This document shows positions 1 to 64,000 of a DNA stretch of 64,000 nucleotides, piece after piece. The position numbers and the translations under genes are program-made. Position 1 is the stretch's first letter; each line of letters begins with the position of its first letter. Below the pieces are notes generated by a model. That model worked only from the letters and a program-made list of their open reading frames with translations, searched no databases and was not told where the DNA came from. The stretch lies in contig NC_020054.1 in the NCBI RefSeq assembly GCF_000331105.1, forward strand, positions 5,424,555 through 5,488,554. Reading direction: 5' to 3'. This DNA comes from Fibrella aestuarina BUZ 2 (GTDB lineage: Bacteria; Bacteroidota; Bacteroidia; Cytophagales; Spirosomataceae).

Positions 1-107
1 TGAATAACGTACGATGGATAATGTAGGATGAACAGTGACTAGGTGTCCCGACGGAGCGCAGTTTGCATTGTCTATTGTCCATTATCCATTGTACATCATC
101 CATTAGT
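1..107. repeat. Heptad-periodic dyad element at the 3' end of the FAH-family gene
   Basis: The right part (66-107) reads as consecutive 7-nt words beginning CAT or TAT (CATTGTC, TATTGTC, CATTATC, CATTGTA, CATCATC, CATTAGT). The left part (7-41) reads as 7-nt words mostly beginning ATG (ATGGATA, ATGTAGG, ATGAACA). The two halves are imperfectly complementary, with about 24 nt between them. The stop codon of the minus-strand hydrolase (103-105) lies inside the last heptad. Related elements occur at 12204-12291 and 20919-20994. There is no T-tract, so it is not a classical terminator. The element may begin before the window. Confidence 0.6.
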
Positions 108-957
108 TATAGGCCACTGCTGTTTGCTGTTGATGACCCAGGCCTTCGATACCAAGCGTAACCACGTCGCCGGGCACCAGATACCGTGGGGGTTTCAGGC
201 CGAGCCCAACGCCGGAGGGTGTTCCCGTCGAGATAACGTCGCCGGGGAGCAGCGTCATAAACTGACTGATGTAGCTCACTAGCGTGGGTACGTCGAAAAT
301 CATGTCGTCGGTGTTGGAATCCTGCAACCGCTCGTTGTTCAGGCTGAGCCAGAGGTTCAGGCTATTGGGGTTGGGTACGTCGTCTTTCGTCACTAGATAG
401 GGCCCCAGCGGCGCAAAAGTGTCGCAGCCTTTGCCTTTGTCCCATTGCCCACCGCGTTCCAGTTGAAAGGCCCGTTCGCTGTAGTCGTTGATAACGGCGT
501 AACCGGCAACGTAGTCCAGCGCATCGTCGAGTTCAACATAACTCGCCCGCTTGCCAATGACAACGGCCAGTTCAACCTCCCAATCGGTCTTGACCGAATG
601 CTTCGGAATCACTACGTCGTCGTTGGGTCCGCAAAGCGACGTGGTCGATTTGAAGAACAGAATGGGTTCTGTGGGTGGCGTGGCGCCCGTTTCGGCCGCG
701 TGCTTGGCGTAGTTCAGCCCAACGCAGACAATCTTCGAGGGGCGTTTTACGCACGGCCCGTAGCGCACCTCGTCGGGTACGTTGGGGCACTGATCGGCGT
801 GGCTTTCCAGCCAGTGGGCCAGCCGGGCGGGGCCATCAGTGGCAAAGAACGTCTCATCATAATCGCCACCAAAGTGCGTCACATTCAGGCGGCGCCCATC
901 GGGCAATTCAACGGCGGGATGTTCGTGGCCATCGGGGCCAAAACGAAATAGCTTCAT
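103..957 (-). CDS. Fumarylacetoacetate hydrolase (FAH) family protein
   Basis: This 284-residue protein has a short N-terminal domain and a C-terminal FAH fold. The acidic metal-binding pattern is visible around DWEVELAVVIG and in the glycine-rich end (STGTPSGVG). The size and the start MKLFRFGPDG fit the subgroup annotated as ureidoglycolate lyase or 2,4-diketo-3-deoxy-L-fuconate hydrolase, which cleave C-C bonds of diketo acids in the cytoplasm. The SDR dehydrogenase and UxaA-family dehydratase on the same strand at 11.4-14 kb support a sugar-acid (possibly L-fuconate) role rather than tyrosine breakdown. The exact substrate is inference. The stop codon lies inside a heptad repeat element. 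Confidence 0.85.
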   Translation of the reverse strand: MKLFRFGPDGHEHPAVELPDGRRLNVTHFGGDYDETFFATDGPARLAHWLESHADQCPNVPDEVRYGPCVKRPSKIVCVGLNYAKHAAETGATPPTEPILFFKSTTSLCGPNDDVVIPKHSVKTDWEVELAVVIGKRASYVELDDALDYVAGYAVINDYSERAFQLERGGQWDKGKGCDTFAPLGPYLVTKDDVPNPNSLNLWLSLNNERLQDSNTDDMIFDVPTLVSYISQFMTLLPGDVISTGTPSGVGLGLKPPRYLVPGDVVTLGIEGLGHQQQTAVAYN

Positions 958-1109
958 GAGGTTGCTTTACGAAGTATGCGTGACGCAAGCAGGGCGCACG
1001 CCAGATTCCTTTAAGAAAGGACTGGAAGGCTACTCTTTACCAACCTTATGGTTAAAAACACGTTGGATCAGGTCTGGCAAAGGCGCTATTCCGTTCGCCC
1101 ACAGCGAAG

Positions 1110-4100
1110 TTAGTTTACCCGCCAGTCGACCCAGGCAGCGTCGTCTTCACCGTTGCTAACCCCATTTCCCGGTACGCTGTCGGCATCGGGCGGGCTGTTT
1201 GGGCCGGGGCTTCCCACCGACCATACCTGCACCGCATTGCGAAACCAACCCGCTGCATTGGGCGTGATGGTAGCCGTCAGCACGGCCGATCCATCAATCG
1301 CCAGACTGCCGATCGTGGCCTGAATAACCGTGTATTGGGCAGTCGATGCGATTGCTGTAAACACGGATGAGGCGGCCAGGCTTGCGCCCCACAGCGTGTC
1401 GCGCACAACGACCTGCGCGGCCGACAGGCTACCCGCGTTGGTCACGACGACCGACAACTCAACTGGCTGCCCAACGGCGACGGCGCGGGTCGACAAGGCC
1501 AGTTTAAGGCTCAGGTCGACCCGGTTAGCCACAGGCCTCGGCTGGTTGGGAAAGACGGGCGGCAACAGCGTTTGGTTGGGGTTGGGCGATTCCGACACAC
1601 TCCCACCGGCGTCGGTGGTGCGGAGTTCGGCGATGGTCATATCATCTTCGCCATCACCTGTGCCCGAACCAGGCTGACTGTCTTCATCGAACGCGTCGGA
1701 GCTGCTCACCTGCGCCGCCAGCCGGTAGGTTCCGGGTGCCGTTGGCAGCACCGTCAGAGGGAGCGTCTCGGAGGTGCCTGCCAGCACAGCCGCGACTGTC
1801 CCTGACAACACCCCGCTTGCCTGCGGAGTCAGGGACGGACTACTTACAAAAGCCAGCCCGGCAGGTAGCCAACTGCTGATAGTTACATTCGTCGCGTCGT
1901 CGGGCCCGTCGTTGGCTATAGTCAATTGGGCCGGCACAGGCTCGTTGGCCTTGATGGCGCGTTGATCAAACACCAGTTGAAGCGAGAGATCAGCGCTAGG
2001 CGCTAACGAACCAACCACGTCAAACTCCCGCTCCACCGTAAAGGCGGGCCGGTACAGGTCGCTCCCGTGCTGCGCCACCCGCAACCGTACCCGGCCCGCG
2101 GTGCCCATGAGCCGGATCGCGCTGCCCTCCATAAAAGCCGGGCCACTCAGCACGTACAGCGAGACGGGCAACCCCGACGTACTCCAGACCAAAGGCCGAA
2201 ACGGGGCGCTGGTTTTCGCGCGTTTGCGGGGCGCAGGAAATTCGATCGTCTGCTGGCTGCCGGCACAATCCGGGTAGATGTCTTTGTTGACGGTGACCGC
2301 CAGCCCACTGGGGTCGGTCACCGTCAGCACAACCCGGTACCAGTACGTTTCCAGCGAGCTGCAATTGCCAAGCGGCGTGAGGGTCACCGTGGGTGATGCC
2401 GTCGTGAACGTCCCCCCTTCGTGGGCGTGGTCGTTGTGCATGCTCAACAGTTTCCACTGGTACGTCAGGTCGGTTGTCGCCGACTCAGCATCGGTTACTA
2501 CAGCCGACAGCGCTACGAGCGTGGGCGACGTGGCGCTGACGACCGACAGGCCATCGAGGCTCGTCGATACAACGGCGGGCGGTGTATTATTGACCGAAAT
2601 AAGCTGCGTGGCCTGTCCCGTAGCGCCGCCCCCATCGGTCACCGTCAGCGTGGCGGTGTAGCTGCGCGATCCGGTAGCCGTATAGACATGCACCGGCTGG
2701 GCCTGCGTGACCACGGATGAGCCATCGCCAAAATTCCAGGCGTAGGTCAGAGCGGTACTTTCCAGATCGCTGGACTCTGTTGCCGAAAAGGTCACCGACA
2801 ACGGGCTACTGCCATAGGTTGGGGTAGCGGCAATAACGGCCTTAGGCGTCTGATTCCCCGTGAATTCAATCTTAAACGGATCGAGCAGAAACAGGAAAAA
2901 CGAATACAAGTTGTTGTCGTTGGGGTTGACCATCAAGGAGACCAGCCCATCGAACCCATACCCAAACGGTTCGACGGCCATGGGGTGGTCGTCGGTGTCA
3001 AATTCGGCGTAGGCAATCCAGTTGCGGTTGTAGTCGCCAAAGAAATACTTGTTCTGGTAGGCTTCGGGCAGGGTGCCGCCCGTGCGGGTCCAGCCGCCAC
3101 CGATGATGCAACGTCCGCCCGATGTGACGTTCTGGTAAGGCAAGTGTAGATCGGGTACGGCTTCGGCATGGCCGTGTTCCAGAAAAAACGTTTCGCCGCC
3201 AGTACGCCCATACATCAGGTCGGCTTTCGAGAAGTTCCCCAGCGAATCAGCCGGGTCGGGTAGCCAGTTGTAATAGATGTTCTGCGTGGAATCGTTGGGG
3301 TTTACAATCTGGTTGGGAGGAATGGTGTAGAACTCCGAGCGGCCATCCGTAAAGCTCAGCCCTTCGAAATAAGGCCAGCCAAAGTTCTGCCCGCCATGTT
3401 TCAGAATGTGCAGTTCTTCGAACCGGCTCCAGCCCACATCGGCGATGTAGAGCGAACCGGGGTTGGCATCGGCCGGGTTGGTACTGCCCGTGTTGGGCCG
3501 CAGTGAAGCCCGAAACGGATTGCGCAGGCCCCGCGCGAACACCCGCGACCGCGCCGACCGGGGGTGAGCCACCTCGTAATACGGGTTGGAGGGCACCCCG
3601 TCGCCCGTGGCCGGGTCAATCCGTAACACCTTGCCATTGTGCGAATCGAGGTACTGGCTGCGGTAGGAGCCGATGTTTTCTTTGAACGTGATGATGCCAC
3701 TTTGCAGGCCCTGTTGCCAATAGGCGGACCCATACCCAGGGTTCCCGGCGCCCCCTTTATCGGCCCCGCTCAGGCCAGCCCCATCCCCCGTTGTAACGAG
3801 CAGGGTGCCATCAGCCCCAAAGACCAGAGCGACACCCGAGTGCGACCCGTCGAGTACCGGAATACCCGTTTGGGCCGATTCGCCAACCAGAACCCTACGG
3901 CTATTGGCCTGCACAACCACGTTGTTGGCATTGGTGGCCGTTAGGCTGGCGGGCGTGACGGTATAGCGCGTGATGCGGACAATGGTGGCCCCGCTCGCCG
4001 ACTGGTTGGGGTCGTACCCCGGTGTGCCCGCGTAGAGCAGGTGGTACCGATCCACCACGTACCCAAGGTAGAGGTGCCCATTCTGCGAAAAATTGGGATC

Positions 4101-4400
4101 AAGCGTGAGACACAGCAACCCCAGATCCGACTCGGTGGCGACTTCCTCACGAATATCGATTAGGGGGTTGGTCGCCACCGCCCCGTTCATGCTGACCCAC
4201 ACGCGCCCGTTTTTCTCACAGGTGTACATTCGGTTCTGCGGATCGAAATCCATGTCGACGCTTCGGCCGGGTATGCGCGCGCTGACCTGAGTAATGGAGA
4301 AACCGGGGGGACCTTGTTGGGCTGACGCAGGTATGGCCTGCGACAATAGCCAGGTCAGGAGCAGGCGAAAAGCCGCTGGTGAAATTAATCGAGAAGACAT
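1110..4400 (-). CDS. Secreted glucose/sorbosone dehydrogenase-like protein with PKD and DUF11 domains
   Basis: The 1096-residue protein starts with a signal peptide ending near ASAQQ (about residue 28). Residues ~30-520 form a six-bladed propeller of the glucose/sorbosone dehydrogenase family, with HSGVALVFGADG and TTGDG typical of PQQ-dependent aldose dehydrogenases. A PKD domain follows (~545-630, with YAWNFGDGS), then a second Ig/PKD-like segment (~635-740). Two DUF11-type domains sit near the C-terminus (~840-950 and ~980-1090). It probably oxidises sugars or a polymer end at the cell surface, and the accessory domains would space or anchor it. I saw no clear T9SS sorting domain at the C-terminus, which ends in a DUF11-like segment. 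It is transcribed away from the tail-collar gene. Confidence 0.85.
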   Translation of the reverse strand: MSSRLISPAAFRLLLTWLLSQAIPASAQQGPPGFSITQVSARIPGRSVDMDFDPQNRMYTCEKNGRVWVSMNGAVATNPLIDIREEVATESDLGLLCLTLDPNFSQNGHLYLGYVVDRYHLLYAGTPGYDPNQSASGATIVRITRYTVTPASLTATNANNVVVQANSRRVLVGESAQTGIPVLDGSHSGVALVFGADGTLLVTTGDGAGLSGADKGGAGNPGYGSAYWQQGLQSGIITFKENIGSYRSQYLDSHNGKVLRIDPATGDGVPSNPYYEVAHPRSARSRVFARGLRNPFRASLRPNTGSTNPADANPGSLYIADVGWSRFEELHILKHGGQNFGWPYFEGLSFTDGRSEFYTIPPNQIVNPNDSTQNIYYNWLPDPADSLGNFSKADLMYGRTGGETFFLEHGHAEAVPDLHLPYQNVTSGGRCIIGGGWTRTGGTLPEAYQNKYFFGDYNRNWIAYAEFDTDDHPMAVEPFGYGFDGLVSLMVNPNDNNLYSFFLFLLDPFKIEFTGNQTPKAVIAATPTYGSSPLSVTFSATESSDLESTALTYAWNFGDGSSVVTQAQPVHVYTATGSRSYTATLTVTDGGGATGQATQLISVNNTPPAVVSTSLDGLSVVSATSPTLVALSAVVTDAESATTDLTYQWKLLSMHNDHAHEGGTFTTASPTVTLTPLGNCSSLETYWYRVVLTVTDPSGLAVTVNKDIYPDCAGSQQTIEFPAPRKRAKTSAPFRPLVWSTSGLPVSLYVLSGPAFMEGSAIRLMGTAGRVRLRVAQHGSDLYRPAFTVEREFDVVGSLAPSADLSLQLVFDQRAIKANEPVPAQLTIANDGPDDATNVTISSWLPAGLAFVSSPSLTPQASGVLSGTVAAVLAGTSETLPLTVLPTAPGTYRLAAQVSSSDAFDEDSQPGSGTGDGEDDMTIAELRTTDAGGSVSESPNPNQTLLPPVFPNQPRPVANRVDLSLKLALSTRAVAVGQPVELSVVVTNAGSLSAAQVVVRDTLWGASLAASSVFTAIASTAQYTVIQATIGSLAIDGSAVLTATITPNAAGWFRNAVQVWSVGSPGPNSPPDADSVPGNGVSNGEDDAAWVDWRVN

Positions 4401-4869
4401 GATGACGGTGGGATCGAGACGGGCTATTGAGTCATCGATTACAACTCATTCATCATGTTTCGTACCAAAACGTAAGTAACGGCCCGTTTACCGCTCAGTA
4501 AACAACCGCACCTTCCAAGCAATATCCAAAAATATCACTGGCTATCAGATACTTACCTCCGCATCCACCTTACAAATACATAAGTAACCATATTTATCAT
4601 ACCGCTTAATAAATGTCGAACGAATTACCCACCATCCAATAACTATCAATTTTCATATGGTAATTACGGGGTAGGATTGTGGACTTTTTCAATACCCAAG
4701 TCGAGTAACCGCCCCTCAGGCAATGGCTGTCCGATTTGCGAATGAATCTGTCCGATTCGGTGTGGTCTGCCGCGTGGGTACGTTTCTTTCTGCAACGTCA
4801 ATAGCTCTGTTCTGCGGGTCGGTTTTGTACCATTTCTACCATCAAAACCTTTTACAAAACGTACAACAC
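4401..4869. other. Intergenic region between divergent genes, no gene seen
   Basis: This 469-bp gap separates the divergently transcribed dehydrogenase-like gene (starting at 4400) and tail-collar gene (starting at 4870). It is clearly richer in A+T than the flanking genes, especially 4490-4680, as expected for two promoters. An open frame runs upstream of 4870 from 4723, but family-like sequence begins only at the ATG at 4870, so I read it as leader. Confidence 0.6.
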
Positions 4870-5397
4870 ATGGAACCATTTATTGGCATGGTTGGCCTTT
4901 TCGGCTTCAATTTCGAACCGCGCGGCTGGGCCTACTGCGGTGGTCAGATTTTATCCATCGCCCAAAACTCGGCGCTGTTTGCACTGCTTGGCACCACCTA
5001 CGGCGGAAACGGCCAGACAACCTTCGCGCTACCCGATCTACGGGGTCGGGTGCCCATCGGACAAGGACAGGGGCCGGGCCTGACCCCGCACACGATTGGT
5101 GAAGTGTCGGGAACAGAGACCGTAACGCTATTGCAGAGCCAGATGCCCGCGCACAACCACCCGATGACCGTATCGGCGACGATCGGTACGCAGAACAATC
5201 CGTCGGAAGCTTTTTTGGCTGTCGCCACAGACCTCAATGAGCAGGCAATAAACGTCTATGGAACGACGCCCAACTCGATAGCCAATCTACAAGCCATTGG
5301 CATAGCGGGCGGCACCCAACCGCACCAGAATATGCAGCCTTATCTGGTGATGAACTACTGCATTGCGCTGGAAGGCATTTTCCCTCCCCGCAACTAA
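4870..5397 (+). CDS. Tail-collar domain protein (MdpB-like)
   Basis: This 175-residue protein has the phage tail collar fold: MVGLFGFNFEPRGWAYCGGQ at the start, the FALPDLRGRVP motif near residue 55, a conserved QMPAHNHP segment near 95, and the usual closing QPYLVMNYCIALEGIFP. The ATG at 4870 is chosen because recognised family sequence begins there. Such single-domain proteins are common in Bacteroidota chromosomes outside prophages, often in tandem arrays. Here there is one copy and no other phage gene nearby. Its role is unknown; a surface or extracellular adhesive function is inference. It lies just upstream of the giant repeat protein on the same strand. Confidence 0.85.
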   Translation: MEPFIGMVGLFGFNFEPRGWAYCGGQILSIAQNSALFALLGTTYGGNGQTTFALPDLRGRVPIGQGQGPGLTPHTIGEVSGTETVTLLQSQMPAHNHPMTVSATIGTQNNPSEAFLAVATDLNEQAINVYGTTPNSIANLQAIGIAGGTQPHQNMQPYLVMNYCIALEGIFPPRN

Positions 5398-5412
5398 GCC
5401 ACGACGAACGCC

Positions 5413-5447
5413 CTGCCCTGCCTACCCCATCGGTAACGGCAGGGCAG
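5413..5447 (+). terminator. Hairpin after the tail-collar gene
   Basis: A perfect 10-bp stem (5413-5422 with 5438-5447, CTGCCCTGCC and its complement) encloses a 15-nt loop, 16 nt after the stop. The T-tract is poor, so termination is plausible but not certain. Confidence 0.45.
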
Positions 5448-5512
5448 TTGGTATAGACGAAAGGCAGAGCGCGTTTCGTCCGCTTGCAACACTCAACTTT
5501 TCCTTAGTATCT

Positions 5513-8500
5513 ATGGCCCATTTCTATACTTCAGATCGCTTTATCAACGTATTCGATCTTAAAGCTATTCTTAATAGATGCCGACTAGCGGTCCTGTTTG
5601 GACTGACGTTGCTGCTCTCGACCGTGGCCAACGGCCAGATCTATTATGTGCAATCGGATGGGGTTGCCAGCGCCCGTAACGACGTCCTGAAACGAATCAA
5701 TCAGGATGGCACGGGCGATACGCAGATCGCTACCAACTTCGCTGATATCCCCAATTACATTGCGATCGACCGGGCCAGTAACACGGCTTTCGTTACGGAA
5801 GCGCGCGCCAGTAACCTGGCAAAAGTTTACAAAATAAACCTAGGCACGGGGACTGTTTCGACAATTGCCAGTACAGCCAGTCCGGGTAGCACCTGCACGG
5901 GGATTGCCGTTGATCCGACAAATCAATATGTTTATTATACCCTCAACGACGGAGTAGCCACCAGCAGCACGGATGAGTTGCGGCGGGTCCATTTTGATGG
6001 TACGGGCGATCAGTTGGTGGCAACGGGCTTCGTTAACGTACCTGGCCAGTTGGCCATCGACGTACCCAACGATCGCCTGTTTGCTATCGATAGCCGCGCC
6101 ACCGCCCCAAAAGTGGTTACGGTCAACTTAACGAATGGCACATCGACCACGCTGTTTACCTCAACCAGCGTGGTAACAGGCATTGCTTACGACGCCACAA
6201 ATACCAAACTGTATTATTCAATTTCTGACGGTGTAGCCGGCACGGCCACCGATGAGCTTCGGCGGGTCAATCCCAACGGGACAGGCGATGAGCTAGTGGC
6301 CACCAACTTTGCCAACCTGCCTGCCGCCTTGTCGATCGATGAACCCAACAATCAGGTTATCGTAGCGGATATACGAGGCACGGCCCCCAAGCTGTTCAAG
6401 GTGAACCGTACGACCAAAGTCGCCACGTTGATCACTAGTCTGTCTAGCTCATTTGCGCTGGTCGGCGTGGCCGTCTATCCATCCTGTGCTGTTCAGGCTA
6501 CGACATTAACGCCCAGCCCCTCGAGCGTGCTCACTTGCTCACAGACCACGCTCACCCTCACGGCCGCGTCTGGTGGTACCAACTACACATTCACCCGCGT
6601 TGGGGGCGGTAGCGGTATCGTCAGCCAGGATGCAACGGGAGGTACAGCCATTGTGAACGCGCCAGGTACGTATTCGGTCGTCGTAACGGGTACGGACGGG
6701 TGTAGCAGCACGGCTACCGCTACCATCACCAGTAATACCACAGCGCCCACGGTAAGCATCAGCCCAACCAGTGGCACACTCACCTGCGCCCAACCCACCC
6801 TGCAACTGACGGCCTCAGGCACGGGTACGTCGTACCGCTGGACGGGTGGTTCAACCAGCAATCCCTTTACGGTAAGCGCCGCTGGGGTCTACTCGGTCAC
6901 GGCTACCGGCACGAACGGTTGTACGGCGGTAAGCAGCAGCGTCACCATCAACCAGAATTTCACCATACCCAGCTTTACGGCCACCAGCGGATCGGCCTGT
7001 ACGGGCAACCCGGTCACGCTGACCGCCAGTGGTTGTCCAGGCGGCACTATCAACTGGCCAGGTGGTATTACGGGCAGTACATTTACCACAACGATCGGGG
7101 GCATCTATACGGCTACCTGTACGATCGGCACCTGCACCACGACGGCCAGCGGCACGGTTACCATCAACCCACTGCCAACGCCATCGCTTTCGGCGAGCGG
7201 GTCAGGTACGTTGACGTGCGCGGTCACCAGCCTGACGCTGACGGCCACGGGCGGCACGAGCTACACCTTTGCCGGACCGGGCGTGGTGAGCCAGAATGCC
7301 GCCGCCGGGACGGCCGTCGTCAACGCCTCGGGTACGTATTCGGTTACCGTAGCCAGTGCTGCGGGTTGCACAAGCACCACCAACGTTACGGTGAGCAGCA
7401 ACACCACGGCCCCCACGCCTTCGATCGCAGCCAGCCCATCCACGACACTGACCTGCGCGCAGACCAGCCTGACGCTCACGGCGCAGGGCGGCAACAGTTA
7501 CGCCTTTGCCGGGCCGGGTGTGGTTTCGCAGTCAGGTAATCAGGCCGTAGTGAATGCTTCAGGTACGTATTCGGTGACAGTCACCAACACAGCGACGGGT
7601 TGCTTCAGCACGACGGCGATTACCATCAGCCAGGCGGCACTGCCCACGGCGAGCCTCTCAGCCAGCCCGTCTACGACGCTCACCTGCGCCGTGACCTCGC
7701 TGACGTTGACGGCCCAGGGTGGCAATAGCTACGCTTTCGCCGGGCCGGGTGTGGTTTCCCAGTCGGGTAATCAGGCGGTAGTCAACGCGTCAGGTACGTA
7801 TTCAGTCACGGTTACTAACACCGCCACAGGCTGCTTTAGTACCACCTCGATTACCATCAGCCAGAACGCGACAGCCCCCACGCCATCAATCGCGGCCAGC
7901 CCTTCAACCACACTGACCTGCGCCCAGACCAGCCTGACGCTGACGGCCCAGGGTGGTACCAGCTATGCCTTCGCCGGACCGGGTGTGGTTTCACAGTCAG
8001 GTAACCAGGCCGTAGTGAATGCTTCAGGTACGTATTCGGTAACGGTCACCAACACGGCTACGGGCTGCTTTAGCACCACCTCGATTACCATCAGCCAGAA
8101 CACCACGCTGCCGACGCCGAGCTTGGCGGTCAGCGGTACACTCACTTGCGCGGTAACGTCGGTGACGCTCACAGCCCAGGGCGGCAACAGTTACGCCTTC
8201 GCCGGACCCGGTGTGGTTTCGCAGTCAGGTAACCAGGCGATTGTGAACGCCTCTGGTACGTATTCAGTCACGGTCACCAACACGGCCACGGGCTGTTTCA
8301 GCACCACCTCGACCACGGTCAGCAGCAATACCACGACGATTACCCCAGTTTTTGTTGCGAGTCCAGGCAATACGCTTACCTGTTCGGTCACGGCGATTAC
8401 GCTGACGGCCACGGTAACCAACAATCTGAACGCCAATACGTACACGTTCACCGGGCCGGGTATTGTGTCGCAAACGCTCAATCAGATCGTTCTGAACGTT

Positions 8501-11287
8501 GCCGGTACATACTCGGTGACGGTTACCAACAACGCAACGGGTTGTTCCAGCACCACCTCGATTGTGATTGGTCAGGACATAGCCACGCCCTCAGGCAGCT
8601 TGACAGCTACCAACGGTGGCGTGCTGACCTGCGCCGTTTCCAGTGTAACGCTCACGGCGTTCAACACCGCCGGCCCACAGGCAACCACGTACCGCTTTAC
8701 GGGGCCAGGGTTCCTCACCATAGGGCCCAGCGCGACGATTGCCGCCACGCAGACGGGATTGTATTCGGTAACGCTGATCAGCAGCAACGGGTGTAACAGC
8801 GCTCCGGTCTCTCTCAGCGTATCGGTAGACAGAACGCCACCGGCTAACGTGAGTCTGGTGTCCACCAATAGCCAGGGCAACCCATCTACGGTGCTGACCT
8901 GTACGGAGCCTGTACTGACCTTAACCGCCAGCCCGGTTGGCAGCTACACGTATACGTTTAGCAGCGGGGCCGCGCAGGTAGGAACAAGCAACGTGGCGAC
9001 GGTCAGCGCACCCGGTACCTACACCGTTACGGTTCGGGGAACGAATGGTTGTACGGCGCAGGCCACAACCACCATCACCAGCAGCACGGGCGTTCCGACG
9101 GCAACCCTCGCGGCCAGCCCATCGACCACGCTCACCTGCGCCCAGACCAGCCTGACGCTCACGGCGCAGGGCGGCAACAGCTACGCCTTTGCCGGGCCGG
9201 GTGTGGTCTCGCAGTCGGGTAACCAGGCCGTGGTCAACGCCTCAGGTACGTATTCAGTCACGGTGACCAATACGACCACGGGCTGTTTCAGCACCACCTC
9301 GATCAATATCAGCCAAAACACAACAGCTCCCACACCCTCGATTGCGGCCAGTCCATCAACCACGCTGACCTGCGCGACAACCTCGCTGACGTTGACGGCC
9401 CAGGGCGGTAGCAGTTATGTGTTCGCCGGGCCGGGGATCGTATCTCAATCGGGCAACCAGGCCGTGGTCAACGCCTCAGGTACGTATTCGGTGACGGTCA
9501 CCAACACGGCCACGGGCTGCTTCAGCACCACCTCGATCAACATCAGCCAGACGACGACAGCGCCAACGCCGACTTTGACAGCCAGCCCGTCTACGACGCT
9601 CACCTGCGCCGTGACCTCGCTAACGTTGACGGCCCAGGGTGGCAATAGCTACGCTTTCGCCGGGCCGGGTGTGGTTTCCCAGTCGGGTAATCAGGCGATT
9701 GTGAACGCCTCAGGTACGTATTCGGTGACGGTCACCAATACGACGACAGGCTGCTTTAGTACTACCTCGATTACCATCAGCCAGAACGCGACAGCCCCCA
9801 CGCCCTCGATTGCGGCCAGCCCGTCTACGACGCTCACCTGCGCCGTGACATCGGTGACGTTGACAGCCCAGGGCGGCAACAGTTATGCCTTCGCCGGACC
9901 CGGTGTAGTTTCGCAGTCGGGCAATCGGGCGGTGGTCAACGCGTCAGGTACGTACTCGGTAACGGTCACCAATACAGCGACGGGTTGCTTCAGCACCACC
10001 TCGATTACCATCAGCCAGAACACCACGCTGCCAACGCCGAGCTTGGCGGTCAGCGGTACGCTCACTTGTGCGGTAACGTCGGTGACGCTCACGGCGCAGG
10101 GCGGCAACAGTTACGCCTTCGCCGGGCCGGGGATCGTTTCACAATCGGGTAATCAGGCCGTAGTGAATGCCTCGGGTACGTACTCGGTGACGGTCACCAA
10201 CACGGCCACGGGCTGTTTCAGCACCACCTCAACCACGGTCAGCAGTAACACCACGGCCCCAACGGCTACCCTGACAGCCAGCAGCCCGGTTGTGTGCGCG
10301 CCGAATACCATCACGCTGACCGCGGGTGGAGGTACGCAATACCGCTTCGCCGGACCGGGCCTGAGCCAGACTGGTTCATCGAACACCGCCGTTGTCGCCC
10401 AAACCGGTACGTATTCGGTGACGGTGACGGGTGCGAACAGTTGCTCGGCAACAAACAGCGTCTCGGTTACGGTGAACGCCCAGCCGTCGGCTCCCAGCCT
10501 GACGGGTGCCAGCCTGACCGTGATTGCCAACCCGACACCGCTGCCGCTGACGCCTTACGCAACCGCTACCGGAGGGAACATGCTGGTTTTTTACGGCCCT
10601 AATGGGCTACTGAATCCGCCGAATGCCGATATCAGCACGCCGGGTGTTTATAGCTTCTCGGCGGTACAAATCAGCCCGCAGGGATGCGCCAGCCCAGCCA
10701 CGCCGTTCAGCCTGACCGTACTCTCGCCGCTGCCACCAGCCAGCCAGACCTTGTGCCGGAGCAGTTCGGTGGTCCTGAATGTGCTGCCAACGGGGGTTCG
10801 GTACCAGTGGTATCGCCTCAACGGCAACGTAAGCATTCGCCTGACCGACGTATCGGGCGTGCAACGGGGTACCGGCACGTCGAGCCTCACGTTGATCAGT
10901 ATTCAAACCAGCGCCACCTACACCTGTCAGGTGACCTACGCCGACGGTACAGTGCAGACTTTCGGGCCGTTTGCCGTGAACGTAACGATCTGTTCAAATA
11001 GTCGGGAGGCCGCCTCGGCTGAACCCGAGACGCCGTTGCAAGTGCGTCTGACCCCGAACCCATTGGTTGGGGGCCGGCTCCGGGCCATTGTGACGGGCGC
11101 GGCTGGTCAGCGGCTACAGGTCGAACTGATCAACCAGCTCGGTCGTCCGGTCGCTCAGCAACAGTGGGAACAGGCGTCCGCCGAACAGCTGGTTGATTGG
11201 GACGTTAGTCAGCAGTCAGCGGGTATACTGCTGTTCCGCGTCAGCACCGACCGCCAGAGCCAGACGGTGAAGGTGATCAAAGAGTAA
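5513..11287 (+). CDS. Giant T9SS-sorted surface protein: beta-propeller plus Ig-like repeats
   Basis: The ATG at 5513 gives a 1924-residue protein with a signal peptide (cleavage near ANGQ, residue ~43). Residues ~45-320 form a propeller with repeats of the type DGVA..TDELRRV..GTGD. From ~335 to ~1660 there are successive Ig-like/SprB-like units carrying SGTYSVTV. Many are nearly identical 75-78-residue copies with one Cys near the start (TTLTCA) and one near the end (ATGCFSTT), which suggests one disulfide per unit. The last ~80 residues (TPNPLVGGRLRAIV to TVKVIKE) are a type A T9SS C-terminal domain. It is very Thr/Ser-rich and lacks obvious enzyme motifs. An adhesin or gliding/biofilm role is inferred from SprB-like architecture. 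It ends before two long hairpins. Confidence 0.9.
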   Translation: MAHFYTSDRFINVFDLKAILNRCRLAVLFGLTLLLSTVANGQIYYVQSDGVASARNDVLKRINQDGTGDTQIATNFADIPNYIAIDRASNTAFVTEARASNLAKVYKINLGTGTVSTIASTASPGSTCTGIAVDPTNQYVYYTLNDGVATSSTDELRRVHFDGTGDQLVATGFVNVPGQLAIDVPNDRLFAIDSRATAPKVVTVNLTNGTSTTLFTSTSVVTGIAYDATNTKLYYSISDGVAGTATDELRRVNPNGTGDELVATNFANLPAALSIDEPNNQVIVADIRGTAPKLFKVNRTTKVATLITSLSSSFALVGVAVYPSCAVQATTLTPSPSSVLTCSQTTLTLTAASGGTNYTFTRVGGGSGIVSQDATGGTAIVNAPGTYSVVVTGTDGCSSTATATITSNTTAPTVSISPTSGTLTCAQPTLQLTASGTGTSYRWTGGSTSNPFTVSAAGVYSVTATGTNGCTAVSSSVTINQNFTIPSFTATSGSACTGNPVTLTASGCPGGTINWPGGITGSTFTTTIGGIYTATCTIGTCTTTASGTVTINPLPTPSLSASGSGTLTCAVTSLTLTATGGTSYTFAGPGVVSQNAAAGTAVVNASGTYSVTVASAAGCTSTTNVTVSSNTTAPTPSIAASPSTTLTCAQTSLTLTAQGGNSYAFAGPGVVSQSGNQAVVNASGTYSVTVTNTATGCFSTTAITISQAALPTASLSASPSTTLTCAVTSLTLTAQGGNSYAFAGPGVVSQSGNQAVVNASGTYSVTVTNTATGCFSTTSITISQNATAPTPSIAASPSTTLTCAQTSLTLTAQGGTSYAFAGPGVVSQSGNQAVVNASGTYSVTVTNTATGCFSTTSITISQNTTLPTPSLAVSGTLTCAVTSVTLTAQGGNSYAFAGPGVVSQSGNQAIVNASGTYSVTVTNTATGCFSTTSTTVSSNTTTITPVFVASPGNTLTCSVTAITLTATVTNNLNANTYTFTGPGIVSQTLNQIVLNVAGTYSVTVTNNATGCSSTTSIVIGQDIATPSGSLTATNGGVLTCAVSSVTLTAFNTAGPQATTYRFTGPGFLTIGPSATIAATQTGLYSVTLISSNGCNSAPVSLSVSVDRTPPANVSLVSTNSQGNPSTVLTCTEPVLTLTASPVGSYTYTFSSGAAQVGTSNVATVSAPGTYTVTVRGTNGCTAQATTTITSSTGVPTATLAASPSTTLTCAQTSLTLTAQGGNSYAFAGPGVVSQSGNQAVVNASGTYSVTVTNTTTGCFSTTSINISQNTTAPTPSIAASPSTTLTCATTSLTLTAQGGSSYVFAGPGIVSQSGNQAVVNASGTYSVTVTNTATGCFSTTSINISQTTTAPTPTLTASPSTTLTCAVTSLTLTAQGGNSYAFAGPGVVSQSGNQAIVNASGTYSVTVTNTTTGCFSTTSITISQNATAPTPSIAASPSTTLTCAVTSVTLTAQGGNSYAFAGPGVVSQSGNRAVVNASGTYSVTVTNTATGCFSTTSITISQNTTLPTPSLAVSGTLTCAVTSVTLTAQGGNSYAFAGPGIVSQSGNQAVVNASGTYSVTVTNTATGCFSTTSTTVSSNTTAPTATLTASSPVVCAPNTITLTAGGGTQYRFAGPGLSQTGSSNTAVVAQTGTYSVTVTGANSCSATNSVSVTVNAQPSAPSLTGASLTVIANPTPLPLTPYATATGGNMLVFYGPNGLLNPPNADISTPGVYSFSAVQISPQGCASPATPFSLTVLSPLPPASQTLCRSSSVVLNVLPTGVRYQWYRLNGNVSIRLTDVSGVQRGTGTSSLTLISIQTSATYTCQVTYADGTVQTFGPFAVNVTICSNSREAASAEPETPLQVRLTPNPLVGGRLRAIVTGAAGQRLQVELINQLGRPVAQQQWEQASAEQLVDWDVSQQSAGILLFRVSTDRQSQTVKVIKE
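7412..8335 (+). repeat. Coding tandem repeat block 1 (four ~231-bp units)
   Basis: Four consecutive units of about 231, 234, 234 and 225 bp inside the giant surface gene encode near-identical Ig-like modules (NSYAFAGPGVVSQSGNQ followed by SGTYSVTVTNTATGCFST). Differences between units are mostly synonymous or lie in the linker (PTPSIAAS, PTASLSAS, PTPSLAVSG). The last, shorter unit starts PTPSLAVSGTLTC, as does the last unit of block 2, so the order of unit types is partly shared between blocks. Confidence 0.85.
9095..10255 (+). repeat. Coding tandem repeat block 2 (five ~231-bp units)
   Basis: Five further units of the same Ig-like module follow after about 760 bp of diverged Ig modules. 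The final unit begins PTPSLAVSGTLTCAVTSV and is almost identical to the final unit of block 1. Some stretches match block 1 units base for base over tens of nucleotides, for example around 9591-9690 compared with 7671-7770. This points to block duplication or gene conversion. Confidence 0.85.
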
Positions 11288-11294
11288 GGTAGCT

Positions 11295-11335
11295 GTTGAT
11301 GGTCGTTGAGGCACCGTGCCTCAACGACCATCAAC
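11295..11335. terminator. Perfect 19-bp hairpin between convergent genes
   Basis: The arms 11295-11313 and 11317-11335 are perfectly complementary, with a 3-nt loop. The hairpin begins 8 nt after the stop of the giant surface gene. It has no T-tract of its own and is followed directly by a second, longer hairpin. Confidence 0.6.
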
Positions 11336-11337
11336 GC

Positions 11338-11405
11338 GACGTATCCGTTTAAAGCACAAGCGCCCAGCCAAAAGGTTGGGCGCTTGTGCTTTAAACGGAT
11401 ACGTC
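11338..11405. terminator. 32-bp hairpin, probable bidirectional terminator
   Basis: The arms 11338-11369 and 11374-11405 pair over 32 positions with one G-U wobble and an AAAA loop. The stem includes short AAA/TTT runs that could act as U-tracts in either direction. It separates the convergent surface-protein and SDR genes and ends 13 nt before the SDR stop. The length is unusual for a simple terminator. Confidence 0.6.
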
Positions 11406-11418
11406 GGCCGACTAACCC

Positions 11419-12192
11419 CTACGTGTTTAGCCGAATGGTGCCGCCATCGATGGGGTAATCGCAGCCAGTGATAAAACCAGCTTCGTCGGAACACAGGAAA
11501 AGGGCCAGCGCAGCCACTTCCTGCGGTGTTCCCATCCGACCAATGGGTTGCGCTTTAGCCAGTTTGTCAACCATCTCGGCTTCCTGACCGGGGTAATTTT
11601 TGGCTATAAACCCATCGACAAACGGTGTATGCACCCGCGCCGGGCTGATGCAATTGCAGCGGATGTTGTGCGCGAGGTAATCTTTCGCCACCGACAGGGT
11701 CATGCTGACGGTAGCCCCTTTGCTCATCGAATAGGCAAAACGGTCGTTGAGGCCCAGCGTGGCGGCAATGGACGCCATGTTGAGGATGACGCCGCCCCCC
11801 GCCGCCCGCATGTGCGGCAGTACGGCATTGAGGCAATTGTAAACGCCCTTTACGTTGACCGAAATTACCCGATCGAAATCGGTTTCGATGGTCGTCTCGG
11901 CATTGCCGATGTGGGCGATCCCCGCGTTATTGACCAGTATGTCGATCCGGTTTTGGGCTGCGATCTGCTCGACGACGCCCCGAACCGCCAGTTGGTCGGC
12001 CACGTTGACTTCGTGCGCAAAGGCCTGTCCACCCGCCGCCACAACGGCATCAGCCGCCGTTTGCGCGGCGGCCCGGTTCAGTTCCAAAATATGAACCGTT
12101 GCTCCCGCCTGCGCAAATGCTTCCGTAATCGCCAGCCCAATGCCGCTGGCGCCACCCGTGATGAGGGCTATCTTGTTTTGTAGAGAGAACAT
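11419..12192 (-). CDS. SDR family oxidoreductase (sugar-acid dehydrogenase candidate)
   Basis: This 257-residue classical short-chain dehydrogenase has the cofactor motif TGGASGIG at residues 12-19, NNAG at 88-91, a catalytic Ser near 141, and YSMSK with Tyr154 and Lys158. The length is normal for the family. In related gene sets an SDR oxidises 2-keto-3-deoxy-L-fuconate between a dehydratase and an FAH-family hydrolase. Both partner families are present on this strand (12289-13956 and 103-957), so this role is plausible but unproven. It lies downstream of the UxaA-family gene and is probably co-transcribed, although a heptad-repeat dyad sits between them. Confidence 0.9.
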   Translation of the reverse strand: MFSLQNKIALITGGASGIGLAITEAFAQAGATVHILELNRAAAQTAADAVVAAGGQAFAHEVNVADQLAVRGVVEQIAAQNRIDILVNNAGIAHIGNAETTIETDFDRVISVNVKGVYNCLNAVLPHMRAAGGGVILNMASIAATLGLNDRFAYSMSKGATVSMTLSVAKDYLAHNIRCNCISPARVHTPFVDGFIAKNYPGQEAEMVDKLAKAQPIGRMGTPQEVAALALFLCSDEAGFITGCDYPIDGGTIRLNT

Positions 12193-12203
12193 AAGGTCAT
12201 ATC

Positions 12204-12291
12204 AATGAATAATGCACAATGGACGATGTACAATGATTAATTGAGGCATCAGTAATCATTATACATCGTCCATTGTACATTATTCATTTTA
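12204..12291. repeat. Heptad-periodic dyad element after the UxaA-family stop
   Basis: The arms 12204-12238 and 12254-12288 pair over 35 nt with two mismatches and a 15-nt loop. Each arm is a run of 7-nt words: ATGAATA, ATGCACA, ATGGACG, ATGTACA, ATGATTA on the left, and CATTATA, CATCGTC, CATTGTA, CATTATT on the right. The stop codon of the minus-strand UxaA-family gene (12289-12291) closes the last heptad. It is the same design as the elements at 1-107 and 20919-20994. Confidence 0.75.
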
Positions 12292-13956
12292 TAGTGAAAC
12301 CCCCCGTTTCCAGGGAATGAAATCATCTTGCCCGAGTTGTTCGGCTTTGGTCAGGTACGTTCCTGAGGCCAGCCCGATGAGCCAGTCGAGCAGGGCTTCG
12401 CCGTTTTGTTCAACGGTTTGGGTGCCGTCGATAATCGGGCCGCTGTCGAAGTCGATCACGTCGGGCATACGGCGTTGCAGTACCGTGTTGGTCGAGATCT
12501 TCACAACGGGACAAACGGGGTTGCCGGTGGGTGTGCCAAGGCCCGTGGTGAACAGAATCAGGTTAGCGCCCGAACCAGCCATGCCCGTGGTAGCCTCCAC
12601 GTCGTTGCCGGGTGTGCAGAGCAGGTTCAGACCCGGTTTGCGGATCGGCTCGGCATAATCGAGGACATCCGCCACAAAAGCCAGCCCGCCTTTTTTGGCG
12701 GCTCCCGCCGATTTGATGGCGTCGGTAATAAGACCGTCTTTGATATTACCCGGCGACGGATTCATGTCAAAACCCGATCCGGCGGCTTCGGCCTGCGCGG
12801 CGTAGGTTTCCATCAGGTTGATGAATTTCTCGGCTTTGGCGTCGTCGGTAATCCGGTCGATCATGTTCTGTTCGGCGCCACACAACTCCGGGAATTCGGC
12901 CAGCACGGTGCGGCCACCCAACGCCCCGATCACGTCGGACAAATGCCCGATCGCCGGGTTGGCCGATAAACCCGAAAAACCGTCGGAGCCGCCACATTTC
13001 AGCCCTACGCACAATTGGCTCAGGGGAGCCGGTTGCCGCTCGATCTTGTTGATCTCAACCAGTTCCAGAAACGTGTCCTTGATGGCCTGCGTCAGCAGCT
13101 CGTATTCGGTTCCCGCCTGCTGCTCATACACCAGAATGGTCTTTTTACCGTGCGGGTTTTGCCGCTTTACCTCCTTCTCCAGCATATCGGCCTGCAGGTG
13201 CTGGCAACCAAGGCTGAGCACCGTAGCACCCGCTACGTTGGGGTTGTTAATGTAGCCCGCCAGCAGCGAACAGAGCGCCGCCGAATCTTGCCGGGTGCCT
13301 CCGCAGCCCATCTCGTGGGTGAGAAATTTGATGCCGTCTACGTTGGCAAACGGGCGCTTCGGTTTGTCGTCGGCTACGGTAGCCATTTGTTCGCGCGCCA
13401 CAAAGGGCTGCATCTTCTTGATGACATCCATCTGCCCGTGCTGATACAGGTGCAGTAGTTCACGTACCTGATCGCGGTACTGCTCGGGCTGGGCATAGCC
13501 CAATTCACGCTCGAAGGCCTCTTTCAGGGTCAGTACGTTGCGGTTTTCGCAGAATACCAGCGGAATCACCAGCCAGTAGTTGCGCGTACCGACACGGCCA
13601 TCGGCCCGGTGATAGCCCATGAACGTGCGGCTCTGCCAGCGCGACACGTCGGGGGCCAGGTACGTATAAGGGTGACGGTTACCGATACCATAGGCGTCGG
13701 ACTGGTGTTTGAGGTTGAAGGTGGTGATTACCTCACCACGCCGGATGGGCTGCGTGGCGCGCCCCACCGTAACGCCATACATGGTGACGGGGTCGCCCGG
13801 CTGGCGATCTTCCGTCACGAATTTATGCTTGGCCGCTACTCCGTTGGGCAGCAGGTACGTTTCTGTACCGAGCGTGACCGACGCCTGAGCCGGCAAATCG
13901 TTCAGCGCAACGATGACATTATCGGCCGGGTGTATTTTTAGTATGCTCGTAGTCAT
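12289..13956 (-). CDS. UxaA-family altronate dehydratase
   Basis: This 555-residue protein has an N-terminal SAF domain (~1-90) fused to the altronate/galactarate dehydratase catalytic region, marked by GYHRADGRVGTRNYW (~115-130), HEMGCGGTRQDS and GLKCGGSDGFSG. These enzymes remove water from hexonates such as D-altronate to give 2-keto-3-deoxy acids, using iron. The full-length fusion suggests one self-contained enzyme. With the adjacent SDR and distant FAH-family gene, the substrate may instead be a 6-deoxy sugar acid such as fuconate; this is inference. It is divergent from the adenine deaminase gene, with 190 bp between. Confidence 0.88.
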   Translation of the reverse strand: MTTSILKIHPADNVIVALNDLPAQASVTLGTETYLLPNGVAAKHKFVTEDRQPGDPVTMYGVTVGRATQPIRRGEVITTFNLKHQSDAYGIGNRHPYTYLAPDVSRWQSRTFMGYHRADGRVGTRNYWLVIPLVFCENRNVLTLKEAFERELGYAQPEQYRDQVRELLHLYQHGQMDVIKKMQPFVAREQMATVADDKPKRPFANVDGIKFLTHEMGCGGTRQDSAALCSLLAGYINNPNVAGATVLSLGCQHLQADMLEKEVKRQNPHGKKTILVYEQQAGTEYELLTQAIKDTFLELVEINKIERQPAPLSQLCVGLKCGGSDGFSGLSANPAIGHLSDVIGALGGRTVLAEFPELCGAEQNMIDRITDDAKAEKFINLMETYAAQAEAAGSGFDMNPSPGNIKDGLITDAIKSAGAAKKGGLAFVADVLDYAEPIRKPGLNLLCTPGNDVEATTGMAGSGANLILFTTGLGTPTGNPVCPVVKISTNTVLQRRMPDVIDFDSGPIIDGTQTVEQNGEALLDWLIGLASGTYLTKAEQLGQDDFIPWKRGVSL

Positions 13957-14146
13957 GCAGTAAAAAAAGGCCCTTTTAGGCGTTTTTAGAAGCCGATTAC
14001 TACTTAATTATACCCGTTGGGTTCATAGGCTATGCTGGCGAAAACTTTGCCATCGGGCTTGCGATTCTACGGGGCATTGTAAAGATTTGATGATTGAACA
14101 GCCTTTTCCGCACCACGCCTAATTCAGCCTTCTCGTCATTCGCTTT

Positions 14147-15808
14147 ATGCTAACTGCCAACATCCTGAACCTTTTCGACAAATCGATCATCTATGGAACC
14201 ATCCGTTTCGACCACGGGCGCATCGCCCAGATCGATCGCCTGGGTGCCGAGCGCCCCGGCGAACCCTACGTGCTGCCCGGTTTCATTGATGCGCACGTGC
14301 ACGTCGAGAGTTCCCTGCTGACGCCCGCGCAGTTTGCCCGGCTGGCGGTGGTTCATGGCACCGTAGCCACGGTATCAGACCCGCACGAGATTGGCAACGT
14401 GCTGGGGGTTCCGGGGGTGGAGTATATGCTGGCCGACGGCAAACGTACCCCGTTTAAGTTCTGCTTCGGGGCGCCTTCCTGCGTGCCGGCTACGCCCTTC
14501 GAAACGGCGGGCGCTACCATCACGGTCAAGGATGTACGCTACCTGCTGGGCCTGCGCGACATCGGTTACCTCGCCGAGATGATGAATTTCCCCGGCGTGC
14601 TCAACGACGACCCCGACGTGCTGATGAAGATTGCGTATGCCAAAGCGTTCAGCAAGCCAGTCGATGGGCATGCGCCCGGCCTGCGCGGCAACGACGCCCA
14701 ACGCTACATCGACGCCGGCATCGAAACCGACCACGAGTGCATGTCGTATGACGAAGGGCTGGATAAGGCCCGCCGTGGCATGAACATCCTGATTCGGGAA
14801 GGGAGCGCGGCCCGCAACTTCGACGCCCTGATTCCGCTGGTCGATGAGTTTCCGCAACTGGTGATGTTCTGCTCCGACGACAAGCACCCCGATACGCTGG
14901 CGCAGGGGCACATCAATCAACTGGTGGCGCGGGCGATCGGGGCGGGTTACAACCGCTGGAATGTGCTGCGGGCGGCCTGCATCAACCCCGTGCTACACTA
15001 TCGCCTGCCCGTGGGGCTGCTGCGCGAAGGCGACCCGGCCGATTATATCGTGGTGCGCGACCTGAATTCGTTTGAACTGCTCGAAACGGTGATCAACGGC
15101 GAACCGGTGGCCAAAGAAGGTCGGTCACTCCTACCCGACCTGCGCAGCGAACACGTCAATCAGTTCAACTGCTCGGAGAAGGACCCCGCCGATTTCTGGC
15201 TACAGGCCCATCGGCCCTATGGTCTGCTGCGGGTTATCGAAGCCATCGACGGGCAGCTCATCACCAACGAGTTGCAGCTAGAGGGCACTATTCAGCAGGG
15301 GGCCTGGGTAGCCGACCCCGACCGCGACCTGCTGAAGATTGCGGTGGTCAATCGCTACGCCGATGCGCCGGTATCGGTTGGCTTTATCAAAAACTTTGGC
15401 CTGAAACACGGTGCCATTGCGTCGTCGGTGGGGCATGATTCGCACAATATCACCGCCGTCGGTTGCGACGACGAGAGTCTGTGTCAGGCGGTGAATGCCG
15501 TTATCCGGGCGCGGGGCGGACTGTCGGCAGTGGGCGTTATTCAGCAGGATAGCCATCCGCTTTATATCCGCAAGCTCTTGCCCCTGCCGGTAGCGGGGCT
15601 GATGACCGACGAAGACGGGTACGTGGTTGCAGCGCAGTATACGGAGTTGGATCAGTTTGTGAAAGAGGAACTTGGCAGCACCCTGGCCGCTCCCTTCATG
15701 ACGCTGAGCTTTATGGCACTTCTGGTTATACCTGCGCTCAAGCTGAGTGACAAAGGGTTATTTGACGGGCGCTCGTTTCAGTTCGTGAAAATTGAATGCG
15801 CCCACTGA
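14147..15808 (+). CDS. ade: Adenine deaminase
   Basis: This 553-residue amidohydrolase-fold protein has the metal ligand motif DAHVHVESS (His50, His52), DPHEIGNVLG, the CSDDKHPD segment, and the C-terminal adenine deaminase domain including GHDSHNI and PVAGLMTDEDG. It converts adenine to hypoxanthine and ammonia for purine salvage. Length and order of motifs match the AdeC family closely. The promoter should lie in the 190-bp gap shared with the divergent dehydratase gene. No co-transcribed partner is evident. Confidence 0.95.
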   Translation: MLTANILNLFDKSIIYGTIRFDHGRIAQIDRLGAERPGEPYVLPGFIDAHVHVESSLLTPAQFARLAVVHGTVATVSDPHEIGNVLGVPGVEYMLADGKRTPFKFCFGAPSCVPATPFETAGATITVKDVRYLLGLRDIGYLAEMMNFPGVLNDDPDVLMKIAYAKAFSKPVDGHAPGLRGNDAQRYIDAGIETDHECMSYDEGLDKARRGMNILIREGSAARNFDALIPLVDEFPQLVMFCSDDKHPDTLAQGHINQLVARAIGAGYNRWNVLRAACINPVLHYRLPVGLLREGDPADYIVVRDLNSFELLETVINGEPVAKEGRSLLPDLRSEHVNQFNCSEKDPADFWLQAHRPYGLLRVIEAIDGQLITNELQLEGTIQQGAWVADPDRDLLKIAVVNRYADAPVSVGFIKNFGLKHGAIASSVGHDSHNITAVGCDDESLCQAVNAVIRARGGLSAVGVIQQDSHPLYIRKLLPLPVAGLMTDEDGYVVAAQYTELDQFVKEELGSTLAAPFMTLSFMALLVIPALKLSDKGLFDGRSFQFVKIECAH

Positions 15809-15960
15809 GTTAGCCTTCAGGCACATATCCTATACGATCTTACCATAATCATGCTGTTTTTTAACGATTCACTGTTTTTTTGCATTTTGCCGGTATAATT
15901 CATAAAATCTTGTAGTAAGTTTACCAGAGACCTCTCTCCAAAACCAACACGCAAGCTACC

Positions 15961-16548
15961 ATGGCTCGTCAGCGCAACACGCCTGGAATCGACGAAATCA
16001 AATTGTGGGACGAATTCCGGTCTGGCAACCAACCGGCTTTTGCTCAACTTTATCAGGAATACGTCAGCGTCTTGTTTCACTATTGCAGTCACTTTTCGCA
16101 AGACCGCGCCCTGATCAAAGATTGCATCCATGATTTATTTGTCGAGCTGTGGCGGCATCGGCAAAACATCGGCCCCACCACCTCTGTGCGCTTCTACCTG
16201 ATGGCGTCGATCAAACGGAAGCTGGTTCGGCACATCACCGCCGAGCAGAAGTTCTGCAATCCCGACGACCTGCGCCCCGGCGAAGGGTTTACCGACAGCG
16301 ATCGCTCGCACGAGATGACGCTCATTCATCAGGAAGAAGACTCGTTCATGAATGACTGCCTGAGCCGCGCCCTCGACCGCCTGCCCCGTCGGCAGCGCGA
16401 GGCGATCTACCTCAAATTTTACCAGAATATGGGCAACGATGAGATTTCGAAGCTCATGGAAATCAACATCCAATCGGTCTATAACCTCATTTTTGGGGCG
16501 CTGGGCAACCTAAAGAAATACGTATCGACAGAACGTATGCCCATATAG
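15961..16548 (+). CDS. ECF RNA polymerase sigma factor
   Basis: This 195-residue sigma-70 family protein has region 2 at ~15-90 (FAQLYQEYVSVLFHYC, IKDCIHDLFVELWRHR) and region 4 at ~135-190 (LDRLPRRQREAIYLKFYQNM, EISKLMEINIQSVYNLIFGAL). No anti-sigma gene is adjacent. This differs from the usual Bacteroidota SusC/D-linked ECF systems, where an anti-sigma receptor follows. It ends before a strong terminator, so it appears monocistronic. The regulon cannot be inferred. Confidence 0.93.
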   Translation: MARQRNTPGIDEIKLWDEFRSGNQPAFAQLYQEYVSVLFHYCSHFSQDRALIKDCIHDLFVELWRHRQNIGPTTSVRFYLMASIKRKLVRHITAEQKFCNPDDLRPGEGFTDSDRSHEMTLIHQEEDSFMNDCLSRALDRLPRRQREAIYLKFYQNMGNDEISKLMEINIQSVYNLIFGALGNLKKYVSTERMPI

Positions 16549-16615
16549 TACCCCATTGCTCAGTGCCTGTTCATTGCGTCGTTTCTTTCCCTGTCTATTC
16601 CTAAGCCTTGAAAGC

Positions 16616-16648
16616 GGGCCGCTGGTTAACTAACCGGCGGCCCTTTTT
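16616..16648 (+). terminator. Strong intrinsic terminator after the ECF sigma gene
   Basis: A 13-bp stem (16616-16628 with 16631-16643, one G-U wobble) has a minimal loop and is followed by TTTTT at 16644-16648. It lies 68 nt downstream of the sigma-factor stop. Confidence 0.85.
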
Positions 16649-16720
16649 ATTTTACGATTCGTAGGGCGTAGTTTGTCGGGGGCGCCGGTTAGCGCCTCAT
16701 AACAACAGACCACAAACGCA

Positions 16721-17992
16721 ATGAACACCGGTACTATCCCCCTCCCCGAACGAGTCAGACCACGGGTATTGGACGACGTGATTGGCCAGCAACAATTAAT
16801 CGGGCCCAGCGGTGCACTGCGCCGGGCCGTCGAGGCGGGGCGGCTTCCTTCCATGATCCTTTGGGGCCCGCCGGGCGTGGGCAAAACCACTCTCGCCCTC
16901 CTGTTGGCCGAGGCCGTCAAGCGACCGTTTGTGGCCCTCAGTGCCATCAACGCCGGTGTAAAAGAAGTGCGCGATGTGCTGAGCCGCCCGGCGGGTTTAT
17001 TTCCGCCGGTTGTCTTTATCGACGAGATTCACCGCTTCAACAAGAGTCAGCAGGATGCGCTGCTGGGGGCCGTGGAGAAAGGGCAGATCACGCTCATTGG
17101 CGCTACAACCGAAAACCCATCGTTTGAGGTCAACAGCGCCCTGCTATCGCGTTGCCAGGTCTACGTGCTCGAGGTGCTCGACCGCGACGAACTGATTCAG
17201 GTGGTCGAACGGGCGTTGACTACCGATGTTGAGCTGAAAAAACGGCAGGTACGTGTCGCTGAGTATGACGCACTGCTCCGGCTGTCGGGGGGCGATGGAC
17301 GCAAGCTGCTCAACCTGCTTGAATTAGTGGTGAGCAGCCACATCAGCAGCGATGAACTGGTCATTACCGACGAGTACGTGACGAAGGTGGCACAGCAGAA
17401 CATTGCCCGCTACGATAAGTCGGGCGAGCAGCATTACGACATCATTTCGGCCTTTATCAAGTCCCTGCGTGGCTCAGATCCCAACGGAGCCCTGTATTGG
17501 ATGGCGCGGATGCTGGTGGCAGGCGAAGACCCCGTGTTCATTGCCCGGCGGATGCTCATCATGGCCTCAGAAGACATCGGCAACGCCAACCCCAACGCGC
17601 TGCTGATGGCCTCGCAGGCGATGCAGGCTATCCGGGTCATTGGCATGCCCGAAGGACGGATTATTCTGAGCCAGGTGGCGATCTACTTGGCTACGTCGCC
17701 CAAGAGCAATGCCAGTTACACGGCCATTAACGAGGCGATGGCCCTTGCCGAAAAAACGGCCCACCTGCCCGTGCCGCTGCACCTACGCAATGCCCCAACG
17801 AAACTGATGAAGCAGTTGGGCTACGGCCGTGAATACCAGTATGCACACGACTATAATGGCAACTTTAGTCAGCAAAATTACCTACCCGACGAGTTGCAGA
17901 GCCAACGGATTTTTGAACCCGGACAGAACCCCCGCGAGCAGGAAATTCTTCGCACCTTACGCACATTGTGGGGTGACTGGTATGGATATTGA
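16721..17992 (+). CDS. rarA: Replication-associated recombination protein A (RarA/MgsA)
   Basis: This 423-residue AAA+ ATPase has Walker A GPPGVGKT at residues 49-56, Walker B FIDEIHRFN at ~99-107, a sensor 1 ATTENPSFEV segment, and the family-specific C-terminal tetramerisation region (GSDPNGALYWMARML, EDIGNANPNALLM, LPVPLHLRNAPTKLM). It is related to clamp-loader subunits, acts at stalled replication forks and interacts with SSB. It stands alone after a terminator. Confidence 0.95.
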   Translation: MNTGTIPLPERVRPRVLDDVIGQQQLIGPSGALRRAVEAGRLPSMILWGPPGVGKTTLALLLAEAVKRPFVALSAINAGVKEVRDVLSRPAGLFPPVVFIDEIHRFNKSQQDALLGAVEKGQITLIGATTENPSFEVNSALLSRCQVYVLEVLDRDELIQVVERALTTDVELKKRQVRVAEYDALLRLSGGDGRKLLNLLELVVSSHISSDELVITDEYVTKVAQQNIARYDKSGEQHYDIISAFIKSLRGSDPNGALYWMARMLVAGEDPVFIARRMLIMASEDIGNANPNALLMASQAMQAIRVIGMPEGRIILSQVAIYLATSPKSNASYTAINEAMALAEKTAHLPVPLHLRNAPTKLMKQLGYGREYQYAHDYNGNFSQQNYLPDELQSQRIFEPGQNPREQEILRTLRTLWGDWYGY

Positions 17993-18084
17993 TTAAACAA
18001 CAACTTAGCATATTGACGTTTTTGTTTTCTTTTGGGCGGTTGTTTTCTTAATTTAGTACGAATGACCTTACTCTTCTGTTGATT

Positions 18085-18654
18085 ATGATGAAATACGCTT
18101 TTCCTTTTCGTCTAGTCCAGTATGAAGAAGCCACCCCTGAAGTTCAACAGCTATACGACGAAACACGTCAGGCACTAGGCTTACCGTTTGTCTTAAACTG
18201 GTTTAAATGTCAGGGTAATAACCCTGTCTTGCTGCGGGGGAACTGGACAAAGCTCCGCGCCACATTGCTGCTGGGGGTTGTTCCCAACATTATCAAGCAG
18301 CTCATTATCTACAATGTATCGACGCAGCGCGGTTGCCACTACTGTGCAACCGTGCACGGCCTGTTTGCCAACAGACTGGGCAACGTCTTCGGTGAGCAGT
18401 TTAGGGTCACCGACGAGATGAATAGCGAACTCATTCCGCTCAGTTATCGAACCGCCGTCCGCGTAGTCACCAAAGCGGCTTTGCAGCCGAAAGCCATTAC
18501 AGAAGACCACTTTAGCCAGCTTACTGCCGTTGGCTTCAACGGACAGGAAATTCAGGAATTGATGGCTCAGGCCGACTTGGTGAACATGTTAAATACCATT
18601 GCCGACATTTCCGGCATTAGGATTGATAATGAATTAGTGGAAATCGCCGCTTAA
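18085..18654 (+). CDS. AhpD-like / carboxymuconolactone decarboxylase family protein
   Basis: The ATG at 18085 gives about 189 residues (18088 is equally possible; a TTG lies two codons upstream). The central motif RGCHYCATVHG supplies the C-x-x-C-x-x-x-H redox site of alkylhydroperoxidase D-like proteins. Members reduce peroxides or act as disulfide reductants; the substrate here is unknown. It is followed after 10 nt by the GAF-DHp protein, then by the response regulator, so the three probably form one operon. That pairing suggests redox input to signalling or peroxide defence as the output, which is inference. Confidence 0.8.
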   Translation: MMKYAFPFRLVQYEEATPEVQQLYDETRQALGLPFVLNWFKCQGNNPVLLRGNWTKLRATLLLGVVPNIIKQLIIYNVSTQRGCHYCATVHGLFANRLGNVFGEQFRVTDEMNSELIPLSYRTAVRVVTKAALQPKAITEDHFSQLTAVGFNGQEIQELMAQADLVNMLNTIADISGIRIDNELVEIAA

Positions 18655-18664
18655 CTCAACGCCT

Positions 18665-19540
18665 TTGTCTGCCCTCAACGACTTCAAGTACCGTATTATC
18701 TACGAGCAATTATCGAGGTTTTCTGGCAATCTCAGCCGGACCACCTCGTTTGATGAAATACGGCAATGCCTGCAACGTCACGTTAAATACCTATTTAGTT
18801 ACCAGCTTATTCGCTTCTGTTTTTACCAACAGGATGAGTACGTGATTTTCTCCCTCACGCCCTCCGAGGTTGTCTGGCAACAAGGCGATTACGGCCTGCT
18901 CTACAGCCACGAACGATTGCTGAAAGGCAACAGTATTCCGGTGGTGATCAACGACGCAGCCGTGCTCGCGCAGAGCATTGAGCTGGTGCGACTTCCCTCA
19001 ACCAGCGAGCTTATTCAATTGTGGAGCTGGAACCTGACCCTCGCACCTGAGTCAGGCGTTATTGCCTGCGTTTTCTCTACTGAATCGCACTCGTTTCAGG
19101 CGGCAGACATCACCGTGCTGAAGATCACGCTGGAAAATCTGTATGCCAAAATTCAGTCGATTCGGCTAATCGACGAACTGAATGCCAGCAAAAGGGCCGT
19201 CGATAAAGCGCTTCTGGCTTTGCAGGAGAAAAGCAACGTAATCTCGGAATTGGTCGCTACTCAGGAAGAAGTCATTCAGCAACGTACCCGGGCGCTGGAA
19301 CTGAAAAACACTAAACTACTGCACTTGTCGCGGCAGCACGCTCACACCATTCGTGAACCCCTCTCCCGCATTCTCAGTCTGGCTTACCTTATTGATGTAC
19401 TACCACCAGAGGAGGTGATCAGCGAGATCATTCCCGCCCTGGTGGCCACCTCAACCGATCTGGACCAGTCGCTGCAACAGGTTGTGCAACAAATCGACGC
19501 AGCCTTATTTTCGTCTGACGAATGGACTCAAAAGCTATGA
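18665..19540 (+). CDS. GAF-domain protein with a histidine-kinase DHp helix but no ATPase domain
   Basis: The 291-residue protein starts at a TTG 10 nt after the previous stop; no better start is visible. Residues ~1-165 look like a GAF domain (FSTESHSFQAADITVLKI near the end). A coiled coil follows (~165-215), then a DHp-type segment with an intact H-box, AHTIREPLSRIL, the His being about residue 227. The usual HATPase_c N, G1 and G2 boxes are absent, and the protein stops about 65 residues after the His. It may be a phosphotransfer protein in the style of Spo0B/ChpT, or a scaffold depending on a kinase elsewhere. The next gene, a CheY-like protein, overlaps by ATGA. Confidence 0.7.
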   Translation: MSALNDFKYRIIYEQLSRFSGNLSRTTSFDEIRQCLQRHVKYLFSYQLIRFCFYQQDEYVIFSLTPSEVVWQQGDYGLLYSHERLLKGNSIPVVINDAAVLAQSIELVRLPSTSELIQLWSWNLTLAPESGVIACVFSTESHSFQAADITVLKITLENLYAKIQSIRLIDELNASKRAVDKALLALQEKSNVISELVATQEEVIQQRTRALELKNTKLLHLSRQHAHTIREPLSRILSLAYLIDVLPPEEVISEIIPALVATSTDLDQSLQQVVQQIDAALFSSDEWTQKL

Positions 19541-19911
19541 CGCCAACCATTATGCTGGTTGATGATAGCAGCATCTGCAACCTGATCATGCGAAAAGGGC
19601 TAAGTCAGTTGCCGATCAGTGCCGACATACACGACTTCACCGATCCAGTCTACGCGTTCTCACAGCTAACCGTGCTGCAACCTACGTTGATCTTTCTGGA
19701 CCTGAACATGCCTGAACTCGACGGTTGGGGCTTTCTGGAGCGTATGCGTGAGACAGATCAGCACCATCGGGTCATCATCCTGACGTCGTCGACAAGCGCT
19801 ATCGACCGGGCGCGGTGCAACGAGTTCAGCAATATACTCTCATACCAAACCAAACCCGTTACCCGTAGCTTTCTGGATTCCTTACCGCAATTTCTTCAAC
19901 CCAGGCCCTAG
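19537..19911 (+). CDS. Single-domain response regulator (CheY-like)
   Basis: The start at 19537 overlaps the previous stop as ATGA, a translational-coupling arrangement; an in-frame ATG five codons upstream (19522) is less likely. The ~124-residue protein is a receiver domain only. All key residues are visible: the acidic pair in LVDDSS, the phosphoacceptor Asp in FLDLNMPELDG, the Thr/Ser in ILTSST, and the Lys in QTKPV. There is no output domain, so it must act through protein contacts. Coupling to the GAF-DHp protein suggests they form a phosphotransfer pair. Confidence 0.88.
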   Translation: MTPTIMLVDDSSICNLIMRKGLSQLPISADIHDFTDPVYAFSQLTVLQPTLIFLDLNMPELDGWGFLERMRETDQHHRVIILTSSTSAIDRARCNEFSNILSYQTKPVTRSFLDSLPQFLQPRP

Positions 19912-19926
19912 ACCGCTGGCAATTGC

Positions 19927-20907
19927 CTAAAACGCCACGGCTTTCAGCCGCAGCCCGGCATCTTCAGGCAGCCCAAAAACCAGGTTCATATTCTGAACGG
20001 CCTGCCCCGAAGCCCCTTTGGTGAGGTTGTCGATTACGCTGCTGATGAGCAACTGGCCATCGTGGTGTTCCAGCGCCAGCAAGCACTTGTTGGTGTTGAC
20101 TACCTGCTTCAGATCGACCGGGCCGTTGCTCACATGCGTGAAGGGGTGGTTTTCGTAGTAAGCCCGATAGCGGTCAAGCGCGTCGGCCAACGTACCTGCA
20201 TAGGGCGTGTACACGTTGGCCATGATCCCCCGTGTGAAGTCACCCCGGTAGGGCACGAAGTTGATCGCTTCGCTGAAACCGGGTTGCAATTGCACCAGAC
20301 TCTGCCGAATCTCGGCTAGGTGCTGGTGCGTAAAGGCTTTGTAAATAGACAGGTTGTTGTTGCGCCACGTAAACCCTGTGGTAGGCACCAGCGCCTGCCC
20401 CGCGCCTGTGCTGCCCGTTATGGCACTCACCTGCACGGCGTCGAGCAGCAGGTCCGCCTCGGCCAGCGGCAACAGCGCCAGTTGGATTGCCGTAGCGAAA
20501 CAACCCGGATTGGCTACCCGGTCGGCTTGCTGGATGCGCTCGCGGTTCAGTTCAGGCAGGCCATACACAAAATCGGCCGTTTCGTCGCGGAAATCGGTGC
20601 TCAGGTCAATGACCGTTACGTGCTCAGGTACGTCGTTTTCGGCCAGAAACTTCGCCGATTGGCCGTGTCCTGAACACAAAAAAAGCACATCGAGGCCTTC
20701 CTGCTGAACCAGCGCCTGAGTTTCGCCCCCGGCAAACGTCAGGTCGGTATCGCCCAGCAGATCGGTATGGGTGGCCCAAACCGGCTTACCCGCCTGACTT
20801 TGGCTATGGGCAAACGCCACCGACACAAACGGGTGGTTAATCAGAATTCGAAGCAGTTCACCACCCGTGTAGCCCGCGCCGCCAATAATACCTGCGTGAA
20901 TGGTCAT
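19927..20907 (-). CDS. argC: N-acetyl-gamma-glutamyl-phosphate reductase
   Basis: Starting at the ATG at 20907 gives 326 residues with the NADP-binding motif GGAGYTGGE at ~9-17 and the catalytic Cys in VANPGCFATA. The third step of arginine synthesis is reduction of acetylglutamyl phosphate to the semialdehyde. A longer reading from 20976 would translate the heptad repeat element and is rejected. It lies 75 bp downstream of argG on the same strand, as in other Bacteroidota arginine clusters. Its stop is 15 bp from the stop of the convergent response-regulator gene. Confidence 0.95.
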   Translation of the reverse strand: MTIHAGIIGGAGYTGGELLRILINHPFVSVAFAHSQSQAGKPVWATHTDLLGDTDLTFAGGETQALVQQEGLDVLFLCSGHGQSAKFLAENDVPEHVTVIDLSTDFRDETADFVYGLPELNRERIQQADRVANPGCFATAIQLALLPLAEADLLLDAVQVSAITGSTGAGQALVPTTGFTWRNNNLSIYKAFTHQHLAEIRQSLVQLQPGFSEAINFVPYRGDFTRGIMANVYTPYAGTLADALDRYRAYYENHPFTHVSNGPVDLKQVVNTNKCLLALEHHDGQLLISSVIDNLTKGASGQAVQNMNLVFGLPEDAGLRLKAVAF

Positions 20908-20918
20908 CCTCAAAAGAG

Positions 20919-20994
20919 AATGGATAATGAAGAATGGATACTGGGTGATCGCAACCGCCCAGTATCCATTCTTCATTATCCATTATTCATTGTT
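20919..20994. repeat. Heptad-periodic dyad element between argG and argC
   Basis: The arms 20919-20945 and 20958-20984 are perfectly complementary over 27 bp, with a 12-nt loop. Words of 7 nt are visible: ATGGATA, ATGAAGA, ATGGATA, CTGGGTG, then CATTCTT, CATTATC, CATTATT, CATTGTT. The right arm runs into the coding end of argG, whose stop is 20983-20985. If transcribed with the operon it would form a very stable mRNA hairpin between two arginine genes. Confidence 0.8.
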
Positions 20995-22182
20995 TTTAAC
21001 GCGTTCGTAAATCATGACCTGGTTGGAGGCGACTTTCGAGAAGCCGCGCACGTCGTCGCCAGTCCAGGCATTGTTCATCTCACCGTATGAACCAAATTTC
21101 GCCGACATTAGGTCGTATGGTGACTCGATACCCAACACCGTGAACCGATACGGCGCCAGTTGCACAAACACCTTGCCTGTTACGTGGCCTTGTGTGTCGG
21201 CCAGGAAGGTCTCGATGTTCCGCATGACGGGGTCCATAAACTGCCCTTCGTGGAGCATGGTACCGTAGTAATTGCCCAGCTGCTCTTTCCAGGTCAGTTG
21301 GTTTTTGGTCAGAACGTGCTTCTCCAGCGCGTGGTGGGCCTTGATGATGATCAACGGGGCTGGTGCCTCGAAGCCTACGCGCCCTTTGATACCGATAATG
21401 GTGTCGCCCACGTGAATGTCGCGGCCAATACCATACGGGCCAGCCAGTTCGGTGAGGCGTTGAATAGCGCCAACGGGGTTCTTGAACGTTTCGTCGTTGA
21501 TGCCCGTCAATTCACCATGCGTAAAGGTCAGGGTTACGGTTTCGTCACCCGATTTGGTTACCTGCGTCGGCCAGGCCGATTCGGGCAGGTACTGGTTCGA
21601 CGTGAGTGTTTCCTTACCCCCTACCGACGTACCCCACAAGCCTTTATTGATCGAATAGGCGGCTTTGTGCCACTCCTGATCAACACCTTTGCTTTTGAGA
21701 TACTCGATTTCGGCCTCCCGCGACAACCGCAGGTCACGGATGGGCGTGATGATTTCGGCCTCGGGCACGATGATCCGGAATGCCATATCGAAACGTACCT
21801 GATCATTACCAGCACCCGTACTGCCGTGCGCAATCGCCGACGCCCCAATTTGCCGGGCATATTCGCCAACGGCAATGGCCTGAAAGATCCGCTCCGCCGA
21901 TACGCTTAGTGGGTACGTGTTGTTTTTCAGCACGTTACCAAATACCAGAAACTTCAGGCAATCCTGATAATAATCGTCGGTTTTCGACACCACGGCGTGC
22001 GAGGCAACCCCTAGCGAATAGGCCCGCGCTTCGATGGCCGCCAGTTCGTCGGCCGAGAAGCCCCCCGTATCCACCAGCACCGAGTGGACCTCCATGCCCT
22101 TATCTTCGGTCAGGTATTTTACACAAAAGGAGGTGTCGAGCCCTCCGCTAAATGCAAGAACAACTTTTTGTTTATCAGCCAT
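20983..22182 (-). CDS. argG: Argininosuccinate synthase
   Basis: The ATG at 22182 gives 399 residues beginning MADKQKVVLAFSGGLDTS, with the ATP pyrophosphatase P-loop at ~11-18. Further family motifs are AHGSTGAGNDQVRF and IKGRVGFEAPAP. It ligates citrulline and aspartate with ATP. The longer reading to 22227 is unlikely because family sequence starts at MADK. It is followed by argC. Its last codons overlap the heptad dyad element. Confidence 0.95.
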   Translation of the reverse strand: MADKQKVVLAFSGGLDTSFCVKYLTEDKGMEVHSVLVDTGGFSADELAAIEARAYSLGVASHAVVSKTDDYYQDCLKFLVFGNVLKNNTYPLSVSAERIFQAIAVGEYARQIGASAIAHGSTGAGNDQVRFDMAFRIIVPEAEIITPIRDLRLSREAEIEYLKSKGVDQEWHKAAYSINKGLWGTSVGGKETLTSNQYLPESAWPTQVTKSGDETVTLTFTHGELTGINDETFKNPVGAIQRLTELAGPYGIGRDIHVGDTIIGIKGRVGFEAPAPLIIIKAHHALEKHVLTKNQLTWKEQLGNYYGTMLHEGQFMDPVMRNIETFLADTQGHVTGKVFVQLAPYRFTVLGIESPYDLMSAKFGSYGEMNNAWTGDDVRGFSKVASNQVMIYERVKNNE

Positions 22183-22280
22183 TTCAGGTAGGAAGGTCAT
22201 GTGTCGGCGCGCAACGCCCACCGACAAACGCCCAATTTGGCCGCAAATATCGGAGTTGTTGGGAGAAAAACGCAGCTAAA

Positions 22281-23411
22281 CTACAAACGGCTTAACGCAC
22301 GCAGATTCCGTTCGACAATTTCGACCACTACCGCGTCGGGCTTCTCAGCCTCGATCCGTTTCCAGTCGAGTGTCGACTGCCGCACAAAGTACGACTCGCC
22401 GAAGTAGGCTGGCAGAAAAAACGCTACGCTCGTGGTGAATGAGTCGCCAAAGAGCATCAACCTGGGTTGAGTCGTGTCGGGTCCGATCCATTGCCTATCC
22501 GGGTACCCGGTAGCCGACCGGCTACTCACCTTTACTTCTCTGGCTTTCAGCGGATTTTTCGGCTCAACCCCGTACAGATAGGGTTCGCGAACTTGCTTAC
22601 GCAACATCATCAAACCGGCCAAATCGCCACCGTCGCCAGGAACCTTGGTATAGCGATAATCCTCTTTTCGGATCGGCTTAAGGTAGGGGAAATGCAATCG
22701 CATATGATCCATCAAAACGGCGCATCCGATTAGAGCCCCGTAATTGTTCCAGTGTGTATCTGTTTTTTGGTAAACAGGGGCGAGTCTCTTTGCCTGTATC
22801 AATGTATCCCGAAGATCGATATACGACAATTCAGGATACCGACTCATGGTAGATGACAACACGTCATGTGGTGTTTCAGGGCGGTAGCCAGCTGCTTTAT
22901 CGACTTTATTTTGCTGTAGTAAGTCGGGGAGTTTTTCAGAATAGATACTATGCGAATCGGGAGCAATCAATACGTAAAATTTAATACTTTTTTGCTTCAA
23001 TTTTTGCTGAACAGCTAGTAAATGGTCAGCAATAATGCGGGCTGAATCAGCGGAAAGTGAAAACAAACCAATGTGTTGTTTTATGACATATCCAGTTTGG
23101 TCACCTGCAAATAGCCACCCATCCTTTCCTAACAACACTTGCTCGGGTATAGGCGACTGCTTTAGTAAAAAGTAATTCAACACATTGTGGCAATAAACCA
23201 AGGCAGTTCGTCCACCAAAATTACCGACATAATAGGAATTAATTTGTCTTAGTTTGTTTTTGATATAAGTCCCCCCCCTACCGGTAGTCTGTACATTTGA
23301 CTTGGATTCCATGGTTTGTTCTGGCGTAACGCCTAGAAAATAGCTAACCGTTGGCAAGAACAGTATGATAAAAAAAATTAACACTATGCTTTGTATGTAT
23401 AGCTTTTTCAT
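22281..23411 (-). CDS. AlgJ/AlgX-like SGNH-type acetyltransferase accessory protein
   Basis: This 376-residue protein has an N-terminal signal anchor (residues ~7-28), the LLGKDGWLFAGDQ segment near 93, the DTHWNNYGA motif, and GDSFTTS near the C-terminus. These are typical of the AlgJ/AlgX/DltD-like SGNH domain that transfers acetyl groups to exported polysaccharide in the periplasm. It begins 15 bp downstream of the MBOAT gene on the same strand, so the two form an acylation pair. The polysaccharide is unknown, because no synthase genes are adjacent. The gene is visibly richer in A+T than argG. Confidence 0.88.
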   Translation of the reverse strand: MKKLYIQSIVLIFFIILFLPTVSYFLGVTPEQTMESKSNVQTTGRGGTYIKNKLRQINSYYVGNFGGRTALVYCHNVLNYFLLKQSPIPEQVLLGKDGWLFAGDQTGYVIKQHIGLFSLSADSARIIADHLLAVQQKLKQKSIKFYVLIAPDSHSIYSEKLPDLLQQNKVDKAAGYRPETPHDVLSSTMSRYPELSYIDLRDTLIQAKRLAPVYQKTDTHWNNYGALIGCAVLMDHMRLHFPYLKPIRKEDYRYTKVPGDGGDLAGLMMLRKQVREPYLYGVEPKNPLKAREVKVSSRSATGYPDRQWIGPDTTQPRLMLFGDSFTTSVAFFLPAYFGESYFVRQSTLDWKRIEAEKPDAVVVEIVERNLRALSRL

Positions 23412-23425
23412 GAAGTTATCATCGA

Positions 23426-24880
23426 TTAAAAGCGAAAGTAAATAAATGGATTATAGGTACTGGCGGCTAAATAAGTAATGGTAATAATAAACAAACCGAA
23501 TAAGCCAATCATGTAGCCAATATCCCGCCAAAAAACAGGAAGCAGTCGCTGCCATTGGCTCTTCCACCAGTGATAAAAAGGAGTCGCCAGCAGACCACCC
23601 ATCAGGAACGTACCCAGCTGAGGAGCTGTCAACAGGTAAGAAATCGGGTAAACCGTCCAAGTTGCCGTTATCTGACCGATACCCGTCATTCGACCTAGAT
23701 AAGCCACGGCGCTACCGAGATCGTCGGCCCGAAAAAACACCCAGCCAACCACTACAATCAACAGGGTATAGACATGCCTTACGGGCCATGGAACGCGCTT
23801 AAGCCAATTGGCAAGCCCCGCCCGCTCAACCAATAGAAATGAGCCGTGAAATAACCCCCAGACAATGAAGTTCCAACTGGCCCCGTGCCACAGGCCTGTC
23901 ACAAAAAAGACAACCAGTAAGTTACGATATGTTTGCGCGGCCGTCCCCCGACTACCACCCAAGGGTACGTACAGATAATCTCTAAACCAGCTGGAGAGTG
24001 ATATATGCCAGCGCCGCCAGAAATCCTGAATAGATTGAGCCGTGTATGGGTAATTGAAATTTTCCTTGAAGTCAAACCCAATGAGTTTACCCAACCCAAT
24101 GGCCATATCAGAGTAACCCGAAAAGTCGAAGTAGATCTGAAGCGAATAAGCGATAATACCAAGCCAGGCCGTTGATGTCGACATCGCATCGACAGGTGTA
24201 TCGAAAACGGTATCGGCAACTCTGGCGAACGAATTAGCTAACAACACTTTCTTCGCCAATCCAATAATAAAGCGCTCGATACCCAACGAAAAACTATAAA
24301 ATGTTGTGTGCCGGTTCGTTAATTCGCCAGCGATATCCGCATAGCGTACGATTGGCCCGGCGATTTGATGCGGGAACATGGCGACATACGTACCGTAATC
24401 GATAAAATTTCGGTTGGCGTCAATACGGTCCCAATAAACGTCGAGTACATATGAAATACCCTGAAACGTGTAAAAACTGATACCAATAGGTAACGCTATC
24501 GTTTCTACTGATTGCCAGTGTTCAGTTGATGCACCCAGGTAATGGGCGAGCTGGCTTGCCGAATCAACTGTAAAATTGGCGTATTTATAATAGAATAATA
24601 AAGATAAACTACCAATCAACGACAGATACAAACCCCACTTTCTGTACGAGTGCGCAATGAGTAAACCAGCGATATAATTTATAGCGGCAGAGGACAGCAA
24701 GACAATGACCACAAGGCCTTCCCCCCACGCGTAAAACAATAAACTAGCAACAAAAAGAAACCTATTCCGCCAACCAAGACGAGCTTCAGCTTGTATCAAT
24801 TGCTTAGCTGGCAGCGCGTGATAGATCAGTAGAAAAAAAGGAAGAAATAGAAAAACAAATATTGGTGAGCTAAATAACAT
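23426..24880 (-). CDS. MBOAT family O-acyltransferase (AlgI-like)
   Basis: This 484-residue polytopic membrane protein opens MLFSSPIFVFLFLPFFLL and has about ten or more hydrophobic segments. AlgI motifs are visible: SFYTFQGISYVLDVY, FFPHQIAGPI-like MFPHQIAGPIVRY, DFWRRWHISLSSWFRDYLY, and the catalytic His in FVTGLWHGASWNF. It carries acyl groups across the inner membrane for the adjacent SGNH partner (22281-23411). The family acetylates alginate, cellulose and other exported glycans. Its codons are AT-richer than those of flanking housekeeping genes, hinting at transfer. Confidence 0.93.
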   Translation of the reverse strand: MLFSSPIFVFLFLPFFLLIYHALPAKQLIQAEARLGWRNRFLFVASLLFYAWGEGLVVIVLLSSAAINYIAGLLIAHSYRKWGLYLSLIGSLSLLFYYKYANFTVDSASQLAHYLGASTEHWQSVETIALPIGISFYTFQGISYVLDVYWDRIDANRNFIDYGTYVAMFPHQIAGPIVRYADIAGELTNRHTTFYSFSLGIERFIIGLAKKVLLANSFARVADTVFDTPVDAMSTSTAWLGIIAYSLQIYFDFSGYSDMAIGLGKLIGFDFKENFNYPYTAQSIQDFWRRWHISLSSWFRDYLYVPLGGSRGTAAQTYRNLLVVFFVTGLWHGASWNFIVWGLFHGSFLLVERAGLANWLKRVPWPVRHVYTLLIVVVGWVFFRADDLGSAVAYLGRMTGIGQITATWTVYPISYLLTAPQLGTFLMGGLLATPFYHWWKSQWQRLLPVFWRDIGYMIGLFGLFIITITYLAASTYNPFIYFRF

Positions 24881-25009
24881 GCCAATACATCGGCGCCATG
24901 AATAGAAGGTAAGTTTTTGCTTTTTTATCTTAGTTATTCATTATCATTATACACAGCAATCTCGCGATATGAATCATCAGTACTTTACTTCACATGATAT
25001 TAGTAAACT

Positions 25010-25813
25010 ATGAATCTACGAATTCATAAATGGGCAATAGTTAAGCGTTTATGCTATCTATCATTGTTTGCCAGCGTACTAGCCTGTGGCTACACGGATG
25101 ACTCGATCAATAAACCGCCGGTTGATGTATCCGTCACGCCGCCCAATGGCAATACGCCTACCCTGCCGGCGGCAGCTGATTGTGATTGCCCTGTAGACAC
25201 GCCGGTCGCCTCAACACCGCCGACGGCTTTCGCCCGAACGCTTATTATCGGCAATAGCATCATGCTTCACCTACCGCTGCCTAACGTAGGTTGGCCTTAT
25301 TCGCACGGGATGGCTGCGTCTGCCCCACAGGCCGACTTTGTTCACCTGTTGACGGCCAACTTGCAGCGAGTACTGCCGTCTGCCAGCGTCACTTTGGCGA
25401 ACGGAGGCGATTTTGAGAGAGCGTACTGGACATACGACCTTAGTCAGCTAGATAATGCTTTTGTGAGCAAGCCTAATCTTGTCATTGTTCGTATCTCCGA
25501 AAACATCAACGACAAGTTGGTTGACGCCAACAACTTTGGCGTGCATTACAAACGCCTGCTCGATTATATAGCTGCGCATTCGGCTCCAGACGCGAAAATC
25601 GTCTGCTCAACCAGTTTCTGGAATAACCCTAAGAGCGATGCGGTCATTCGCACCATTGCCGCAGAGCGTGGTTATGCAGTAGCCTGCCTGTGCAAGCTGG
25701 TTGGCCGCCCTGAGTATATGGCCACTCAATTCACTAACCCAGGGGTGGCCGCTCATCCCAATGACAAAGGCATGGCCGAAATCGCCCGAATACTTTGGGC
25801 CCAAATTCAGTAG
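25010..25813 (+). CDS. SGNH/GDSL-type lipoprotein
   Basis: This 267-residue protein begins with a lipoprotein signal (LFASVLACGYTDD, lipid Cys ~ residue 26), followed by a proline/threonine linker. The SGNH fold is suggested by LIIGNSIMLHLP (block I Ser) and by AHPNDKGMAEIARIL (block V His). The usual Asp three residues before the His is replaced by Val, so activity is uncertain. It is transcribed away from the MBOAT/AlgJ pair and could deacylate or bind the same surface glycan, which is inference. A clean terminator follows. Confidence 0.7.
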   Translation: MNLRIHKWAIVKRLCYLSLFASVLACGYTDDSINKPPVDVSVTPPNGNTPTLPAAADCDCPVDTPVASTPPTAFARTLIIGNSIMLHLPLPNVGWPYSHGMAASAPQADFVHLLTANLQRVLPSASVTLANGGDFERAYWTYDLSQLDNAFVSKPNLVIVRISENINDKLVDANNFGVHYKRLLDYIAAHSAPDAKIVCSTSFWNNPKSDAVIRTIAAERGYAVACLCKLVGRPEYMATQFTNPGVAAHPNDKGMAEIARILWAQIQ

Positions 25814-25824
25814 TTTACAAAACA

Positions 25825-25856
25825 CGAAAGCCCGCCTCTACTGGGGCGGGCTTTCG
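25825..25856. terminator. Terminator between convergent lipoprotein and desaturase genes
   Basis: A perfect 12-bp GC-rich stem (25825-25836 with 25845-25856, CGAAAGCCCGCC) has an 8-nt loop and lies 12 nt after the lipoprotein stop and 18 nt from the desaturase stop. It probably works in both directions, although T-tracts are short. Confidence 0.75.
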
Positions 25857-25873
25857 CATGGGAAGACTATAAG

Positions 25874-26902
25874 CTAAGCAGTTACCGGCTGCGGTTGTGG
25901 CTGAATCATATCCATGTCGGGCTTCGACTGATCGTCGAGGGTGACGCGGCCGCGCTCTTTCCGGACAATACGCGAGTAGAGCGAAATTTCCTGATTAAAT
26001 AGGAACAGGAAAAACAGCTTCACGAACGACGTGTGGTATTTGAGCGTCTCGTAATACTCCGGTGCGGCGTTCTTAATAGCCGGCAGCTTATTCCAGGGTA
26101 CTGACGGGAAATCGTGGTGTTCGTTGTGAAAACCTACGTTCAGGTTTACCGTGTTGAGTCGGCCATAGTAGCTGTAGGTTTCCTGATTAGGATCGAGGGT
26201 CAGGAAGTGCTCCTGCGCCCAGCGGGCACCCAGCGGGTGCAGCCCCACCGAGAAGAACAGACACAGCACCAAAAACGCCAGGGCCTTCCAGCCGAAGAAC
26301 ACAACGATGAGCACGTCGAAGGTGATCTGCACAACGAAGTTGGCAATCACCCATTTATCAAATACCGCCAGTTCGCGCATACGGAGCGTGCGGATACCCT
26401 GAAAAATGGGGTACAGCAGCAACCAGATTGCCTTACCGATCGAGTAGTTGTTAATCAGTTTCGCTTCGTACCAGTCGGGCAGATCGGCGTCGAGTTCGTG
26501 CACACCCTGGAAAGCGTGGTGCTTGATGTGGAAGTTCTTGAACGTAATGGCCGTGGGGAATACTGTGGGCAGGTTGGCGAAAATAGCCGTCCAGACGTTG
26601 GCCGCGGGCTTACGGAACACGAGGTTGTGGGCTGCTTCGTGAATGCAGACAAACAGGGTATGCGCCGGAAAGGCACCAATGAACCAGGCCGCTGCAATAA
26701 TCAGCCACCACGACTGATCGCGCAGGAGCCATGCCATACCCACCATCAGGATGACACAGGCCACCGCAACCCAGAGTGTCGTCGGGTTTTTTTGCCCAAT
26801 GAGCTTCTTTACCTCCGGGTGGGCTTTCATGATTTGCCGTGTGCGGATGCGATGGGGCTCCGCCGCAGTCGAATACGTAAAGTCGTTGACTTTTGTTGAC
26901 AT
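25874..26902 (-). CDS. Fatty acid desaturase closely resembling sphingolipid delta-4 desaturase
   Basis: This 342-residue membrane di-iron desaturase has three His boxes: HEAAH (88-92), HIKHH (125-129) and HNEHH (259-263). Around them are segments I recognise from eukaryotic DEGS1-type dihydroceramide desaturases: ELDADLP after box 2, GLHPLGARWAQEHF at ~220, ETYSYYGRLN at ~241, and NVGFHNEHHDFPSVPW. The family introduces a trans double bond at C4 of the sphingoid base. Many Bacteroidota make sphingolipids, so a role in modifying them is plausible; a plain fatty acyl substrate is the alternative. It has its own promoter element upstream and appears monocistronic. Confidence 0.88.
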   Translation of the reverse strand: MSTKVNDFTYSTAAEPHRIRTRQIMKAHPEVKKLIGQKNPTTLWVAVACVILMVGMAWLLRDQSWWLIIAAAWFIGAFPAHTLFVCIHEAAHNLVFRKPAANVWTAIFANLPTVFPTAITFKNFHIKHHAFQGVHELDADLPDWYEAKLINNYSIGKAIWLLLYPIFQGIRTLRMRELAVFDKWVIANFVVQITFDVLIVVFFGWKALAFLVLCLFFSVGLHPLGARWAQEHFLTLDPNQETYSYYGRLNTVNLNVGFHNEHHDFPSVPWNKLPAIKNAAPEYYETLKYHTSFVKLFFLFLFNQEISLYSRIVRKERGRVTLDDQSKPDMDMIQPQPQPVTA

Positions 26903-26969
26903 AATTCAGGTGTCGTGGCTACGAGTTGATTAAGACCCGTTGTTGCTTACGGTTAGTTTGTACGATTGA

Positions 26970-26977
26970 CAAAAATA
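26970..26977 (-). promoter_or_regulatory. Bacteroidetes -7 element upstream of the desaturase
   Basis: On the minus strand this reads TATTTTTG, an exact TAnnTTTG match, 67 bp before the start codon. I see no good -33 TTG at 19-21 bp, so the call is tentative. Confidence 0.4.
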
Positions 26978-27020
26978 ACCACAAAGACGGGTTAACTTTT
27001 TGTCTGTTTGATATTAATCA

Positions 27021-27055
27021 TAAAAAAGACGCACCCGCCAGGGGTGGGTGCGTCT
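27021..27055 (-). terminator. Intrinsic terminator of the beta-barrel gene
   Basis: A 10-bp stem (27027-27036 with 27046-27055, AGACGCACCC) is followed on the minus strand by TTTTTTA. It lies about 125 nt after the stop of the beta-barrel gene, leaving a long 3' untranslated region (27056-27180) in which I see no gene. Confidence 0.75.
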
Positions 27056-27180
27056 AACTCATTGGTTCGTAATCAACAATATATAAGATGTATAGGCTCG
27101 GCTCACCATCTTCCGGTGGGCGACGCGACAGGGTCTTGTCAGTACTGAACGGAAGCTATTAAACGAACGAGGGCAACGGC

Positions 27181-27867
27181 TTACAGTGTGAAAGCATAAC
27201 CGACTGATATACCAACGCTGCGGTTACGGACGGGCAGGTTAACGAGCGGCACCTGCAACTGACGGGTGAAGCCATACTCATAGCGACCTTCCACAAAAAA
27301 CTTGCCACTACCGGCCTCGGTCGAAATCCCGAAACCACCTACGCCCGAAAAATCCCAAGGATTCAGCGTATTACCAAAATCGAGGTCGACATCCATGTTT
27401 TTCGTCGTAAACAGGGCCGTAGCGCGGGTGCGTATGCGGCCATCGAAGGTGTAGGCTACCGCCGGGCCAGCAAAGAAGTAAGGTTGTATCGGCCCGTCGA
27501 CCAGATTGACTTTCAGCAACGCCGCCGTTTGGATAGACTGAGTCTGGTAGGCCACGCGCGCCCCAATTGGCAGGTTGATAAGCCCCAGATCAATGTTGGT
27601 GCCTTCGCGCAGCACAAACCCTTTTTGTACGTAGTTCACTTCGGGGCGGAACGACACCAGGCCGGTGCCCAGCGGAATGTCGAGGAAGATACCGCCGGTG
27701 GGGCCGGGCGACAACTCAGGCTGGACGGGTAGGTTTTTGAGCATTGACGGCTCCGAAACGGTCCCCCAATTGACGCCCCCCCGAAAGCCCACCTGAACCT
27801 GGGCAAAGGAAGCAGAGGCAATAAACAAAGACGTGAGGGCAAGGGCGGAGGCAACTAAGCGTTTCAT
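27181..27867 (-). CDS. PorT-family outer membrane beta-barrel protein
   Basis: This 228-residue protein has a signal peptide (ASASFAQVQVGFRGG, cleavage near residue 22) followed by alternating amphipathic strands and the typical opening GFRGGVNWGT. It closes with aromatic/hydrophobic GISVGYAFTL, an outer membrane insertion-type C-terminus. The central FAGPAVAYTFDGRI segment is common to the PorT/OmpW-like barrels of Bacteroidota. Function is unknown. It is divergent from the acyltransferase gene at 28152. Confidence 0.85.
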   Translation of the reverse strand: MKRLVASALALTSLFIASASFAQVQVGFRGGVNWGTVSEPSMLKNLPVQPELSPGPTGGIFLDIPLGTGLVSFRPEVNYVQKGFVLREGTNIDLGLINLPIGARVAYQTQSIQTAALLKVNLVDGPIQPYFFAGPAVAYTFDGRIRTRATALFTTKNMDVDLDFGNTLNPWDFSGVGGFGISTEAGSGKFFVEGRYEYGFTRQLQVPLVNLPVRNRSVGISVGYAFTL

Positions 27868-28151
27868 ACTTTCTTACTGAGGTTAATTTGGTGAACCCGA
27901 AGCTCGACCCAGCCGGGTCGATAGATAGGCAGTCAGTCGGGAAGTAAAAAGTCGGCTATAGGCGCGTTTCGTGATTGTTTGATGCTTGGATAGACCAGCC
28001 ACGAGAAAGATTAACGTACCTGAGAAATTTTTTTGGGCGCGGCTTTCTCCTTTCTTTGCGGGTCCGAGTTTAGGCTTGGGGTGACATTCATTGGCCATTA
28101 CTATGCGTTCGATGCCAGTGCCTACCGACTCTTGACCCACGACCAGGAATT

Positions 28152-28979
28152 ATGCGCTACGTAAAACCAACCCGATACAGCTACCTGCCCAAGCCCCTCG
28201 ACCGGCTCGATATCATCGGCCTGTTCGAGTGCGATCCTTTTGGTAACTGGTTGCTGTTTAAGCGCATCATCATCTCGATTGTGGGCTGGTTTACGTATTT
28301 CCGGTACACAACCGTCAACCGGATCACCATCGAAGGCACCGAGCATCTGGAGAATCTGCCCATCAACAATGTGCTGTTTCTATCGAATCACCAGACCTAC
28401 TTTGCTGACGTCATTGCCTTCTACCACATCTTCTGTGCGGTGAAATGGGGCTTCAAAGACACCATGCTCCCACCGATGTATCTATTTGCACCCCGCGCCC
28501 GGCAATATTATGTGGCCGCCAGCGAGACCATGCAGAAGGGAATTCTGGCAAAAGTGTTTGCGCTGGGCGGGGCCCTTACCGTAGAGCGGTCGTGGCGGGC
28601 CGATGGGCGTGACGTCAAGCGCACGGTCGACACGTCGGCGGGCGACAAAGTGCGGACGGCCCTCGAACATGGCTGGGTGATCAGCTTTCCGCAGGGCACC
28701 ACCAAACCTTACGCCCCCGTTCGGAAAGGCACGGGCTATCTGATCAAAGAAAACGACCCCATCGTAATTCCGGTGGTCATCAACGGCTTCCGGCGGGCGT
28801 TCGATAAGAAGGGGTTGCGGTTTAAAAAGCGTAACACTCAGCTCTCCGTCCGCTTCAAAGCGCCCCTGGTGGTTAGCCCCGAGGAAAGCGTAGACGAGAT
28901 TGTCGAGAAGGTCCGCCGTGCAATCGAGCAGGACATTCCCGAGCAGATGGACTGGGTTCAGGGACCGGGCGGCCAGTAG
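28152..28979 (+). CDS. Lysophospholipid acyltransferase family protein (PlsC-like)
   Basis: This 275-residue protein carries the acyltransferase NHxxxxD box as NHQTYFAD (~residue 78-85) and the FPQGTTKPYAPVRKGTG segment matching motif III (~184-200). One hydrophobic stretch near 40-55 probably anchors it to the inner membrane face. It would acylate lysophosphatidic acid or a related lipid; specificity cannot be told. The nearby desaturase, MlaD and amidase genes give an envelope-lipid neighbourhood but are not co-transcribed with it. Confidence 0.88.
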   Translation: MRYVKPTRYSYLPKPLDRLDIIGLFECDPFGNWLLFKRIIISIVGWFTYFRYTTVNRITIEGTEHLENLPINNVLFLSNHQTYFADVIAFYHIFCAVKWGFKDTMLPPMYLFAPRARQYYVAASETMQKGILAKVFALGGALTVERSWRADGRDVKRTVDTSAGDKVRTALEHGWVISFPQGTTKPYAPVRKGTGYLIKENDPIVIPVVINGFRRAFDKKGLRFKKRNTQLSVRFKAPLVVSPEESVDEIVEKVRRAIEQDIPEQMDWVQGPGGQ

Positions 28980-29025
28980 CTCATTCGTTGAACGACGACC
29001 GCCGGTTTTCCCCTCGCTTCGTTCG

Positions 29026-29238
29026 TTATTTTCCCGAGCAGGCGCCGGGCGTATAACGTACCCCGGCACAGGTCGCCATGCAGGCATTACTGTAGGTACG
29101 TCCGTCGCAGCCGCAAACAGGTTGGTACTCCTGGGTACAGATGCAGTTGGCCGTAGCTTTCGGCTGACAATCGGGCGTGATGGCTTTGGCGCACCCTACT
29201 AGCGCAGCCAGCGCGAAACAGGTAGCAAGCGTCTTCAT
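29026..29238 (-). CDS. Small Kazal-type protease inhibitor lipoprotein
   Basis: The 70-residue protein has a lipoprotein signal (ALAALVGCAKA, lipid Cys at ~16) followed by a single Kazal-type domain. The recognisable core is CTQEYQPVCGCDGRTYSNAC followed by C-A-G-V at regular cysteine spacing. Kazal domains inhibit serine proteases by a substrate-like loop. In a bacterium it may protect the envelope from host, prey or own proteases (inference). It lies downstream of the acyl-CoA carboxylase gene on the same strand, with 68 bp between. Confidence 0.88.
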   Translation of the reverse strand: MKTLATCFALAALVGCAKAITPDCQPKATANCICTQEYQPVCGCDGRTYSNACMATCAGVRYTPGACSGK

Positions 29239-29306
29239 GATGGATGGTGTTCGTTGGTAACGGGTTAGCCATAAGACCCATCAGACCACCAAACCGTTGC
29301 GTTGCC

Positions 29307-30926
29307 CTACGTCTGAATGACACCAACATTGAACGGTTTCGTGATCGGGGCGTGGTTGGCTGCTTCCAGCGTGGTGGCCACGTGGCGGCGGGTATCCAGC
29401 GGGTCAATCACGGCATCGACCCACAGGTGCGCGGCGGCGTAGTAGGGTGATAGCTGCGCGTTGTATTGATCCGTAATTTTTTGCAGCAGCGCCTGTTCGT
29501 CTTCGGGCGTGATGGTCTCGCCTTTTGCTTTGAGCGACGCCACCTGAATTTGCAGCAAGGTTTTGGCCGCTGACGCGCCACTCATTACAGCCATCTGGGC
29601 GGTTGGCCAGGCCACCATCAGGCGCGGGTCGTAGGCCCGGCCGCAAAGGGCGTAGTTACCGGCGCCATACGAGTTACCCACGATGATCGTGATTTTGGGT
29701 ACCACCGAGTTGGCCATCGCATTGACGAGTTTTGCCCCGTCTTTGATGATGCCCCCCTGCTCGGCCCGGCTACCGACCATGAAGCCCGTTACATCCTGCA
29801 TAAACACGAGCGGGATCTTTTTCTGGTTGCAGTTCATGATAAACCGCGCGGCTTTGTCGGCCGCATCGCCATAGATCACGCCGCCCATCTGCATTTCGAC
29901 CGCCGCCCCCCCGCCAGAGCGGGGTTGTTTGGCCTTCACGACTTTCCGCTGGTTGGCCACGATACCCACCGCCCAGCCGTCGATGCGGGCATAGCCGCAG
30001 ATCAGCGACTGACCATAATCGGGCTTGTAGGGATCGAAATCAGAATTATCGATGAGCCGATCGATGATGGCCTGCATATCGTAAGGCTTAACCCGGTCCT
30101 GCGGCAGCAGCGTGTAAATCTCCGCCGGATCAAGCGCGGGCGGCGCGGGCGCTACCCGGCTGAAGCCCGCCGTTTCCGGGGCTCCCGTCTTATCGAGAAT
30201 GCGTTTGATGGCGTCGAGGCAGCTCTGATCGTCGGGGTATTTGTTGTCGATCACGCCCGAAATTTCGGTATGCATGGCGGCGCCACCCAGCGTTTCGGCG
30301 TCGACATCTTCGCCGATGCTCGCTTTCACCAGATACGGTCCGGCCAGGAAAATCGATCCGGTTCCTTCCACAATCAGGGCTTCGTCGGACATGATGGGTA
30401 GATAGGCGCCGCCCGCCACGCAACTGCCCATAATGGCCGCTACCTGCAACACCCCCATCGCCGACAGGTGCGCGTTGTTGCGGAACATCCGGCCAAAATG
30501 ATCTTTGTCGGCAAACACCTCGTTTTGCAACGGTAGGTACACACCCGCGCTATCGACCAGGTAGATGATCGGAAGCCGGTTTTCCATGGCTACCTCTTGC
30601 GCCCGCAGGTTCTTTTTGGCCGTAATCGGGAACCACGCGCCCGCTTTCACGGTGGCGTCGTTGGCCACGATCACGCACAGCCGCCCCGACACGTACCCAA
30701 GGCCCGTAACGACGCCGCCGGATGGGCACCCTCCGTGTTCGGCATACATGCCCTCGCCCACAAAAAGGCCGATTTCAAGGAAGTCGGTTGCCTCATCGAT
30801 CAGGTACGTTATCCGTTCACGGGCGGTGAGCTTGCCTTTTTTGTGTTGATCATCAATTTTTTTCTGGCCACCACCCAGGTACGTCTGGGCCGTGCGGCGG
30901 GTAAGTTCGTCGAGAAGGGGTTGCAT
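29307..30926 (-). CDS. Acyl-CoA carboxylase carboxyltransferase (beta) subunit, methylcrotonyl-CoA type
   Basis: The 539-residue protein is a full carboxyltransferase with N- and C-terminal crotonase-like halves: ARERITYLID near 35, CPSGGVVTGLGYVSGRLC near 70, and FMQDVTGFMVGSRAEQGGIIKDGAKLV and GNSYGAGNYALCGRAY in the second half. Length and motifs fit methylcrotonyl-CoA carboxylase beta (leucine degradation) better than propionyl-CoA carboxylase. No biotin-carboxylase alpha subunit is adjacent, so the partner must lie elsewhere. It is separated from mlaD by a terminator. Confidence 0.9.
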   Translation of the reverse strand: MQPLLDELTRRTAQTYLGGGQKKIDDQHKKGKLTARERITYLIDEATDFLEIGLFVGEGMYAEHGGCPSGGVVTGLGYVSGRLCVIVANDATVKAGAWFPITAKKNLRAQEVAMENRLPIIYLVDSAGVYLPLQNEVFADKDHFGRMFRNNAHLSAMGVLQVAAIMGSCVAGGAYLPIMSDEALIVEGTGSIFLAGPYLVKASIGEDVDAETLGGAAMHTEISGVIDNKYPDDQSCLDAIKRILDKTGAPETAGFSRVAPAPPALDPAEIYTLLPQDRVKPYDMQAIIDRLIDNSDFDPYKPDYGQSLICGYARIDGWAVGIVANQRKVVKAKQPRSGGGAAVEMQMGGVIYGDAADKAARFIMNCNQKKIPLVFMQDVTGFMVGSRAEQGGIIKDGAKLVNAMANSVVPKITIIVGNSYGAGNYALCGRAYDPRLMVAWPTAQMAVMSGASAAKTLLQIQVASLKAKGETITPEDEQALLQKITDQYNAQLSPYYAAAHLWVDAVIDPLDTRRHVATTLEAANHAPITKPFNVGVIQT

Positions 30927-30956
30927 AAGGGTTTGCGAATGAAGTTGTAGTAAAGC

Positions 30957-30992
30957 AAAAATGCTGACGCAAAGGGTTTCGCGTCAGCATTT
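30957..30992 (-). terminator. Intrinsic terminator after the MlaD-family gene
   Basis: A 12-bp stem (30959-30970 with 30981-30992, AAATGCTGACGC) has further AAA/TTT pairing near the loop and is followed on the minus strand by T residues. It begins 18 nt after the mlaD stop and separates it from the carboxylase gene. Confidence 0.8.
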
Positions 30993-31009
30993 CCGTAACG
31001 AATCCTCGT

Positions 31010-32017
31010 TTATTTCTGCGGTATCGAATCTACTTTGGTCGTCGTCGTGGTAGTGACGCGCACGGTGCCCGGCTTGCTCGGGGCCGGCTTGTCTTTCTTA
31101 CCGAAGACCGAAAACGAGACGTTGATGTATTTCTTCGGGTTTTCCCGGAAATCGTTCAGCAGTTTGTCGACCGATCCGGCTGTGCGGCTCACGTTGACAT
31201 ACAGGGAATCGTCCGTCGTCAGCTTACCCAGCGAACCCTGCCCTTTCTCGATGTTGCCCAGCAGTTTTTGCAGGTTATCGATCGATTTATTGGCGTTGTT
31301 GAGCGTCTGGCGAAGTTGCAGGGCGTTGAGCGAATCGGCGAATGAGCCGGTTTTGGTCAATATTGGTCCCAGTTCGCGCGTGGTCTGGTCCAGCGAACGC
31401 GACAATTGATTCACGTTGGCCAGCGCCGCTTTCAGGCCAGCCCGGTTTTCGTTCAGCGCCGCATTGAGCGTGCCCGTAACGGCATTGGCCCCTTGCAAGG
31501 TCTGGTTCAGGATCACGCCCGTCTGGTCAAACTGGGCTACCACCGTGTTAAGCCGGTGCGTCAGCGAGTCGACGTTGTTCAACACGGGCAGCGTTTTTTC
31601 CTTGATCAGGCCCGAAATGCCCTGCTCGTTGTCGGCTACCAGCATCTCGCCTTCAGCCAGCAGGGGCGCGCCGGGATTCAGTTGCAGCCGGATGATCTTG
31701 CCACCCAGCAGACCGCCATCAGCCAAAAGCGCTTTCGACCCCTGCGTGATGACCACGTTTTTGTTGACGTCGAGGGTGACCCGGAGTTTGTTACCCTGAT
31801 CGGGCAGGAGTTCGATGGATGCTACCCGGCCAACCGTTAACCCGTTTAGCAATAGCGGGTTCGACGTGGTTAGCCCGTCTACGTTACTATAAATGACGCT
31901 GTATTGCCTACTTTTCTTGAAGATATTGGTCCCCTTCAGAAAGTTGAACCCAAAAAATAGCATGGTGAGGGCCACCAAAGCCAGCAGACCCACCTTTGCT
32001 TCCTGCGATAGTTTCAT
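31010..32017 (-). CDS. MlaD/MCE family lipid-transport protein
   Basis: Starting at the ATG at 32017 (MKLSQEAKVGLLAL) gives 335 residues with one N-terminal transmembrane segment (~8-28). A single MCE domain follows (~35-115; YSNVDGLTTSNPLLLNGLTVGRV and LLADGGLLGGKIIRL), then a long helical region (~140-290). This is the periplasmic substrate-binding subunit of an ABC phospholipid-trafficking system. The permease and ATPase are not in the window. It follows the amidase gene on the same strand, an arrangement frequent in Bacteroidota. A longer start at 32047 is possible. Confidence 0.9.
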   Translation of the reverse strand: MKLSQEAKVGLLALVALTMLFFGFNFLKGTNIFKKSRQYSVIYSNVDGLTTSNPLLLNGLTVGRVASIELLPDQGNKLRVTLDVNKNVVITQGSKALLADGGLLGGKIIRLQLNPGAPLLAEGEMLVADNEQGISGLIKEKTLPVLNNVDSLTHRLNTVVAQFDQTGVILNQTLQGANAVTGTLNAALNENRAGLKAALANVNQLSRSLDQTTRELGPILTKTGSFADSLNALQLRQTLNNANKSIDNLQKLLGNIEKGQGSLGKLTTDDSLYVNVSRTAGSVDKLLNDFRENPKKYINVSFSVFGKKDKPAPSKPGTVRVTTTTTTKVDSIPQK

Positions 32018-32167
32018 GAACGATTGATACAATGCCCGGCTCAACAACGAAAGCGCCGGTGCCTATTGGGGATAACTTAGGTTTATCGGTCAAGGTTCAA
32101 CAGACAAAGGCTCAGCGCTCAATTGGCCGAAAGACGGCCGTGATCGCGACGTCTTGAGTGGTCGACG

Positions 32168-33154
32168 TTAGTTTGTCCCCTCCATATCGTGTTTATACTG
32201 CTCGAAGGCTTTGCAGATAGAGGCTGCAATGCGGTCCTGCCCATCTTCAGAAGCCAGGAAATCTTCTTCATCAACATTGGTGAGGTAGCCAGTCTCAACC
32301 AGCACGCTCGGCATGGTCGTGCGCCACAACACCAGAAAACCGGCCTGCTTGACGCCGTTGCTGCGACGTTCGGCCATGCGGCGGAAGTTGCGCTCGATTT
32401 TCTCGGCAAAGCTGATGCTGCTGCCCATGAACGCGTGCTGGTAGTTAGCCAGCATAATATAGGCCAATGGTGAGTTGGGATTAAAGCCCTTATAGGTTTC
32501 CTGGTAATTGGCTTCTTTCAGGATAACCGCGTTTTCGCGTTTGGCGACGTCGAGATTGCCTTCGGTTTTGTGCAATCCCATGGTGTAGGTCTCGGTACCG
32601 TGGACGGCCTTCGACACCGGGCTGGCGTTACAATGGATTGAGATGAACAGGTCGGCGCGGTTGCGGTTGGCAATGGCCGAGCGCTCTGCCAGTTCAATAA
32701 ACCGGTCGGTGGTACGGGTAAAAATGACCCGCACGTCGGGCATTTCCTCTTTTATTTTGGTCCCTAATGCCAGCGCAATCTTCAGGTTGATCTTCTTTTC
32801 CTGCACCTGGCGGCCGTGGGTACCGGGGTCTTTTCCGCCATGACCGGCGTCGAGCACGACCGTCCTGATCTGGTTGGCGCGCCCCGCCGGACGGGGCTGC
32901 TGGGGCACGGTATCCTGCCACCGAGTGGGGCTTGGCAGGGTCGTCAGGGCAAGCAAAGGCCCCAATATCACCGAAAGTAGGACAATCCTAACAAACCGAT
33001 TTGAGGCCAGTGGCACAGTCGGTTTAATACTATTTAACAGTGAAATGGCTTTCAAGGCAGTATCGGGTGTTTGTTCGTTGATAACTTTGTGTACGTTGCG
33101 ACGACATTCTCCCGTCGGCAAATGTAATTTTTGATAGAACCGAAAAAAGGACAT
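32168..33154 (-). CDS. N-acetylmuramoyl-L-alanine amidase (Amidase_3)
   Basis: The 328-residue protein has a zinc amidase domain at ~95-320: VVLDAGHGGKDPGTHG (first zinc His), the Glu in ELAERSAIANR, DLFISIHCNA (His), and VLVETGYLTN (Glu). It hydrolyses the muramoyl-alanine bond of peptidoglycan in the periplasm. A signal anchor is at ~53-75. The ATG at 33154 leaves an odd 50-residue extension before it. A TTG at 33055 would give a tidy signal (KAISLLNSIK) and fits the -7 element at 33119-33126. With the long start it overlaps the divergent LptD-like gene by 24 bp. Confidence 0.9.
   Translation of the reverse strand: MSFFRFYQKLHLPTGECRRNVHKVINEQTPDTALKAISLLNSIKPTVPLASNRFVRIVLLSVILGPLLALTTLPSPTRWQDTVPQQPRPAGRANQIRTVVLDAGHGGKDPGTHGRQVQEKKINLKIALALGTKIKEEMPDVRVIFTRTTDRFIELAERSAIANRNRADLFISIHCNASPVSKAVHGTETYTMGLHKTEGNLDVAKRENAVILKEANYQETYKGFNPNSPLAYIMLANYQHAFMGSSISFAEKIERNFRRMAERRSNGVKQAGFLVLWRTTMPSVLVETGYLTNVDEEDFLASEDGQDRIAASICKAFEQYKHDMEGTN
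33082..33089 (+). promoter_or_regulatory. Bacteroidetes -7 element for the LptD-like gene
   Basis: TAACTTTG is an exact TAnnTTTG match 41 bp upstream of the LptD-like start. The -33 region is weak. It lies inside the long form of the divergent amidase gene. Confidence 0.45.
33119..33126 (-). promoter_or_regulatory. Possible -7 element for the amidase gene
   Basis: On the minus strand this reads TACATTTG, an exact TAnnTTTG match. If used, transcription starts near 33112, downstream of the ATG at 33154, which supports the shorter TTG start at 33055 for the amidase. Confidence 0.4.
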
Positions 33155-36082
33155 ATTATTTTACGGGTCAACACCTGGGTGCTGATCCTGTGGCTATTGC
33201 TGGGCTTTTTGAGCCTCGCACGGGCGCAGGAACGCCCCACCAGCCCGCTTAGTCCGCTCCCGACGCCCCCTTCCAAACCTGTCAACCAATCGCCCGAAGC
33301 CGCACGGCCTGCCTCAGGTACGTCGGCACCGGCCGGTACGCAACGTACCCGGCTTTCGGGCCGTTCGGCGGGTGATACGGCCCGAACCGACACGGCGAAG
33401 GTACCGCAGGATCAGTTTGCCACCACGGTTCGCTATTCGTCGAAAGATTCCAGCCAGGTCAACGGACAGATCGTGGAGCTATGGGGTGAAGCCGAAGTGG
33501 TTTACGGCGACATCTCACTGAAAGCTGATTACATCAAACTCAATCAGGAAACCAACGAGGTGTATGCGCGCGGCCGCTACGATTCAACGGCCAAGAAGAC
33601 CATCGGCACCCCCATTTTCAAGGACCGGAGCGAGACCTATAATACTAAAGAGATCCGCTACAATTTTAAGACCAAAAAAGCCCTCGTCACCAGTATCATC
33701 ACGCAACAGGGTGAGGGCAACATCCGCGGAAAAACCGTTAAGAAAGACGCCGAAGACAACCTCTACATTCGCGGGTCGATTTACACGACCTGTAACCTGG
33801 CTACGCCCCACTTCCACATCAATGCGCCCAAGCTCAAAGTAGTGCACAATAAGCAGGTCGTGTCGGGGCCGTTCAACCTGGTTATCAACGAGATCCCCTT
33901 ACCGCTCGGGCTTCCGTTCGGCTTTTTCCCGTTTCCGAAGAAAAAAGACATTGGCGTATCGGGGATCATTATGCCCCAATACGGCGAAGAACCCAACGGA
34001 CGCGGCTTTTACCTGCGCGACGGCGGTTATTACTGGGCCGTCAACGAGAATATCGGGCTGCAGTTTACGGGACAGATCTACTCGCGGGGTAGCTGGGGCG
34101 GTGGGTTATCGGGCGCCTACAACAAACGGTACCGCTACAACGGGGGCTTCCAGCTACGCTATAACCGCAACTTCGCCGGCGACCTGATCGATACCCTCAA
34201 CAAGCCCCGCACCGACTTTGCCATCACCTGGAACCACGCCCCGCAGAACATCGGGCGGCGGTCGTCGTTTTCGGCGAGCGTCAACGTGACCAGCAACAGC
34301 TATAACCAGTTCAACTCGTTCAACACGGCGGCGGTTACCTCTAACGTGGCGGGGTCGTCGATCCAGTATAGCCGTACGTTTGGCAAATACGTACGGGCGG
34401 GGAGCAACCTGCGCGTCAATCAGCAGTTTGGCCAGATCAACCAGACCACGGGTGTGCGCGAAAACGGCAAAACGGAAGTATCGGGCGACTTTAACCTGTC
34501 GGTCAATCAGATTGCGCCGTTTGCGCTTAAGGGGGGCACGGGTCGCTGGTACGAAAGTTTCCGCCTGGGCTTTCAGTTCGACGCCAACGCGCAGGTCAGC
34601 AATACCATCCGCAGCCAGTTCGATACGACGGGTTACGGTTTTCGGGTCATACCCGACGAATCGATCTTTGGCAAACCGGTTAGCCGCGCGATATTCATTC
34701 AGGACAGCATCCAACGGGCTACTGACATCCGCCTGGGCAGGACCGTCGAGGATCCTAACCTGATTGCGTTCAATTTTGACAACATAGGACGCATCTGGGA
34801 CAATCGGCTGATCAACATGCGCTACAGCATACCCATTGCGCTGCCTAACTTTAAGATTGCCCGCTACATCAACTTCACGCCGGGTTTTTCGCTACAGGGC
34901 GATATCTACAACTACCGGCTGAACTACGAATACGTACCTGACTCCAACGGCGTGCGCATTAGCCGTGAGCGGGGCTTCTTCCCGACCTACCAGTTCTCGA
35001 CCAACGCCAGCATCAACACGCGCTTCTACGGCACGGCGTTTATCCGGGGGAAGCGGCTCGAAGCCATCCGGCACACGGTAGCCCCGTCGGTGTCGATCAG
35101 CTACACGCCCGATTTCTCAAGCTCGACCTTTGGCTTCTACCAGCGGCTCGAAGGCCCGGCAGGTTCATCCTTTAACAATGTACCCGAATACCGCCGCACA
35201 CTGTCGCGCTTCCGGGGGTTAGGAGGTACGTATGGCAGCACCCCGCCGGGGCAATCGGCGATCGTGTCGTTTGGGATCGTCAACCAGTTGGAAATGAAGG
35301 TACGTACCCGCGACGATAGCTCGGGGCAGGAGTTCAAGAAGGTACCCATCTTCGACAACCTGAGTTTGAACGGCAGTTACAACCTGCTGGCCAACGAGTT
35401 CAACCTCTCGACGATCAACGTCAGTGCCAATACGCAGATCGCCAAGAACGTCAACTTCAACATCTCGTCGGTTTTTGATCCGTATTATTTCCAGCGGTAC
35501 GAAGCAAACGAGACGAGCTCTAAGCAAGTAGAATATGTGCGTGTCAACCGATATATGGTGAACGAAGGAGCTGGTCTGGCGCGGTTATCGAGCCTGCAAG
35601 CGTTTATCAGCACTCGCTTTGCACCGAAAAAAGCTGATCAGCCCAAGAAATCACCCAACGCCAGCGATGCCACGCTGAAGGCCATCAGCCAGAATCCCGA
35701 TCTCTACGTCGATTTTACCATTCCCTGGTCGCTAAACGTTAGCTATTCTTTTGGCTATACGAGTTTCAGCCCCATCCAGAGCGCCATCATCCAGACGATG
35801 CAGCTAACGGGTGATTTCAGCCTGACGCCCAAATGGAAGTTTACGTTCCAGACGGGATACGACTTCCAGTTCAAAGCCCCCTCGATCACCACCATCGGCG
35901 TCAACCGTGATCTGCACTGCTGGGAAATGGCCTTTAACTGGACGCCTTATGCCGGTAGCGCCTTTCGCGCCGGTAACTACTCCTTCGATCTGCGAGCCAA
36001 ATCATCGATCCTCCAGGAGTTGAAACTTAGCCGTCGTCGGTCGTTCTACGATTCGGGTGGATTTGGTGGTGGTTTCCGGTAG
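33131..36082 (+). CDS. LptD-like outer membrane LPS assembly protein
   Basis: The 983-residue protein starts at TTG with a signal peptide (LWLLLGFLSLARAQ, cleavage ~33). A proline-rich linker leads to an OstA/LptA-like beta-jellyroll (~95-250; GEAEVVYGDISLKADYIKL, then VYARGRYDS and IRGSIYTTC). The rest is a large barrel with alternating aromatic strands, as in Bacteroidota LptD-like proteins that insert lipopolysaccharide in the outer leaflet. The size is normal. Neighbouring amidase and MlaD genes fit an envelope-assembly cluster. The C-terminus SFYDSGGFGGGFR is Gly-rich rather than a strict aromatic barrel end. Confidence 0.88.
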   Translation: MIEPKKGHIILRVNTWVLILWLLLGFLSLARAQERPTSPLSPLPTPPSKPVNQSPEAARPASGTSAPAGTQRTRLSGRSAGDTARTDTAKVPQDQFATTVRYSSKDSSQVNGQIVELWGEAEVVYGDISLKADYIKLNQETNEVYARGRYDSTAKKTIGTPIFKDRSETYNTKEIRYNFKTKKALVTSIITQQGEGNIRGKTVKKDAEDNLYIRGSIYTTCNLATPHFHINAPKLKVVHNKQVVSGPFNLVINEIPLPLGLPFGFFPFPKKKDIGVSGIIMPQYGEEPNGRGFYLRDGGYYWAVNENIGLQFTGQIYSRGSWGGGLSGAYNKRYRYNGGFQLRYNRNFAGDLIDTLNKPRTDFAITWNHAPQNIGRRSSFSASVNVTSNSYNQFNSFNTAAVTSNVAGSSIQYSRTFGKYVRAGSNLRVNQQFGQINQTTGVRENGKTEVSGDFNLSVNQIAPFALKGGTGRWYESFRLGFQFDANAQVSNTIRSQFDTTGYGFRVIPDESIFGKPVSRAIFIQDSIQRATDIRLGRTVEDPNLIAFNFDNIGRIWDNRLINMRYSIPIALPNFKIARYINFTPGFSLQGDIYNYRLNYEYVPDSNGVRISRERGFFPTYQFSTNASINTRFYGTAFIRGKRLEAIRHTVAPSVSISYTPDFSSSTFGFYQRLEGPAGSSFNNVPEYRRTLSRFRGLGGTYGSTPPGQSAIVSFGIVNQLEMKVRTRDDSSGQEFKKVPIFDNLSLNGSYNLLANEFNLSTINVSANTQIAKNVNFNISSVFDPYYFQRYEANETSSKQVEYVRVNRYMVNEGAGLARLSSLQAFISTRFAPKKADQPKKSPNASDATLKAISQNPDLYVDFTIPWSLNVSYSFGYTSFSPIQSAIIQTMQLTGDFSLTPKWKFTFQTGYDFQFKAPSITTIGVNRDLHCWEMAFNWTPYAGSAFRAGNYSFDLRAKSSILQELKLSRRRSFYDSGGFGGGFR

Positions 36083-36679
36083 GCAAGGCTATGACCAAGC
36101 TATTTCATCTCACTCTTTTGTACACACTTATCTACCTTTTAATAAATCATAACAGTGCAGATCTGATTACTCATTCATACAGGCATGTTTGTTGACAAAC
36201 CGGCCAAATCATCCTATTAGTATACTTTAATTGAATATTATATATAAAATGTAACTACATATAATATGCGAAAAGCTTTTTTTTTATTCTCACACCCTCT
36301 AATTATAACCAACTGATTATTAGCACACTATTAAACGTATATAAGTAAATATTTTTAAGCATAAAATCGATTATAAGTTGACAATCACCTAGTTAGTCGG
36401 TGTTTACTTGGTATAGTAGTTGCCAATGGTATGGAAAGAAAACATGCACTCTATCCTATGCAAACAAGTGCCTATTGCAGACCGCTACTTTCATAATTAC
36501 TAGGCTATTACGTTAGCCCGTTTCGCTCTCTCCTCTACGGATACCGACTATTAACAACAGGTTTGTCGACGGACCTGAACGGTATCTCTACGCGCTTTTT
36601 CCAACAGCCACGGTGGTCTTTATCATCGACCACGCCTGGTCAGATTTCAGTCCGTTTCACCTACTTCTTTTTAGTCCAC
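36083..36679. other. AT-rich intergenic region, no gene seen
   Basis: This 597-bp gap after the LptD-like gene is strikingly A+T-rich at 36110-36500, including long T and A runs near 36280, against GC-rich flanking genes. An open frame enters from 36563, but a signal peptide begins only at 36680. It probably holds the promoter and a long leader for the DUF11 protein. I see no clear TAnnTTTG match or terminator. Confidence 0.55.
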
Positions 36680-39037
36680 ATGAAAAACGTTTCACGTAAC
36701 GTAGCCACGCTGCTGGCTATGCTAGTCTGCACTATGTCCATAGTTTTTGGACAAACGACACCGCAAACGCGGGAAAACAATCAGGTTTGTATGGATCCCG
36801 TCGTTGGGATCGGGCGGGGCGCTTACATCAATCAGGCCCGCACATCGGGCATATGCGTGGCCTGCGCAGGCACCAGCACTTCAGCCGTTGTAAATGGTAA
36901 TCTCACTGATTTTGCTACGATCGATTTGGGCGTGTCAGCCGCTGGTGGTTACCGGGTTTCCGTCAGGGATTCGCTGCAATATTATCCCGCTGGTAACGAA
37001 GCCGGGTTCGTAATCCGGTACCGCGACAGCGGCCTGCTCGGCCTGCTCGATGCGACCCTGCTAAACCAGGTTGCCATCCGCACGTACCGCAACGGAACGC
37101 TGGTCGAAACAGCTAACTTCTCGAGCGGCACGGGCCTGTTGAAAGCCACCGTCCTGGGCGGCAGTGGCTCAGGCAAACAAGTACTTAGCTTCGTAACGAC
37201 GCAGGATTTCGACGAAATCGAACTAGCCTACACCGGTGTGGTTTCAGCCGGCAAACTGCTCGACGTCTACTATGCGTTTGAGGGCCCCGGTACGTGTCCT
37301 AAAGACTGTATGGACGGCCTGCTGACAGCGGGCAACGGTGCCACTGCCACAAGCGGGGAGATCCCGGCGCTCGGCTTGCCACTCAGCTGTCTGGCTGGCA
37401 GCGTGTCAGGGAGCTCCAACCTGGTCGACAGTGATTCAACAACCAACTTTGCCACCATTTCGGCGACAGTCGGCTTGCTCTGCCGCCGCTATGTAGAAGT
37501 AGGCACGGCCACCACGTACCCAGCTGGTTATGAAGCCGGCTTCGTAATCGACAATGGCGGTGGCCTCATCGACCTGACTGCCCTGGGAGGCATTACCGTT
37601 GCCACTTATTACAATGGTGCCCTGCGGGAGTCTTTTTCAGGTACTGGCCTGGTTTTCAGCAACGTATTGGGTGGATCAAACAAAACGCAACTGGGCTTCA
37701 AGGCACAGCAGGCATTTAACAGCATCCGTATCACACTTGCCGGTGTGTCGGTAGCAGTTAGCCTGCGCGTTTACCATGCTTATGTCAAAGCCGATACAGA
37801 TAACGACGGTGTAGCGGATTGCCTCGACAAGTGTACGGGTAACGATTTGCTCGATGCCGATGGGGACGGTATCCCCGACGCCTGCGACAGCAACGTGGCC
37901 GACCTGTCGGTGACCAAGTCATCAAACAGCAGCACCGCGACGGTGGGCAGCAACGTAACGTATACGGTCAACGTGCAGCGCCTGTCTGGCCCCAACGCCA
38001 CAGGAGTTGTGGTCCTCGACACCCTGGCTCCCGGTCTGGTTTACGTATCACACGTAGCATCGCCGGGTACGATTTATAACCCCACAACGGGCCGCTGGAC
38101 GATCGGTAGTGCACTGGCAGGCGCCACCTCTACGGTTTCGCTGAGCATCACGGCGCGGGTCGACGTGCGGGGCGTCAGCACCAACATCGCTGAAGTAATT
38201 CGCAGCTTTGAAACAGACCCCAACTCGACGCCGGGCAACGGGAACCTGTCGGAAAACGATATTGCCAGCGCCTGCGTCAGCGTACCAATTGATCTCTGCC
38301 AGGGTTCATCGGTGGTGCTTTCGGCCCCCGATAGCTACACGGCTGGCGTAGAGTGGTTCCGTACGTTCAATGGCGTCACTACATCGGTAGCCACCACGCC
38401 TACCTTCTCGGCCTCGCTGTCGGGTAGTTATAGCTTCACCAGCACCGGCGCGGCGGGTTGCGTATCGGGCAACTGCTGCCCCGTTATCCTGAACGTGGAA
38501 GCCCTGCCAACGCCAACGCTGGCGGCCAGCCAGTCGGTTATCTGCGCCGGAGCCAGCACGACCCTGTCGGTTGTTAGCCCGGTGGGTAGCACTACTTATG
38601 TCTGGAGCGATGGCACCGTAGGTACGTCGGTGGTCGTTAGTCCATCCGTCACGACCGTTTACAGCGTATCGGCGACCTCGGCTGGTGGTTGTTCGAGCAT
38701 CGTATCCATTACCGTTACGGTCAACGCAGCGCCTGTTCAGGCACCGATCGTGGCTATTTGCGGCCCGGCAACCAGCGGTACGTATAGCTTCGTAATCAAC
38801 CCGAGCACGGCGGGCACCAGCACGTCGTACTTCGTAAAAGTGGGTTCTGCTGCCGAAACGGGCCCGTTTGCGTACGGCACGCCTCGCCAGATCGACGGCA
38901 ACACCGGCTCATTCTCGGTTGTGATTCGGGACGCCACCACGAGCTGCTCGGTGACGCTACCGGTTACGGCTCCGGTCAACTGCCCCACTTGTCCGCCTAA
39001 AGTTTGCGTACCGATCCGGATTGCCCGTGTTGAGTAG
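36680..39037 (+). CDS. Large secreted protein with thrombospondin type 3 and DUF11 domains
   Basis: The ATG at 36680 gives 785 residues with a signal peptide (SIVFGQTTPQ, cleavage ~26). Two related ~180-residue beta-rich modules follow (both with PAG.EAGFVI and a Tyr-rich end). Then comes a calcium-binding thrombospondin type 3-like segment (DTDNDGVADCLDKC, DADGDGIPDACD) near 373-408, a DUF11 domain (~410-525), and Ig-like segments. There is no recognisable T9SS sorting domain: the end is CPPKVCVPIRIARVE, a short Cys/Pro motif. Surface or matrix location is inferred. A strong terminator follows. Confidence 0.8.
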   Translation: MKNVSRNVATLLAMLVCTMSIVFGQTTPQTRENNQVCMDPVVGIGRGAYINQARTSGICVACAGTSTSAVVNGNLTDFATIDLGVSAAGGYRVSVRDSLQYYPAGNEAGFVIRYRDSGLLGLLDATLLNQVAIRTYRNGTLVETANFSSGTGLLKATVLGGSGSGKQVLSFVTTQDFDEIELAYTGVVSAGKLLDVYYAFEGPGTCPKDCMDGLLTAGNGATATSGEIPALGLPLSCLAGSVSGSSNLVDSDSTTNFATISATVGLLCRRYVEVGTATTYPAGYEAGFVIDNGGGLIDLTALGGITVATYYNGALRESFSGTGLVFSNVLGGSNKTQLGFKAQQAFNSIRITLAGVSVAVSLRVYHAYVKADTDNDGVADCLDKCTGNDLLDADGDGIPDACDSNVADLSVTKSSNSSTATVGSNVTYTVNVQRLSGPNATGVVVLDTLAPGLVYVSHVASPGTIYNPTTGRWTIGSALAGATSTVSLSITARVDVRGVSTNIAEVIRSFETDPNSTPGNGNLSENDIASACVSVPIDLCQGSSVVLSAPDSYTAGVEWFRTFNGVTTSVATTPTFSASLSGSYSFTSTGAAGCVSGNCCPVILNVEALPTPTLAASQSVICAGASTTLSVVSPVGSTTYVWSDGTVGTSVVVSPSVTTVYSVSATSAGGCSSIVSITVTVNAAPVQAPIVAICGPATSGTYSFVINPSTAGTSTSYFVKVGSAAETGPFAYGTPRQIDGNTGSFSVVIRDATTSCSVTLPVTAPVNCPTCPPKVCVPIRIARVE

Positions 39038-39067
39038 TGTTAGGTTTGTTTGAACTATCCATTCCAT

Positions 39068-39100
39068 ACCGAACGGCCCGCCTGGGCCGTTCGGTTTTTT
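39068..39100 (+). terminator. Strong intrinsic terminator after the DUF11 protein
   Basis: A perfect 12-bp stem (39068-39079 with 39084-39095, ACCGAACGGCCC) with a GCCT loop runs into six T residues ending at 39100, 31 nt after the stop. Read from the other strand it may also serve the convergent msrA gene. Confidence 0.88.
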
Positions 39101-39130
39101 GTGTGGTCTACAAACCAATAAGCAATCGGT

Positions 39131-39775
39131 TTAGTACACCGTCGATTTCAGCTTGCCTTTCATGGCCTTCCGCAACTTCTCGACTTTGGGCAGCGACACT
39201 CGCTGAATGTAGGGCTGGTCGGGGTGGAGTTTGCAGTAATTCTGGTGGTAGTTCTCGGCCGGGTAAAACACCTGAAATGGCGCCACTTCCGTCACCACCT
39301 TGCCCGCATAATGATTCGATTCGTTGGTGCGGCGAATAGCCGCTTCGATTTCGGCTTTCTCGGCCGGTGTGCGGTAGAACGCTACCGACCGGTAGTCACG
39401 GCCAACGTCGGGTCCCTGGCGGTTAAGGGTGGTGGGGTCATGCCCCGCAAAAAACGCGTCCAGCAGCTCACGGTAGCTGATCACCTTCGGATCGTAGTAC
39501 ACCTGCACCGATTCGGCATGACCGGTTTGATCGGTGCCCACCTCTTCGTAGGTTGGGTTCTTGGTGTTCCCCCCCGAATAGCCCGAGATCACGTCCCGCA
39601 CGCCTTTCAGTTGGTCGAAGCCTTCTTCCATCGCCCAGAAACACCCACCCGCAAACGTAGCGACGGCCTCGCCGGGTTTTAGGGCAGGGAGTTTGGCCGG
39701 TGCTGCTGCCGGGGCCTGTGCCCAGCCGACCTGCGCCGTCAGCAGGAGCATCAGTATGCTTAGTCCTTTTTTCAT
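39131..39775 (-). CDS. msrA: Peptide-methionine (S)-S-oxide reductase, exported
   Basis: The 214-residue protein has a signal peptide (LMLLLTAQVGWAQ, cleavage ~19) and the MsrA active site FAGGCFWAMEEGFD at ~42-55. Conserved GYSGG and HAESVQVYYDP segments follow. It reduces methionine-S-sulfoxide in proteins, here in the periplasm, thus repairing oxidised envelope proteins. It is monocistronic between convergent and same-strand genes. Confidence 0.95.
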   Translation of the reverse strand: MKKGLSILMLLLTAQVGWAQAPAAAPAKLPALKPGEAVATFAGGCFWAMEEGFDQLKGVRDVISGYSGGNTKNPTYEEVGTDQTGHAESVQVYYDPKVISYRELLDAFFAGHDPTTLNRQGPDVGRDYRSVAFYRTPAEKAEIEAAIRRTNESNHYAGKVVTEVAPFQVFYPAENYHQNYCKLHPDQPYIQRVSLPKVEKLRKAMKGKLKSTVY

Positions 39776-39903
39776 TATGTCTGCTTGTTAACGTACCTGT
39801 ACTCAATTAGCAACGGAGCCACCCGGCCTACACGCCTGATGGGTCGCCGCTAGCTATACATCATAAACACGCCGTTGCATCAATCCGTTGCTTCGTTCGC
39901 GGC

Positions 39904-40845
39904 CTAGTGGTTGCTCCGGGCAACTGGCGTTGTGTCCTGGCGCGGGGGCAGAGCAACCGGCTGCGTAAACGCGTGTTTTATAGACGGAAATTGCTGCTGA
40001 ATGGCAGCATGAATGCGTACGATGGCTTCGTTGAGAACGTCGGTGGTGAGGTTGGTCTGAAACGCCACGCTTTGCACCATCGTGATTTCTTCGGGGCCTA
40101 GATAGATGGTTGCCAGCTCGCTGACCCGCACAACCGCCGGGTCCGATTCGGTCAGGGCGATCAATTGTCGGCTCACCTCCGGGTCGACACCCTCGCCCAG
40201 CAGCAGGCTTTTGCTTTCGCGCGCCAGCACCACCGCTACTCCCACCAGCAACAGCCCGATCAGGATGGAAGCCAGACCATCCAGGGTAGGGTTGTTCAGT
40301 GTATGCCCCAGAAAAACGCCCAGAAACGCGATGATCAGCCCAATCACGTCGGAAGCGTCTTCAAACAGCACGGTGAACGTAGCCGAATCTTTACTGTCTT
40401 TGATGGCCGCCCACAAGGATTGATTACCGCGTTGGGCATTGAAGGCCCGCCAGGCGGTCAGCAACGAATAGCCGTCCAGCACCAGTGCAATTCCCAGCAC
40501 GATATAATTCCAGAAAGGGTCTTTGATCGCCTCGGGGTGCTGAATGTGCGTGATGCCTTCGTAGAGCGAGACCCCGCCGCCAATGGCAAAAATCAGCAGC
40601 GCCACCACATACGACCAGAAGTACTGCTCGCGCCCGTAGCCGAACGGTCGTTTCTGATCGGGCGGGCGCTGGCTGCGGCGTATGCCCAGCAGCAGGAGCA
40701 ATTCGTTCAACGTATCGACCAGCGAGTGAATCCCCTCAGAAATCATGGCCGAACTACCTGTCATGCTCGCCACGATGAACTTGGTTGTAGCAATGCCCAG
40801 ATTAGCCGCCAGGGCCGTATAAATCGGCGTATTCGATGAAGCCAT
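39904..40845 (-). CDS. Cation diffusion facilitator (CDF) family transporter
   Basis: The 313-residue protein has about six transmembrane helices followed by a cytoplasmic domain (~215-300). Helix II carries SEGIHSLVDTLNE, and helix V carries the matching LFEDASDVIGL. RRSQRPPDQKRPFGYGREQYFW is the typical basic loop after helix II. Such proteins export zinc, iron or manganese in exchange for protons; the metal cannot be predicted with confidence. The C-terminal domain ends in a His/Pro-containing tail. Confidence 0.92.
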   Translation of the reverse strand: MASSNTPIYTALAANLGIATTKFIVASMTGSSAMISEGIHSLVDTLNELLLLLGIRRSQRPPDQKRPFGYGREQYFWSYVVALLIFAIGGGVSLYEGITHIQHPEAIKDPFWNYIVLGIALVLDGYSLLTAWRAFNAQRGNQSLWAAIKDSKDSATFTVLFEDASDVIGLIIAFLGVFLGHTLNNPTLDGLASILIGLLLVGVAVVLARESKSLLLGEGVDPEVSRQLIALTESDPAVVRVSELATIYLGPEEITMVQSVAFQTNLTTDVLNEAIVRIHAAIQQQFPSIKHAFTQPVALPPRQDTTPVARSNH

Positions 40846-41528
40846 ACGGGTAAAACTACGGGTCTGGATCGATGTTTACGCAGCCGTTTAGGGTTTTCAC
40901 CAAACTCGGGTTAGCCGAGCGACATCGAGCTGTCTTTTTGCTCTATTTTGGGTCCGTTGCCTCGGCAAACGGCACCGGATCCCCTTTTTTTGGTTATAAA
41001 CCTGTAGACCTACTAGGCAGCACCGATAGCCTCGTTTATTCACCCGATTCGGGTCTATGCTTTCCATCAGCGTTGGTCGGTTTATTGCGGCACAACGAAG
41101 AACCTCCGGCGGTCGAAACCGGCGCCGGGATGCGGGAGACAATCACCCAGATTCTCGAACTGGCCCCTTCGCAAGGCACAGGCGAGCAACGAAAAACAGG
41201 CGCTAACGCTGGATCCTCCAGCCCGGCCTGATTCTCCAAGCAGCGTCGTCAATCAGGAAACAGTACAGCTGTTCGGCTCACTCCGGCCAAACCAGCTTGC
41301 AGTACCGCGCTGCTGAGCGCGGGTGCCTTTATCAGGTACGTTGCCCAACCTATTGCGGGCAAGCCGACCGCCCTGAAGCACTAAAAACGGCGCTTTTCTT
41401 TACCCAACACGTGCGTCACCTCTTGTTGCGCCCCTGTTTCGTTCAGGCCGACGCGGAAACCCCGTTTGCCTTGCGCTGCCTGAATCTCCTTTGGCAGTTT
41501 GCACAACTCACTTTTACTCAACGTTAGC
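40846..41528. other. Intergenic region without a convincing gene
   Basis: This 683-bp stretch lies between the divergent CDF transporter and desaturase genes. An open frame at 40872-41231 on the plus strand could encode 119 residues, but the sequence is low in recognisable features. I do not call it a gene. A short GC-rich hairpin lies near 41310. The stretch may be a decayed gene plus promoters. Confidence 0.45.
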
Positions 41529-42611
41529 ATGTCAACCAAACTCAAATTCAGCGCCACCGGCCGATCCCCGTTTTTTGCCACCCTTCGTGAGCGGGTCGAT
41601 GCCTACTTTGCCGGCAAGGCGCTCTCCCCCCACGCCAACGGAGCCATGTGGGCCAAAGCCGTGTTTTTCCTGGCTGGGTACGTCCTGCTCTACGCCCTGT
41701 TGATCTCTGGGCAGTTTGGCGTTTGGCCCATGCTCGGCTTTGCCATCGGGCTAGGCGTGTTCGCGGCCTGCATCGGGTTCAACGTATCACACGACGCCCT
41801 GCACGGCGCTTTTTCGGCCATCCCGTGGGTCAACAAATGGCTGGGAAACACCTTTTACCTGCTGGGTGCCAACCCGTATGTCTGGAAAATCACGCACAAC
41901 GTAGTGCACCACACGTATACCAACATTCCCGGCCACGACGAAGATATCGAGGTAGCGCCCGGCCTGGTTCGGCTGAGTACCGAGGAGCCCCTGCGCCCCT
42001 GGCACCGGTATCAGCACCTCTACACGTTTCCGCTCTATACGCTGGCCTCGCTTTCCTGGGTATTCCGAAAAGACTACGTTAAGTTTTTCAAACGCCAGAT
42101 CGGGCAGCACAAACCGGCGGCGCATCCCCGGCGCGAGTACATCAACCTGTTTATGGGCAAAGCGCTCTATTACCTGTTCTTTCTGGTGCTGCCTTACCTG
42201 CTGCTGGATGTAGCCTGGTGGCAGGTGCTGATCGGGTTCATGGGGATGCAACTGGCCGAAGGGCTGGTGCTGGGGCTGGTCTTCCAACTGGCTCACGTGG
42301 TCGAAGGCACGTCGTTTCCGTTACCCCATGAATCGGGCACGATGCAGGATGCCTGGGCGATCCATCAGCTTCGCACCACGGCCAACTTTGCACCCCGCAG
42401 CCGGCTGGCTGCCTTTGTGTGTGGCGGTCTGAACCGGCAAATCGAGCACCATCTGTTCCCGAAGGTGTGCCATATTCACTACCCGGCCCTGACGGCCATC
42501 GTGCGGAATACGGCGCGCGAGTTCAACCTGCCTTATCTGGAAAACCGCAGCTTCTGGACCGCCATCGCCTCCCATTTCCGGGTGTTGCATACGATGGGTC
42601 GGCCAGCCTAG
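41529..42611 (+). CDS. Membrane fatty acid desaturase, front-end (delta-5/delta-6) type
   Basis: Starting at the ATG at 41529 gives 360 residues. The three His boxes are HDALH (88-92), HNVVHH (123-128) and QIEHH near the C-terminus; the Gln-initiated third box is typical of front-end or linoleoyl-CoA desaturase-like enzymes. Four transmembrane helices are visible. There is no cytochrome b5 fusion, so a separate electron donor is required. It would desaturate phospholipid acyl chains in the inner membrane. It is a second desaturase, clearly different from the one at 25874-26902. Confidence 0.92.
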   Translation: MSTKLKFSATGRSPFFATLRERVDAYFAGKALSPHANGAMWAKAVFFLAGYVLLYALLISGQFGVWPMLGFAIGLGVFAACIGFNVSHDALHGAFSAIPWVNKWLGNTFYLLGANPYVWKITHNVVHHTYTNIPGHDEDIEVAPGLVRLSTEEPLRPWHRYQHLYTFPLYTLASLSWVFRKDYVKFFKRQIGQHKPAAHPRREYINLFMGKALYYLFFLVLPYLLLDVAWWQVLIGFMGMQLAEGLVLGLVFQLAHVVEGTSFPLPHESGTMQDAWAIHQLRTTANFAPRSRLAAFVCGGLNRQIEHHLFPKVCHIHYPALTAIVRNTAREFNLPYLENRSFWTAIASHFRVLHTMGRPA

Positions 42612-42734
42612 GCCCGGTCGGGTTCCCGTTGGCTTTGCGCTGGCGGGAGCCCGCCGGCAACCACCGAAACGAAGGACCCGAAAAGAGTTAAAGCGTTTTG
42701 GGACTCAGCGTGTTGTATACTAAACCATAAGCGC

Positions 42735-42893
42735 ATGGCGACTCATCAGGACAAGAAGAACAAGAACATGAAAAAAGTGGCGACAAAGCCCGCTAAACAA
42801 TCGGGCCACCCGGCTGTGCCCAAATACGTTCGCGATGACTCAACGACCGGGCCATTGGACCTGACCGCTCAGGCGAAGAAAGGCAAGAAATAG
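42735..42893 (+). CDS. Small basic hypothetical protein (52 residues)
   Basis: The frame from ATG at 42735 to TAG at 42891-42893 encodes a Lys-rich protein (MATHQDKKNKNMKKVATKPA, ending AKKGKK) with no membrane segment. About a quarter of residues are Lys. Codon use resembles the neighbours and the frame is bounded by non-coding sequence, so it is probably real. Function is unknown. Nucleic-acid binding or a ribosome-associated role is suggested only by charge. Confidence 0.5.
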   Translation: MATHQDKKNKNMKKVATKPAKQSGHPAVPKYVRDDSTTGPLDLTAQAKKGKK

Positions 42894-42991
42894 CGATCCG
42901 CAGCCGCTGGCGCTGAGTACGTCCCTGCCCGGTAGGCTGACGTTAGTGCCTCTGTCTCCATCTTAACCAAACATCCCTTACCATTTTTTTT

Positions 42992-43198
42992 ATGGCCAAC
43001 AACACGCTGGTTATCGTCACAGGCTACAAGTCGATCTCGCCCCGGCCCATCCGAAAAGCCTATCTGAACAGCAGCGAAGACAAGTCGACGCAACGGTTCC
43101 TACAAGCGTACCCTGGCATTCGGGACGTTACAGTGGTCACGATCGACTTTGACGACGAATTCACGATCCGCGCCAACGGCGAGATCGCACCCTATTAA
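42992..43198 (+). CDS. Small hypothetical protein (68 residues)
   Basis: The 68-residue frame starts ATG with MANNTLVIVTGYKSISPRPI and ends GEIAPY. It has alternating hydrophobic and charged residues (VTVVTIDFDDEFTIRANG) suggesting a small alpha/beta fold. No signal peptide or known motif is seen. It is followed by an imperfect hairpin (43200-43242) before the convergent AraC gene. Confidence 0.5.
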   Translation: MANNTLVIVTGYKSISPRPIRKAYLNSSEDKSTQRFLQAYPGIRDVTVVTIDFDDEFTIRANGEIAPY

Positions 43199-43257
43199 AC
43201 AGCCCGTCAGTCAGGCACCATTGTCGGGTGACCGACTGGCTGTTTCGCGCCCTTGCG

Positions 43258-44133
43258 TTACCCGTTCAGGTTGTTGTATTGCCGGATATAGGTGCCGGGC
43301 GACATGCCGGTGGTTCGTTTGAACTGCCGGTTAAAGTTCGACAGGTTAGTATAGCCGCACGAAAACGCAATTTGGCTGATGGTTTCTTTCGATTCGCGTA
43401 GGTAGCGGCAGGCGTGCTCGACCCGCACCTCGTTGAGCAGCGTCGAAAACGTTTTGCGGGTGTGTTGCCGGAAGAACCGGCAAAACGCACCGGGCGTTAG
43501 GTTCGCCACGCTGGCCACGTCGTCGAGCGCGATGGGCGTGTGGTATTGTTCCAGAATAAAGGAGAAAACCCGTTCCAGCCGCTGCTGGTCTTCGGGGCGC
43601 TGAGGCCGCGTAAAGGCCGTCACCGACAGCACCTCCCGGCTGGCCGTCGTCGCCAGAAAATCCAGAATCGTCAGCAGCGTAACCAGTTGCTCAAAGGGGC
43701 GCTGCGTGGGCAGTTTCCTGAACTGATCGGGCAGGGGGTGGCCCTCGCGGCACCGAAACCGAATGCCGTGCTGCGCCTCGGTCAGCAGTTGTTGCAGATG
43801 CCGGGTTTCGGGGGCATTCAGCACCGTTTTTTCCACCTCGTCGGGCCGGAACAGGGCCGAAATGGCAATAGACCGCATCGACGAATCGGGCAGAAAGTAG
43901 CCGGGATCGCTGCGCAGCACGTGCGGCAGATTAGCCCCGAGCAGCAACACGTCGTTGGGCGCAAACCGATCGATCTTGTCGCCCACGATCAACGTCCCCT
44001 CCCCTTCCTGAATGAGCGTCAGCTGGATTTCCGGGTGAAAATGCAGCAGTTTGTAGAAGTGGGGGAAGCTATCCTGCTCAACCCGAAACGACCGATCGTC
44101 GCTAGCCAGTACTTTAAATAATAGCGGCTTCAT
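43258..44133 (-). CDS. AraC family regulator, divergent from the hydroxyproline operon
   Basis: Starting at the ATG at 44133 gives 291 residues. The N-terminal half is a cupin-like sensing domain (HFHPEIQLTLIQEGEGTLIVGD ~40-60, split here by its typical turn). The C-terminal ~190-288 carries two helix-turn-helix motifs with HACRYLRESKETISQIAFSCGYTNLSNF and FKRTTGMSPGTY. Its position, divergent from the DapA-family/epimerase genes with a 145-bp gap, makes it the likely activator of hydroxyproline catabolism. An upstream reading to 44172 is possible but less like the family. Confidence 0.9.
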   Translation of the reverse strand: MKPLLFKVLASDDRSFRVEQDSFPHFYKLLHFHPEIQLTLIQEGEGTLIVGDKIDRFAPNDVLLLGANLPHVLRSDPGYFLPDSSMRSIAISALFRPDEVEKTVLNAPETRHLQQLLTEAQHGIRFRCREGHPLPDQFRKLPTQRPFEQLVTLLTILDFLATTASREVLSVTAFTRPQRPEDQQRLERVFSFILEQYHTPIALDDVASVANLTPGAFCRFFRQHTRKTFSTLLNEVRVEHACRYLRESKETISQIAFSCGYTNLSNFNRQFKRTTGMSPGTYIRQYNNLNG

Positions 44134-44160
44134 CAATACATTTTTTACGAGTCTACCTTC

Positions 44161-44182
44161 ATTCACCCACAAAGTAGTGAAT
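44161..44182. promoter_or_regulatory. Dyad in the AraC/hydroxyproline intergenic gap
   Basis: ATTCAC at 44161-44166 and GTGAAT at 44177-44182 form an inverted repeat with 10 nt between. It lies between the divergent regulator and catabolic genes, where an operator is expected. This is the only dyad I noticed there, and binding by the AraC protein is a guess. Confidence 0.3.
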
Positions 44183-44278
44183 ATAATACCATTGTTTATG
44201 AATCGGTAGCAAACGAGGGGTCAATTGGGCCGGTACCTTTACAGTATACTAGCAACGCCAATCATACCCCTTATCGCT

Positions 44279-45268
44279 ATGAACGTTACAACCCGTTGGG
44301 AAGGTGTCTATCCCGCGCTACTGACCCCGTTTACGGCCGACGACCAGCTTGATCTGCCCCTGTTCGAAAAAAACCTCCATGCGCAGCTGGACGCCGGCGT
44401 GCACGGCTTCATCATCGGTGGCTCACTGGGCGAAGCCAGTACATTGCAGAATCAGGAAAAAATCGAACTGCTGCAATCAGCACTGGCAGTATGCGAAGGC
44501 AACGTACCTGTGCTGATCAACATCGCCGAGCAGGCTACCCGGCAGGCTATCCTCTGCGCGCAGGAGGCTGAAGCCAACGGGGCCGACGGGCTGATGCTGC
44601 TGCCCCCCATGCGCTACCCCGCCGATGCCCGCGAGACCGTGACGTTCTTCAAAGCCGTAGCGAAGGAAACTTCCCTGCCGATCATGATCTACAACAACCC
44701 GTATGATTACAAGATCATGACCACGGTGGCGATGTTTGAGGAACTGGCCGAACTGCCCAACATTCAGGCGGTGAAGGAATCGACCCGCGACCTCACCAAC
44801 ATCACCCGGATGCGCAACGCCTTTGGCGACCGCTTCAAGCTGATGGGCGGCGTGGATACGCTGGCGCTGGAAGCCCTGTTGCTGGGTTGCGATGGTTGGG
44901 TTGGTGGCCTTGTTGATGCCTTCCCCGCCGAAACGATGGCGATTTACAACCTGGCTAAAGCGGGTCAGGTAGCCGAAGCACTCGACATCTACCGTTGGTT
45001 TATGCCCCTGCTCGAACTCGACATTCACCCCAAACTGGTGCAATACATCAAGCTGGCGGCCCAGGCTACGGGCATCGGCTCGGAACACGTGCGTGCGCCC
45101 CGCCTCCCGCTGGTCGGCGCCGAACGCGAGCAGGTGCTCAGCATCATCGAAACGGCTATGGCCAAGCGGCCCATGCTGGCGACCGGTAAACCCGTGGCCG
45201 AACCGGGCGCTTCAGCCCCGCTTAACCCCGCCCTGACGACCTTGAACCCGGCTGTATTCATTAACTAG
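44279..45268 (+). CDS. DapA-family enzyme, probable pyrroline-4-hydroxy-2-carboxylate deaminase
   Basis: The ATG at 44279 gives 329 residues of a dihydrodipicolinate synthase-like TIM barrel. The Schiff-base Lys is K166 in AVKESTRD and the catalytic Tyr is Y138 in MIYNNP; GGSLGEASTL is the family's substrate loop. In hydroxyproline pathways a DapA homologue deaminates the cyclic imine from D-hydroxyproline to 2-oxoglutarate semialdehyde. The next gene, a hydroxyproline epimerase, starts 2 nt after its stop, so assignment to this step rather than lysine synthesis is well supported by context. Confidence 0.88.
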   Translation: MNVTTRWEGVYPALLTPFTADDQLDLPLFEKNLHAQLDAGVHGFIIGGSLGEASTLQNQEKIELLQSALAVCEGNVPVLINIAEQATRQAILCAQEAEANGADGLMLLPPMRYPADARETVTFFKAVAKETSLPIMIYNNPYDYKIMTTVAMFEELAELPNIQAVKESTRDLTNITRMRNAFGDRFKLMGGVDTLALEALLLGCDGWVGGLVDAFPAETMAIYNLAKAGQVAEALDIYRWFMPLLELDIHPKLVQYIKLAAQATGIGSEHVRAPRLPLVGAEREQVLSIIETAMAKRPMLATGKPVAEPGASAPLNPALTTLNPAVFIN

Positions 45269-45270
45269 GT

Positions 45271-46275
45271 ATGGCTGAATACCACTTTTTCTGCATCGAT
45301 GCGCACACCTGTGGCAACCCCGTGCGGGTAGTCACGGGTGGGAGCATTCCCTTTTTGCAGGGTGCTTCGATGAGCGAAAAACGGCAGCATTTCCTGCGCG
45401 AATTCGACTGGATTCGGACGGGGCTGATGTTTGAGCCGCGCGGCCACGACATGATGTCGGGCAGTATTCTGTACCCACCCATCGACCCGGCCAACGACGC
45501 GGGCGTGCTGTTTATCGAAACGTCGGGTTGCCTGCCCATGTGCGGCCACGGCACCATCGGCACGGTCACGGTAGCGATCGAGCGCAACCTGATCCGGCCC
45601 AAAACGCCGGGCGTGCTGCTGCTGGAAGTCCCCGCCGGGCTCGTCCGGGCCGAATATGTGATGGATGGCTCCAAAGTGACGTCGGTGAAGATCACGAACA
45701 TCAAGTCGTACCTCGCCGCCGAAAACCTGACCGTTGACTGCCCCGATCTGGGTACGTTGACCGTCGACGTGGCCTACGGAGGAAACTTCTACGCCATCGT
45801 TGATCCGCAGCCCAATTTCCCCGGCCTGGAACACTACAACGCCGAGCAACTGATTGGCTGGGCGCGGGTGATGCGGCAACGGATGAACGAGCAATACACG
45901 TTTGTGCATCCCGAGAACCCGACGATCAACGGTCTGAGCCATATCCTGTGGACTGGCAAACCGCTGCTGGACAGCTCGACCGCCCGCAATGCCGTGTTTT
46001 ACGGCGACAAGGCCATCGACCGCTCGCCCTGCGGCACAGGTACGTCGGCGCGGATGGCCCAACGCTACGCCAAAGGCCTGCTAAAACCGGGCGACGTGTT
46101 CGTGCACGAAAGCATCATCGGCTCCATTTTCAACGGCCGCATCGAAGCCGAAACCGAACTGGCGGGCCAACCGGCCATTGTACCGAGCATTGAAGGCTGG
46201 GCGCGGATTCATGGCTACAACCACCTGATTCTGGACGAAGCCGACCCCTACGTACATGGGTTTCAGGTTATTTAA
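45271..46275 (+). CDS. 4-hydroxyproline 2-epimerase (proline racemase family)
   Basis: The 334-residue protein has both catalytic cysteines of the epimerase class: C91 in MCGHGTIG and C254 in DRSPCGTGTSAR. A second Cys at the latter position (rather than Ser or Thr) distinguishes true racemases/epimerases from the dehydratase subgroup. It interconverts trans-4-hydroxy-L-proline and cis-4-hydroxy-D-proline, the entry step. It is tightly coupled to the DapA-family gene upstream, and an octad repeat element follows its stop. Confidence 0.92.
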   Translation: MAEYHFFCIDAHTCGNPVRVVTGGSIPFLQGASMSEKRQHFLREFDWIRTGLMFEPRGHDMMSGSILYPPIDPANDAGVLFIETSGCLPMCGHGTIGTVTVAIERNLIRPKTPGVLLLEVPAGLVRAEYVMDGSKVTSVKITNIKSYLAAENLTVDCPDLGTLTVDVAYGGNFYAIVDPQPNFPGLEHYNAEQLIGWARVMRQRMNEQYTFVHPENPTINGLSHILWTGKPLLDSSTARNAVFYGDKAIDRSPCGTGTSARMAQRYAKGLLKPGDVFVHESIIGSIFNGRIEAETELAGQPAIVPSIEGWARIHGYNHLILDEADPYVHGFQVI

Positions 46276-46276
46276 A

Positions 46277-46361
46277 GAGTGAAAGGGCGAACGAGTGGCG
46301 CGGCCAGGAAATGCGCCTCTTCACTCATTCACGCTTACACGCATTCACCCTTCCACTCATT
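46277..46361. repeat. Octad-periodic dyad element after the epimerase stop
   Basis: The left arm (46277-46300) reads as 8-nt words GAGTGAAA, GGGCGAAC, GAGTGGCG. The right arm (46322-46361) reads CACTCATT, CACGCTTA, CACGCATT, CACCCTTC, CACTCATT. The arms pair imperfectly. The element starts 1 nt after the epimerase stop and sits between two genes of the hydroxyproline operon. A related octad run lies at 52392-52431. It resembles the 7-nt elements in placement but has a different period and base word. Confidence 0.6.
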
Positions 46362-46373
46362 CGTTTTTTTCTT

Positions 46374-47615
46374 ATGCACATTGGTATCGTAGGTGGCGGT
46401 ATTATCGGGCTGTGTTCGGCCTATTACCTGCACAAAGCCGGGCATACGGTGACGCTGTTTGACCAGAACCCCATTGCTGATGGTTGTTCCTTTGGCAACG
46501 CCGGCATGATCGTGCCCAGCCACATTATTCCGCTGGCGCAGCCGGGCATGATTGCCAAGGGCATGCGCTGGATGCTTAAATCGACCAGCCCGTTCTACGT
46601 CAAACCCCGCCTGAACCTCGATCTGGCCCGGTGGGGCTGGCTGTTTTATCGCCACGCCAACGATGCCCACGTGCAGCGGTCCATTCCGGTACTGCGCGAC
46701 CTGAGCCTGCTGAGCAAAACGCTGTATCAGGACCTGGCCGCCAACGGCGATCTGGAATTCGAATGGCAGGAACGGGGCCTGTTTATGCTGTACAAAACCG
46801 CCGCCGCCGAGCACGAAATGGCCGAGGAAGCCGACGTAGCCAACCAGGCGGGCATCGAGGCGGTGCAGCTCAACGGGCAGCAGGTGCAGGACCGGGAACC
46901 CAACACCCGCGTCGACGTGCGGGGCGGTGTCTTTTACCCCGGCGACGCCCACCTCAATCCCAACGAGCTGATCAGCTCGTTGGTCACGTACCTGCGGCGC
47001 GAAGGCGTCACGCTCGTCGAAAACGCCACCGTCACCGGCTTCGGCAAGACAGGGACTCACATCCGGTCGGTCCAGACGGCGCAGGGCACCTACGAGGTCG
47101 ACAAGGTGGTGATCGCGGGCGGCGCGTGGTCGCCTGAACTCGCCCGACAACTGGGCCTCGACCTGTCGTTGCAGGGCGGCAAGGGCTATAGTTTCATGGT
47201 CCGCAACCTGGTCAACAACGTGCGTATTCCGGCGATCATGCTGGAAGCGCGCGCCACCGCCACCCCGATGGGCGCCGACCTTCGTTTTGCGGGCACACTC
47301 GAAGTGGCTGGTACCGACATGACCGTCAACATGAGCCGGGTGCGCGGCATCGTGCAGTCGATCAATAATTATTACCCCGATATTCCGGTCGATCTGCCAC
47401 CGGTGGAGCGCGTTTGGCGGGGGCTGCGTCCCTGCTCGCCCGATGGTTTGCCGTATATTGGCCGCACCAACCGGTACGACAACGTGGTGCTCGCCACGGG
47501 GCACGGGATGATGGGCCTGAGTCTGGGGCCGGCTACGGGCAAACTGGTGAGTGAGGTAGCCGCCGACAGCGTCAACAGCCTGGACATTTCCGCCTTCAGC
47601 CCGGACCGGTTTTAA
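46374..47615 (+). CDS. FAD-dependent D-amino-acid (D-hydroxyproline) dehydrogenase
   Basis: The ATG at 46374 gives 413 residues with an N-terminal FAD Rossmann motif GIVGGGIIGLCSAYYL. The rest matches the DadA/DAO family, including WRGLRPCSPDGLPYIG and ATGHGMMGLSLGPATG near the C-terminus. It would oxidise cis-4-hydroxy-D-proline to pyrroline-4-hydroxy-2-carboxylate, feeding the DapA-family deaminase. The 63 nt upstream that could be read as an extension are part of the octad repeat and are excluded. Confidence 0.9.
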   Translation: MHIGIVGGGIIGLCSAYYLHKAGHTVTLFDQNPIADGCSFGNAGMIVPSHIIPLAQPGMIAKGMRWMLKSTSPFYVKPRLNLDLARWGWLFYRHANDAHVQRSIPVLRDLSLLSKTLYQDLAANGDLEFEWQERGLFMLYKTAAAEHEMAEEADVANQAGIEAVQLNGQQVQDREPNTRVDVRGGVFYPGDAHLNPNELISSLVTYLRREGVTLVENATVTGFGKTGTHIRSVQTAQGTYEVDKVVIAGGAWSPELARQLGLDLSLQGGKGYSFMVRNLVNNVRIPAIMLEARATATPMGADLRFAGTLEVAGTDMTVNMSRVRGIVQSINNYYPDIPVDLPPVERVWRGLRPCSPDGLPYIGRTNRYDNVVLATGHGMMGLSLGPATGKLVSEVAADSVNSLDISAFSPDRF

Positions 47616-47681
47616 CGCAACTCCCCTATCCGGTGAACGCGACGACGCACGTATGGCGTTGCCTAACCAACCTTACCGCAT

Positions 47682-49229
47682 ATGACAGACGCACAACCAG
47701 CAACCGATATGTTTCAGGGTATCAACCCCGCTACCGGCGAAGCCCTGCCCGGTTTTTTCTCCGAAGCTACCGTCGATGAGGTAGCGCAGGCCTGTGAGCA
47801 GGCCGCCGTTGCTTTTGCTACGTACCGCCAGAAATCAGGTGCCGAAAAAGCGCGTTTTCTGGAGGCCATTGCGGCCGAAATCGAAGCACTGGGCGACGAG
47901 CTGCTCACGCGGGCGCAGGCCGAATCGGGTCTGCCACTGGCTCGCCTGACGGGCGAACGCGGCCGCACGACGGGGCAACTCCGGCTGTTTGCCGAGTACC
48001 TGCGCGACGGCTCGTGGGTCGACGCCCGCATCGACACGGCCCTGCCCGACCGGCAACCCCTCCCCCGCCCCGACCTGAGGCAGATGCTGCGCCCGCTGGG
48101 ACCTGTTGGCGTGTTTGGCGCGAGTAATTTCCCGCTGGCCTTTTCGGTAGCGGGTGGTGATACGGCCTCGGCGCTGGCGGCCGGTTGCCCCGTTGTGGTC
48201 AAAGCGCACCCAGCCCATCCAGGTACGTCGCAGCTCGTTGGCGAAGCCATTGAGCGGGCCGTGGCGGCTTCGGGTATGCCCGCCGGTACGTTCGCGCTGA
48301 TTCACGGCCGCACCACGGCCGTCGGCATGGCCATCGTGGAGCACCCGGCCATCAAAGCCGTTGGGTTTACGGGCTCCTTACGCGGTGGCCGGGCCTTATT
48401 CGACGCCGCCGCCCGCCGCCCCGAACCCATTCCGGTTTACGCCGAGATGGGCAGCACCAACCCGGTCTTCTTCCTGCCGGGCATTCTGAAAGAAAAAGGC
48501 GCCGCACTGGCCCAGCAGTACGTTGGGTCGGTGACGCTGGGCGTGGGGCAGTTCTGTACGAACCCCGGCCTGTCGGTGGTGCAGCGGGCCCCCGAAGCCG
48601 ACACCTTCGTAGAGGAATCGGGCAAGGCCGTTGGGCAACTGGCGCCCGCGACGATGCTCACCAAGGGCATTTTTCAGGCGTTCACGAAGGGTATCGACAA
48701 GCTGAGCCAGACGGCGGGCATTCAGGTGCTGGCGCAGGCCAACCCCGCCGATAGCTTTGCCAACGGCACGCCGACGCTGCTGACGACAACCGCCGACGCC
48801 GTACTGGCCAACCCGGCGATTGCGGAGGAAGTCTTTGGTCCAAGCAGCGTGATCGTGCAAGCCAACGACCGCGAGCAACTGCTGGCGGTGGCGCGTGGGC
48901 TGGAAGGCCACCTGACCGCCACCGTTTTTGGCACCGACGCCGAACTGGCCGATTACGCCGACTTGCTCGCCATTCTGGAGCAGAAGGTTGGTCGCCTGCT
49001 GATCAATGGCTTCCCAACGGGCGTTGAAGTGAGCCACGCCATGCATCACGGTGGCCCCTACCCCGCCACCACCGATTCACGGTCGACCTCGGTGGGTACC
49101 AATGCCATCGTGCGCTTTGCCCGCCCCGTCTGCTACCAGAATTTCCCCGATGCACTCCTGCCCGACGAACTGAAGGCCAGCAACCCGCTGCACATCTGGC
49201 GACTGGTCGACGGGAAACGAACGAATTAA
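47682..49229 (+). CDS. Aldehyde dehydrogenase, probable 2-oxoglutarate semialdehyde dehydrogenase
   Basis: The 515-residue protein has catalytic Cys292 in VGQFCTNPG and general base Glu255 in YAEMGSTNP. FGASNFPLAF and GFTGSLRGGRALFDAAARRPEPIPVYAE are typical of alpha-ketoglutaric semialdehyde dehydrogenases. It converts 2,5-dioxovalerate to 2-oxoglutarate and delivers hydroxyproline carbon to the TCA cycle. It follows the FAD enzyme with a 66-bp gap and completes the pathway in this operon. A hairpin follows. Confidence 0.92.
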   Translation: MTDAQPATDMFQGINPATGEALPGFFSEATVDEVAQACEQAAVAFATYRQKSGAEKARFLEAIAAEIEALGDELLTRAQAESGLPLARLTGERGRTTGQLRLFAEYLRDGSWVDARIDTALPDRQPLPRPDLRQMLRPLGPVGVFGASNFPLAFSVAGGDTASALAAGCPVVVKAHPAHPGTSQLVGEAIERAVAASGMPAGTFALIHGRTTAVGMAIVEHPAIKAVGFTGSLRGGRALFDAAARRPEPIPVYAEMGSTNPVFFLPGILKEKGAALAQQYVGSVTLGVGQFCTNPGLSVVQRAPEADTFVEESGKAVGQLAPATMLTKGIFQAFTKGIDKLSQTAGIQVLAQANPADSFANGTPTLLTTTADAVLANPAIAEEVFGPSSVIVQANDREQLLAVARGLEGHLTATVFGTDAELADYADLLAILEQKVGRLLINGFPTGVEVSHAMHHGGPYPATTDSRSTSVGTNAIVRFARPVCYQNFPDALLPDELKASNPLHIWRLVDGKRTN

Positions 49230-49253
49230 CTCCAACTGATCAATGTAACCCCG

Positions 49254-49300
49254 GCCCCCAATGCCGTGCATCAGCCGATGTATGGCGTTGGGGGCTATTT
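49254..49300 (+). terminator. Terminator-like hairpin at the end of the hydroxyproline operon
   Basis: A 17-bp stem (49255-49271 with 49278-49294) pairs through several G-U wobbles, has a 6-nt loop, and is followed by a short TATTT. It lies 25 nt after the aldehyde dehydrogenase stop. Confidence 0.55.
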
Positions 49301-49437
49301 CATGCGCGTAAACCAAGTACGTACCTGAATTACCGACAGGCGCCGCCACTTACGTATGCCTCAGGTACATACCTGATCCGCCAAACATCCGCCGGGCCGA
49401 ACCAGTTAAATCAATGAAACTGATACAACAGCAACTT

Positions 49438-49848
49438 ATGAAAACGATTCGCGCCCTGAGCCTTGTCCTCCTGATTGCACTGGCGGGCAGCTCGTGTACC
49501 CCGAACATGAAGTTCAACACGTCGACCATCGTACCGTCGGCAACGGGTGAGATCAAAGTACGGAAAGACCGAAACCAGAACTACGCCATCGACATACGGA
49601 TCTTTAATCTGGCCGAACCCGAGAAGCTCAGCCCGGCCAAAAGCGCCTATGTGGTCTGGATGGAAAGTGACGGCAATAGCTCGCCCAAGAAATTAGGCCG
49701 GATCAACACCGGCACCGGGCTTTTCTCCAAGGCGCTGAAAGCTGAGCTACACACCACCGTTACAACCAAACCAACGCGCATTTTTGTGTCAGCGGAAGAC
49801 AGCCCCGACGTCGATTACCCACAGGGTGCCGTGGTGCTGAGTACCTAG
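49438..49848 (+). CDS. Small hypothetical lipoprotein
   Basis: The ATG at 49438 gives 136 residues with a lipobox LIALAGSSC (an ATG eight codons upstream is possible). The mature part has an N-terminal NMKFNTSTIVPSATGEIKV and forms a small beta-rich domain with no family motif I recognise. Outer-membrane or periplasmic location is inferred. A terminator follows its stop, and it lies between the hydroxyproline operon and the arabinofuranosidase genes without clear relation to either. Confidence 0.65.
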   Translation: MKTIRALSLVLLIALAGSSCTPNMKFNTSTIVPSATGEIKVRKDRNQNYAIDIRIFNLAEPEKLSPAKSAYVVWMESDGNSSPKKLGRINTGTGLFSKALKAELHTTVTTKPTRIFVSAEDSPDVDYPQGAVVLST

Positions 49849-49870
49849 AAACTGGCTCGTTTAACCAGAC

Positions 49871-49905
49871 AAAAAGCCGCCGGGTAACGTACCTGGCGGC
49901 TTTTT
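49871..49905. terminator. Bidirectional intrinsic terminator
   Basis: A 16-bp stem (49871-49886 with 49890-49905, AAAAAGCCGCC ending the outer arm) has one wobble and a 3-nt loop. T-runs on both sides allow it to stop the plus-strand lipoprotein gene and the minus-strand GH127-like gene. Confidence 0.85.
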
Positions 49906-49922
49906 GCTTGTAGCGAAATTGG

Positions 49923-52268
49923 CTATTCCCGGACGAGCCGAACGCCGTAGACTGGCCCCGCCGCATTGCCCGGCTTGGCCTGTAGCCGGATCGTCACGGA
50001 GGTTTTGCCGGTGGTCAGCGCCGCCGGGATTGGGTACGGGATGTCGTAGAAACGGCTTTCCTTGTATTTGTTCAGGTCTTCGCTCGCGATTACCGTTCCG
50101 TCGACCAGCACGTCGAATTGGCGCCCCCGGTTGTCCATGCCCCAATACGTCCCGATCAGCGTATTGCGGGCGGCAGGGTCGGTTTTCATCGTGAAACTCA
50201 GGGCGCCGCCATCGGTCGCTACCCGAAACTTGCGGGTATGGGCCTCGCCCGCTTCCAGCTTGTCGCCCGTTACGTTATGGTCGCGTTCGGGTTGCATCTC
50301 GCCCAGCCGCAGCAGATCGACCGTGCGCCGGTCCAGATCGGCGGCTTCGCGGCGTTTTTGTTCGTAAACCGCCTGCTGTTTTTTCCAGGTGTCGGGGGTA
50401 AACACGTCCCAATACACCGTGTAGTAGGTATCCTGCACGTCGTAGAACGGGCGGAGCGAAACGGACGTCCGGGTGCCGGTCTGCGCCGTCGTGAAGGTGA
50501 GCGGCTGCGCGGCAGACTTGATCCATGCGTTCGGGTCGGCGTTGCTGGTCACGAATACCGGCACGCCCTGCATCGGGTCGGGTTCGGTGGTACCCAAATC
50601 GCCCGCCAGCAAGACCGGGCCGTAGAAGAAGGCCTGTCGGGCTATGTTATCGGGCATCGGCATCGCCCGCAGCGAGGCGGGTAACGTTAGCTCAACGACA
50701 TCACCCGTTTTCCAGCGTTGGTCGATCACCACGTAACCATCCTGCACGGTGCTGGTCGCCGCTTTACCGTTAACACGTACCTGCATCGGCCCGGCGAGCC
50801 AATATGGTTTCCGCAGGCGGATGGGCAGTTTCGTGGGCTTGTCGGCCTGCACCGTCAGCCGCACGGTCGGGTCGGCGGGGAGGTTGGCGTTCAGGGTCAG
50901 GCGCAGCCCTTTCTCGGCCCAGTTCAATTCCGACGGGATGAACAGGTTGACGAACAGGCTCTGGTCGGCTCCTTTGAAAAAGATGCTTTCGCCGTATTTG
51001 ACGTGGTTTTCCATGCCGGTGCCCACGCAGCAGGTAAAGTCTTCTTCCTCATCGCTGAAGTGCTTGCGCGTGCCCATCCGCAGCGGCACAAAGTAGCAGA
51101 CCATGCCCGTTTTGTGGTGCTGCGACGCCAGAATGTGGTTGTACAGCGCCCGTTCGTAGTAGTCCATGTAGGCGGCGTTGGGCTGCAATGCAAACAGATG
51201 CCGGGTCAGTTTCAGCATGTTGTGCGTGTTGCAGGTCTCCATCGTGTTGTCGGTCAGCTTATCGGTCAACTGATCGGGCGTGCTCAGGTATTCGTAATTG
51301 CTGTTGCCGCCGGGCGCGTAGGTGTGGTGGTTGACGACCGTCTTCCAGAAGAAATCCGACATGGCCAAATCGGGTTGGCTACCCGTCAGTTCGTAGCGCC
51401 GGATCGTGCCGATCAGCTTGGGCACCTGCGTGTTGGCGTGCCGACCGGGCAGGATGTCTTTCTGGTGCGCCAGCGAATCGAGCACCACCCGGTCGTGGAA
51501 TTTGTACGACAGGTCGAGGTATTTTTTGTTGCCCGTCAGCGCGTAGATGTTGGCCAGCACGTCGTTCATGCCGCCATATTCGCAAAGCAACATCTTCTGA
51601 ACTTGCTCGTCAGTGAGGTTTTTCAGCGTCTCGCCCGTCCAGTCGGCCATCCCGACGGTAACGGCGAGCGCCTTGTCGTTATGGGCATACAGGTAGGCAT
51701 CGAGCAGGCCCGCCATGACCTTGTGCACCGTGTACCAGGGCGACCAGGCGCCGTTGAGGTCGAAGCCCCGCGAGCGGATGTTTCCCTGCGCCACTTCGGC
51801 AAACACCGTGTCTTCGCGCGGAATGGCCCCCACGTAGCCCGTTTTGCGCGCCCGCTGGCAGTCGGCCAGTTCGTCGACGATGTAATTGACCCGTTTCAGG
51901 TACTCGGGGTCGTTGGTGGCGGCGTACTGCAGGGCCAGCGCCGACAGGTAATGCCCCAACGAATGCCCCGCCAGCCCCGACGACTCCCAGCCACCGTATT
52001 TGGCGGCCTTCGGCGCGAGGCCCGCGTGCGCCCTGAACTGAGCCAGCAGCCGGTCGGGCTGGAGGTTGAGCAGGAAACGGGTGTCGGCTTCCATCGCCGT
52101 TTTAAACGGGCTGTCGAGCAGCTTGACCGCACTGAGCGGAAAGGCATAGGCCCGGATCGGCACCGCCGTTTTTACCCGCATCCGGGCGTCGTTCTGTTCA
52201 GGCAGGTACGTTTGCGCCGTTGCCAAGTGCGCCAGGCATAGCACGCCGGTTAAAAAGAGAAGTCTCAT
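49923..52268 (-). CDS. Glycoside hydrolase, GH146-like beta-L-arabinofuranosidase (DUF1680)
   Basis: Starting at the ATG at 52268 gives 781 residues with a signal peptide (LCLAHLATAQ, cleavage ~19). The alpha/alpha barrel is marked by PFKTAMEADTRFLLNLQPD and GGWESSGLAGHSLGHYLSA. The zinc/cysteine site is visible: E344-T-C346 and C413-C414, equivalent to the Glu, Cys and Cys-Cys set of cysteine glycosidases of clan GH127/146. The C-terminal ~650-780 is an extra beta domain. It is secreted and would release beta-linked L-arabinofuranose from plant glycans. The paralogous GH127 follows upstream on the same strand. Confidence 0.88.
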   Translation of the reverse strand: MRLLFLTGVLCLAHLATAQTYLPEQNDARMRVKTAVPIRAYAFPLSAVKLLDSPFKTAMEADTRFLLNLQPDRLLAQFRAHAGLAPKAAKYGGWESSGLAGHSLGHYLSALALQYAATNDPEYLKRVNYIVDELADCQRARKTGYVGAIPREDTVFAEVAQGNIRSRGFDLNGAWSPWYTVHKVMAGLLDAYLYAHNDKALAVTVGMADWTGETLKNLTDEQVQKMLLCEYGGMNDVLANIYALTGNKKYLDLSYKFHDRVVLDSLAHQKDILPGRHANTQVPKLIGTIRRYELTGSQPDLAMSDFFWKTVVNHHTYAPGGNSNYEYLSTPDQLTDKLTDNTMETCNTHNMLKLTRHLFALQPNAAYMDYYERALYNHILASQHHKTGMVCYFVPLRMGTRKHFSDEEEDFTCCVGTGMENHVKYGESIFFKGADQSLFVNLFIPSELNWAEKGLRLTLNANLPADPTVRLTVQADKPTKLPIRLRKPYWLAGPMQVRVNGKAATSTVQDGYVVIDQRWKTGDVVELTLPASLRAMPMPDNIARQAFFYGPVLLAGDLGTTEPDPMQGVPVFVTSNADPNAWIKSAAQPLTFTTAQTGTRTSVSLRPFYDVQDTYYTVYWDVFTPDTWKKQQAVYEQKRREAADLDRRTVDLLRLGEMQPERDHNVTGDKLEAGEAHTRKFRVATDGGALSFTMKTDPAARNTLIGTYWGMDNRGRQFDVLVDGTVIASEDLNKYKESRFYDIPYPIPAALTTGKTSVTIRLQAKPGNAAGPVYGVRLVRE

Positions 52269-52365
52269 CGTTTTCGTACAAGTCAATGGTAGACCCACCA
52301 GACGTCAACCAGTTTTCGCCCGATGGCGATTGCATTTGCCAACATTGATTCGAGGACTCAGGGCA

Positions 52366-52431
52366 TGTCAGGTCGGGAACCTGACACCACGCACCCACGC
52401 ATCCAGTCACTCTTTCACTCATTCACTCTTT
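52366..52431. repeat. Octad run at the GH127 stop plus a short hairpin
   Basis: 8-nt words run from 52392 to 52431 (CACCCACG, CATCCAGT, CACTCTTT, CACTCATT, CACTCTTT) and cover the last codons and stop (52419-52421) of the minus-strand GH127 gene. An 8-bp hairpin (52366-52373 with 52379-52386, TGTCAGGT) lies just beyond. The word CACTCATT is shared with the element at 46277-46361. Confidence 0.5.
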
Positions 52432-54851
52432 CCCCCCACACTCCATTCCAGTATCCCGCTCGACGCGTCTTTCGGGAGTTGCACCAGCATACGCAGGGCA
52501 CCGGTCTGCACCGGTTCGAAGGTGACCTCGTTGTAGGCATCTTTGCTAATCGGGTAAGGCGTTTTCGTTTTCACTTCCTGCCAGTCGCCGTCCGCGGTTT
52601 GGTACAGCAGCTTCCACGAGGCGGGTATCCGGCAACCACCCCAGGGGCCATCGTCGAACCAGTACACGTTGGCCGACGACACCGTGGCGGGTTTGGCAAA
52701 CGTGTACTGCACCCACTGCGTCGTGTCTTTTTTGGGCCACCAGTGGTAGTAGATGTTGTCGTGGTCGTTGGAGTGCTTCGGCGTATCCTGATCGTTCAGG
52801 GCCGCCAACGCCTTGGTTGCCAGCGAGGCCGAGATTTTGCTGGTCGACGCAATCGTGGGGGCGGGGGTCGGCTTGGCGGCGGTGGGTTTGGTTGCCAGCC
52901 AGACGGCCATTTCGCCGCTTCCCCGGTTGGCCCAGGCGTAGTACGGAATGGCCATCAGCCGGGCCGGGCTTGTCTCGAAATCGCCCGTGCTCGTGCGCTT
53001 CACCTTGGCGGCTTCGGCGGTCAGGATGTCGGCCCCGCCAAACAATGCCGGGTTGAAACGCGCCTCCAGTTGGCTCTGATCGGGCAGGATGTAGTCGAGT
53101 ACGTGTCCGTCGGGGGCGTCGGGCCACTCGGCGCAGTACACGATCGGGCCACGCTGCAACGCCACCTTGTCCTGATCGGCTTTCACCTGCTCGTTGGCTT
53201 CGACCCGGCGCACGTCCATCGGCAGCGACAGCCGCACCACATCGCCCGGTTTCCAGGTCTGTTGCAGCACCGCATAGCCGTTATCAAGCGTGTAGGCCGC
53301 TTTTTTACCATTGATTGTAATCTCGACCGGGCTATTTCGCTGATCGGCGAAGCGGTACAACGTACCTGGCACCGGCTGATTCTGCGCCCAGCCCGGAATG
53401 CGGAGGGCCAGTTCAAACGCTTTGGCTTTGGCGGGATTCAGCGTAAAGGCGATGTCGCCCGACCACGGGTACGTGGTTGCTTGCGCGACGCGGATCGCCG
53501 TACCGTTGAGGGTAACGTTGGCCGTGCTGTTCACGAACAGATTGGCGTAGAGCCGGTTGCCGCGCTGCGCGTAGACGTACCCGGGCATCGACGGAATGAA
53601 CCGGCACACATTGCTGGGGCAGCAGGCGCAGCCAAACCAGGCCGAGCGCGCGTGTTGCCCCTGCGATTGCAGCGGATTGGGGTAAAAAAACCGGTCGCCG
53701 CTCAGCGATACGCCCGACAGCATCCCGTTGTAGAGCGTCCGTTCGAGCACGTCGTAGAAACGGGCGTCGCCGTGGAGCAGAAACAGCCGCTGATTCCAGT
53801 AGATCGTGCCGATGGCGGCGCAGGTTTCGTTGTAGGCCGACATATTGGGCAGGTTATAGGCCGGGCCGAAGCCTTCGTGGCCCCCTTCGGCGCCAATCCC
53901 GCCCGTGATGTAATACTTGCCGTCGACCACGTCGTGCCAGATCCGGTCCATCGCCGTCACGTAGGCTTTGTCGCCGGTGATGGCCGCCACGTCGGCCATG
54001 CCCGAATACATGTACGTCGCCCTGACCGAGTGCCCGACGGCTTCGGTCTGCTGCGTGACGGGCTTGTGGTCCTGGCTGTATTCCTGTCCCTTGCCGCGCA
54101 CGTCGAGCAGAAACTTCGCCAAATCGAGGTAGGCTTTCCGGCCCGTCGTGCGGTACAGTTTCACCAGCCCCATTTCCACAACCTGGTGACCGGGGGCGTA
54201 GCTCAGTTTACCGGGGCCAAAGTCGCGCACCAGCAAATCGGCGTTTTTGAGGGCGACATTCAGCAGCGTTTTTTTGCCCGTAGCCTGGTAGTGCGCTACG
54301 GCCGCTTCAAACAGGTGGCCGCTGTTGTAGAGTTCGTGGCTCAGGTCCGATTCTTTCTCCCAGCGTTTCAGACCCGCCCAGGGGTGCGGGTGCGCCGGGT
54401 CGATGGTGCGGGCCGTGTAGAGGTAACCGTCGGGCTCCTGCGCGCTGGCAACGTACCCAATGAGCGAGTCGATGCGCGCGTCGAGTAGTTTGTCGGGGAA
54501 GGTTTGCAGCGAATAGCTAGCACCTTCGATGATCTTGTAAATGTCGGTGTCGTCAAACGGGTACTCGGTGCAGAACTTGGTGCCGGCTTTCAGATGCCCC
54601 GCCACCAGAAAGTTGTCGACCCGACCCGTGCTGTAGCAATGCTTCAGCGCAATTGGGATGGTCACCTCGTGGTTGAGCCGGATGCGCGGCGCCCAGAACT
54701 GGTCGGTCACCCGGACGGCGGTGAACGGCACCGGCTGGATGGGGTAGTCGCCACCGGCTTTCAGCCCGGCCCCGGCCGACTGGCCGTAGCCCGCGCCCAT
54801 CAGGCCCAGACAGGCCAGGGAGAGCAGTATCGTGAACACATGAGTACGCAT
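52419..54851 (-). CDS. Glycoside hydrolase family 127 beta-L-arabinofuranosidase
   Basis: The ATG at 54851 gives 810 residues with a signal peptide (LGLMGAGYGQ, cleavage ~24). The N-terminal region (VTDQFWAPRIRLNHEVTIPI, YKIIEGASYSL) and the zinc-site residues E342-T-C344 and C410-C411 (in CCPSN) match GH127, whose founding enzyme HypBA1 acts on beta-L-arabinooligosaccharides attached to hydroxyproline. The C-terminal ~110 residues form a domain like F5/8 C modules. It is adjacent to hydroxyproline catabolism, which makes extensin-type glycoproteins the likely source. A longer reading to 55025 has no signal peptide and is rejected. Confidence 0.9.
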   Translation of the reverse strand: MRTHVFTILLSLACLGLMGAGYGQSAGAGLKAGGDYPIQPVPFTAVRVTDQFWAPRIRLNHEVTIPIALKHCYSTGRVDNFLVAGHLKAGTKFCTEYPFDDTDIYKIIEGASYSLQTFPDKLLDARIDSLIGYVASAQEPDGYLYTARTIDPAHPHPWAGLKRWEKESDLSHELYNSGHLFEAAVAHYQATGKKTLLNVALKNADLLVRDFGPGKLSYAPGHQVVEMGLVKLYRTTGRKAYLDLAKFLLDVRGKGQEYSQDHKPVTQQTEAVGHSVRATYMYSGMADVAAITGDKAYVTAMDRIWHDVVDGKYYITGGIGAEGGHEGFGPAYNLPNMSAYNETCAAIGTIYWNQRLFLLHGDARFYDVLERTLYNGMLSGVSLSGDRFFYPNPLQSQGQHARSAWFGCACCPSNVCRFIPSMPGYVYAQRGNRLYANLFVNSTANVTLNGTAIRVAQATTYPWSGDIAFTLNPAKAKAFELALRIPGWAQNQPVPGTLYRFADQRNSPVEITINGKKAAYTLDNGYAVLQQTWKPGDVVRLSLPMDVRRVEANEQVKADQDKVALQRGPIVYCAEWPDAPDGHVLDYILPDQSQLEARFNPALFGGADILTAEAAKVKRTSTGDFETSPARLMAIPYYAWANRGSGEMAVWLATKPTAAKPTPAPTIASTSKISASLATKALAALNDQDTPKHSNDHDNIYYHWWPKKDTTQWVQYTFAKPATVSSANVYWFDDGPWGGCRIPASWKLLYQTADGDWQEVKTKTPYPISKDAYNEVTFEPVQTGALRMLVQLPKDASSGILEWSVGGKSE

Positions 54852-55303
54852 ATAAAAGACAGGCTTAGCGCAGTAAAATAGTATTAGCGATCGGGTAAGC
54901 ATTCCGGCTGAAGCCCGGTGCCCGCAACAAAGCCGGATCGGTTTTCGGCGGCAATAGGCAATGGCAATCAAGGGCAAAATACCACCAAAACGGCTCAAAT
55001 AAGCTAGTTCAGGGCTGGAACACAACGAAGGTACAGTGGCAGGCAGGCCGTTTTTATGCTGTAGTTCGCGAGTGCTGATACTTTTTTAACAAGTGCATAA
55101 ACAAGCCCATTGAATGCAGCCTGAATTCACTTTATTGCTTTCAGGTTCTTTGGCACGAGCCGAAACTGGCCGTAGTTTATTCTGAAAACGACCTCTTTCG
55201 CCAGCCCCGCCAACGATCTACCCGACTCGTCCGGCCTGTACTGTGTCCGTCGGGTTTACTGCCTGACTATACCCAATTGTAACCATCCTCGTCTTGCCAA
55301 CCC
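54852..55303. other. Intergenic region between divergent GH127 and permease genes
   Basis: This 452-bp gap holds the promoters of two divergent units. I see no gene, hairpin or convincing TAnnTTTG match. A weak promoter-like pair (TTTG with TAGTTTAT 20 bp later) lies near 55155-55185 on the plus strand. Confidence 0.45.
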
Positions 55304-56728
55304 ATGGAAACAGCCACCAAACCTGTTAACGAGTTCGTAGCCCGGCTGGGCCTGCTCGACGCGACGATGATTGTGGCCGGTTCCATGATTGGGTCGGGGA
55401 TCTTTATCGTCGCGGCCGAAGTGACCCGCAGCGTGGGCGGGGCGGGCTGGATGCTTGCCATGTGGCTGCTGGCGGGGTTGGTGACGGTCATTGCCGCCGT
55501 GAGTTATGGCGAACTGGCGGCCATGTTTCCCCGCGCGGGTGGTCAGTACGTCTACCTGCGCGAGGCCTACAACCCGCTGGTCGGGTTTCTGTATGGCTGG
55601 TCGTTTTTTGCCGTCATCCAGACCGGCACCATCGCGGCCGTGGGCGTGGCCTTTGCCAAATTCACGGCCTACCTCATTCCCGCCTTCAGCGACACCAATT
55701 TCCTGCTCGATTTGGGCTTCTTCCGGCTGTCGGCGGCGCAGCTGGTGTCGATTTTCGTGATCGTGCTGCTCACCTACGTCAACAGCCGGGGCGTGAAAGA
55801 GGGTGCGGCGCTGCAAACGTTTCTCACGATCGTGAAGTTGCTGTCGCTCTTTGGTCTCATCATCTGCGGGTTTATCTGGGGCGCGAAGGCCGACGTCTGG
55901 AACGCCAACTGGCAAAACGCCTGGCACCTGGCCAGCCTGACCAAAAACGGGGACGCCCTTTCCTACACCACCTTATCTGCCCTGGGGGCGTTCGGCGCCA
56001 TTGCCATCGCCATGAAAGGCACGCTGTTTTCGAGCGACTCGTGGCACAGCATCACCTCGATTGCCGGGGAGGTAAAACGGCCCGAACGCAACATCGGCCT
56101 CAGCCTTGTGCTGGGTACGTTGGTCGTGACGGTCATCTACGTGCTGACCAACCTGATGTACCTCGCCGTGGTGCCGCTCAACGACATCGCCTTTGCGCCG
56201 AGTGACCGAGTGGGCGTGGTGGCGGCCGACTACATCTTTGGCAACAGCGGCACCATCATCATCGCGCTCATGGTCATGATTTCAACCTTCGGCTGCAACA
56301 ACGGGCTGATTCTGTCGGGCGCTCGGGTGTATTACATCATGGCCAAAGACGGGCTGTTTTTCCGGAAAGCAGGGCAACTCAACCAAAACGACGTACCTGG
56401 CTATAGCCTCTGGATGCAGTGCCTGTGGGCCAGCGTGTTGTGCCTCACCGGCGAATACAACAACTTGCTGGCACTGGTCATTTTTGGCGTATTGATTTTC
56501 TACATCCTGACTATTCTGGGCATCTACCGCCTGCGTCGGCTCCAACCCGATTTACCCCGGCCCTACAAAGCGCCCGGTTACCCCTATTTGCCCGCCGTGT
56601 ATGTGGTGATCGCCCTCGCGCTGGCGGTATTGCTGTTGTTTTTCGAAACCAAGTATACCCTGCCGGGACTGGGCATTATCCTGGCCGGTATACCCATCTA
56701 TTACTGGCTCATCCGGCAACCAGACTAA
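55304..56728 (+). CDS. APC family amino acid permease
   Basis: The 474-residue protein has about twelve transmembrane helices. The first carries the APC motif VAGSMIGSGIFI, and later segments include SYGELAAMFPRAGGQYVYLRE and SNNGLILSGAR-type CNNGLILSGARVYYIMAKDG. It would import amino acids or small peptides across the inner membrane. The adjacent secreted peptidases and hydroxyproline genes suggest hydroxyproline or proline as cargo, which is inference. It is the first gene of the plus-strand run to 60909. Confidence 0.9.
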   Translation: METATKPVNEFVARLGLLDATMIVAGSMIGSGIFIVAAEVTRSVGGAGWMLAMWLLAGLVTVIAAVSYGELAAMFPRAGGQYVYLREAYNPLVGFLYGWSFFAVIQTGTIAAVGVAFAKFTAYLIPAFSDTNFLLDLGFFRLSAAQLVSIFVIVLLTYVNSRGVKEGAALQTFLTIVKLLSLFGLIICGFIWGAKADVWNANWQNAWHLASLTKNGDALSYTTLSALGAFGAIAIAMKGTLFSSDSWHSITSIAGEVKRPERNIGLSLVLGTLVVTVIYVLTNLMYLAVVPLNDIAFAPSDRVGVVAADYIFGNSGTIIIALMVMISTFGCNNGLILSGARVYYIMAKDGLFFRKAGQLNQNDVPGYSLWMQCLWASVLCLTGEYNNLLALVIFGVLIFYILTILGIYRLRRLQPDLPRPYKAPGYPYLPAVYVVIALALAVLLLFFETKYTLPGLGIILAGIPIYYWLIRQPD

Positions 56729-56826
56729 TGCCCCCGCCCCTTCCGGTGAAATAGCCCGCCGAAGAGGCCTGCTGCTAAACGGGTGCGGCAACGTACCCAC
56801 CGATTTATGGCTAACTAAACCGCGTT

Positions 56827-59112
56827 ATGAAACCACGCATCGACCTACGTTTACGCATTAAACCAGGCCGTAGTTGGGCCTTTATCTTGCTGCTAGCCGG
56901 TAGCGAAATGCTGGCACAGGGCACCGCCAGTGATTACAAACGCAGTGAGGCCCTGAAGGAAAAACTGCGCGACAAACTCTACAACGCCCCGACGGCCATC
57001 AACTGGCTACCCAAAAGCAACCGGTTCTGGTATCTGACCCGCACCCGCAAAGGAAGCGAGTTTATCGTCGTCGACGCCGCCAAACGGACCCGGCAACCCG
57101 CTTTCGACGCGCAGCAGGTCGCGCAGAAACTAGCCGAAGCCACCGGTAAAACGCTCGACCCCTACAAACTTCCGTTCAACACCATCACCTTCGGTAAAGA
57201 CGACGAAAGCGTCGAGTTTGTGGCCGAAGGGTCGGTCTGGCAATATGGGCCGGGATCGGTGGCGTTTCGGAAGAAAGGGCCCTTTACGGCCGAAGTAAAC
57301 GACCGCCGCTATTGGGGCGAAGGCCGCGACGAAACCGCCAAACGAACGGTTACGTCGCCCGACAGCAACTGGACCGCCTACGTCAAAAACTACAACGTAT
57401 ACATCAAATCCCGGCAAACGGGTGCCGAGAGCCAGCTGAGTTTCGACGGGTCGGCGGGCGATTACTACGCCAACAGCATCCAGTGGGCACCCGACTCGAA
57501 AAAGCTGGTCGCCACCAAACTGCGCCCCGCCGAAAAGCACCTGATTCACTTCGTCCGCTCGTCGCCGACCGATCAGTTGCAGCCCCGCCTCGAAAACCGC
57601 GAGTACCTCAAGCCCGGCGATGCGTTGCCCGCGCGGCGGCCACAACTCTTTCTGGTTGAGAGCAAACAGCACCTTCCGGTGTCCGACGCGCTGTTTAACC
57701 AGCAGTTCAGCCTCTCGAACCTGAACTGGCGGGCCGATAGCCGCGCCTTCACGGTTGAATACAACCAACGGGGGCATCAGCTGTACCGCGTGCTGGAAGT
57801 AAACGCCAGTACGGGCGCCGTCAGGACGTTGATCGAGGAACAGAGCAAAACCTTTATCGACTACAGCGGCAAGCGGTTCCGCTACGACGTGGCCGACGGC
57901 AAGGAGCTGGTCTGGGCGTCGGAACGTGACGGCTGGAACCACCTGTACCTCTATGACGGCCCATCGGGCCTGGTGAAAAAACAGATCACCAAAGGCGAGT
58001 GGGTGGTACGCGAGGTAGTGCACGTCGATGAGCCCACCCGCACGATTCTGTTTGCGGCGAGTGGCAAACAGCCGGGGCAGGACCCGTATTTGATTCAGTA
58101 TTATCGCGTTAAGTTCGACGGGACGGACCTCACCGCGCTGACGGCAGAGAACGCCAACCACGTCGCGCGCTTTTCGCCTGATTTTCAGTATTTTACTGAC
58201 ACCTACTCGCGCGTCGACCTGCCGCCGACGACCGTGCTGCGTAGCGCCAAAGACGGGTCGGTGCTGATGGAGCTGGAAAAAGCCGACCTCACCGACTGGC
58301 AGCAGGCGGGCTGGAAAGCACCCGAGGTGTTTACGGCCAAAGGACGCGACGGTAAGACCGACATCTGGGGCGTCATCATCCGGCCCACCAATTTCGATTC
58401 GACCCGAACGTACCCCGTCATTGAAAACATCTACGCCGGACCGCACGGGTCGTTTGTTCCCAAGACGTTCATGGCCAACGCCTTTGCCATGCACGAACTG
58501 GCCGAACTGGGCTTTGTGGTCGTGCAGATCGATGGCATGGGTACGTCGAACCGCTCGAAAGCCTTCCACGACGTGTGCTGGAAAAACCTGAAAGACGCGG
58601 GCTTCCCCGACCGGATCCTATGGCTACAGGCCGCCGCCCGGAAATACCCCTCGCTCGACCTGAACCATGTGGGCATCTACGGGACGTCGGCGGGTGGGCA
58701 GAGCGCGGCCGGGGCCTTGCTTTTCCACCCCGACTTTTACAAAGTGGGGGTTTCGTCGTGCGGGTGCCACGACAACCGCATGGACAAGATGTGGTGGAAC
58801 GAGCAGTGGATGGGCTACCCCATCGGCCCCCACTATGCCGAATGCTCGAACGTCACGAACGCCCACAAACTACAGGGGAAACTGATGCTGCTGGTGGGCG
58901 AAGTCGATGATAACGTCGACCCCGCCTCGACCATGCAGGTGGCCGATGCGCTCATCAAAGCCCAGAAAGATTTTGAGCTGGTGGTGCTGCCGGGGGTTGG
59001 TCACTCGTCGGGAGGAGACTTCGGCGAGCGCAAACGTCGCGACTTTTTCGTCCGCCATCTCCTGGGCGTCAACCCGCCTGCCTGGCCCGCCCCGGCTCCC
59101 GCCGCACCCTAG
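56827..59112 (+). CDS. S9 family (dipeptidyl peptidase IV-like) serine peptidase
   Basis: The 761-residue protein has an N-terminal signal-like segment (AGSEMLAQG), a DPP IV-type beta-propeller (~80-490), and an alpha/beta hydrolase domain. The catalytic triad is Ser621 in YGTSAGGQS, Asp694 or 695 in EVDDNVDP, and His726 in GVGHSSGG. Family members cleave after proline (and sometimes hydroxyproline), often removing dipeptides from the N-terminus. It would degrade proline-rich peptides in the periplasm. It is followed closely by the DUF885 gene. Confidence 0.9.
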   Translation: MKPRIDLRLRIKPGRSWAFILLLAGSEMLAQGTASDYKRSEALKEKLRDKLYNAPTAINWLPKSNRFWYLTRTRKGSEFIVVDAAKRTRQPAFDAQQVAQKLAEATGKTLDPYKLPFNTITFGKDDESVEFVAEGSVWQYGPGSVAFRKKGPFTAEVNDRRYWGEGRDETAKRTVTSPDSNWTAYVKNYNVYIKSRQTGAESQLSFDGSAGDYYANSIQWAPDSKKLVATKLRPAEKHLIHFVRSSPTDQLQPRLENREYLKPGDALPARRPQLFLVESKQHLPVSDALFNQQFSLSNLNWRADSRAFTVEYNQRGHQLYRVLEVNASTGAVRTLIEEQSKTFIDYSGKRFRYDVADGKELVWASERDGWNHLYLYDGPSGLVKKQITKGEWVVREVVHVDEPTRTILFAASGKQPGQDPYLIQYYRVKFDGTDLTALTAENANHVARFSPDFQYFTDTYSRVDLPPTTVLRSAKDGSVLMELEKADLTDWQQAGWKAPEVFTAKGRDGKTDIWGVIIRPTNFDSTRTYPVIENIYAGPHGSFVPKTFMANAFAMHELAELGFVVVQIDGMGTSNRSKAFHDVCWKNLKDAGFPDRILWLQAAARKYPSLDLNHVGIYGTSAGGQSAAGALLFHPDFYKVGVSSCGCHDNRMDKMWWNEQWMGYPIGPHYAECSNVTNAHKLQGKLMLLVGEVDDNVDPASTMQVADALIKAQKDFELVVLPGVGHSSGGDFGERKRRDFFVRHLLGVNPPAWPAPAPAAP

Positions 59113-59157
59113 TCTATCGATACCGTACCGCTATTCACCTACCAACCACCTGCTTGT

Positions 59158-60909
59158 ATGCGAACCCCCTACGCCTTCACGACACTGCTTTGTTTTGTTC
59201 TGGTATTCGCGGATGGGCTTCCGAGCCGGGCGCAGTCACGAACGAATCCACTGGCTGATGTTAATCCGCAGAGCAGCGATGTGCATCATTTGCTGACGCA
59301 GTACTACGCCGATTGGGGCAGTCTGAGCCGGTTTTACACCGTAGCGGGGTCGCCCGAGCGCCGGGTACGTTTCCAGCAATTTCATACCGACTACCTCAAC
59401 CGGCTGGAACAGCTCGATTTCAACCGCATGACCACCGACAGCCGGGTCGACTACCTCTTGTTTCGGCGCGATCTACAGCAGCAGTTAGGCAAGCTCGCGG
59501 CGGAAGCAACCGAGCGGGAGCAGATCAACGCCTGGTTTCCCTTTGCCGATTCGGTTTACGCGGTGGAAAAGCGGCGGCGGCGCGGGCATGTGCTCAACCC
59601 GCAGCAATTCGCCCAGAACCTGACGAACATGAGTCAGCAGATCGGTCAGTTGCAAAGCGCACTATCGAAAGAAACCAACCTGAACCCGGCCCTGTTGATG
59701 CGCGCCATCTCGACTGCCGAGGGGTTGCAGTCGGGGCTTAAAAGCGTGTATACCTTTTACAACCACTACGAGCCCGGGTTTTCGTGGTGGATTCCGCAGC
59801 CTTACCAGAAAACCGACAGCCTGCTGACGGCCTACACTGCCTTTTTCCGCAAGAAAAGCCGTGACGCCGCCCCGGTCAAGGATGATGGCAGCGGCATTAC
59901 GGGCGTGGCCGTTGGGCGCGACGAACTGCTGCGGCAGTTGCAGGTCGAACTGATTCCGTACTCGCCCGAGGAGTTGATCGAGATCGCCAACAAGGAGTTT
60001 GCCTGGTGCGACCGCGAGCTGTTGAAGGCATCACGCGAGATGGGTTTCGGCGACAACTGGAAGGCGGCGCAGGAAAAAGTCAAAAACAGCTACGTACCTG
60101 AGGGCCGTCAGCCCGAGTTAATCCTGCGGCTGTTGAACGAGTCGGTCGCGTTTTTGAAAGCCAAAAACCTGATCACCATCCCGCCCATTGCCGAAGAAAC
60201 CTGGCGCATGAGCATGATGTCGCCCGAGCGGCAGCTGGTTAACCCCTTCTTTCTGGGTGGCGAGGTGATCCAGATTTCGTACCCCACCGAGGGCATGAAA
60301 CACCCCGACAAGCTGATGAGTATGCGCGGCAACAACCCCCATTTTTCGCGGGCGACCGTGCACCACGAACTCATTGCGGGCCACCATTTGCAGGGGTTCA
60401 TGAACAACCGCTATAAGATCTACCGCAATTTCGACACCCCCTTCTGGACCGAAGGCTGGGCACTCTACTGGGAAATGCTCCTCTGGGATCAGGGGTTTCC
60501 GCAGTCACCCGAAGACCGCATCGGGATGCTGTTCTGGCGAATGCACCGCTGCGCTCGGATCATCTTTTCGCTCAATTATCACCTGGGCAAGTGGGGCCCG
60601 CAGCAGTGCATCGACTTCCTCGTCGACCGGGTTGGGCACGAGCGGGCCAATGCCGAGGGGGAAGTGCGGCGGTCGTTCATCGGGGGGTACCCGCCGCTGT
60701 ATCAGCTGGCGTACATGACGGGCGGGTTTCAGTTTCTGGCCCTCAAAAAGGAACTCGTCGACAGTGGCCGCATGACCCACAAGCAGTTTCATGACGCCGT
60801 ACTACAGATCAACGCCATGCCGGTGGAGATGATCCGCGCCATTCTGACCAACCAGAAGCTGCCCAAAGACTTTAAAACGTCGTGGCGGTTCTACGATCTG
60901 AAACCCTAG
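59158..60909 (+). CDS. DUF885-family secreted metallopeptidase-like protein
   Basis: The 583-residue protein has a signal peptide (LPSRAQS, cleavage ~26). The active site is seen as HHELIAGHH at residues 402-410, followed by LQGF; this matches the DUF885 HExxxGH zinc motif. Other conserved parts are WTEGWALYWE (~430) and the Arg/Gly-rich GEVRRSFIGGYPPLYQLAYMTGG. DUF885 proteins are putative peptidases often found with S9 peptidases and transporters. It lies 45 nt after the S9 gene, so they are probably co-transcribed. Confidence 0.88.
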   Translation: MRTPYAFTTLLCFVLVFADGLPSRAQSRTNPLADVNPQSSDVHHLLTQYYADWGSLSRFYTVAGSPERRVRFQQFHTDYLNRLEQLDFNRMTTDSRVDYLLFRRDLQQQLGKLAAEATEREQINAWFPFADSVYAVEKRRRRGHVLNPQQFAQNLTNMSQQIGQLQSALSKETNLNPALLMRAISTAEGLQSGLKSVYTFYNHYEPGFSWWIPQPYQKTDSLLTAYTAFFRKKSRDAAPVKDDGSGITGVAVGRDELLRQLQVELIPYSPEELIEIANKEFAWCDRELLKASREMGFGDNWKAAQEKVKNSYVPEGRQPELILRLLNESVAFLKAKNLITIPPIAEETWRMSMMSPERQLVNPFFLGGEVIQISYPTEGMKHPDKLMSMRGNNPHFSRATVHHELIAGHHLQGFMNNRYKIYRNFDTPFWTEGWALYWEMLLWDQGFPQSPEDRIGMLFWRMHRCARIIFSLNYHLGKWGPQQCIDFLVDRVGHERANAEGEVRRSFIGGYPPLYQLAYMTGGFQFLALKKELVDSGRMTHKQFHDAVLQINAMPVEMIRAILTNQKLPKDFKTSWRFYDLKP

Positions 60910-60937
60910 CCGCCCCCAACCCTTCCGGTCGACAAAG

Positions 60938-60972
60938 CGCCCTCTTCAACTTACATGGAGAGGGCGTTTTTT
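60938..60972 (+). terminator. Intrinsic terminator after the peptidase run
   Basis: An 8-bp stem (60938-60945 with 60959-60966, CGCCCTCT) with a 13-nt loop is followed by six T residues. It lies 28 nt after the DUF885 stop, separating it from the SusC gene. Confidence 0.8.
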
Positions 60973-61240
60973 GTAACTAGAAAACACCTTCACCGGCAGC
61001 AGTAATCGACAATAAACACTATGATAAAATACTTATTCTTTTGTACTTATTTAATTGTTTATTAATCTAATTACCCAACAAGTATAATAACCGATCTATC
61101 GTCTTTTTTTCAATATAATATTCTGTATTAAGTGATAGTATTGGCATAAAATTTCATAAAAATGAATATTGCTAACATATTATAACACCATATATTTGAC
61201 GGTAGTTAACCTCACTTATAATCCGAATTTAATCTGTTCT
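60973..61240. other. AT-rich leader of the SusC gene
   Basis: This region of the 331-bp gap between the DUF885 and SusC genes is very A+T-rich and holds the promoter described at 61168-61198. I see no gene. Confidence 0.7.
61168..61198 (+). promoter_or_regulatory. Bacteroidetes-type promoter of the SusC gene
   Basis: ATTG at 61168-61171 and TATATTTG at 61191-61198 match the -33 TTG and -7 TAnnTTTG elements with exactly 19 bp between. The predicted transcription start is near 61205, about 36 nt before the ATG at 61241. It is the best promoter match in the window. Confidence 0.65.
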
Positions 61241-64000
61241 ATGGTAAGAAGTCTACTGATGAGTATACTCATGGTATGCTCATTCTGGGATCCCTGCTGG
61301 GCTCAGGAACGAACCCTTAAAGGAAGGGTTACAGCCGCCGAAGACGGAAGCCCGATCCCGGGCGCTTCGGTTGTCTTAAAAGGTACCACGAAAGGCGCCA
61401 ACACCGACGTTGATGGGGCCTACTCGATTGCCATACCGGCGAGTGGTGGCACACTGGTTGTCAGTTTTGTGGGGACAGTTACCCAGGAAGTGGAGATTGG
61501 CAACCGCACCCAGGTGAACATTACGCTGGCTGCCGACACCAAGAGCCTTCAGGAAGTGGTCGTGACCGCTCAGGGCATTGTCCGCGAGAAGAAAGCGCTG
61601 GGTTACGCCGTCACCACGTTGGATAACAAGCTGCTGGAAGACCGACCACAAGCCGATGTGGGCCGGGTCCTGCAGGGCAAAATTCCGGGGGTTAACATTA
61701 CGGCTACATCGGGGGTTTCGGGCACGGGAACGAGTATCAACATCCGCGGTTTTTCGTCGATTACGGGCTCAACCCAACCGTTGTTTGTCGTCGATGGCGT
61801 GCCGTTCAATTCCAGTACCAACTCCCGCGATGGGTTTACGGGCGGGGGCCAATCAGCCTCCAGCCGATTTCTGGACCTCGACCCCAATAACATCGAGAAT
61901 ATCAGCGTGTTAAAGGGGCTGGCCGCTACCGTTACGTATGGCGATCAGGGCCGAAACGGGGTGATTCTGGTGACGACCAAAAACGGCAGCAAGAAGGCCC
62001 GGCCTACCGAAATCACGCTGACCCAGTCTGTCTTCGCCAACACGGCCAACCTGCCTACGTACCAGAACGACTATGTTGGGGGATTCCAGCAGAACCTGGG
62101 GTACTTCTTCAGCAACTTCGGCCCCACCCTCGCCGAAGCCGCCGCCTACCCGTCGCAGAATACCAACACGGCATTGACCAATCACCCGTATGCGTTTCTG
62201 ACCAATGCGGCGCTGCGGTCGGCGATGGCCCCGTACGTGGCGTCGGTAAGTCCGTATAAAATGCAGGTCTTCCCCGACAACGTGAAGGACTTTTTCCGAA
62301 CCGGGCTTATCTCCAACAGCTCGATCAATCTGTCGGGCGGCAGTGAGCGAGTTGGCTATAACCTCTCGGTGGGCTATAATAACGAACAGGGGTATATCCC
62401 CGAAAACGGCCTGAAACGCCTCAACATCGGGGCGGGCATCCGGGCGCAGTTGACCAAAAAGCTGAGCATCAGCACCTCATTCAACTACGCCAACACGGAC
62501 CAGTATTCGCCGCCACTCAATGCAGGGCAGGGTAACAACTCGCTGGGCGGTTTCCCATCGGTGCTAGCCAACGTGTTGTTCACACCCCGGCAGGTCGATC
62601 TGATGAACTGGCCGTATGAAAACCCGGTCGACGGCGGCACGGTGTATTTCCGCTCCGGCAACGACATTCCGAACCCGCGCTGGATTCTGGCCAATTATAA
62701 AACGACGGGTGTGGTCAACCGCTTCTTTACCACGACCAACCTGACGTATGACATCGCCCGGGATCTGGTGCTGCTGTATAAGGTGGGCCTCGATACCTAC
62801 ACCGAAAACCAGGAGTATAAATTCAACAAGGGTGGGGTCGACTTCGTCAATGGGTTTTACAACACCTACGACATCAAGAACACGATCTGGGATAACAGCG
62901 TGATTCTGTCTTACACCAAACCCCTGGCCGACCGCTTCACGCTCTCGGGCCGGATCGGTGGTAACATGCGTAACGACCGGTCTGGTTCTATCTTCGTAAC
63001 GAGCCAGAATCAGCTGGCCCGCAACCTGTTCCGCCACAGCAATTTCATCGACAACGTGGCGTCGAACGGCGAAGTCGAGCAGACGCGCATCGGGGTATTT
63101 GGCGAACTCACGGCCGACATCAACGATTACCTGTTTCTGAACCTGGCCGCCCGCAACGACTGGACCTCGACGGTAGAAATCGCCAACCGCCAGATCTTTT
63201 ACCCCTCGGCCAGTGTCTCGTTTGTACCCACGTCGGCCATCAGCAGTCTACAGGGCAACAGCGTGCTCAGCTTCCTGAAAGTCCGGGCGGGCATCGGTAC
63301 GTCGGCGGGCTTTCCCAACCCGTACAGCACGCGTAACGTCTTGAATCAGAGCGCCAGAGGCTGGCTCAACTCGTCGGGCGCTACCGTGCAGACCCACTCG
63401 GTCGACAACACCCTGGGCAACCCGAACCTGAAGCCCGAGTTACATACCGAGATCGAACTGGGCCTTGAAGGGCGCCTGTTCAATAACCGGCTTAGCTTCG
63501 ACATCACGGGCTACCAGCGCACTACCCGCGACCTGATTACCCGCACCCCCCTCGACGCCTCGACGGGCTACACCGCCACGACGATTAACATCGGCAAAAT
63601 CCGCAACGAGGGGATCGAAGTGAGCCTGTCGGGCACCGCCATCAAGCGCAATGGTTTCTCGTGGGACGTGACCGGCGTGTTCTCGCGCAACGTACCCAAG
63701 GTGCTTGATCTGGGTGGTACGCTTCAGGAAGTGCAGATCGCGGGCTTTGGGGGCACGCTGGGCAACTACGCCGTGGTTGGGCAGCCCTTTAACGTCATTA
63801 AAGGCACGGGTTTCCGGCGCAACGACCAGGGCCAATACCTCATCGACGGGCAGGGGTATCTGCTGGCTACGACCTCGCCGGTGGTACTGGGTAATCCCAA
63901 CCCGGCGTTCACGTCGAGCCTGATCAACGAATTCCGCTACAAAAACTTCTCGCTTAACGTAATGATCGCGTACCGGCATGGCGGGGTTATGTACTCGTCG
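61241..64000 (+). CDS. SusC/RagA family TonB-linked outer membrane receptor, 3' end outside window
   Basis: The frame opens with a signal peptide (SFWDPCWAQE, cleavage ~22) and runs 920 codons to the window end without a stop. A carboxypeptidase-like regulatory domain is at ~25-100 (GRVTAAEDGSPIPGASVVLKG). A plug domain follows (~110-245) with NIRGFSSITGS, FVVDGVPFN and GRNGVILVTTK, then the start of the barrel. It imports glycan or peptide fragments with TonB. A SusD partner should follow beyond the window. It probably belongs to the arabinofuranosidase and peptidase locus upstream, although a terminator separates their transcripts. Confidence 0.93.
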   Translation, partial: MVRSLLMSILMVCSFWDPCWAQERTLKGRVTAAEDGSPIPGASVVLKGTTKGANTDVDGAYSIAIPASGGTLVVSFVGTVTQEVEIGNRTQVNITLAADTKSLQEVVVTAQGIVREKKALGYAVTTLDNKLLEDRPQADVGRVLQGKIPGVNITATSGVSGTGTSINIRGFSSITGSTQPLFVVDGVPFNSSTNSRDGFTGGGQSASSRFLDLDPNNIENISVLKGLAATVTYGDQGRNGVILVTTKNGSKKARPTEITLTQSVFANTANLPTYQNDYVGGFQQNLGYFFSNFGPTLAEAAAYPSQNTNTALTNHPYAFLTNAALRSAMAPYVASVSPYKMQVFPDNVKDFFRTGLISNSSINLSGGSERVGYNLSVGYNNEQGYIPENGLKRLNIGAGIRAQLTKKLSISTSFNYANTDQYSPPLNAGQGNNSLGGFPSVLANVLFTPRQVDLMNWPYENPVDGGTVYFRSGNDIPNPRWILANYKTTGVVNRFFTTTNLTYDIARDLVLLYKVGLDTYTENQEYKFNKGGVDFVNGFYNTYDIKNTIWDNSVILSYTKPLADRFTLSGRIGGNMRNDRSGSIFVTSQNQLARNLFRHSNFIDNVASNGEVEQTRIGVFGELTADINDYLFLNLAARNDWTSTVEIANRQIFYPSASVSFVPTSAISSLQGNSVLSFLKVRAGIGTSAGFPNPYSTRNVLNQSARGWLNSSGATVQTHSVDNTLGNPNLKPELHTEIELGLEGRLFNNRLSFDITGYQRTTRDLITRTPLDASTGYTATTINIGKIRNEGIEVSLSGTAIKRNGFSWDVTGVFSRNVPKVLDLGGTLQEVQIAGFGGTLGNYAVVGQPFNVIKGTGFRRNDQGQYLIDGQGYLLATTSPVVLGNPNPAFTSSLINEFRYKNFSLNVMIAYRHGGVMYSS

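What the first reader, a model, noticed from the sequence alone, without database searches (positions are those of the whole stretch)
43258..64000. Candidate locus for consuming plant hydroxyproline-rich glycoproteins
All five functions of trans-4-hydroxyproline catabolism sit together: AraC regulator, epimerase with both Cys (C91, C254), D-amino-acid dehydrogenase, DapA-family deaminase and semialdehyde dehydrogenase. Within 20 kb are two cysteine-type beta-L-arabinofuranosidases, one of the GH127 class whose known substrate is arabinose on hydroxyproline, an amino acid permease, a proline-specific type S9 peptidase, a DUF885 peptidase and a SusC receptor. Together they could strip arabinose from extensin-like proteins, cut the proline-rich backbone, import the pieces and burn hydroxyproline to 2-oxoglutarate. 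I do not know of a described single locus coupling these steps. The linkage is inferred from neighbourhood; the enzyme families are established.
Basis: partly seen in the sequence, partly recalled or inferred. Interest (0 to 1): 0.85.

Follow-up and report, generated by a model that had tools for sequence, protein, structure and literature searches.

The report
Plant wall glycoprotein scavenging gene cluster
A Bacteroidota bacterium carries, side by side, genes that look able to strip arabinose from hydroxyproline-rich plant wall proteins, cut and import the remains and burn the hydroxyproline; similar groupings recur in a minority of relatives from several families, more often than chance would give.

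Summary
The genes are there: AraC regulator, deaminase, Cys-Cys 4-hydroxyproline epimerase with epimerase-type substrate residues, D-amino-acid dehydrogenase, aldehyde dehydrogenase, one GH146 and one GH127 enzyme, permease, S9 peptidase, DUF885 protein, SusC; SusD follows just outside the window. Of the 80 closest loci in named genomes, 19 have it within 30 kb, in several gene orders and six named families. Unbiased neighbour clustering there returned the window's gene set, plus GH51, aminopeptidase P and arabinose genes. Chryseolinea serpens has permease, Hyp operon, S9, GH127 and GH146 on one strand. Yet linkage is a minority state (2 of 12 full-length rows in an even phylum draw). Best reading: a utilisation locus for hydroxyproline-arabinosides, extensin-type. 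Corrections: arabinose bound directly to hydroxyproline is, in print, mainly a GH146 substrate; the S9 enzyme is not shown to be proline-specific and lacks two glutamates of the prolyl tripeptidyl type; no arabinose catabolism is adjacent here. Substrate and regulation are untested.

The parts
43258..44172 (-). AraC-family regulator, divergent from the hydroxyproline operon
   Evidence: PF12833/PF02311; relatives at 68-77 percent sit beside the Hyp operon in three genomes and beside GH127 without it in two
44225..45268 (+). DHDPS-family enzyme, candidate pyrroline-4-hydroxy-2-carboxylate deaminase
   Evidence: PF00701 191.6 bits; below the dapA equivalog cut-off, 161.9 v 206; matched in the stretch round the epimerase in 34 of 37 genomes looked at
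45271..46275 (+). trans-4-hydroxyproline 2-epimerase
   Evidence: PF05544 427 bits, NF010578 587 bits; C91/C254; S63, H224, Y244 = epimerase-type residues
46311..47615 (+). FAD D-amino-acid dehydrogenase, candidate cis-4-hydroxy-D-proline dehydrogenase
   Evidence: PF01266 238 bits; NF001933 256.9, below its cut-off 383
47682..49229 (+). aldehyde dehydrogenase, candidate 2-oxoglutarate semialdehyde dehydrogenase
   Evidence: PF00171; best NCBIfam hits are 2,5-dioxovalerate and 2-ketoglutarate semialdehyde dehydrogenases, far below cut-off; homologues lie between deaminase and epimerase in e.g. L063, L075, L096, L121
49923..52298 (-). GH146-type beta-L-arabinofuranosidase
   Evidence: PF07944 420 bits plus DUF6805; 5opj 513 bits; ETC 354-356 and CC 423-424
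52419..55025 (-). GH127 beta-L-arabinofuranosidase with C-terminal F5/8-like domain (start probably about 54851)
   Evidence: PF07944 371 bits, PF20736, PF20737, PF22633; 6ex6 769 bits, 3wkw 328 bits, cysteine/zinc-site residues aligned
55304..56728 (+). amino acid permease (APC superfamily)
   Evidence: PF13520 192.6 bits; recurs near GH127 in 14 of 80 loci
56827..59112 (+). S9 peptidase, DPP-IV-like, specificity open
   Evidence: PF00930 and PF00326; G-T-S621-A-G-G; differs from 2d5l at two glutamate positions
59158..60909 (+). DUF885 putative metallopeptidase
   Evidence: PF05960 168 bits; HHELIAGHH motif visible
61169..64000 (+). SusC-type TonB-dependent receptor, runs out of the window; SusD-like_2 and a 189-aa lipoprotein-like gene follow
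   Evidence: PF07715/PF00593; continuation in L002, SusD PF12771 142 bits

Best explanation
The region is a utilisation locus for arabinosylated hydroxyproline peptides and proteins, most likely extensin-type. SusC/SusD brings glycopeptides through the outer membrane. The GH127 and GH146 cysteine glycosidases take off the beta-L-arabinofuranose, GH146 probably the residue bound to hydroxyproline and GH127 the beta-linked residues outside it. The S9 and DUF885 enzymes cut the bared peptide, and the permease takes up free amino acids or hydroxyproline. The epimerase, D-hydroxyproline dehydrogenase, deaminase and semialdehyde dehydrogenase turn hydroxyproline into 2-oxoglutarate. Shown here: gene content, catalytic residues in the epimerase and both glycosidases, and repeated physical linkage in other genera, partly as one-strand arrays. 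Inferred: substrate, order of steps, cell location, common regulation by the AraC protein.
For: Family and residue tests. Linkage: 10/23 orthologues against 1/119 paralogues within 20 kb; 13/80 within the held flanks and 6 more within 30 kb, 19/80 in all (the two sets share some genomes, e.g. L122 and L164). The linkage label needs at least 15 changes on an 89-row tree. Neighbour clustering without regard to the window: GH146 26, AraC 20, GH51 15, permease 14, dehydrogenase 13, deaminase 13, DUF885 12, S9 12, AraR-like 11, epimerase 11, symporter 9, aldose epimerase 8, aminopeptidase P 7, AraA 7, AraD 7 of 80 loci (names from one scanned representative each). One-strand arrays in Chryseolinea, Ferruginibacter, Parafilimonas and Arcicella. 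G283, reached by the even phylum draw, has SusC-SusD-GH127-DUF885-GH146-S9 convergent with deaminase-ALDH-epimerase-dehydrogenase. Biochemistry of relatives: GH146 members act on Araf-Hyp (PMC10850190 passages); an alpha- then beta-arabinosidase relay on Ara4-Hyp (PMC6085000 abstract).
Against: Linkage is a minority state: 2 of 12 full-length (one of them the window's own) and 2 of 11 short-type GH127 rows in genomes with an epimerase in the phylum draw; 61 of 80 loci do not show it, some on short contigs. In the window the Hyp operon, the GH pair and the permease-peptidase-Sus group alternate in direction. The closest solved GH127 (6ex6; recalled to be BT3674) belongs to a locus listed for arabinogalactan. 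No GH43, GH51 or araBAD lies beside the window's locus among the genes scanned; araA and GH51 are far away. Among the 80 loci SusC is not more frequent where the epimerase is near (6/19 v 16/61), nor are AraA (2/19 v 6/61) and M61 (1/19 v 7/61), and DUF885 only weakly (6/19 v 7/61, p 0.07). With relatedness allowed for, the peptidase and permease associations are only suggestive (median p 0.07 and 0.06) and those of GH146 and GH51 are not significant.
Confidence: 0.7

Rival explanations
1. The locus serves arabinogalactan-proteins: GH127 removes terminal beta-L-arabinofuranose from type II arabinogalactan, and the Hyp pathway burns the backbone.
For: 6ex6 is the closest solved relative and the BT3674-87 locus is listed for arabinogalactan (PMC3243724 passage); AGPs also contain hydroxyproline.
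Against: No galactanase or other type II arabinogalactan enzyme appeared among the recurring neighbour clusters that were scanned (20 of 30 unlabelled clusters found in four or more loci).
Confidence: 0.13
2. Neighbours without common purpose: a hydroxyproline operon, a beta-arabinosidase pair for other plant glycans and a peptide-uptake group that happen to lie together.
For: Alternating directions of transcription in the window; 13 of 23 family orthologues are not near an epimerase, nor are 10 of 12 in the phylum draw; SusC shows no association with the epimerase among the 80 loci.
Against: Linkage recurs with different gene orders and at least 15 label changes, and in several genera the genes share one strand with short gaps.
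Confidence: 0.1
3. The glycosidases act on pectic arabinan or RG-II, as some characterised GH146 and GH127 members do.
For: BT0349 (GH146) acts on arabinan-derived oligosaccharides and BT1003 is an aceric acid hydrolase (PMC10850190 passages); NF049879 matches the GH127 gene.
Against: The NF049879 score, 474.6, is half its cut-off of 950; no pectin lyase, GH28 or GH43 appeared among the scanned recurring neighbours (20 of 30 unlabelled clusters).
Confidence: 0.05

Closest known systems
Bifidobacterium longum HypBA1/HypBA2/HypAA cluster
   Same: beta-L-arabinofuranosidases for arabinosides of hydroxyproline-rich glycoproteins, with an importer (start of the PMC7263609 abstract in search listings; PMC10850190 passages)
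   Different: ABC transporter and GH121 partner; the texts seen mention no hydroxyproline catabolism. The window has SusC/SusD and peptidases, no GH121 or GH43 among the ORFs scanned, and a full Hyp pathway
Xanthomonas euvesicatoria XeHypBA1/BA2/AA
   Same: Relay that strips Ara4-Hyp of HRGPs (abstract); XeHypBA1 is placed in GH146 by a later paper
   Different: The abstract names GH43, GH121 and XeHypBA1 (called GH127 there) and mentions no Hyp catabolism or Sus transport; the body of the paper was not read
hydroxyproline/proline racemase superfamily gene clusters defined by genome neighbourhood networks (PMC4113996)
   Same: Same catabolic route (general knowledge); peptidase families occur beside some superfamily genes of Bacilli (passage)
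   Different: The words arabin and glycoside hydrolase do not occur in the main text held
Bacteroides thetaiotaomicron BT3674-87 (arabinogalactan) and BT0348-69 (arabinan) loci
   Same: Sus-type loci whose names span the GH127 (BT3674) and GH146 (BT0349) relatives (table row)
   Different: Listed for glycans; no Hyp or peptide catabolism in the passages seen

Membership tests
4-hydroxyproline 2-epimerase | two catalytic cysteines in MCGH and DRSPCGTG motifs | tested here: met
   C91 in PMCGHGT, C254 in DRSPCGTG
4-hydroxyproline 2-epimerase | epimerase-type residues: no Phe at site 1, His at site 4, Cys/Tyr at site 5 | tested here: met
   S63, H224, Y244, placed by their distance from the cysteines and not by an alignment to the enzymes of PMC4364671 section 22
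4-hydroxyproline 2-epimerase | activity on trans-4-hydroxy-L-proline | not testable with these tools
   NF010578 over its cut-off is the nearest proxy
trans-4-hydroxyproline catabolic operon | epimerase, D-Hyp dehydrogenase, deaminase, semialdehyde dehydrogenase adjacent | tested here: met
   44225-49229, one strand, by family; the exact activity of the last three is not fixed by a curated model
GH127 beta-L-arabinofuranosidase | catalytic, middle and C-terminal domains; Cys nucleophile and Glu/Cys zinc ligands | tested here: met
   (ETC 400-402, CACC 466-469); roles of the residues from PMC10850190 and recall
GH146 beta-L-arabinofuranosidase | closer to solved GH146 than to solved GH127 chains; Glu/Cys/Cys-Cys zinc site | tested here: met
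   5opj 513 and 8k7x 238 bits v 3wkw 41 bits; ETC and CC; that 5opj is BT0349, 8k7x Bll3HypBA1 and 3wkw HypBA1 is recalled
aceric acid hydrolase (BT1003 type) | NF049879 curated cut-off 950 | tested here: not met
   474.6 bits
B. longum Hyp-arabinoside cluster | GH121 and GH43 partners with ABC transporter | tested here: not met
   none among the scanned ORFs of the region and its continuation
Polysaccharide utilisation locus | SusC/SusD pair beside glycoside hydrolases | tested here: met
   SusC in the window, SusD just beyond; in L083 SusC-SusD-lipoprotein-GH127-GH146 run on one strand
DPP-IV / prolyl tripeptidyl peptidase | catalytic Ser in GxSxGG | tested here: met
   GTS621AGG
DPP-IV / prolyl tripeptidyl peptidase | glutamates that hold the free N-terminus of the substrate | tested here: not met
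   In the profile alignment to 2d5l an 11-residue segment with one Glu falls in a gap, and the Glu that is Ala in the 2z3w chain is aligned with Lys654, invariant in five homologues. That these are the two N-terminus-binding glutamates is recalled

The most novel reading that the evidence does not exclude
A dedicated Bacteroidota regulon eats intact arabinosylated hydroxyproline peptides (extensin or plant peptide hormones) as joint carbon and nitrogen sources. In its fullest form (Sediminibacterium-type loci) sugar removal, peptide cutting, arabinose catabolism and hydroxyproline catabolism are all in one locus. Its S9 enzyme, without the two glutamates of the prolyl tripeptidyl type and with Ala in place of Tyr next to the catalytic Ser, would be a hydroxyproline- or glyco-hydroxyproline-specific peptidase.
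Probability: 0.3. Interest if true: 0.82.

Novelty: new variant of a known kind. Interest (0 to 1): 0.66.

Why it matters
Extensins are abundant, hard-to-digest plant wall glycoproteins, and how their hydroxyproline returns to circulation is, to my knowledge, poorly described. A locus that couples glycan removal, peptide cutting and amino acid catabolism would extend the polysaccharide-utilisation-locus idea from glycans to whole glycoproteins. It would also give candidate enzymes for hydroxyproline-rich glycoproteins and a genetic marker for bacteria that feed on plant wall proteins. In eight literature searches (open-licence PubMed Central, of which only the top 3 to 25 rows were listed and several lists were cut) I saw no paper that links beta-L-arabinofuranosidases to hydroxyproline catabolism in one locus; subscription journals and preprints were not searchable.

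Tried and rejected
Rejected: that the GH127 gene is an aceric acid hydrolase (score half the cut-off). Rejected: chance neighbourhood, by the paralogue control. Not upheld: that the epimerase lies near GH127 generally; in the even phylum draw it does so for 2 of 12 full-length rows. Not upheld: association of SusC, AraA or M61 with the epimerase among the 80 loci, and, after allowing for relatedness, of GH146 and GH51. Led nowhere: the 144-aa ORF 49414-49848 had no Pfam or NCBIfam match and no tblastn match in L041-L100. The 721-aa ORF 52323-54488 on the other strand of the GH127 gene has no Pfam match and is taken as a shadow ORF. Structure prediction and fold search were not used, since sequence matches to solved relatives were strong for the main enzymes. 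Distances rest on coordinates that I copied by hand from the listings; rows that the listings cut off ('more matches are not listed') are not counted, nor is the second piece of the split G160 gene. The 37 genomes (6 with a GH127 match to the 52419-55025 protein in the stretch) were picked by score and genus, not at random. The tree is a quick one under one simple model, and the tool warned of long branches meeting (L124, L160, L161).
Full report
What is there. The window is G000:C2:5424555-5488554 of a 6.94-Mb genome. By shared contig lengths its genus group holds Fibrella forsythiae and Fibrivirga algicola (G069 and G040 match L122 and L104), so it is most likely a Fibrella-type member of Spirosomataceae; this is inferred. 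The epimerase is a Cys-Cys enzyme (C91, C254) and has Ser, His and Tyr at the three positions that PMC4364671 (section 22 read) gives as epimerase-type rather than proline-racemase-type, as placed by distance from the cysteines. It is the only PF05544 gene of the genome. The two PF07944 enzymes fall in different classes: 49923-52298 is GH146-type (5opj 513 bits) and 52419-55025 is GH127-type (6ex6 769 bits), with the cysteine/zinc-site residues in place. After SusC the contig continues with SusD-like_2 and a 189-aa lipoprotein-like gene; the further genes scanned (DUF808, GT2, TGT, AMP-binding) are unrelated. L-arabinose isomerase and a GH51 gene exist elsewhere in the genome (C2:3378042 and C2:5307521).

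Is it more than chance? Three tests. First, within the family: 200 genomes were searched for the epimerase family (147 with a match, 146 over the cut-off) and for the GH127 protein (136 with a match at E <= 1e-60). The GH127 rows fall into a high-scoring set (23 genes, 919 bits or more) and lower-scoring paralogues (775 bits or less). Of the 23, 10 lie within 20 kb of the epimerase; of 126 listed paralogue rows, 119 are in genomes with a listed epimerase and one (G011) lies within 20 kb. The epimerase lies in the held flank in 13 and within 30 kb in six more, placed by matching contig lengths and coordinates (L134 14.5, L146 18.2, L154 16.3, L163 13.4, L173 13.0, L175 26.0 kb): 19 of 80. The two sets share some genomes. 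Of the 77 of these genomes held for a whole-genome search, 64 have an epimerase over the cut-off (28 of 37; 36 of 40); for a 60-kb span in a genome of about 6 Mb roughly one in a hundred would be expected by chance (my estimate). Third, an even draw of 296 Bacteroidota genomes: 79 have an epimerase-family gene over the cut-off and 34 a GH127 match at E <= 1e-200. Of full-length GH127 rows in genomes with an epimerase 2 of 12 lie within 20 kb (the window's own and G283), and of short-type rows 2 of 11 (G375, G489). So the linkage is real but a minority state.

What the relatives look like. ORFs of the 80 loci were clustered without regard to the window. After GH127 itself the most frequent neighbours were GH146 (26 loci), the AraC regulator (20), a GH51 alpha-L-arabinofuranosidase (15), the permease (14), the D-amino-acid dehydrogenase (13), the deaminase (13), DUF885 (12), S9 (12), an AraR/NrtR-like regulator (11), the epimerase (11; 13 by tblastn), a sodium symporter (9), aldose epimerase (8), aminopeptidase P (7), AraA (7) and an AraD-type aldolase (7). 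Clusters without a window protein were named by one representative each; 20 of the 30 such clusters found in four or more loci were scanned. A GH20, a 211-aa and a DsbA-like cluster (7 loci each) recur only, or all but once, in Chitinophaga and look like conserved synteny. Examples: Chryseolinea serpens permease-deaminase-ALDH-epimerase-dehydrogenase-S9-GH127-GH146 on one strand; Ferruginibacter loci (L145, L153) deaminase-epimerase-dehydrogenase-DUF885-S9-GH146-GH127-GH51; Arcicella GH146-deaminase-epimerase-permease-GH127; Rufibacter deaminase-ALDH-epimerase-dehydrogenase-DUF885, a different S9, aminopeptidase P and GH127 (L187, L188); Sediminibacterium goheungense with arabinose genes, GH127-GH51-S9 and the Hyp operon with DUF885 and SusCD in one stretch (L157, L190). 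G283, reached by the even draw, has deaminase-ALDH-epimerase-dehydrogenase convergent with SusC-SusD-GH127-DUF885-GH146-S9 (its S9 is only 32 percent identical). In L083 (Spirosoma sp. 48-14) relatives of the window's SusC, SusD and lipoprotein gene (84, 86 and 81 percent) run into GH127-GH146 on one strand.

Evolution. On a quick tree of 89 GH127 sequences (26 with the epimerase within 30 kb) the linkage label needs 16 changes, at least 15 by well supported branches, against 22.8 on average for shuffled labels: repeated gain or loss, clustered by kinship. Among the 19 linked named loci the families are Spirosomataceae, Flectobacillaceae, Fulvivirgaceae, Hymenobacteraceae, Sphingobacteriaceae and Chitinophagaceae; L154 and L177 bear no family name. 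Loci with the epimerase also more often carry, in the 10-kb flanks, a peptidase gene (14/19 v 11/61), aminopeptidase P (6/19 v 1/61), permease (10/19 v 4/61), AraC (13/19 v 8/61), GH146 (11/19 v 18/61) and GH51 (9/19 v 9/61). SusC (6/19 v 16/61), AraA (2/19 v 6/61), AraR (3/19 v 8/61) and M61 (1/19 v 7/61) are not associated, and DUF885 alone is weak (6/19 v 7/61, p 0.07). Allowing for relatedness, 12 independent pairs give peptidase 6.0 with and 0.6 against (median p 0.07), permease 5.5 and 0.0 (median p 0.06), and nothing significant for GH146 and GH51 (all). A relative of the window's AraC (72-73 percent) sits beside GH127 in two genomes (L082, L086) whose Hyp operon elsewhere has no AraC match in the stretch held (L206, L207), and beside the Hyp operon in L043, L081 and L083. 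In other genomes an AraC relative stands with the Hyp operon without the GH127 orthologue (L061 71 percent; L051, L055, L072 and L076 61-62 percent), while L041 and L045 have the operon without it. This exchange suits one regulator for both modules but does not prove it.

Mechanism. Literature on relatives: XeHypAA, XeHypBA2 and XeHypBA1 remove Ara4-Hyp stepwise (PMC6085000, outline and abstract); XeHypBA1 and Bll4HypBA1 are GH146 and act on Araf-beta-Hyp, while HypBA1 (GH127) acts on Araf-beta1,2-Ara (PMC10850190, passages). The natural division of labour is therefore GH51 or another alpha-arabinosidase for the cap, GH127 for the outer beta-arabinose and GH146 for the arabinose on hydroxyproline. 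This order is inferred. The S9 enzyme is DPP-IV-like with an intact Ser motif. Against prolyl tripeptidyl peptidase 2d5l, an 11-residue segment with one glutamate has no counterpart in a profile of five homologues, a second glutamate (Ala in the 2z3w chain) is aligned with an invariant Lys, and the Tyr next to the Ser is Ala (the roles of these residues are recalled). Its specificity is open.

Limits. No expression or activity data. The closest solved GH127, 6ex6, is recalled (not from a call) to be BT3674, whose locus is listed for arabinogalactan (PMC3243724 passage), so an arabinogalactan-protein substrate stays possible. GH51, arabinose genes and aminopeptidase P belong to relatives' loci, not to the window's. 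An in-silico study of Latescibacteria (PMC4454575, passages) had proposed GH127 action on extensin, without hydroxyproline catabolism in the passages seen. A paper on root-associated Bacteroidota (PMC11892949) has none of the terms hydroxyproline, GH127, GH146, glycoprotein or extensin in its main text. The searches cover open-licence PubMed Central only, and long lists were cut.

Noticed in passing
window 49414-49848: 144-aa ORF with a lipoprotein-like N-terminus between the aldehyde dehydrogenase and GH146; no family match and no tblastn match in the related stretches searched.
   Followed up: partly
L083:2853-8634: Spirosoma sp. 48-14 keeps AraC, deaminase and dehydrogenase beside GH146/GH127 but its epimerase lies on another contig: loss or move of the epimerase from the cluster.
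   Followed up: partly
L095: In G160 the GH127 gene is split over two frames (rows 53-392 and 374-868 of the query), probably a pseudogene.
   Followed up: no
L090:5217-12994: In Runella-type genomes GH127 is followed by a conserved 672-aa protein with no Pfam match (six stretches), and in four of them a CarboxypepD_reg-like protein lies between S9 and GH127.
   Followed up: partly
L193:1804-10004, L194:7315-18534, L205:6516-15741: Mucilaginibacter-type genomes carry another, shorter GH127 about 2.5 kb from the Hyp operon: the same pairing with a different GH127 clade.
   Followed up: partly
L067: In G011 a paralogous GH127 (43 percent) sits between the epimerase and the dehydrogenase on one strand.
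   Followed up: no
L110: A candidate division KSB1 MAG carries a GH127 67 percent identical to the window's: transfer between phyla or a binning error.
   Followed up: no
L162, L166, L168, L180: Close GH127 relatives sit beside araBAD-type sets with an AraR-like regulator and symporter, without Hyp genes in the held flank: an arabinose-only version.
   Followed up: partly
L196:879-15418: In the genome of Chitinophaga rupis (G213) the Hyp operon stands with permease, DUF885 and GH146 on one strand and S9 nearby, while the GH127 gene is elsewhere.
   Followed up: partly
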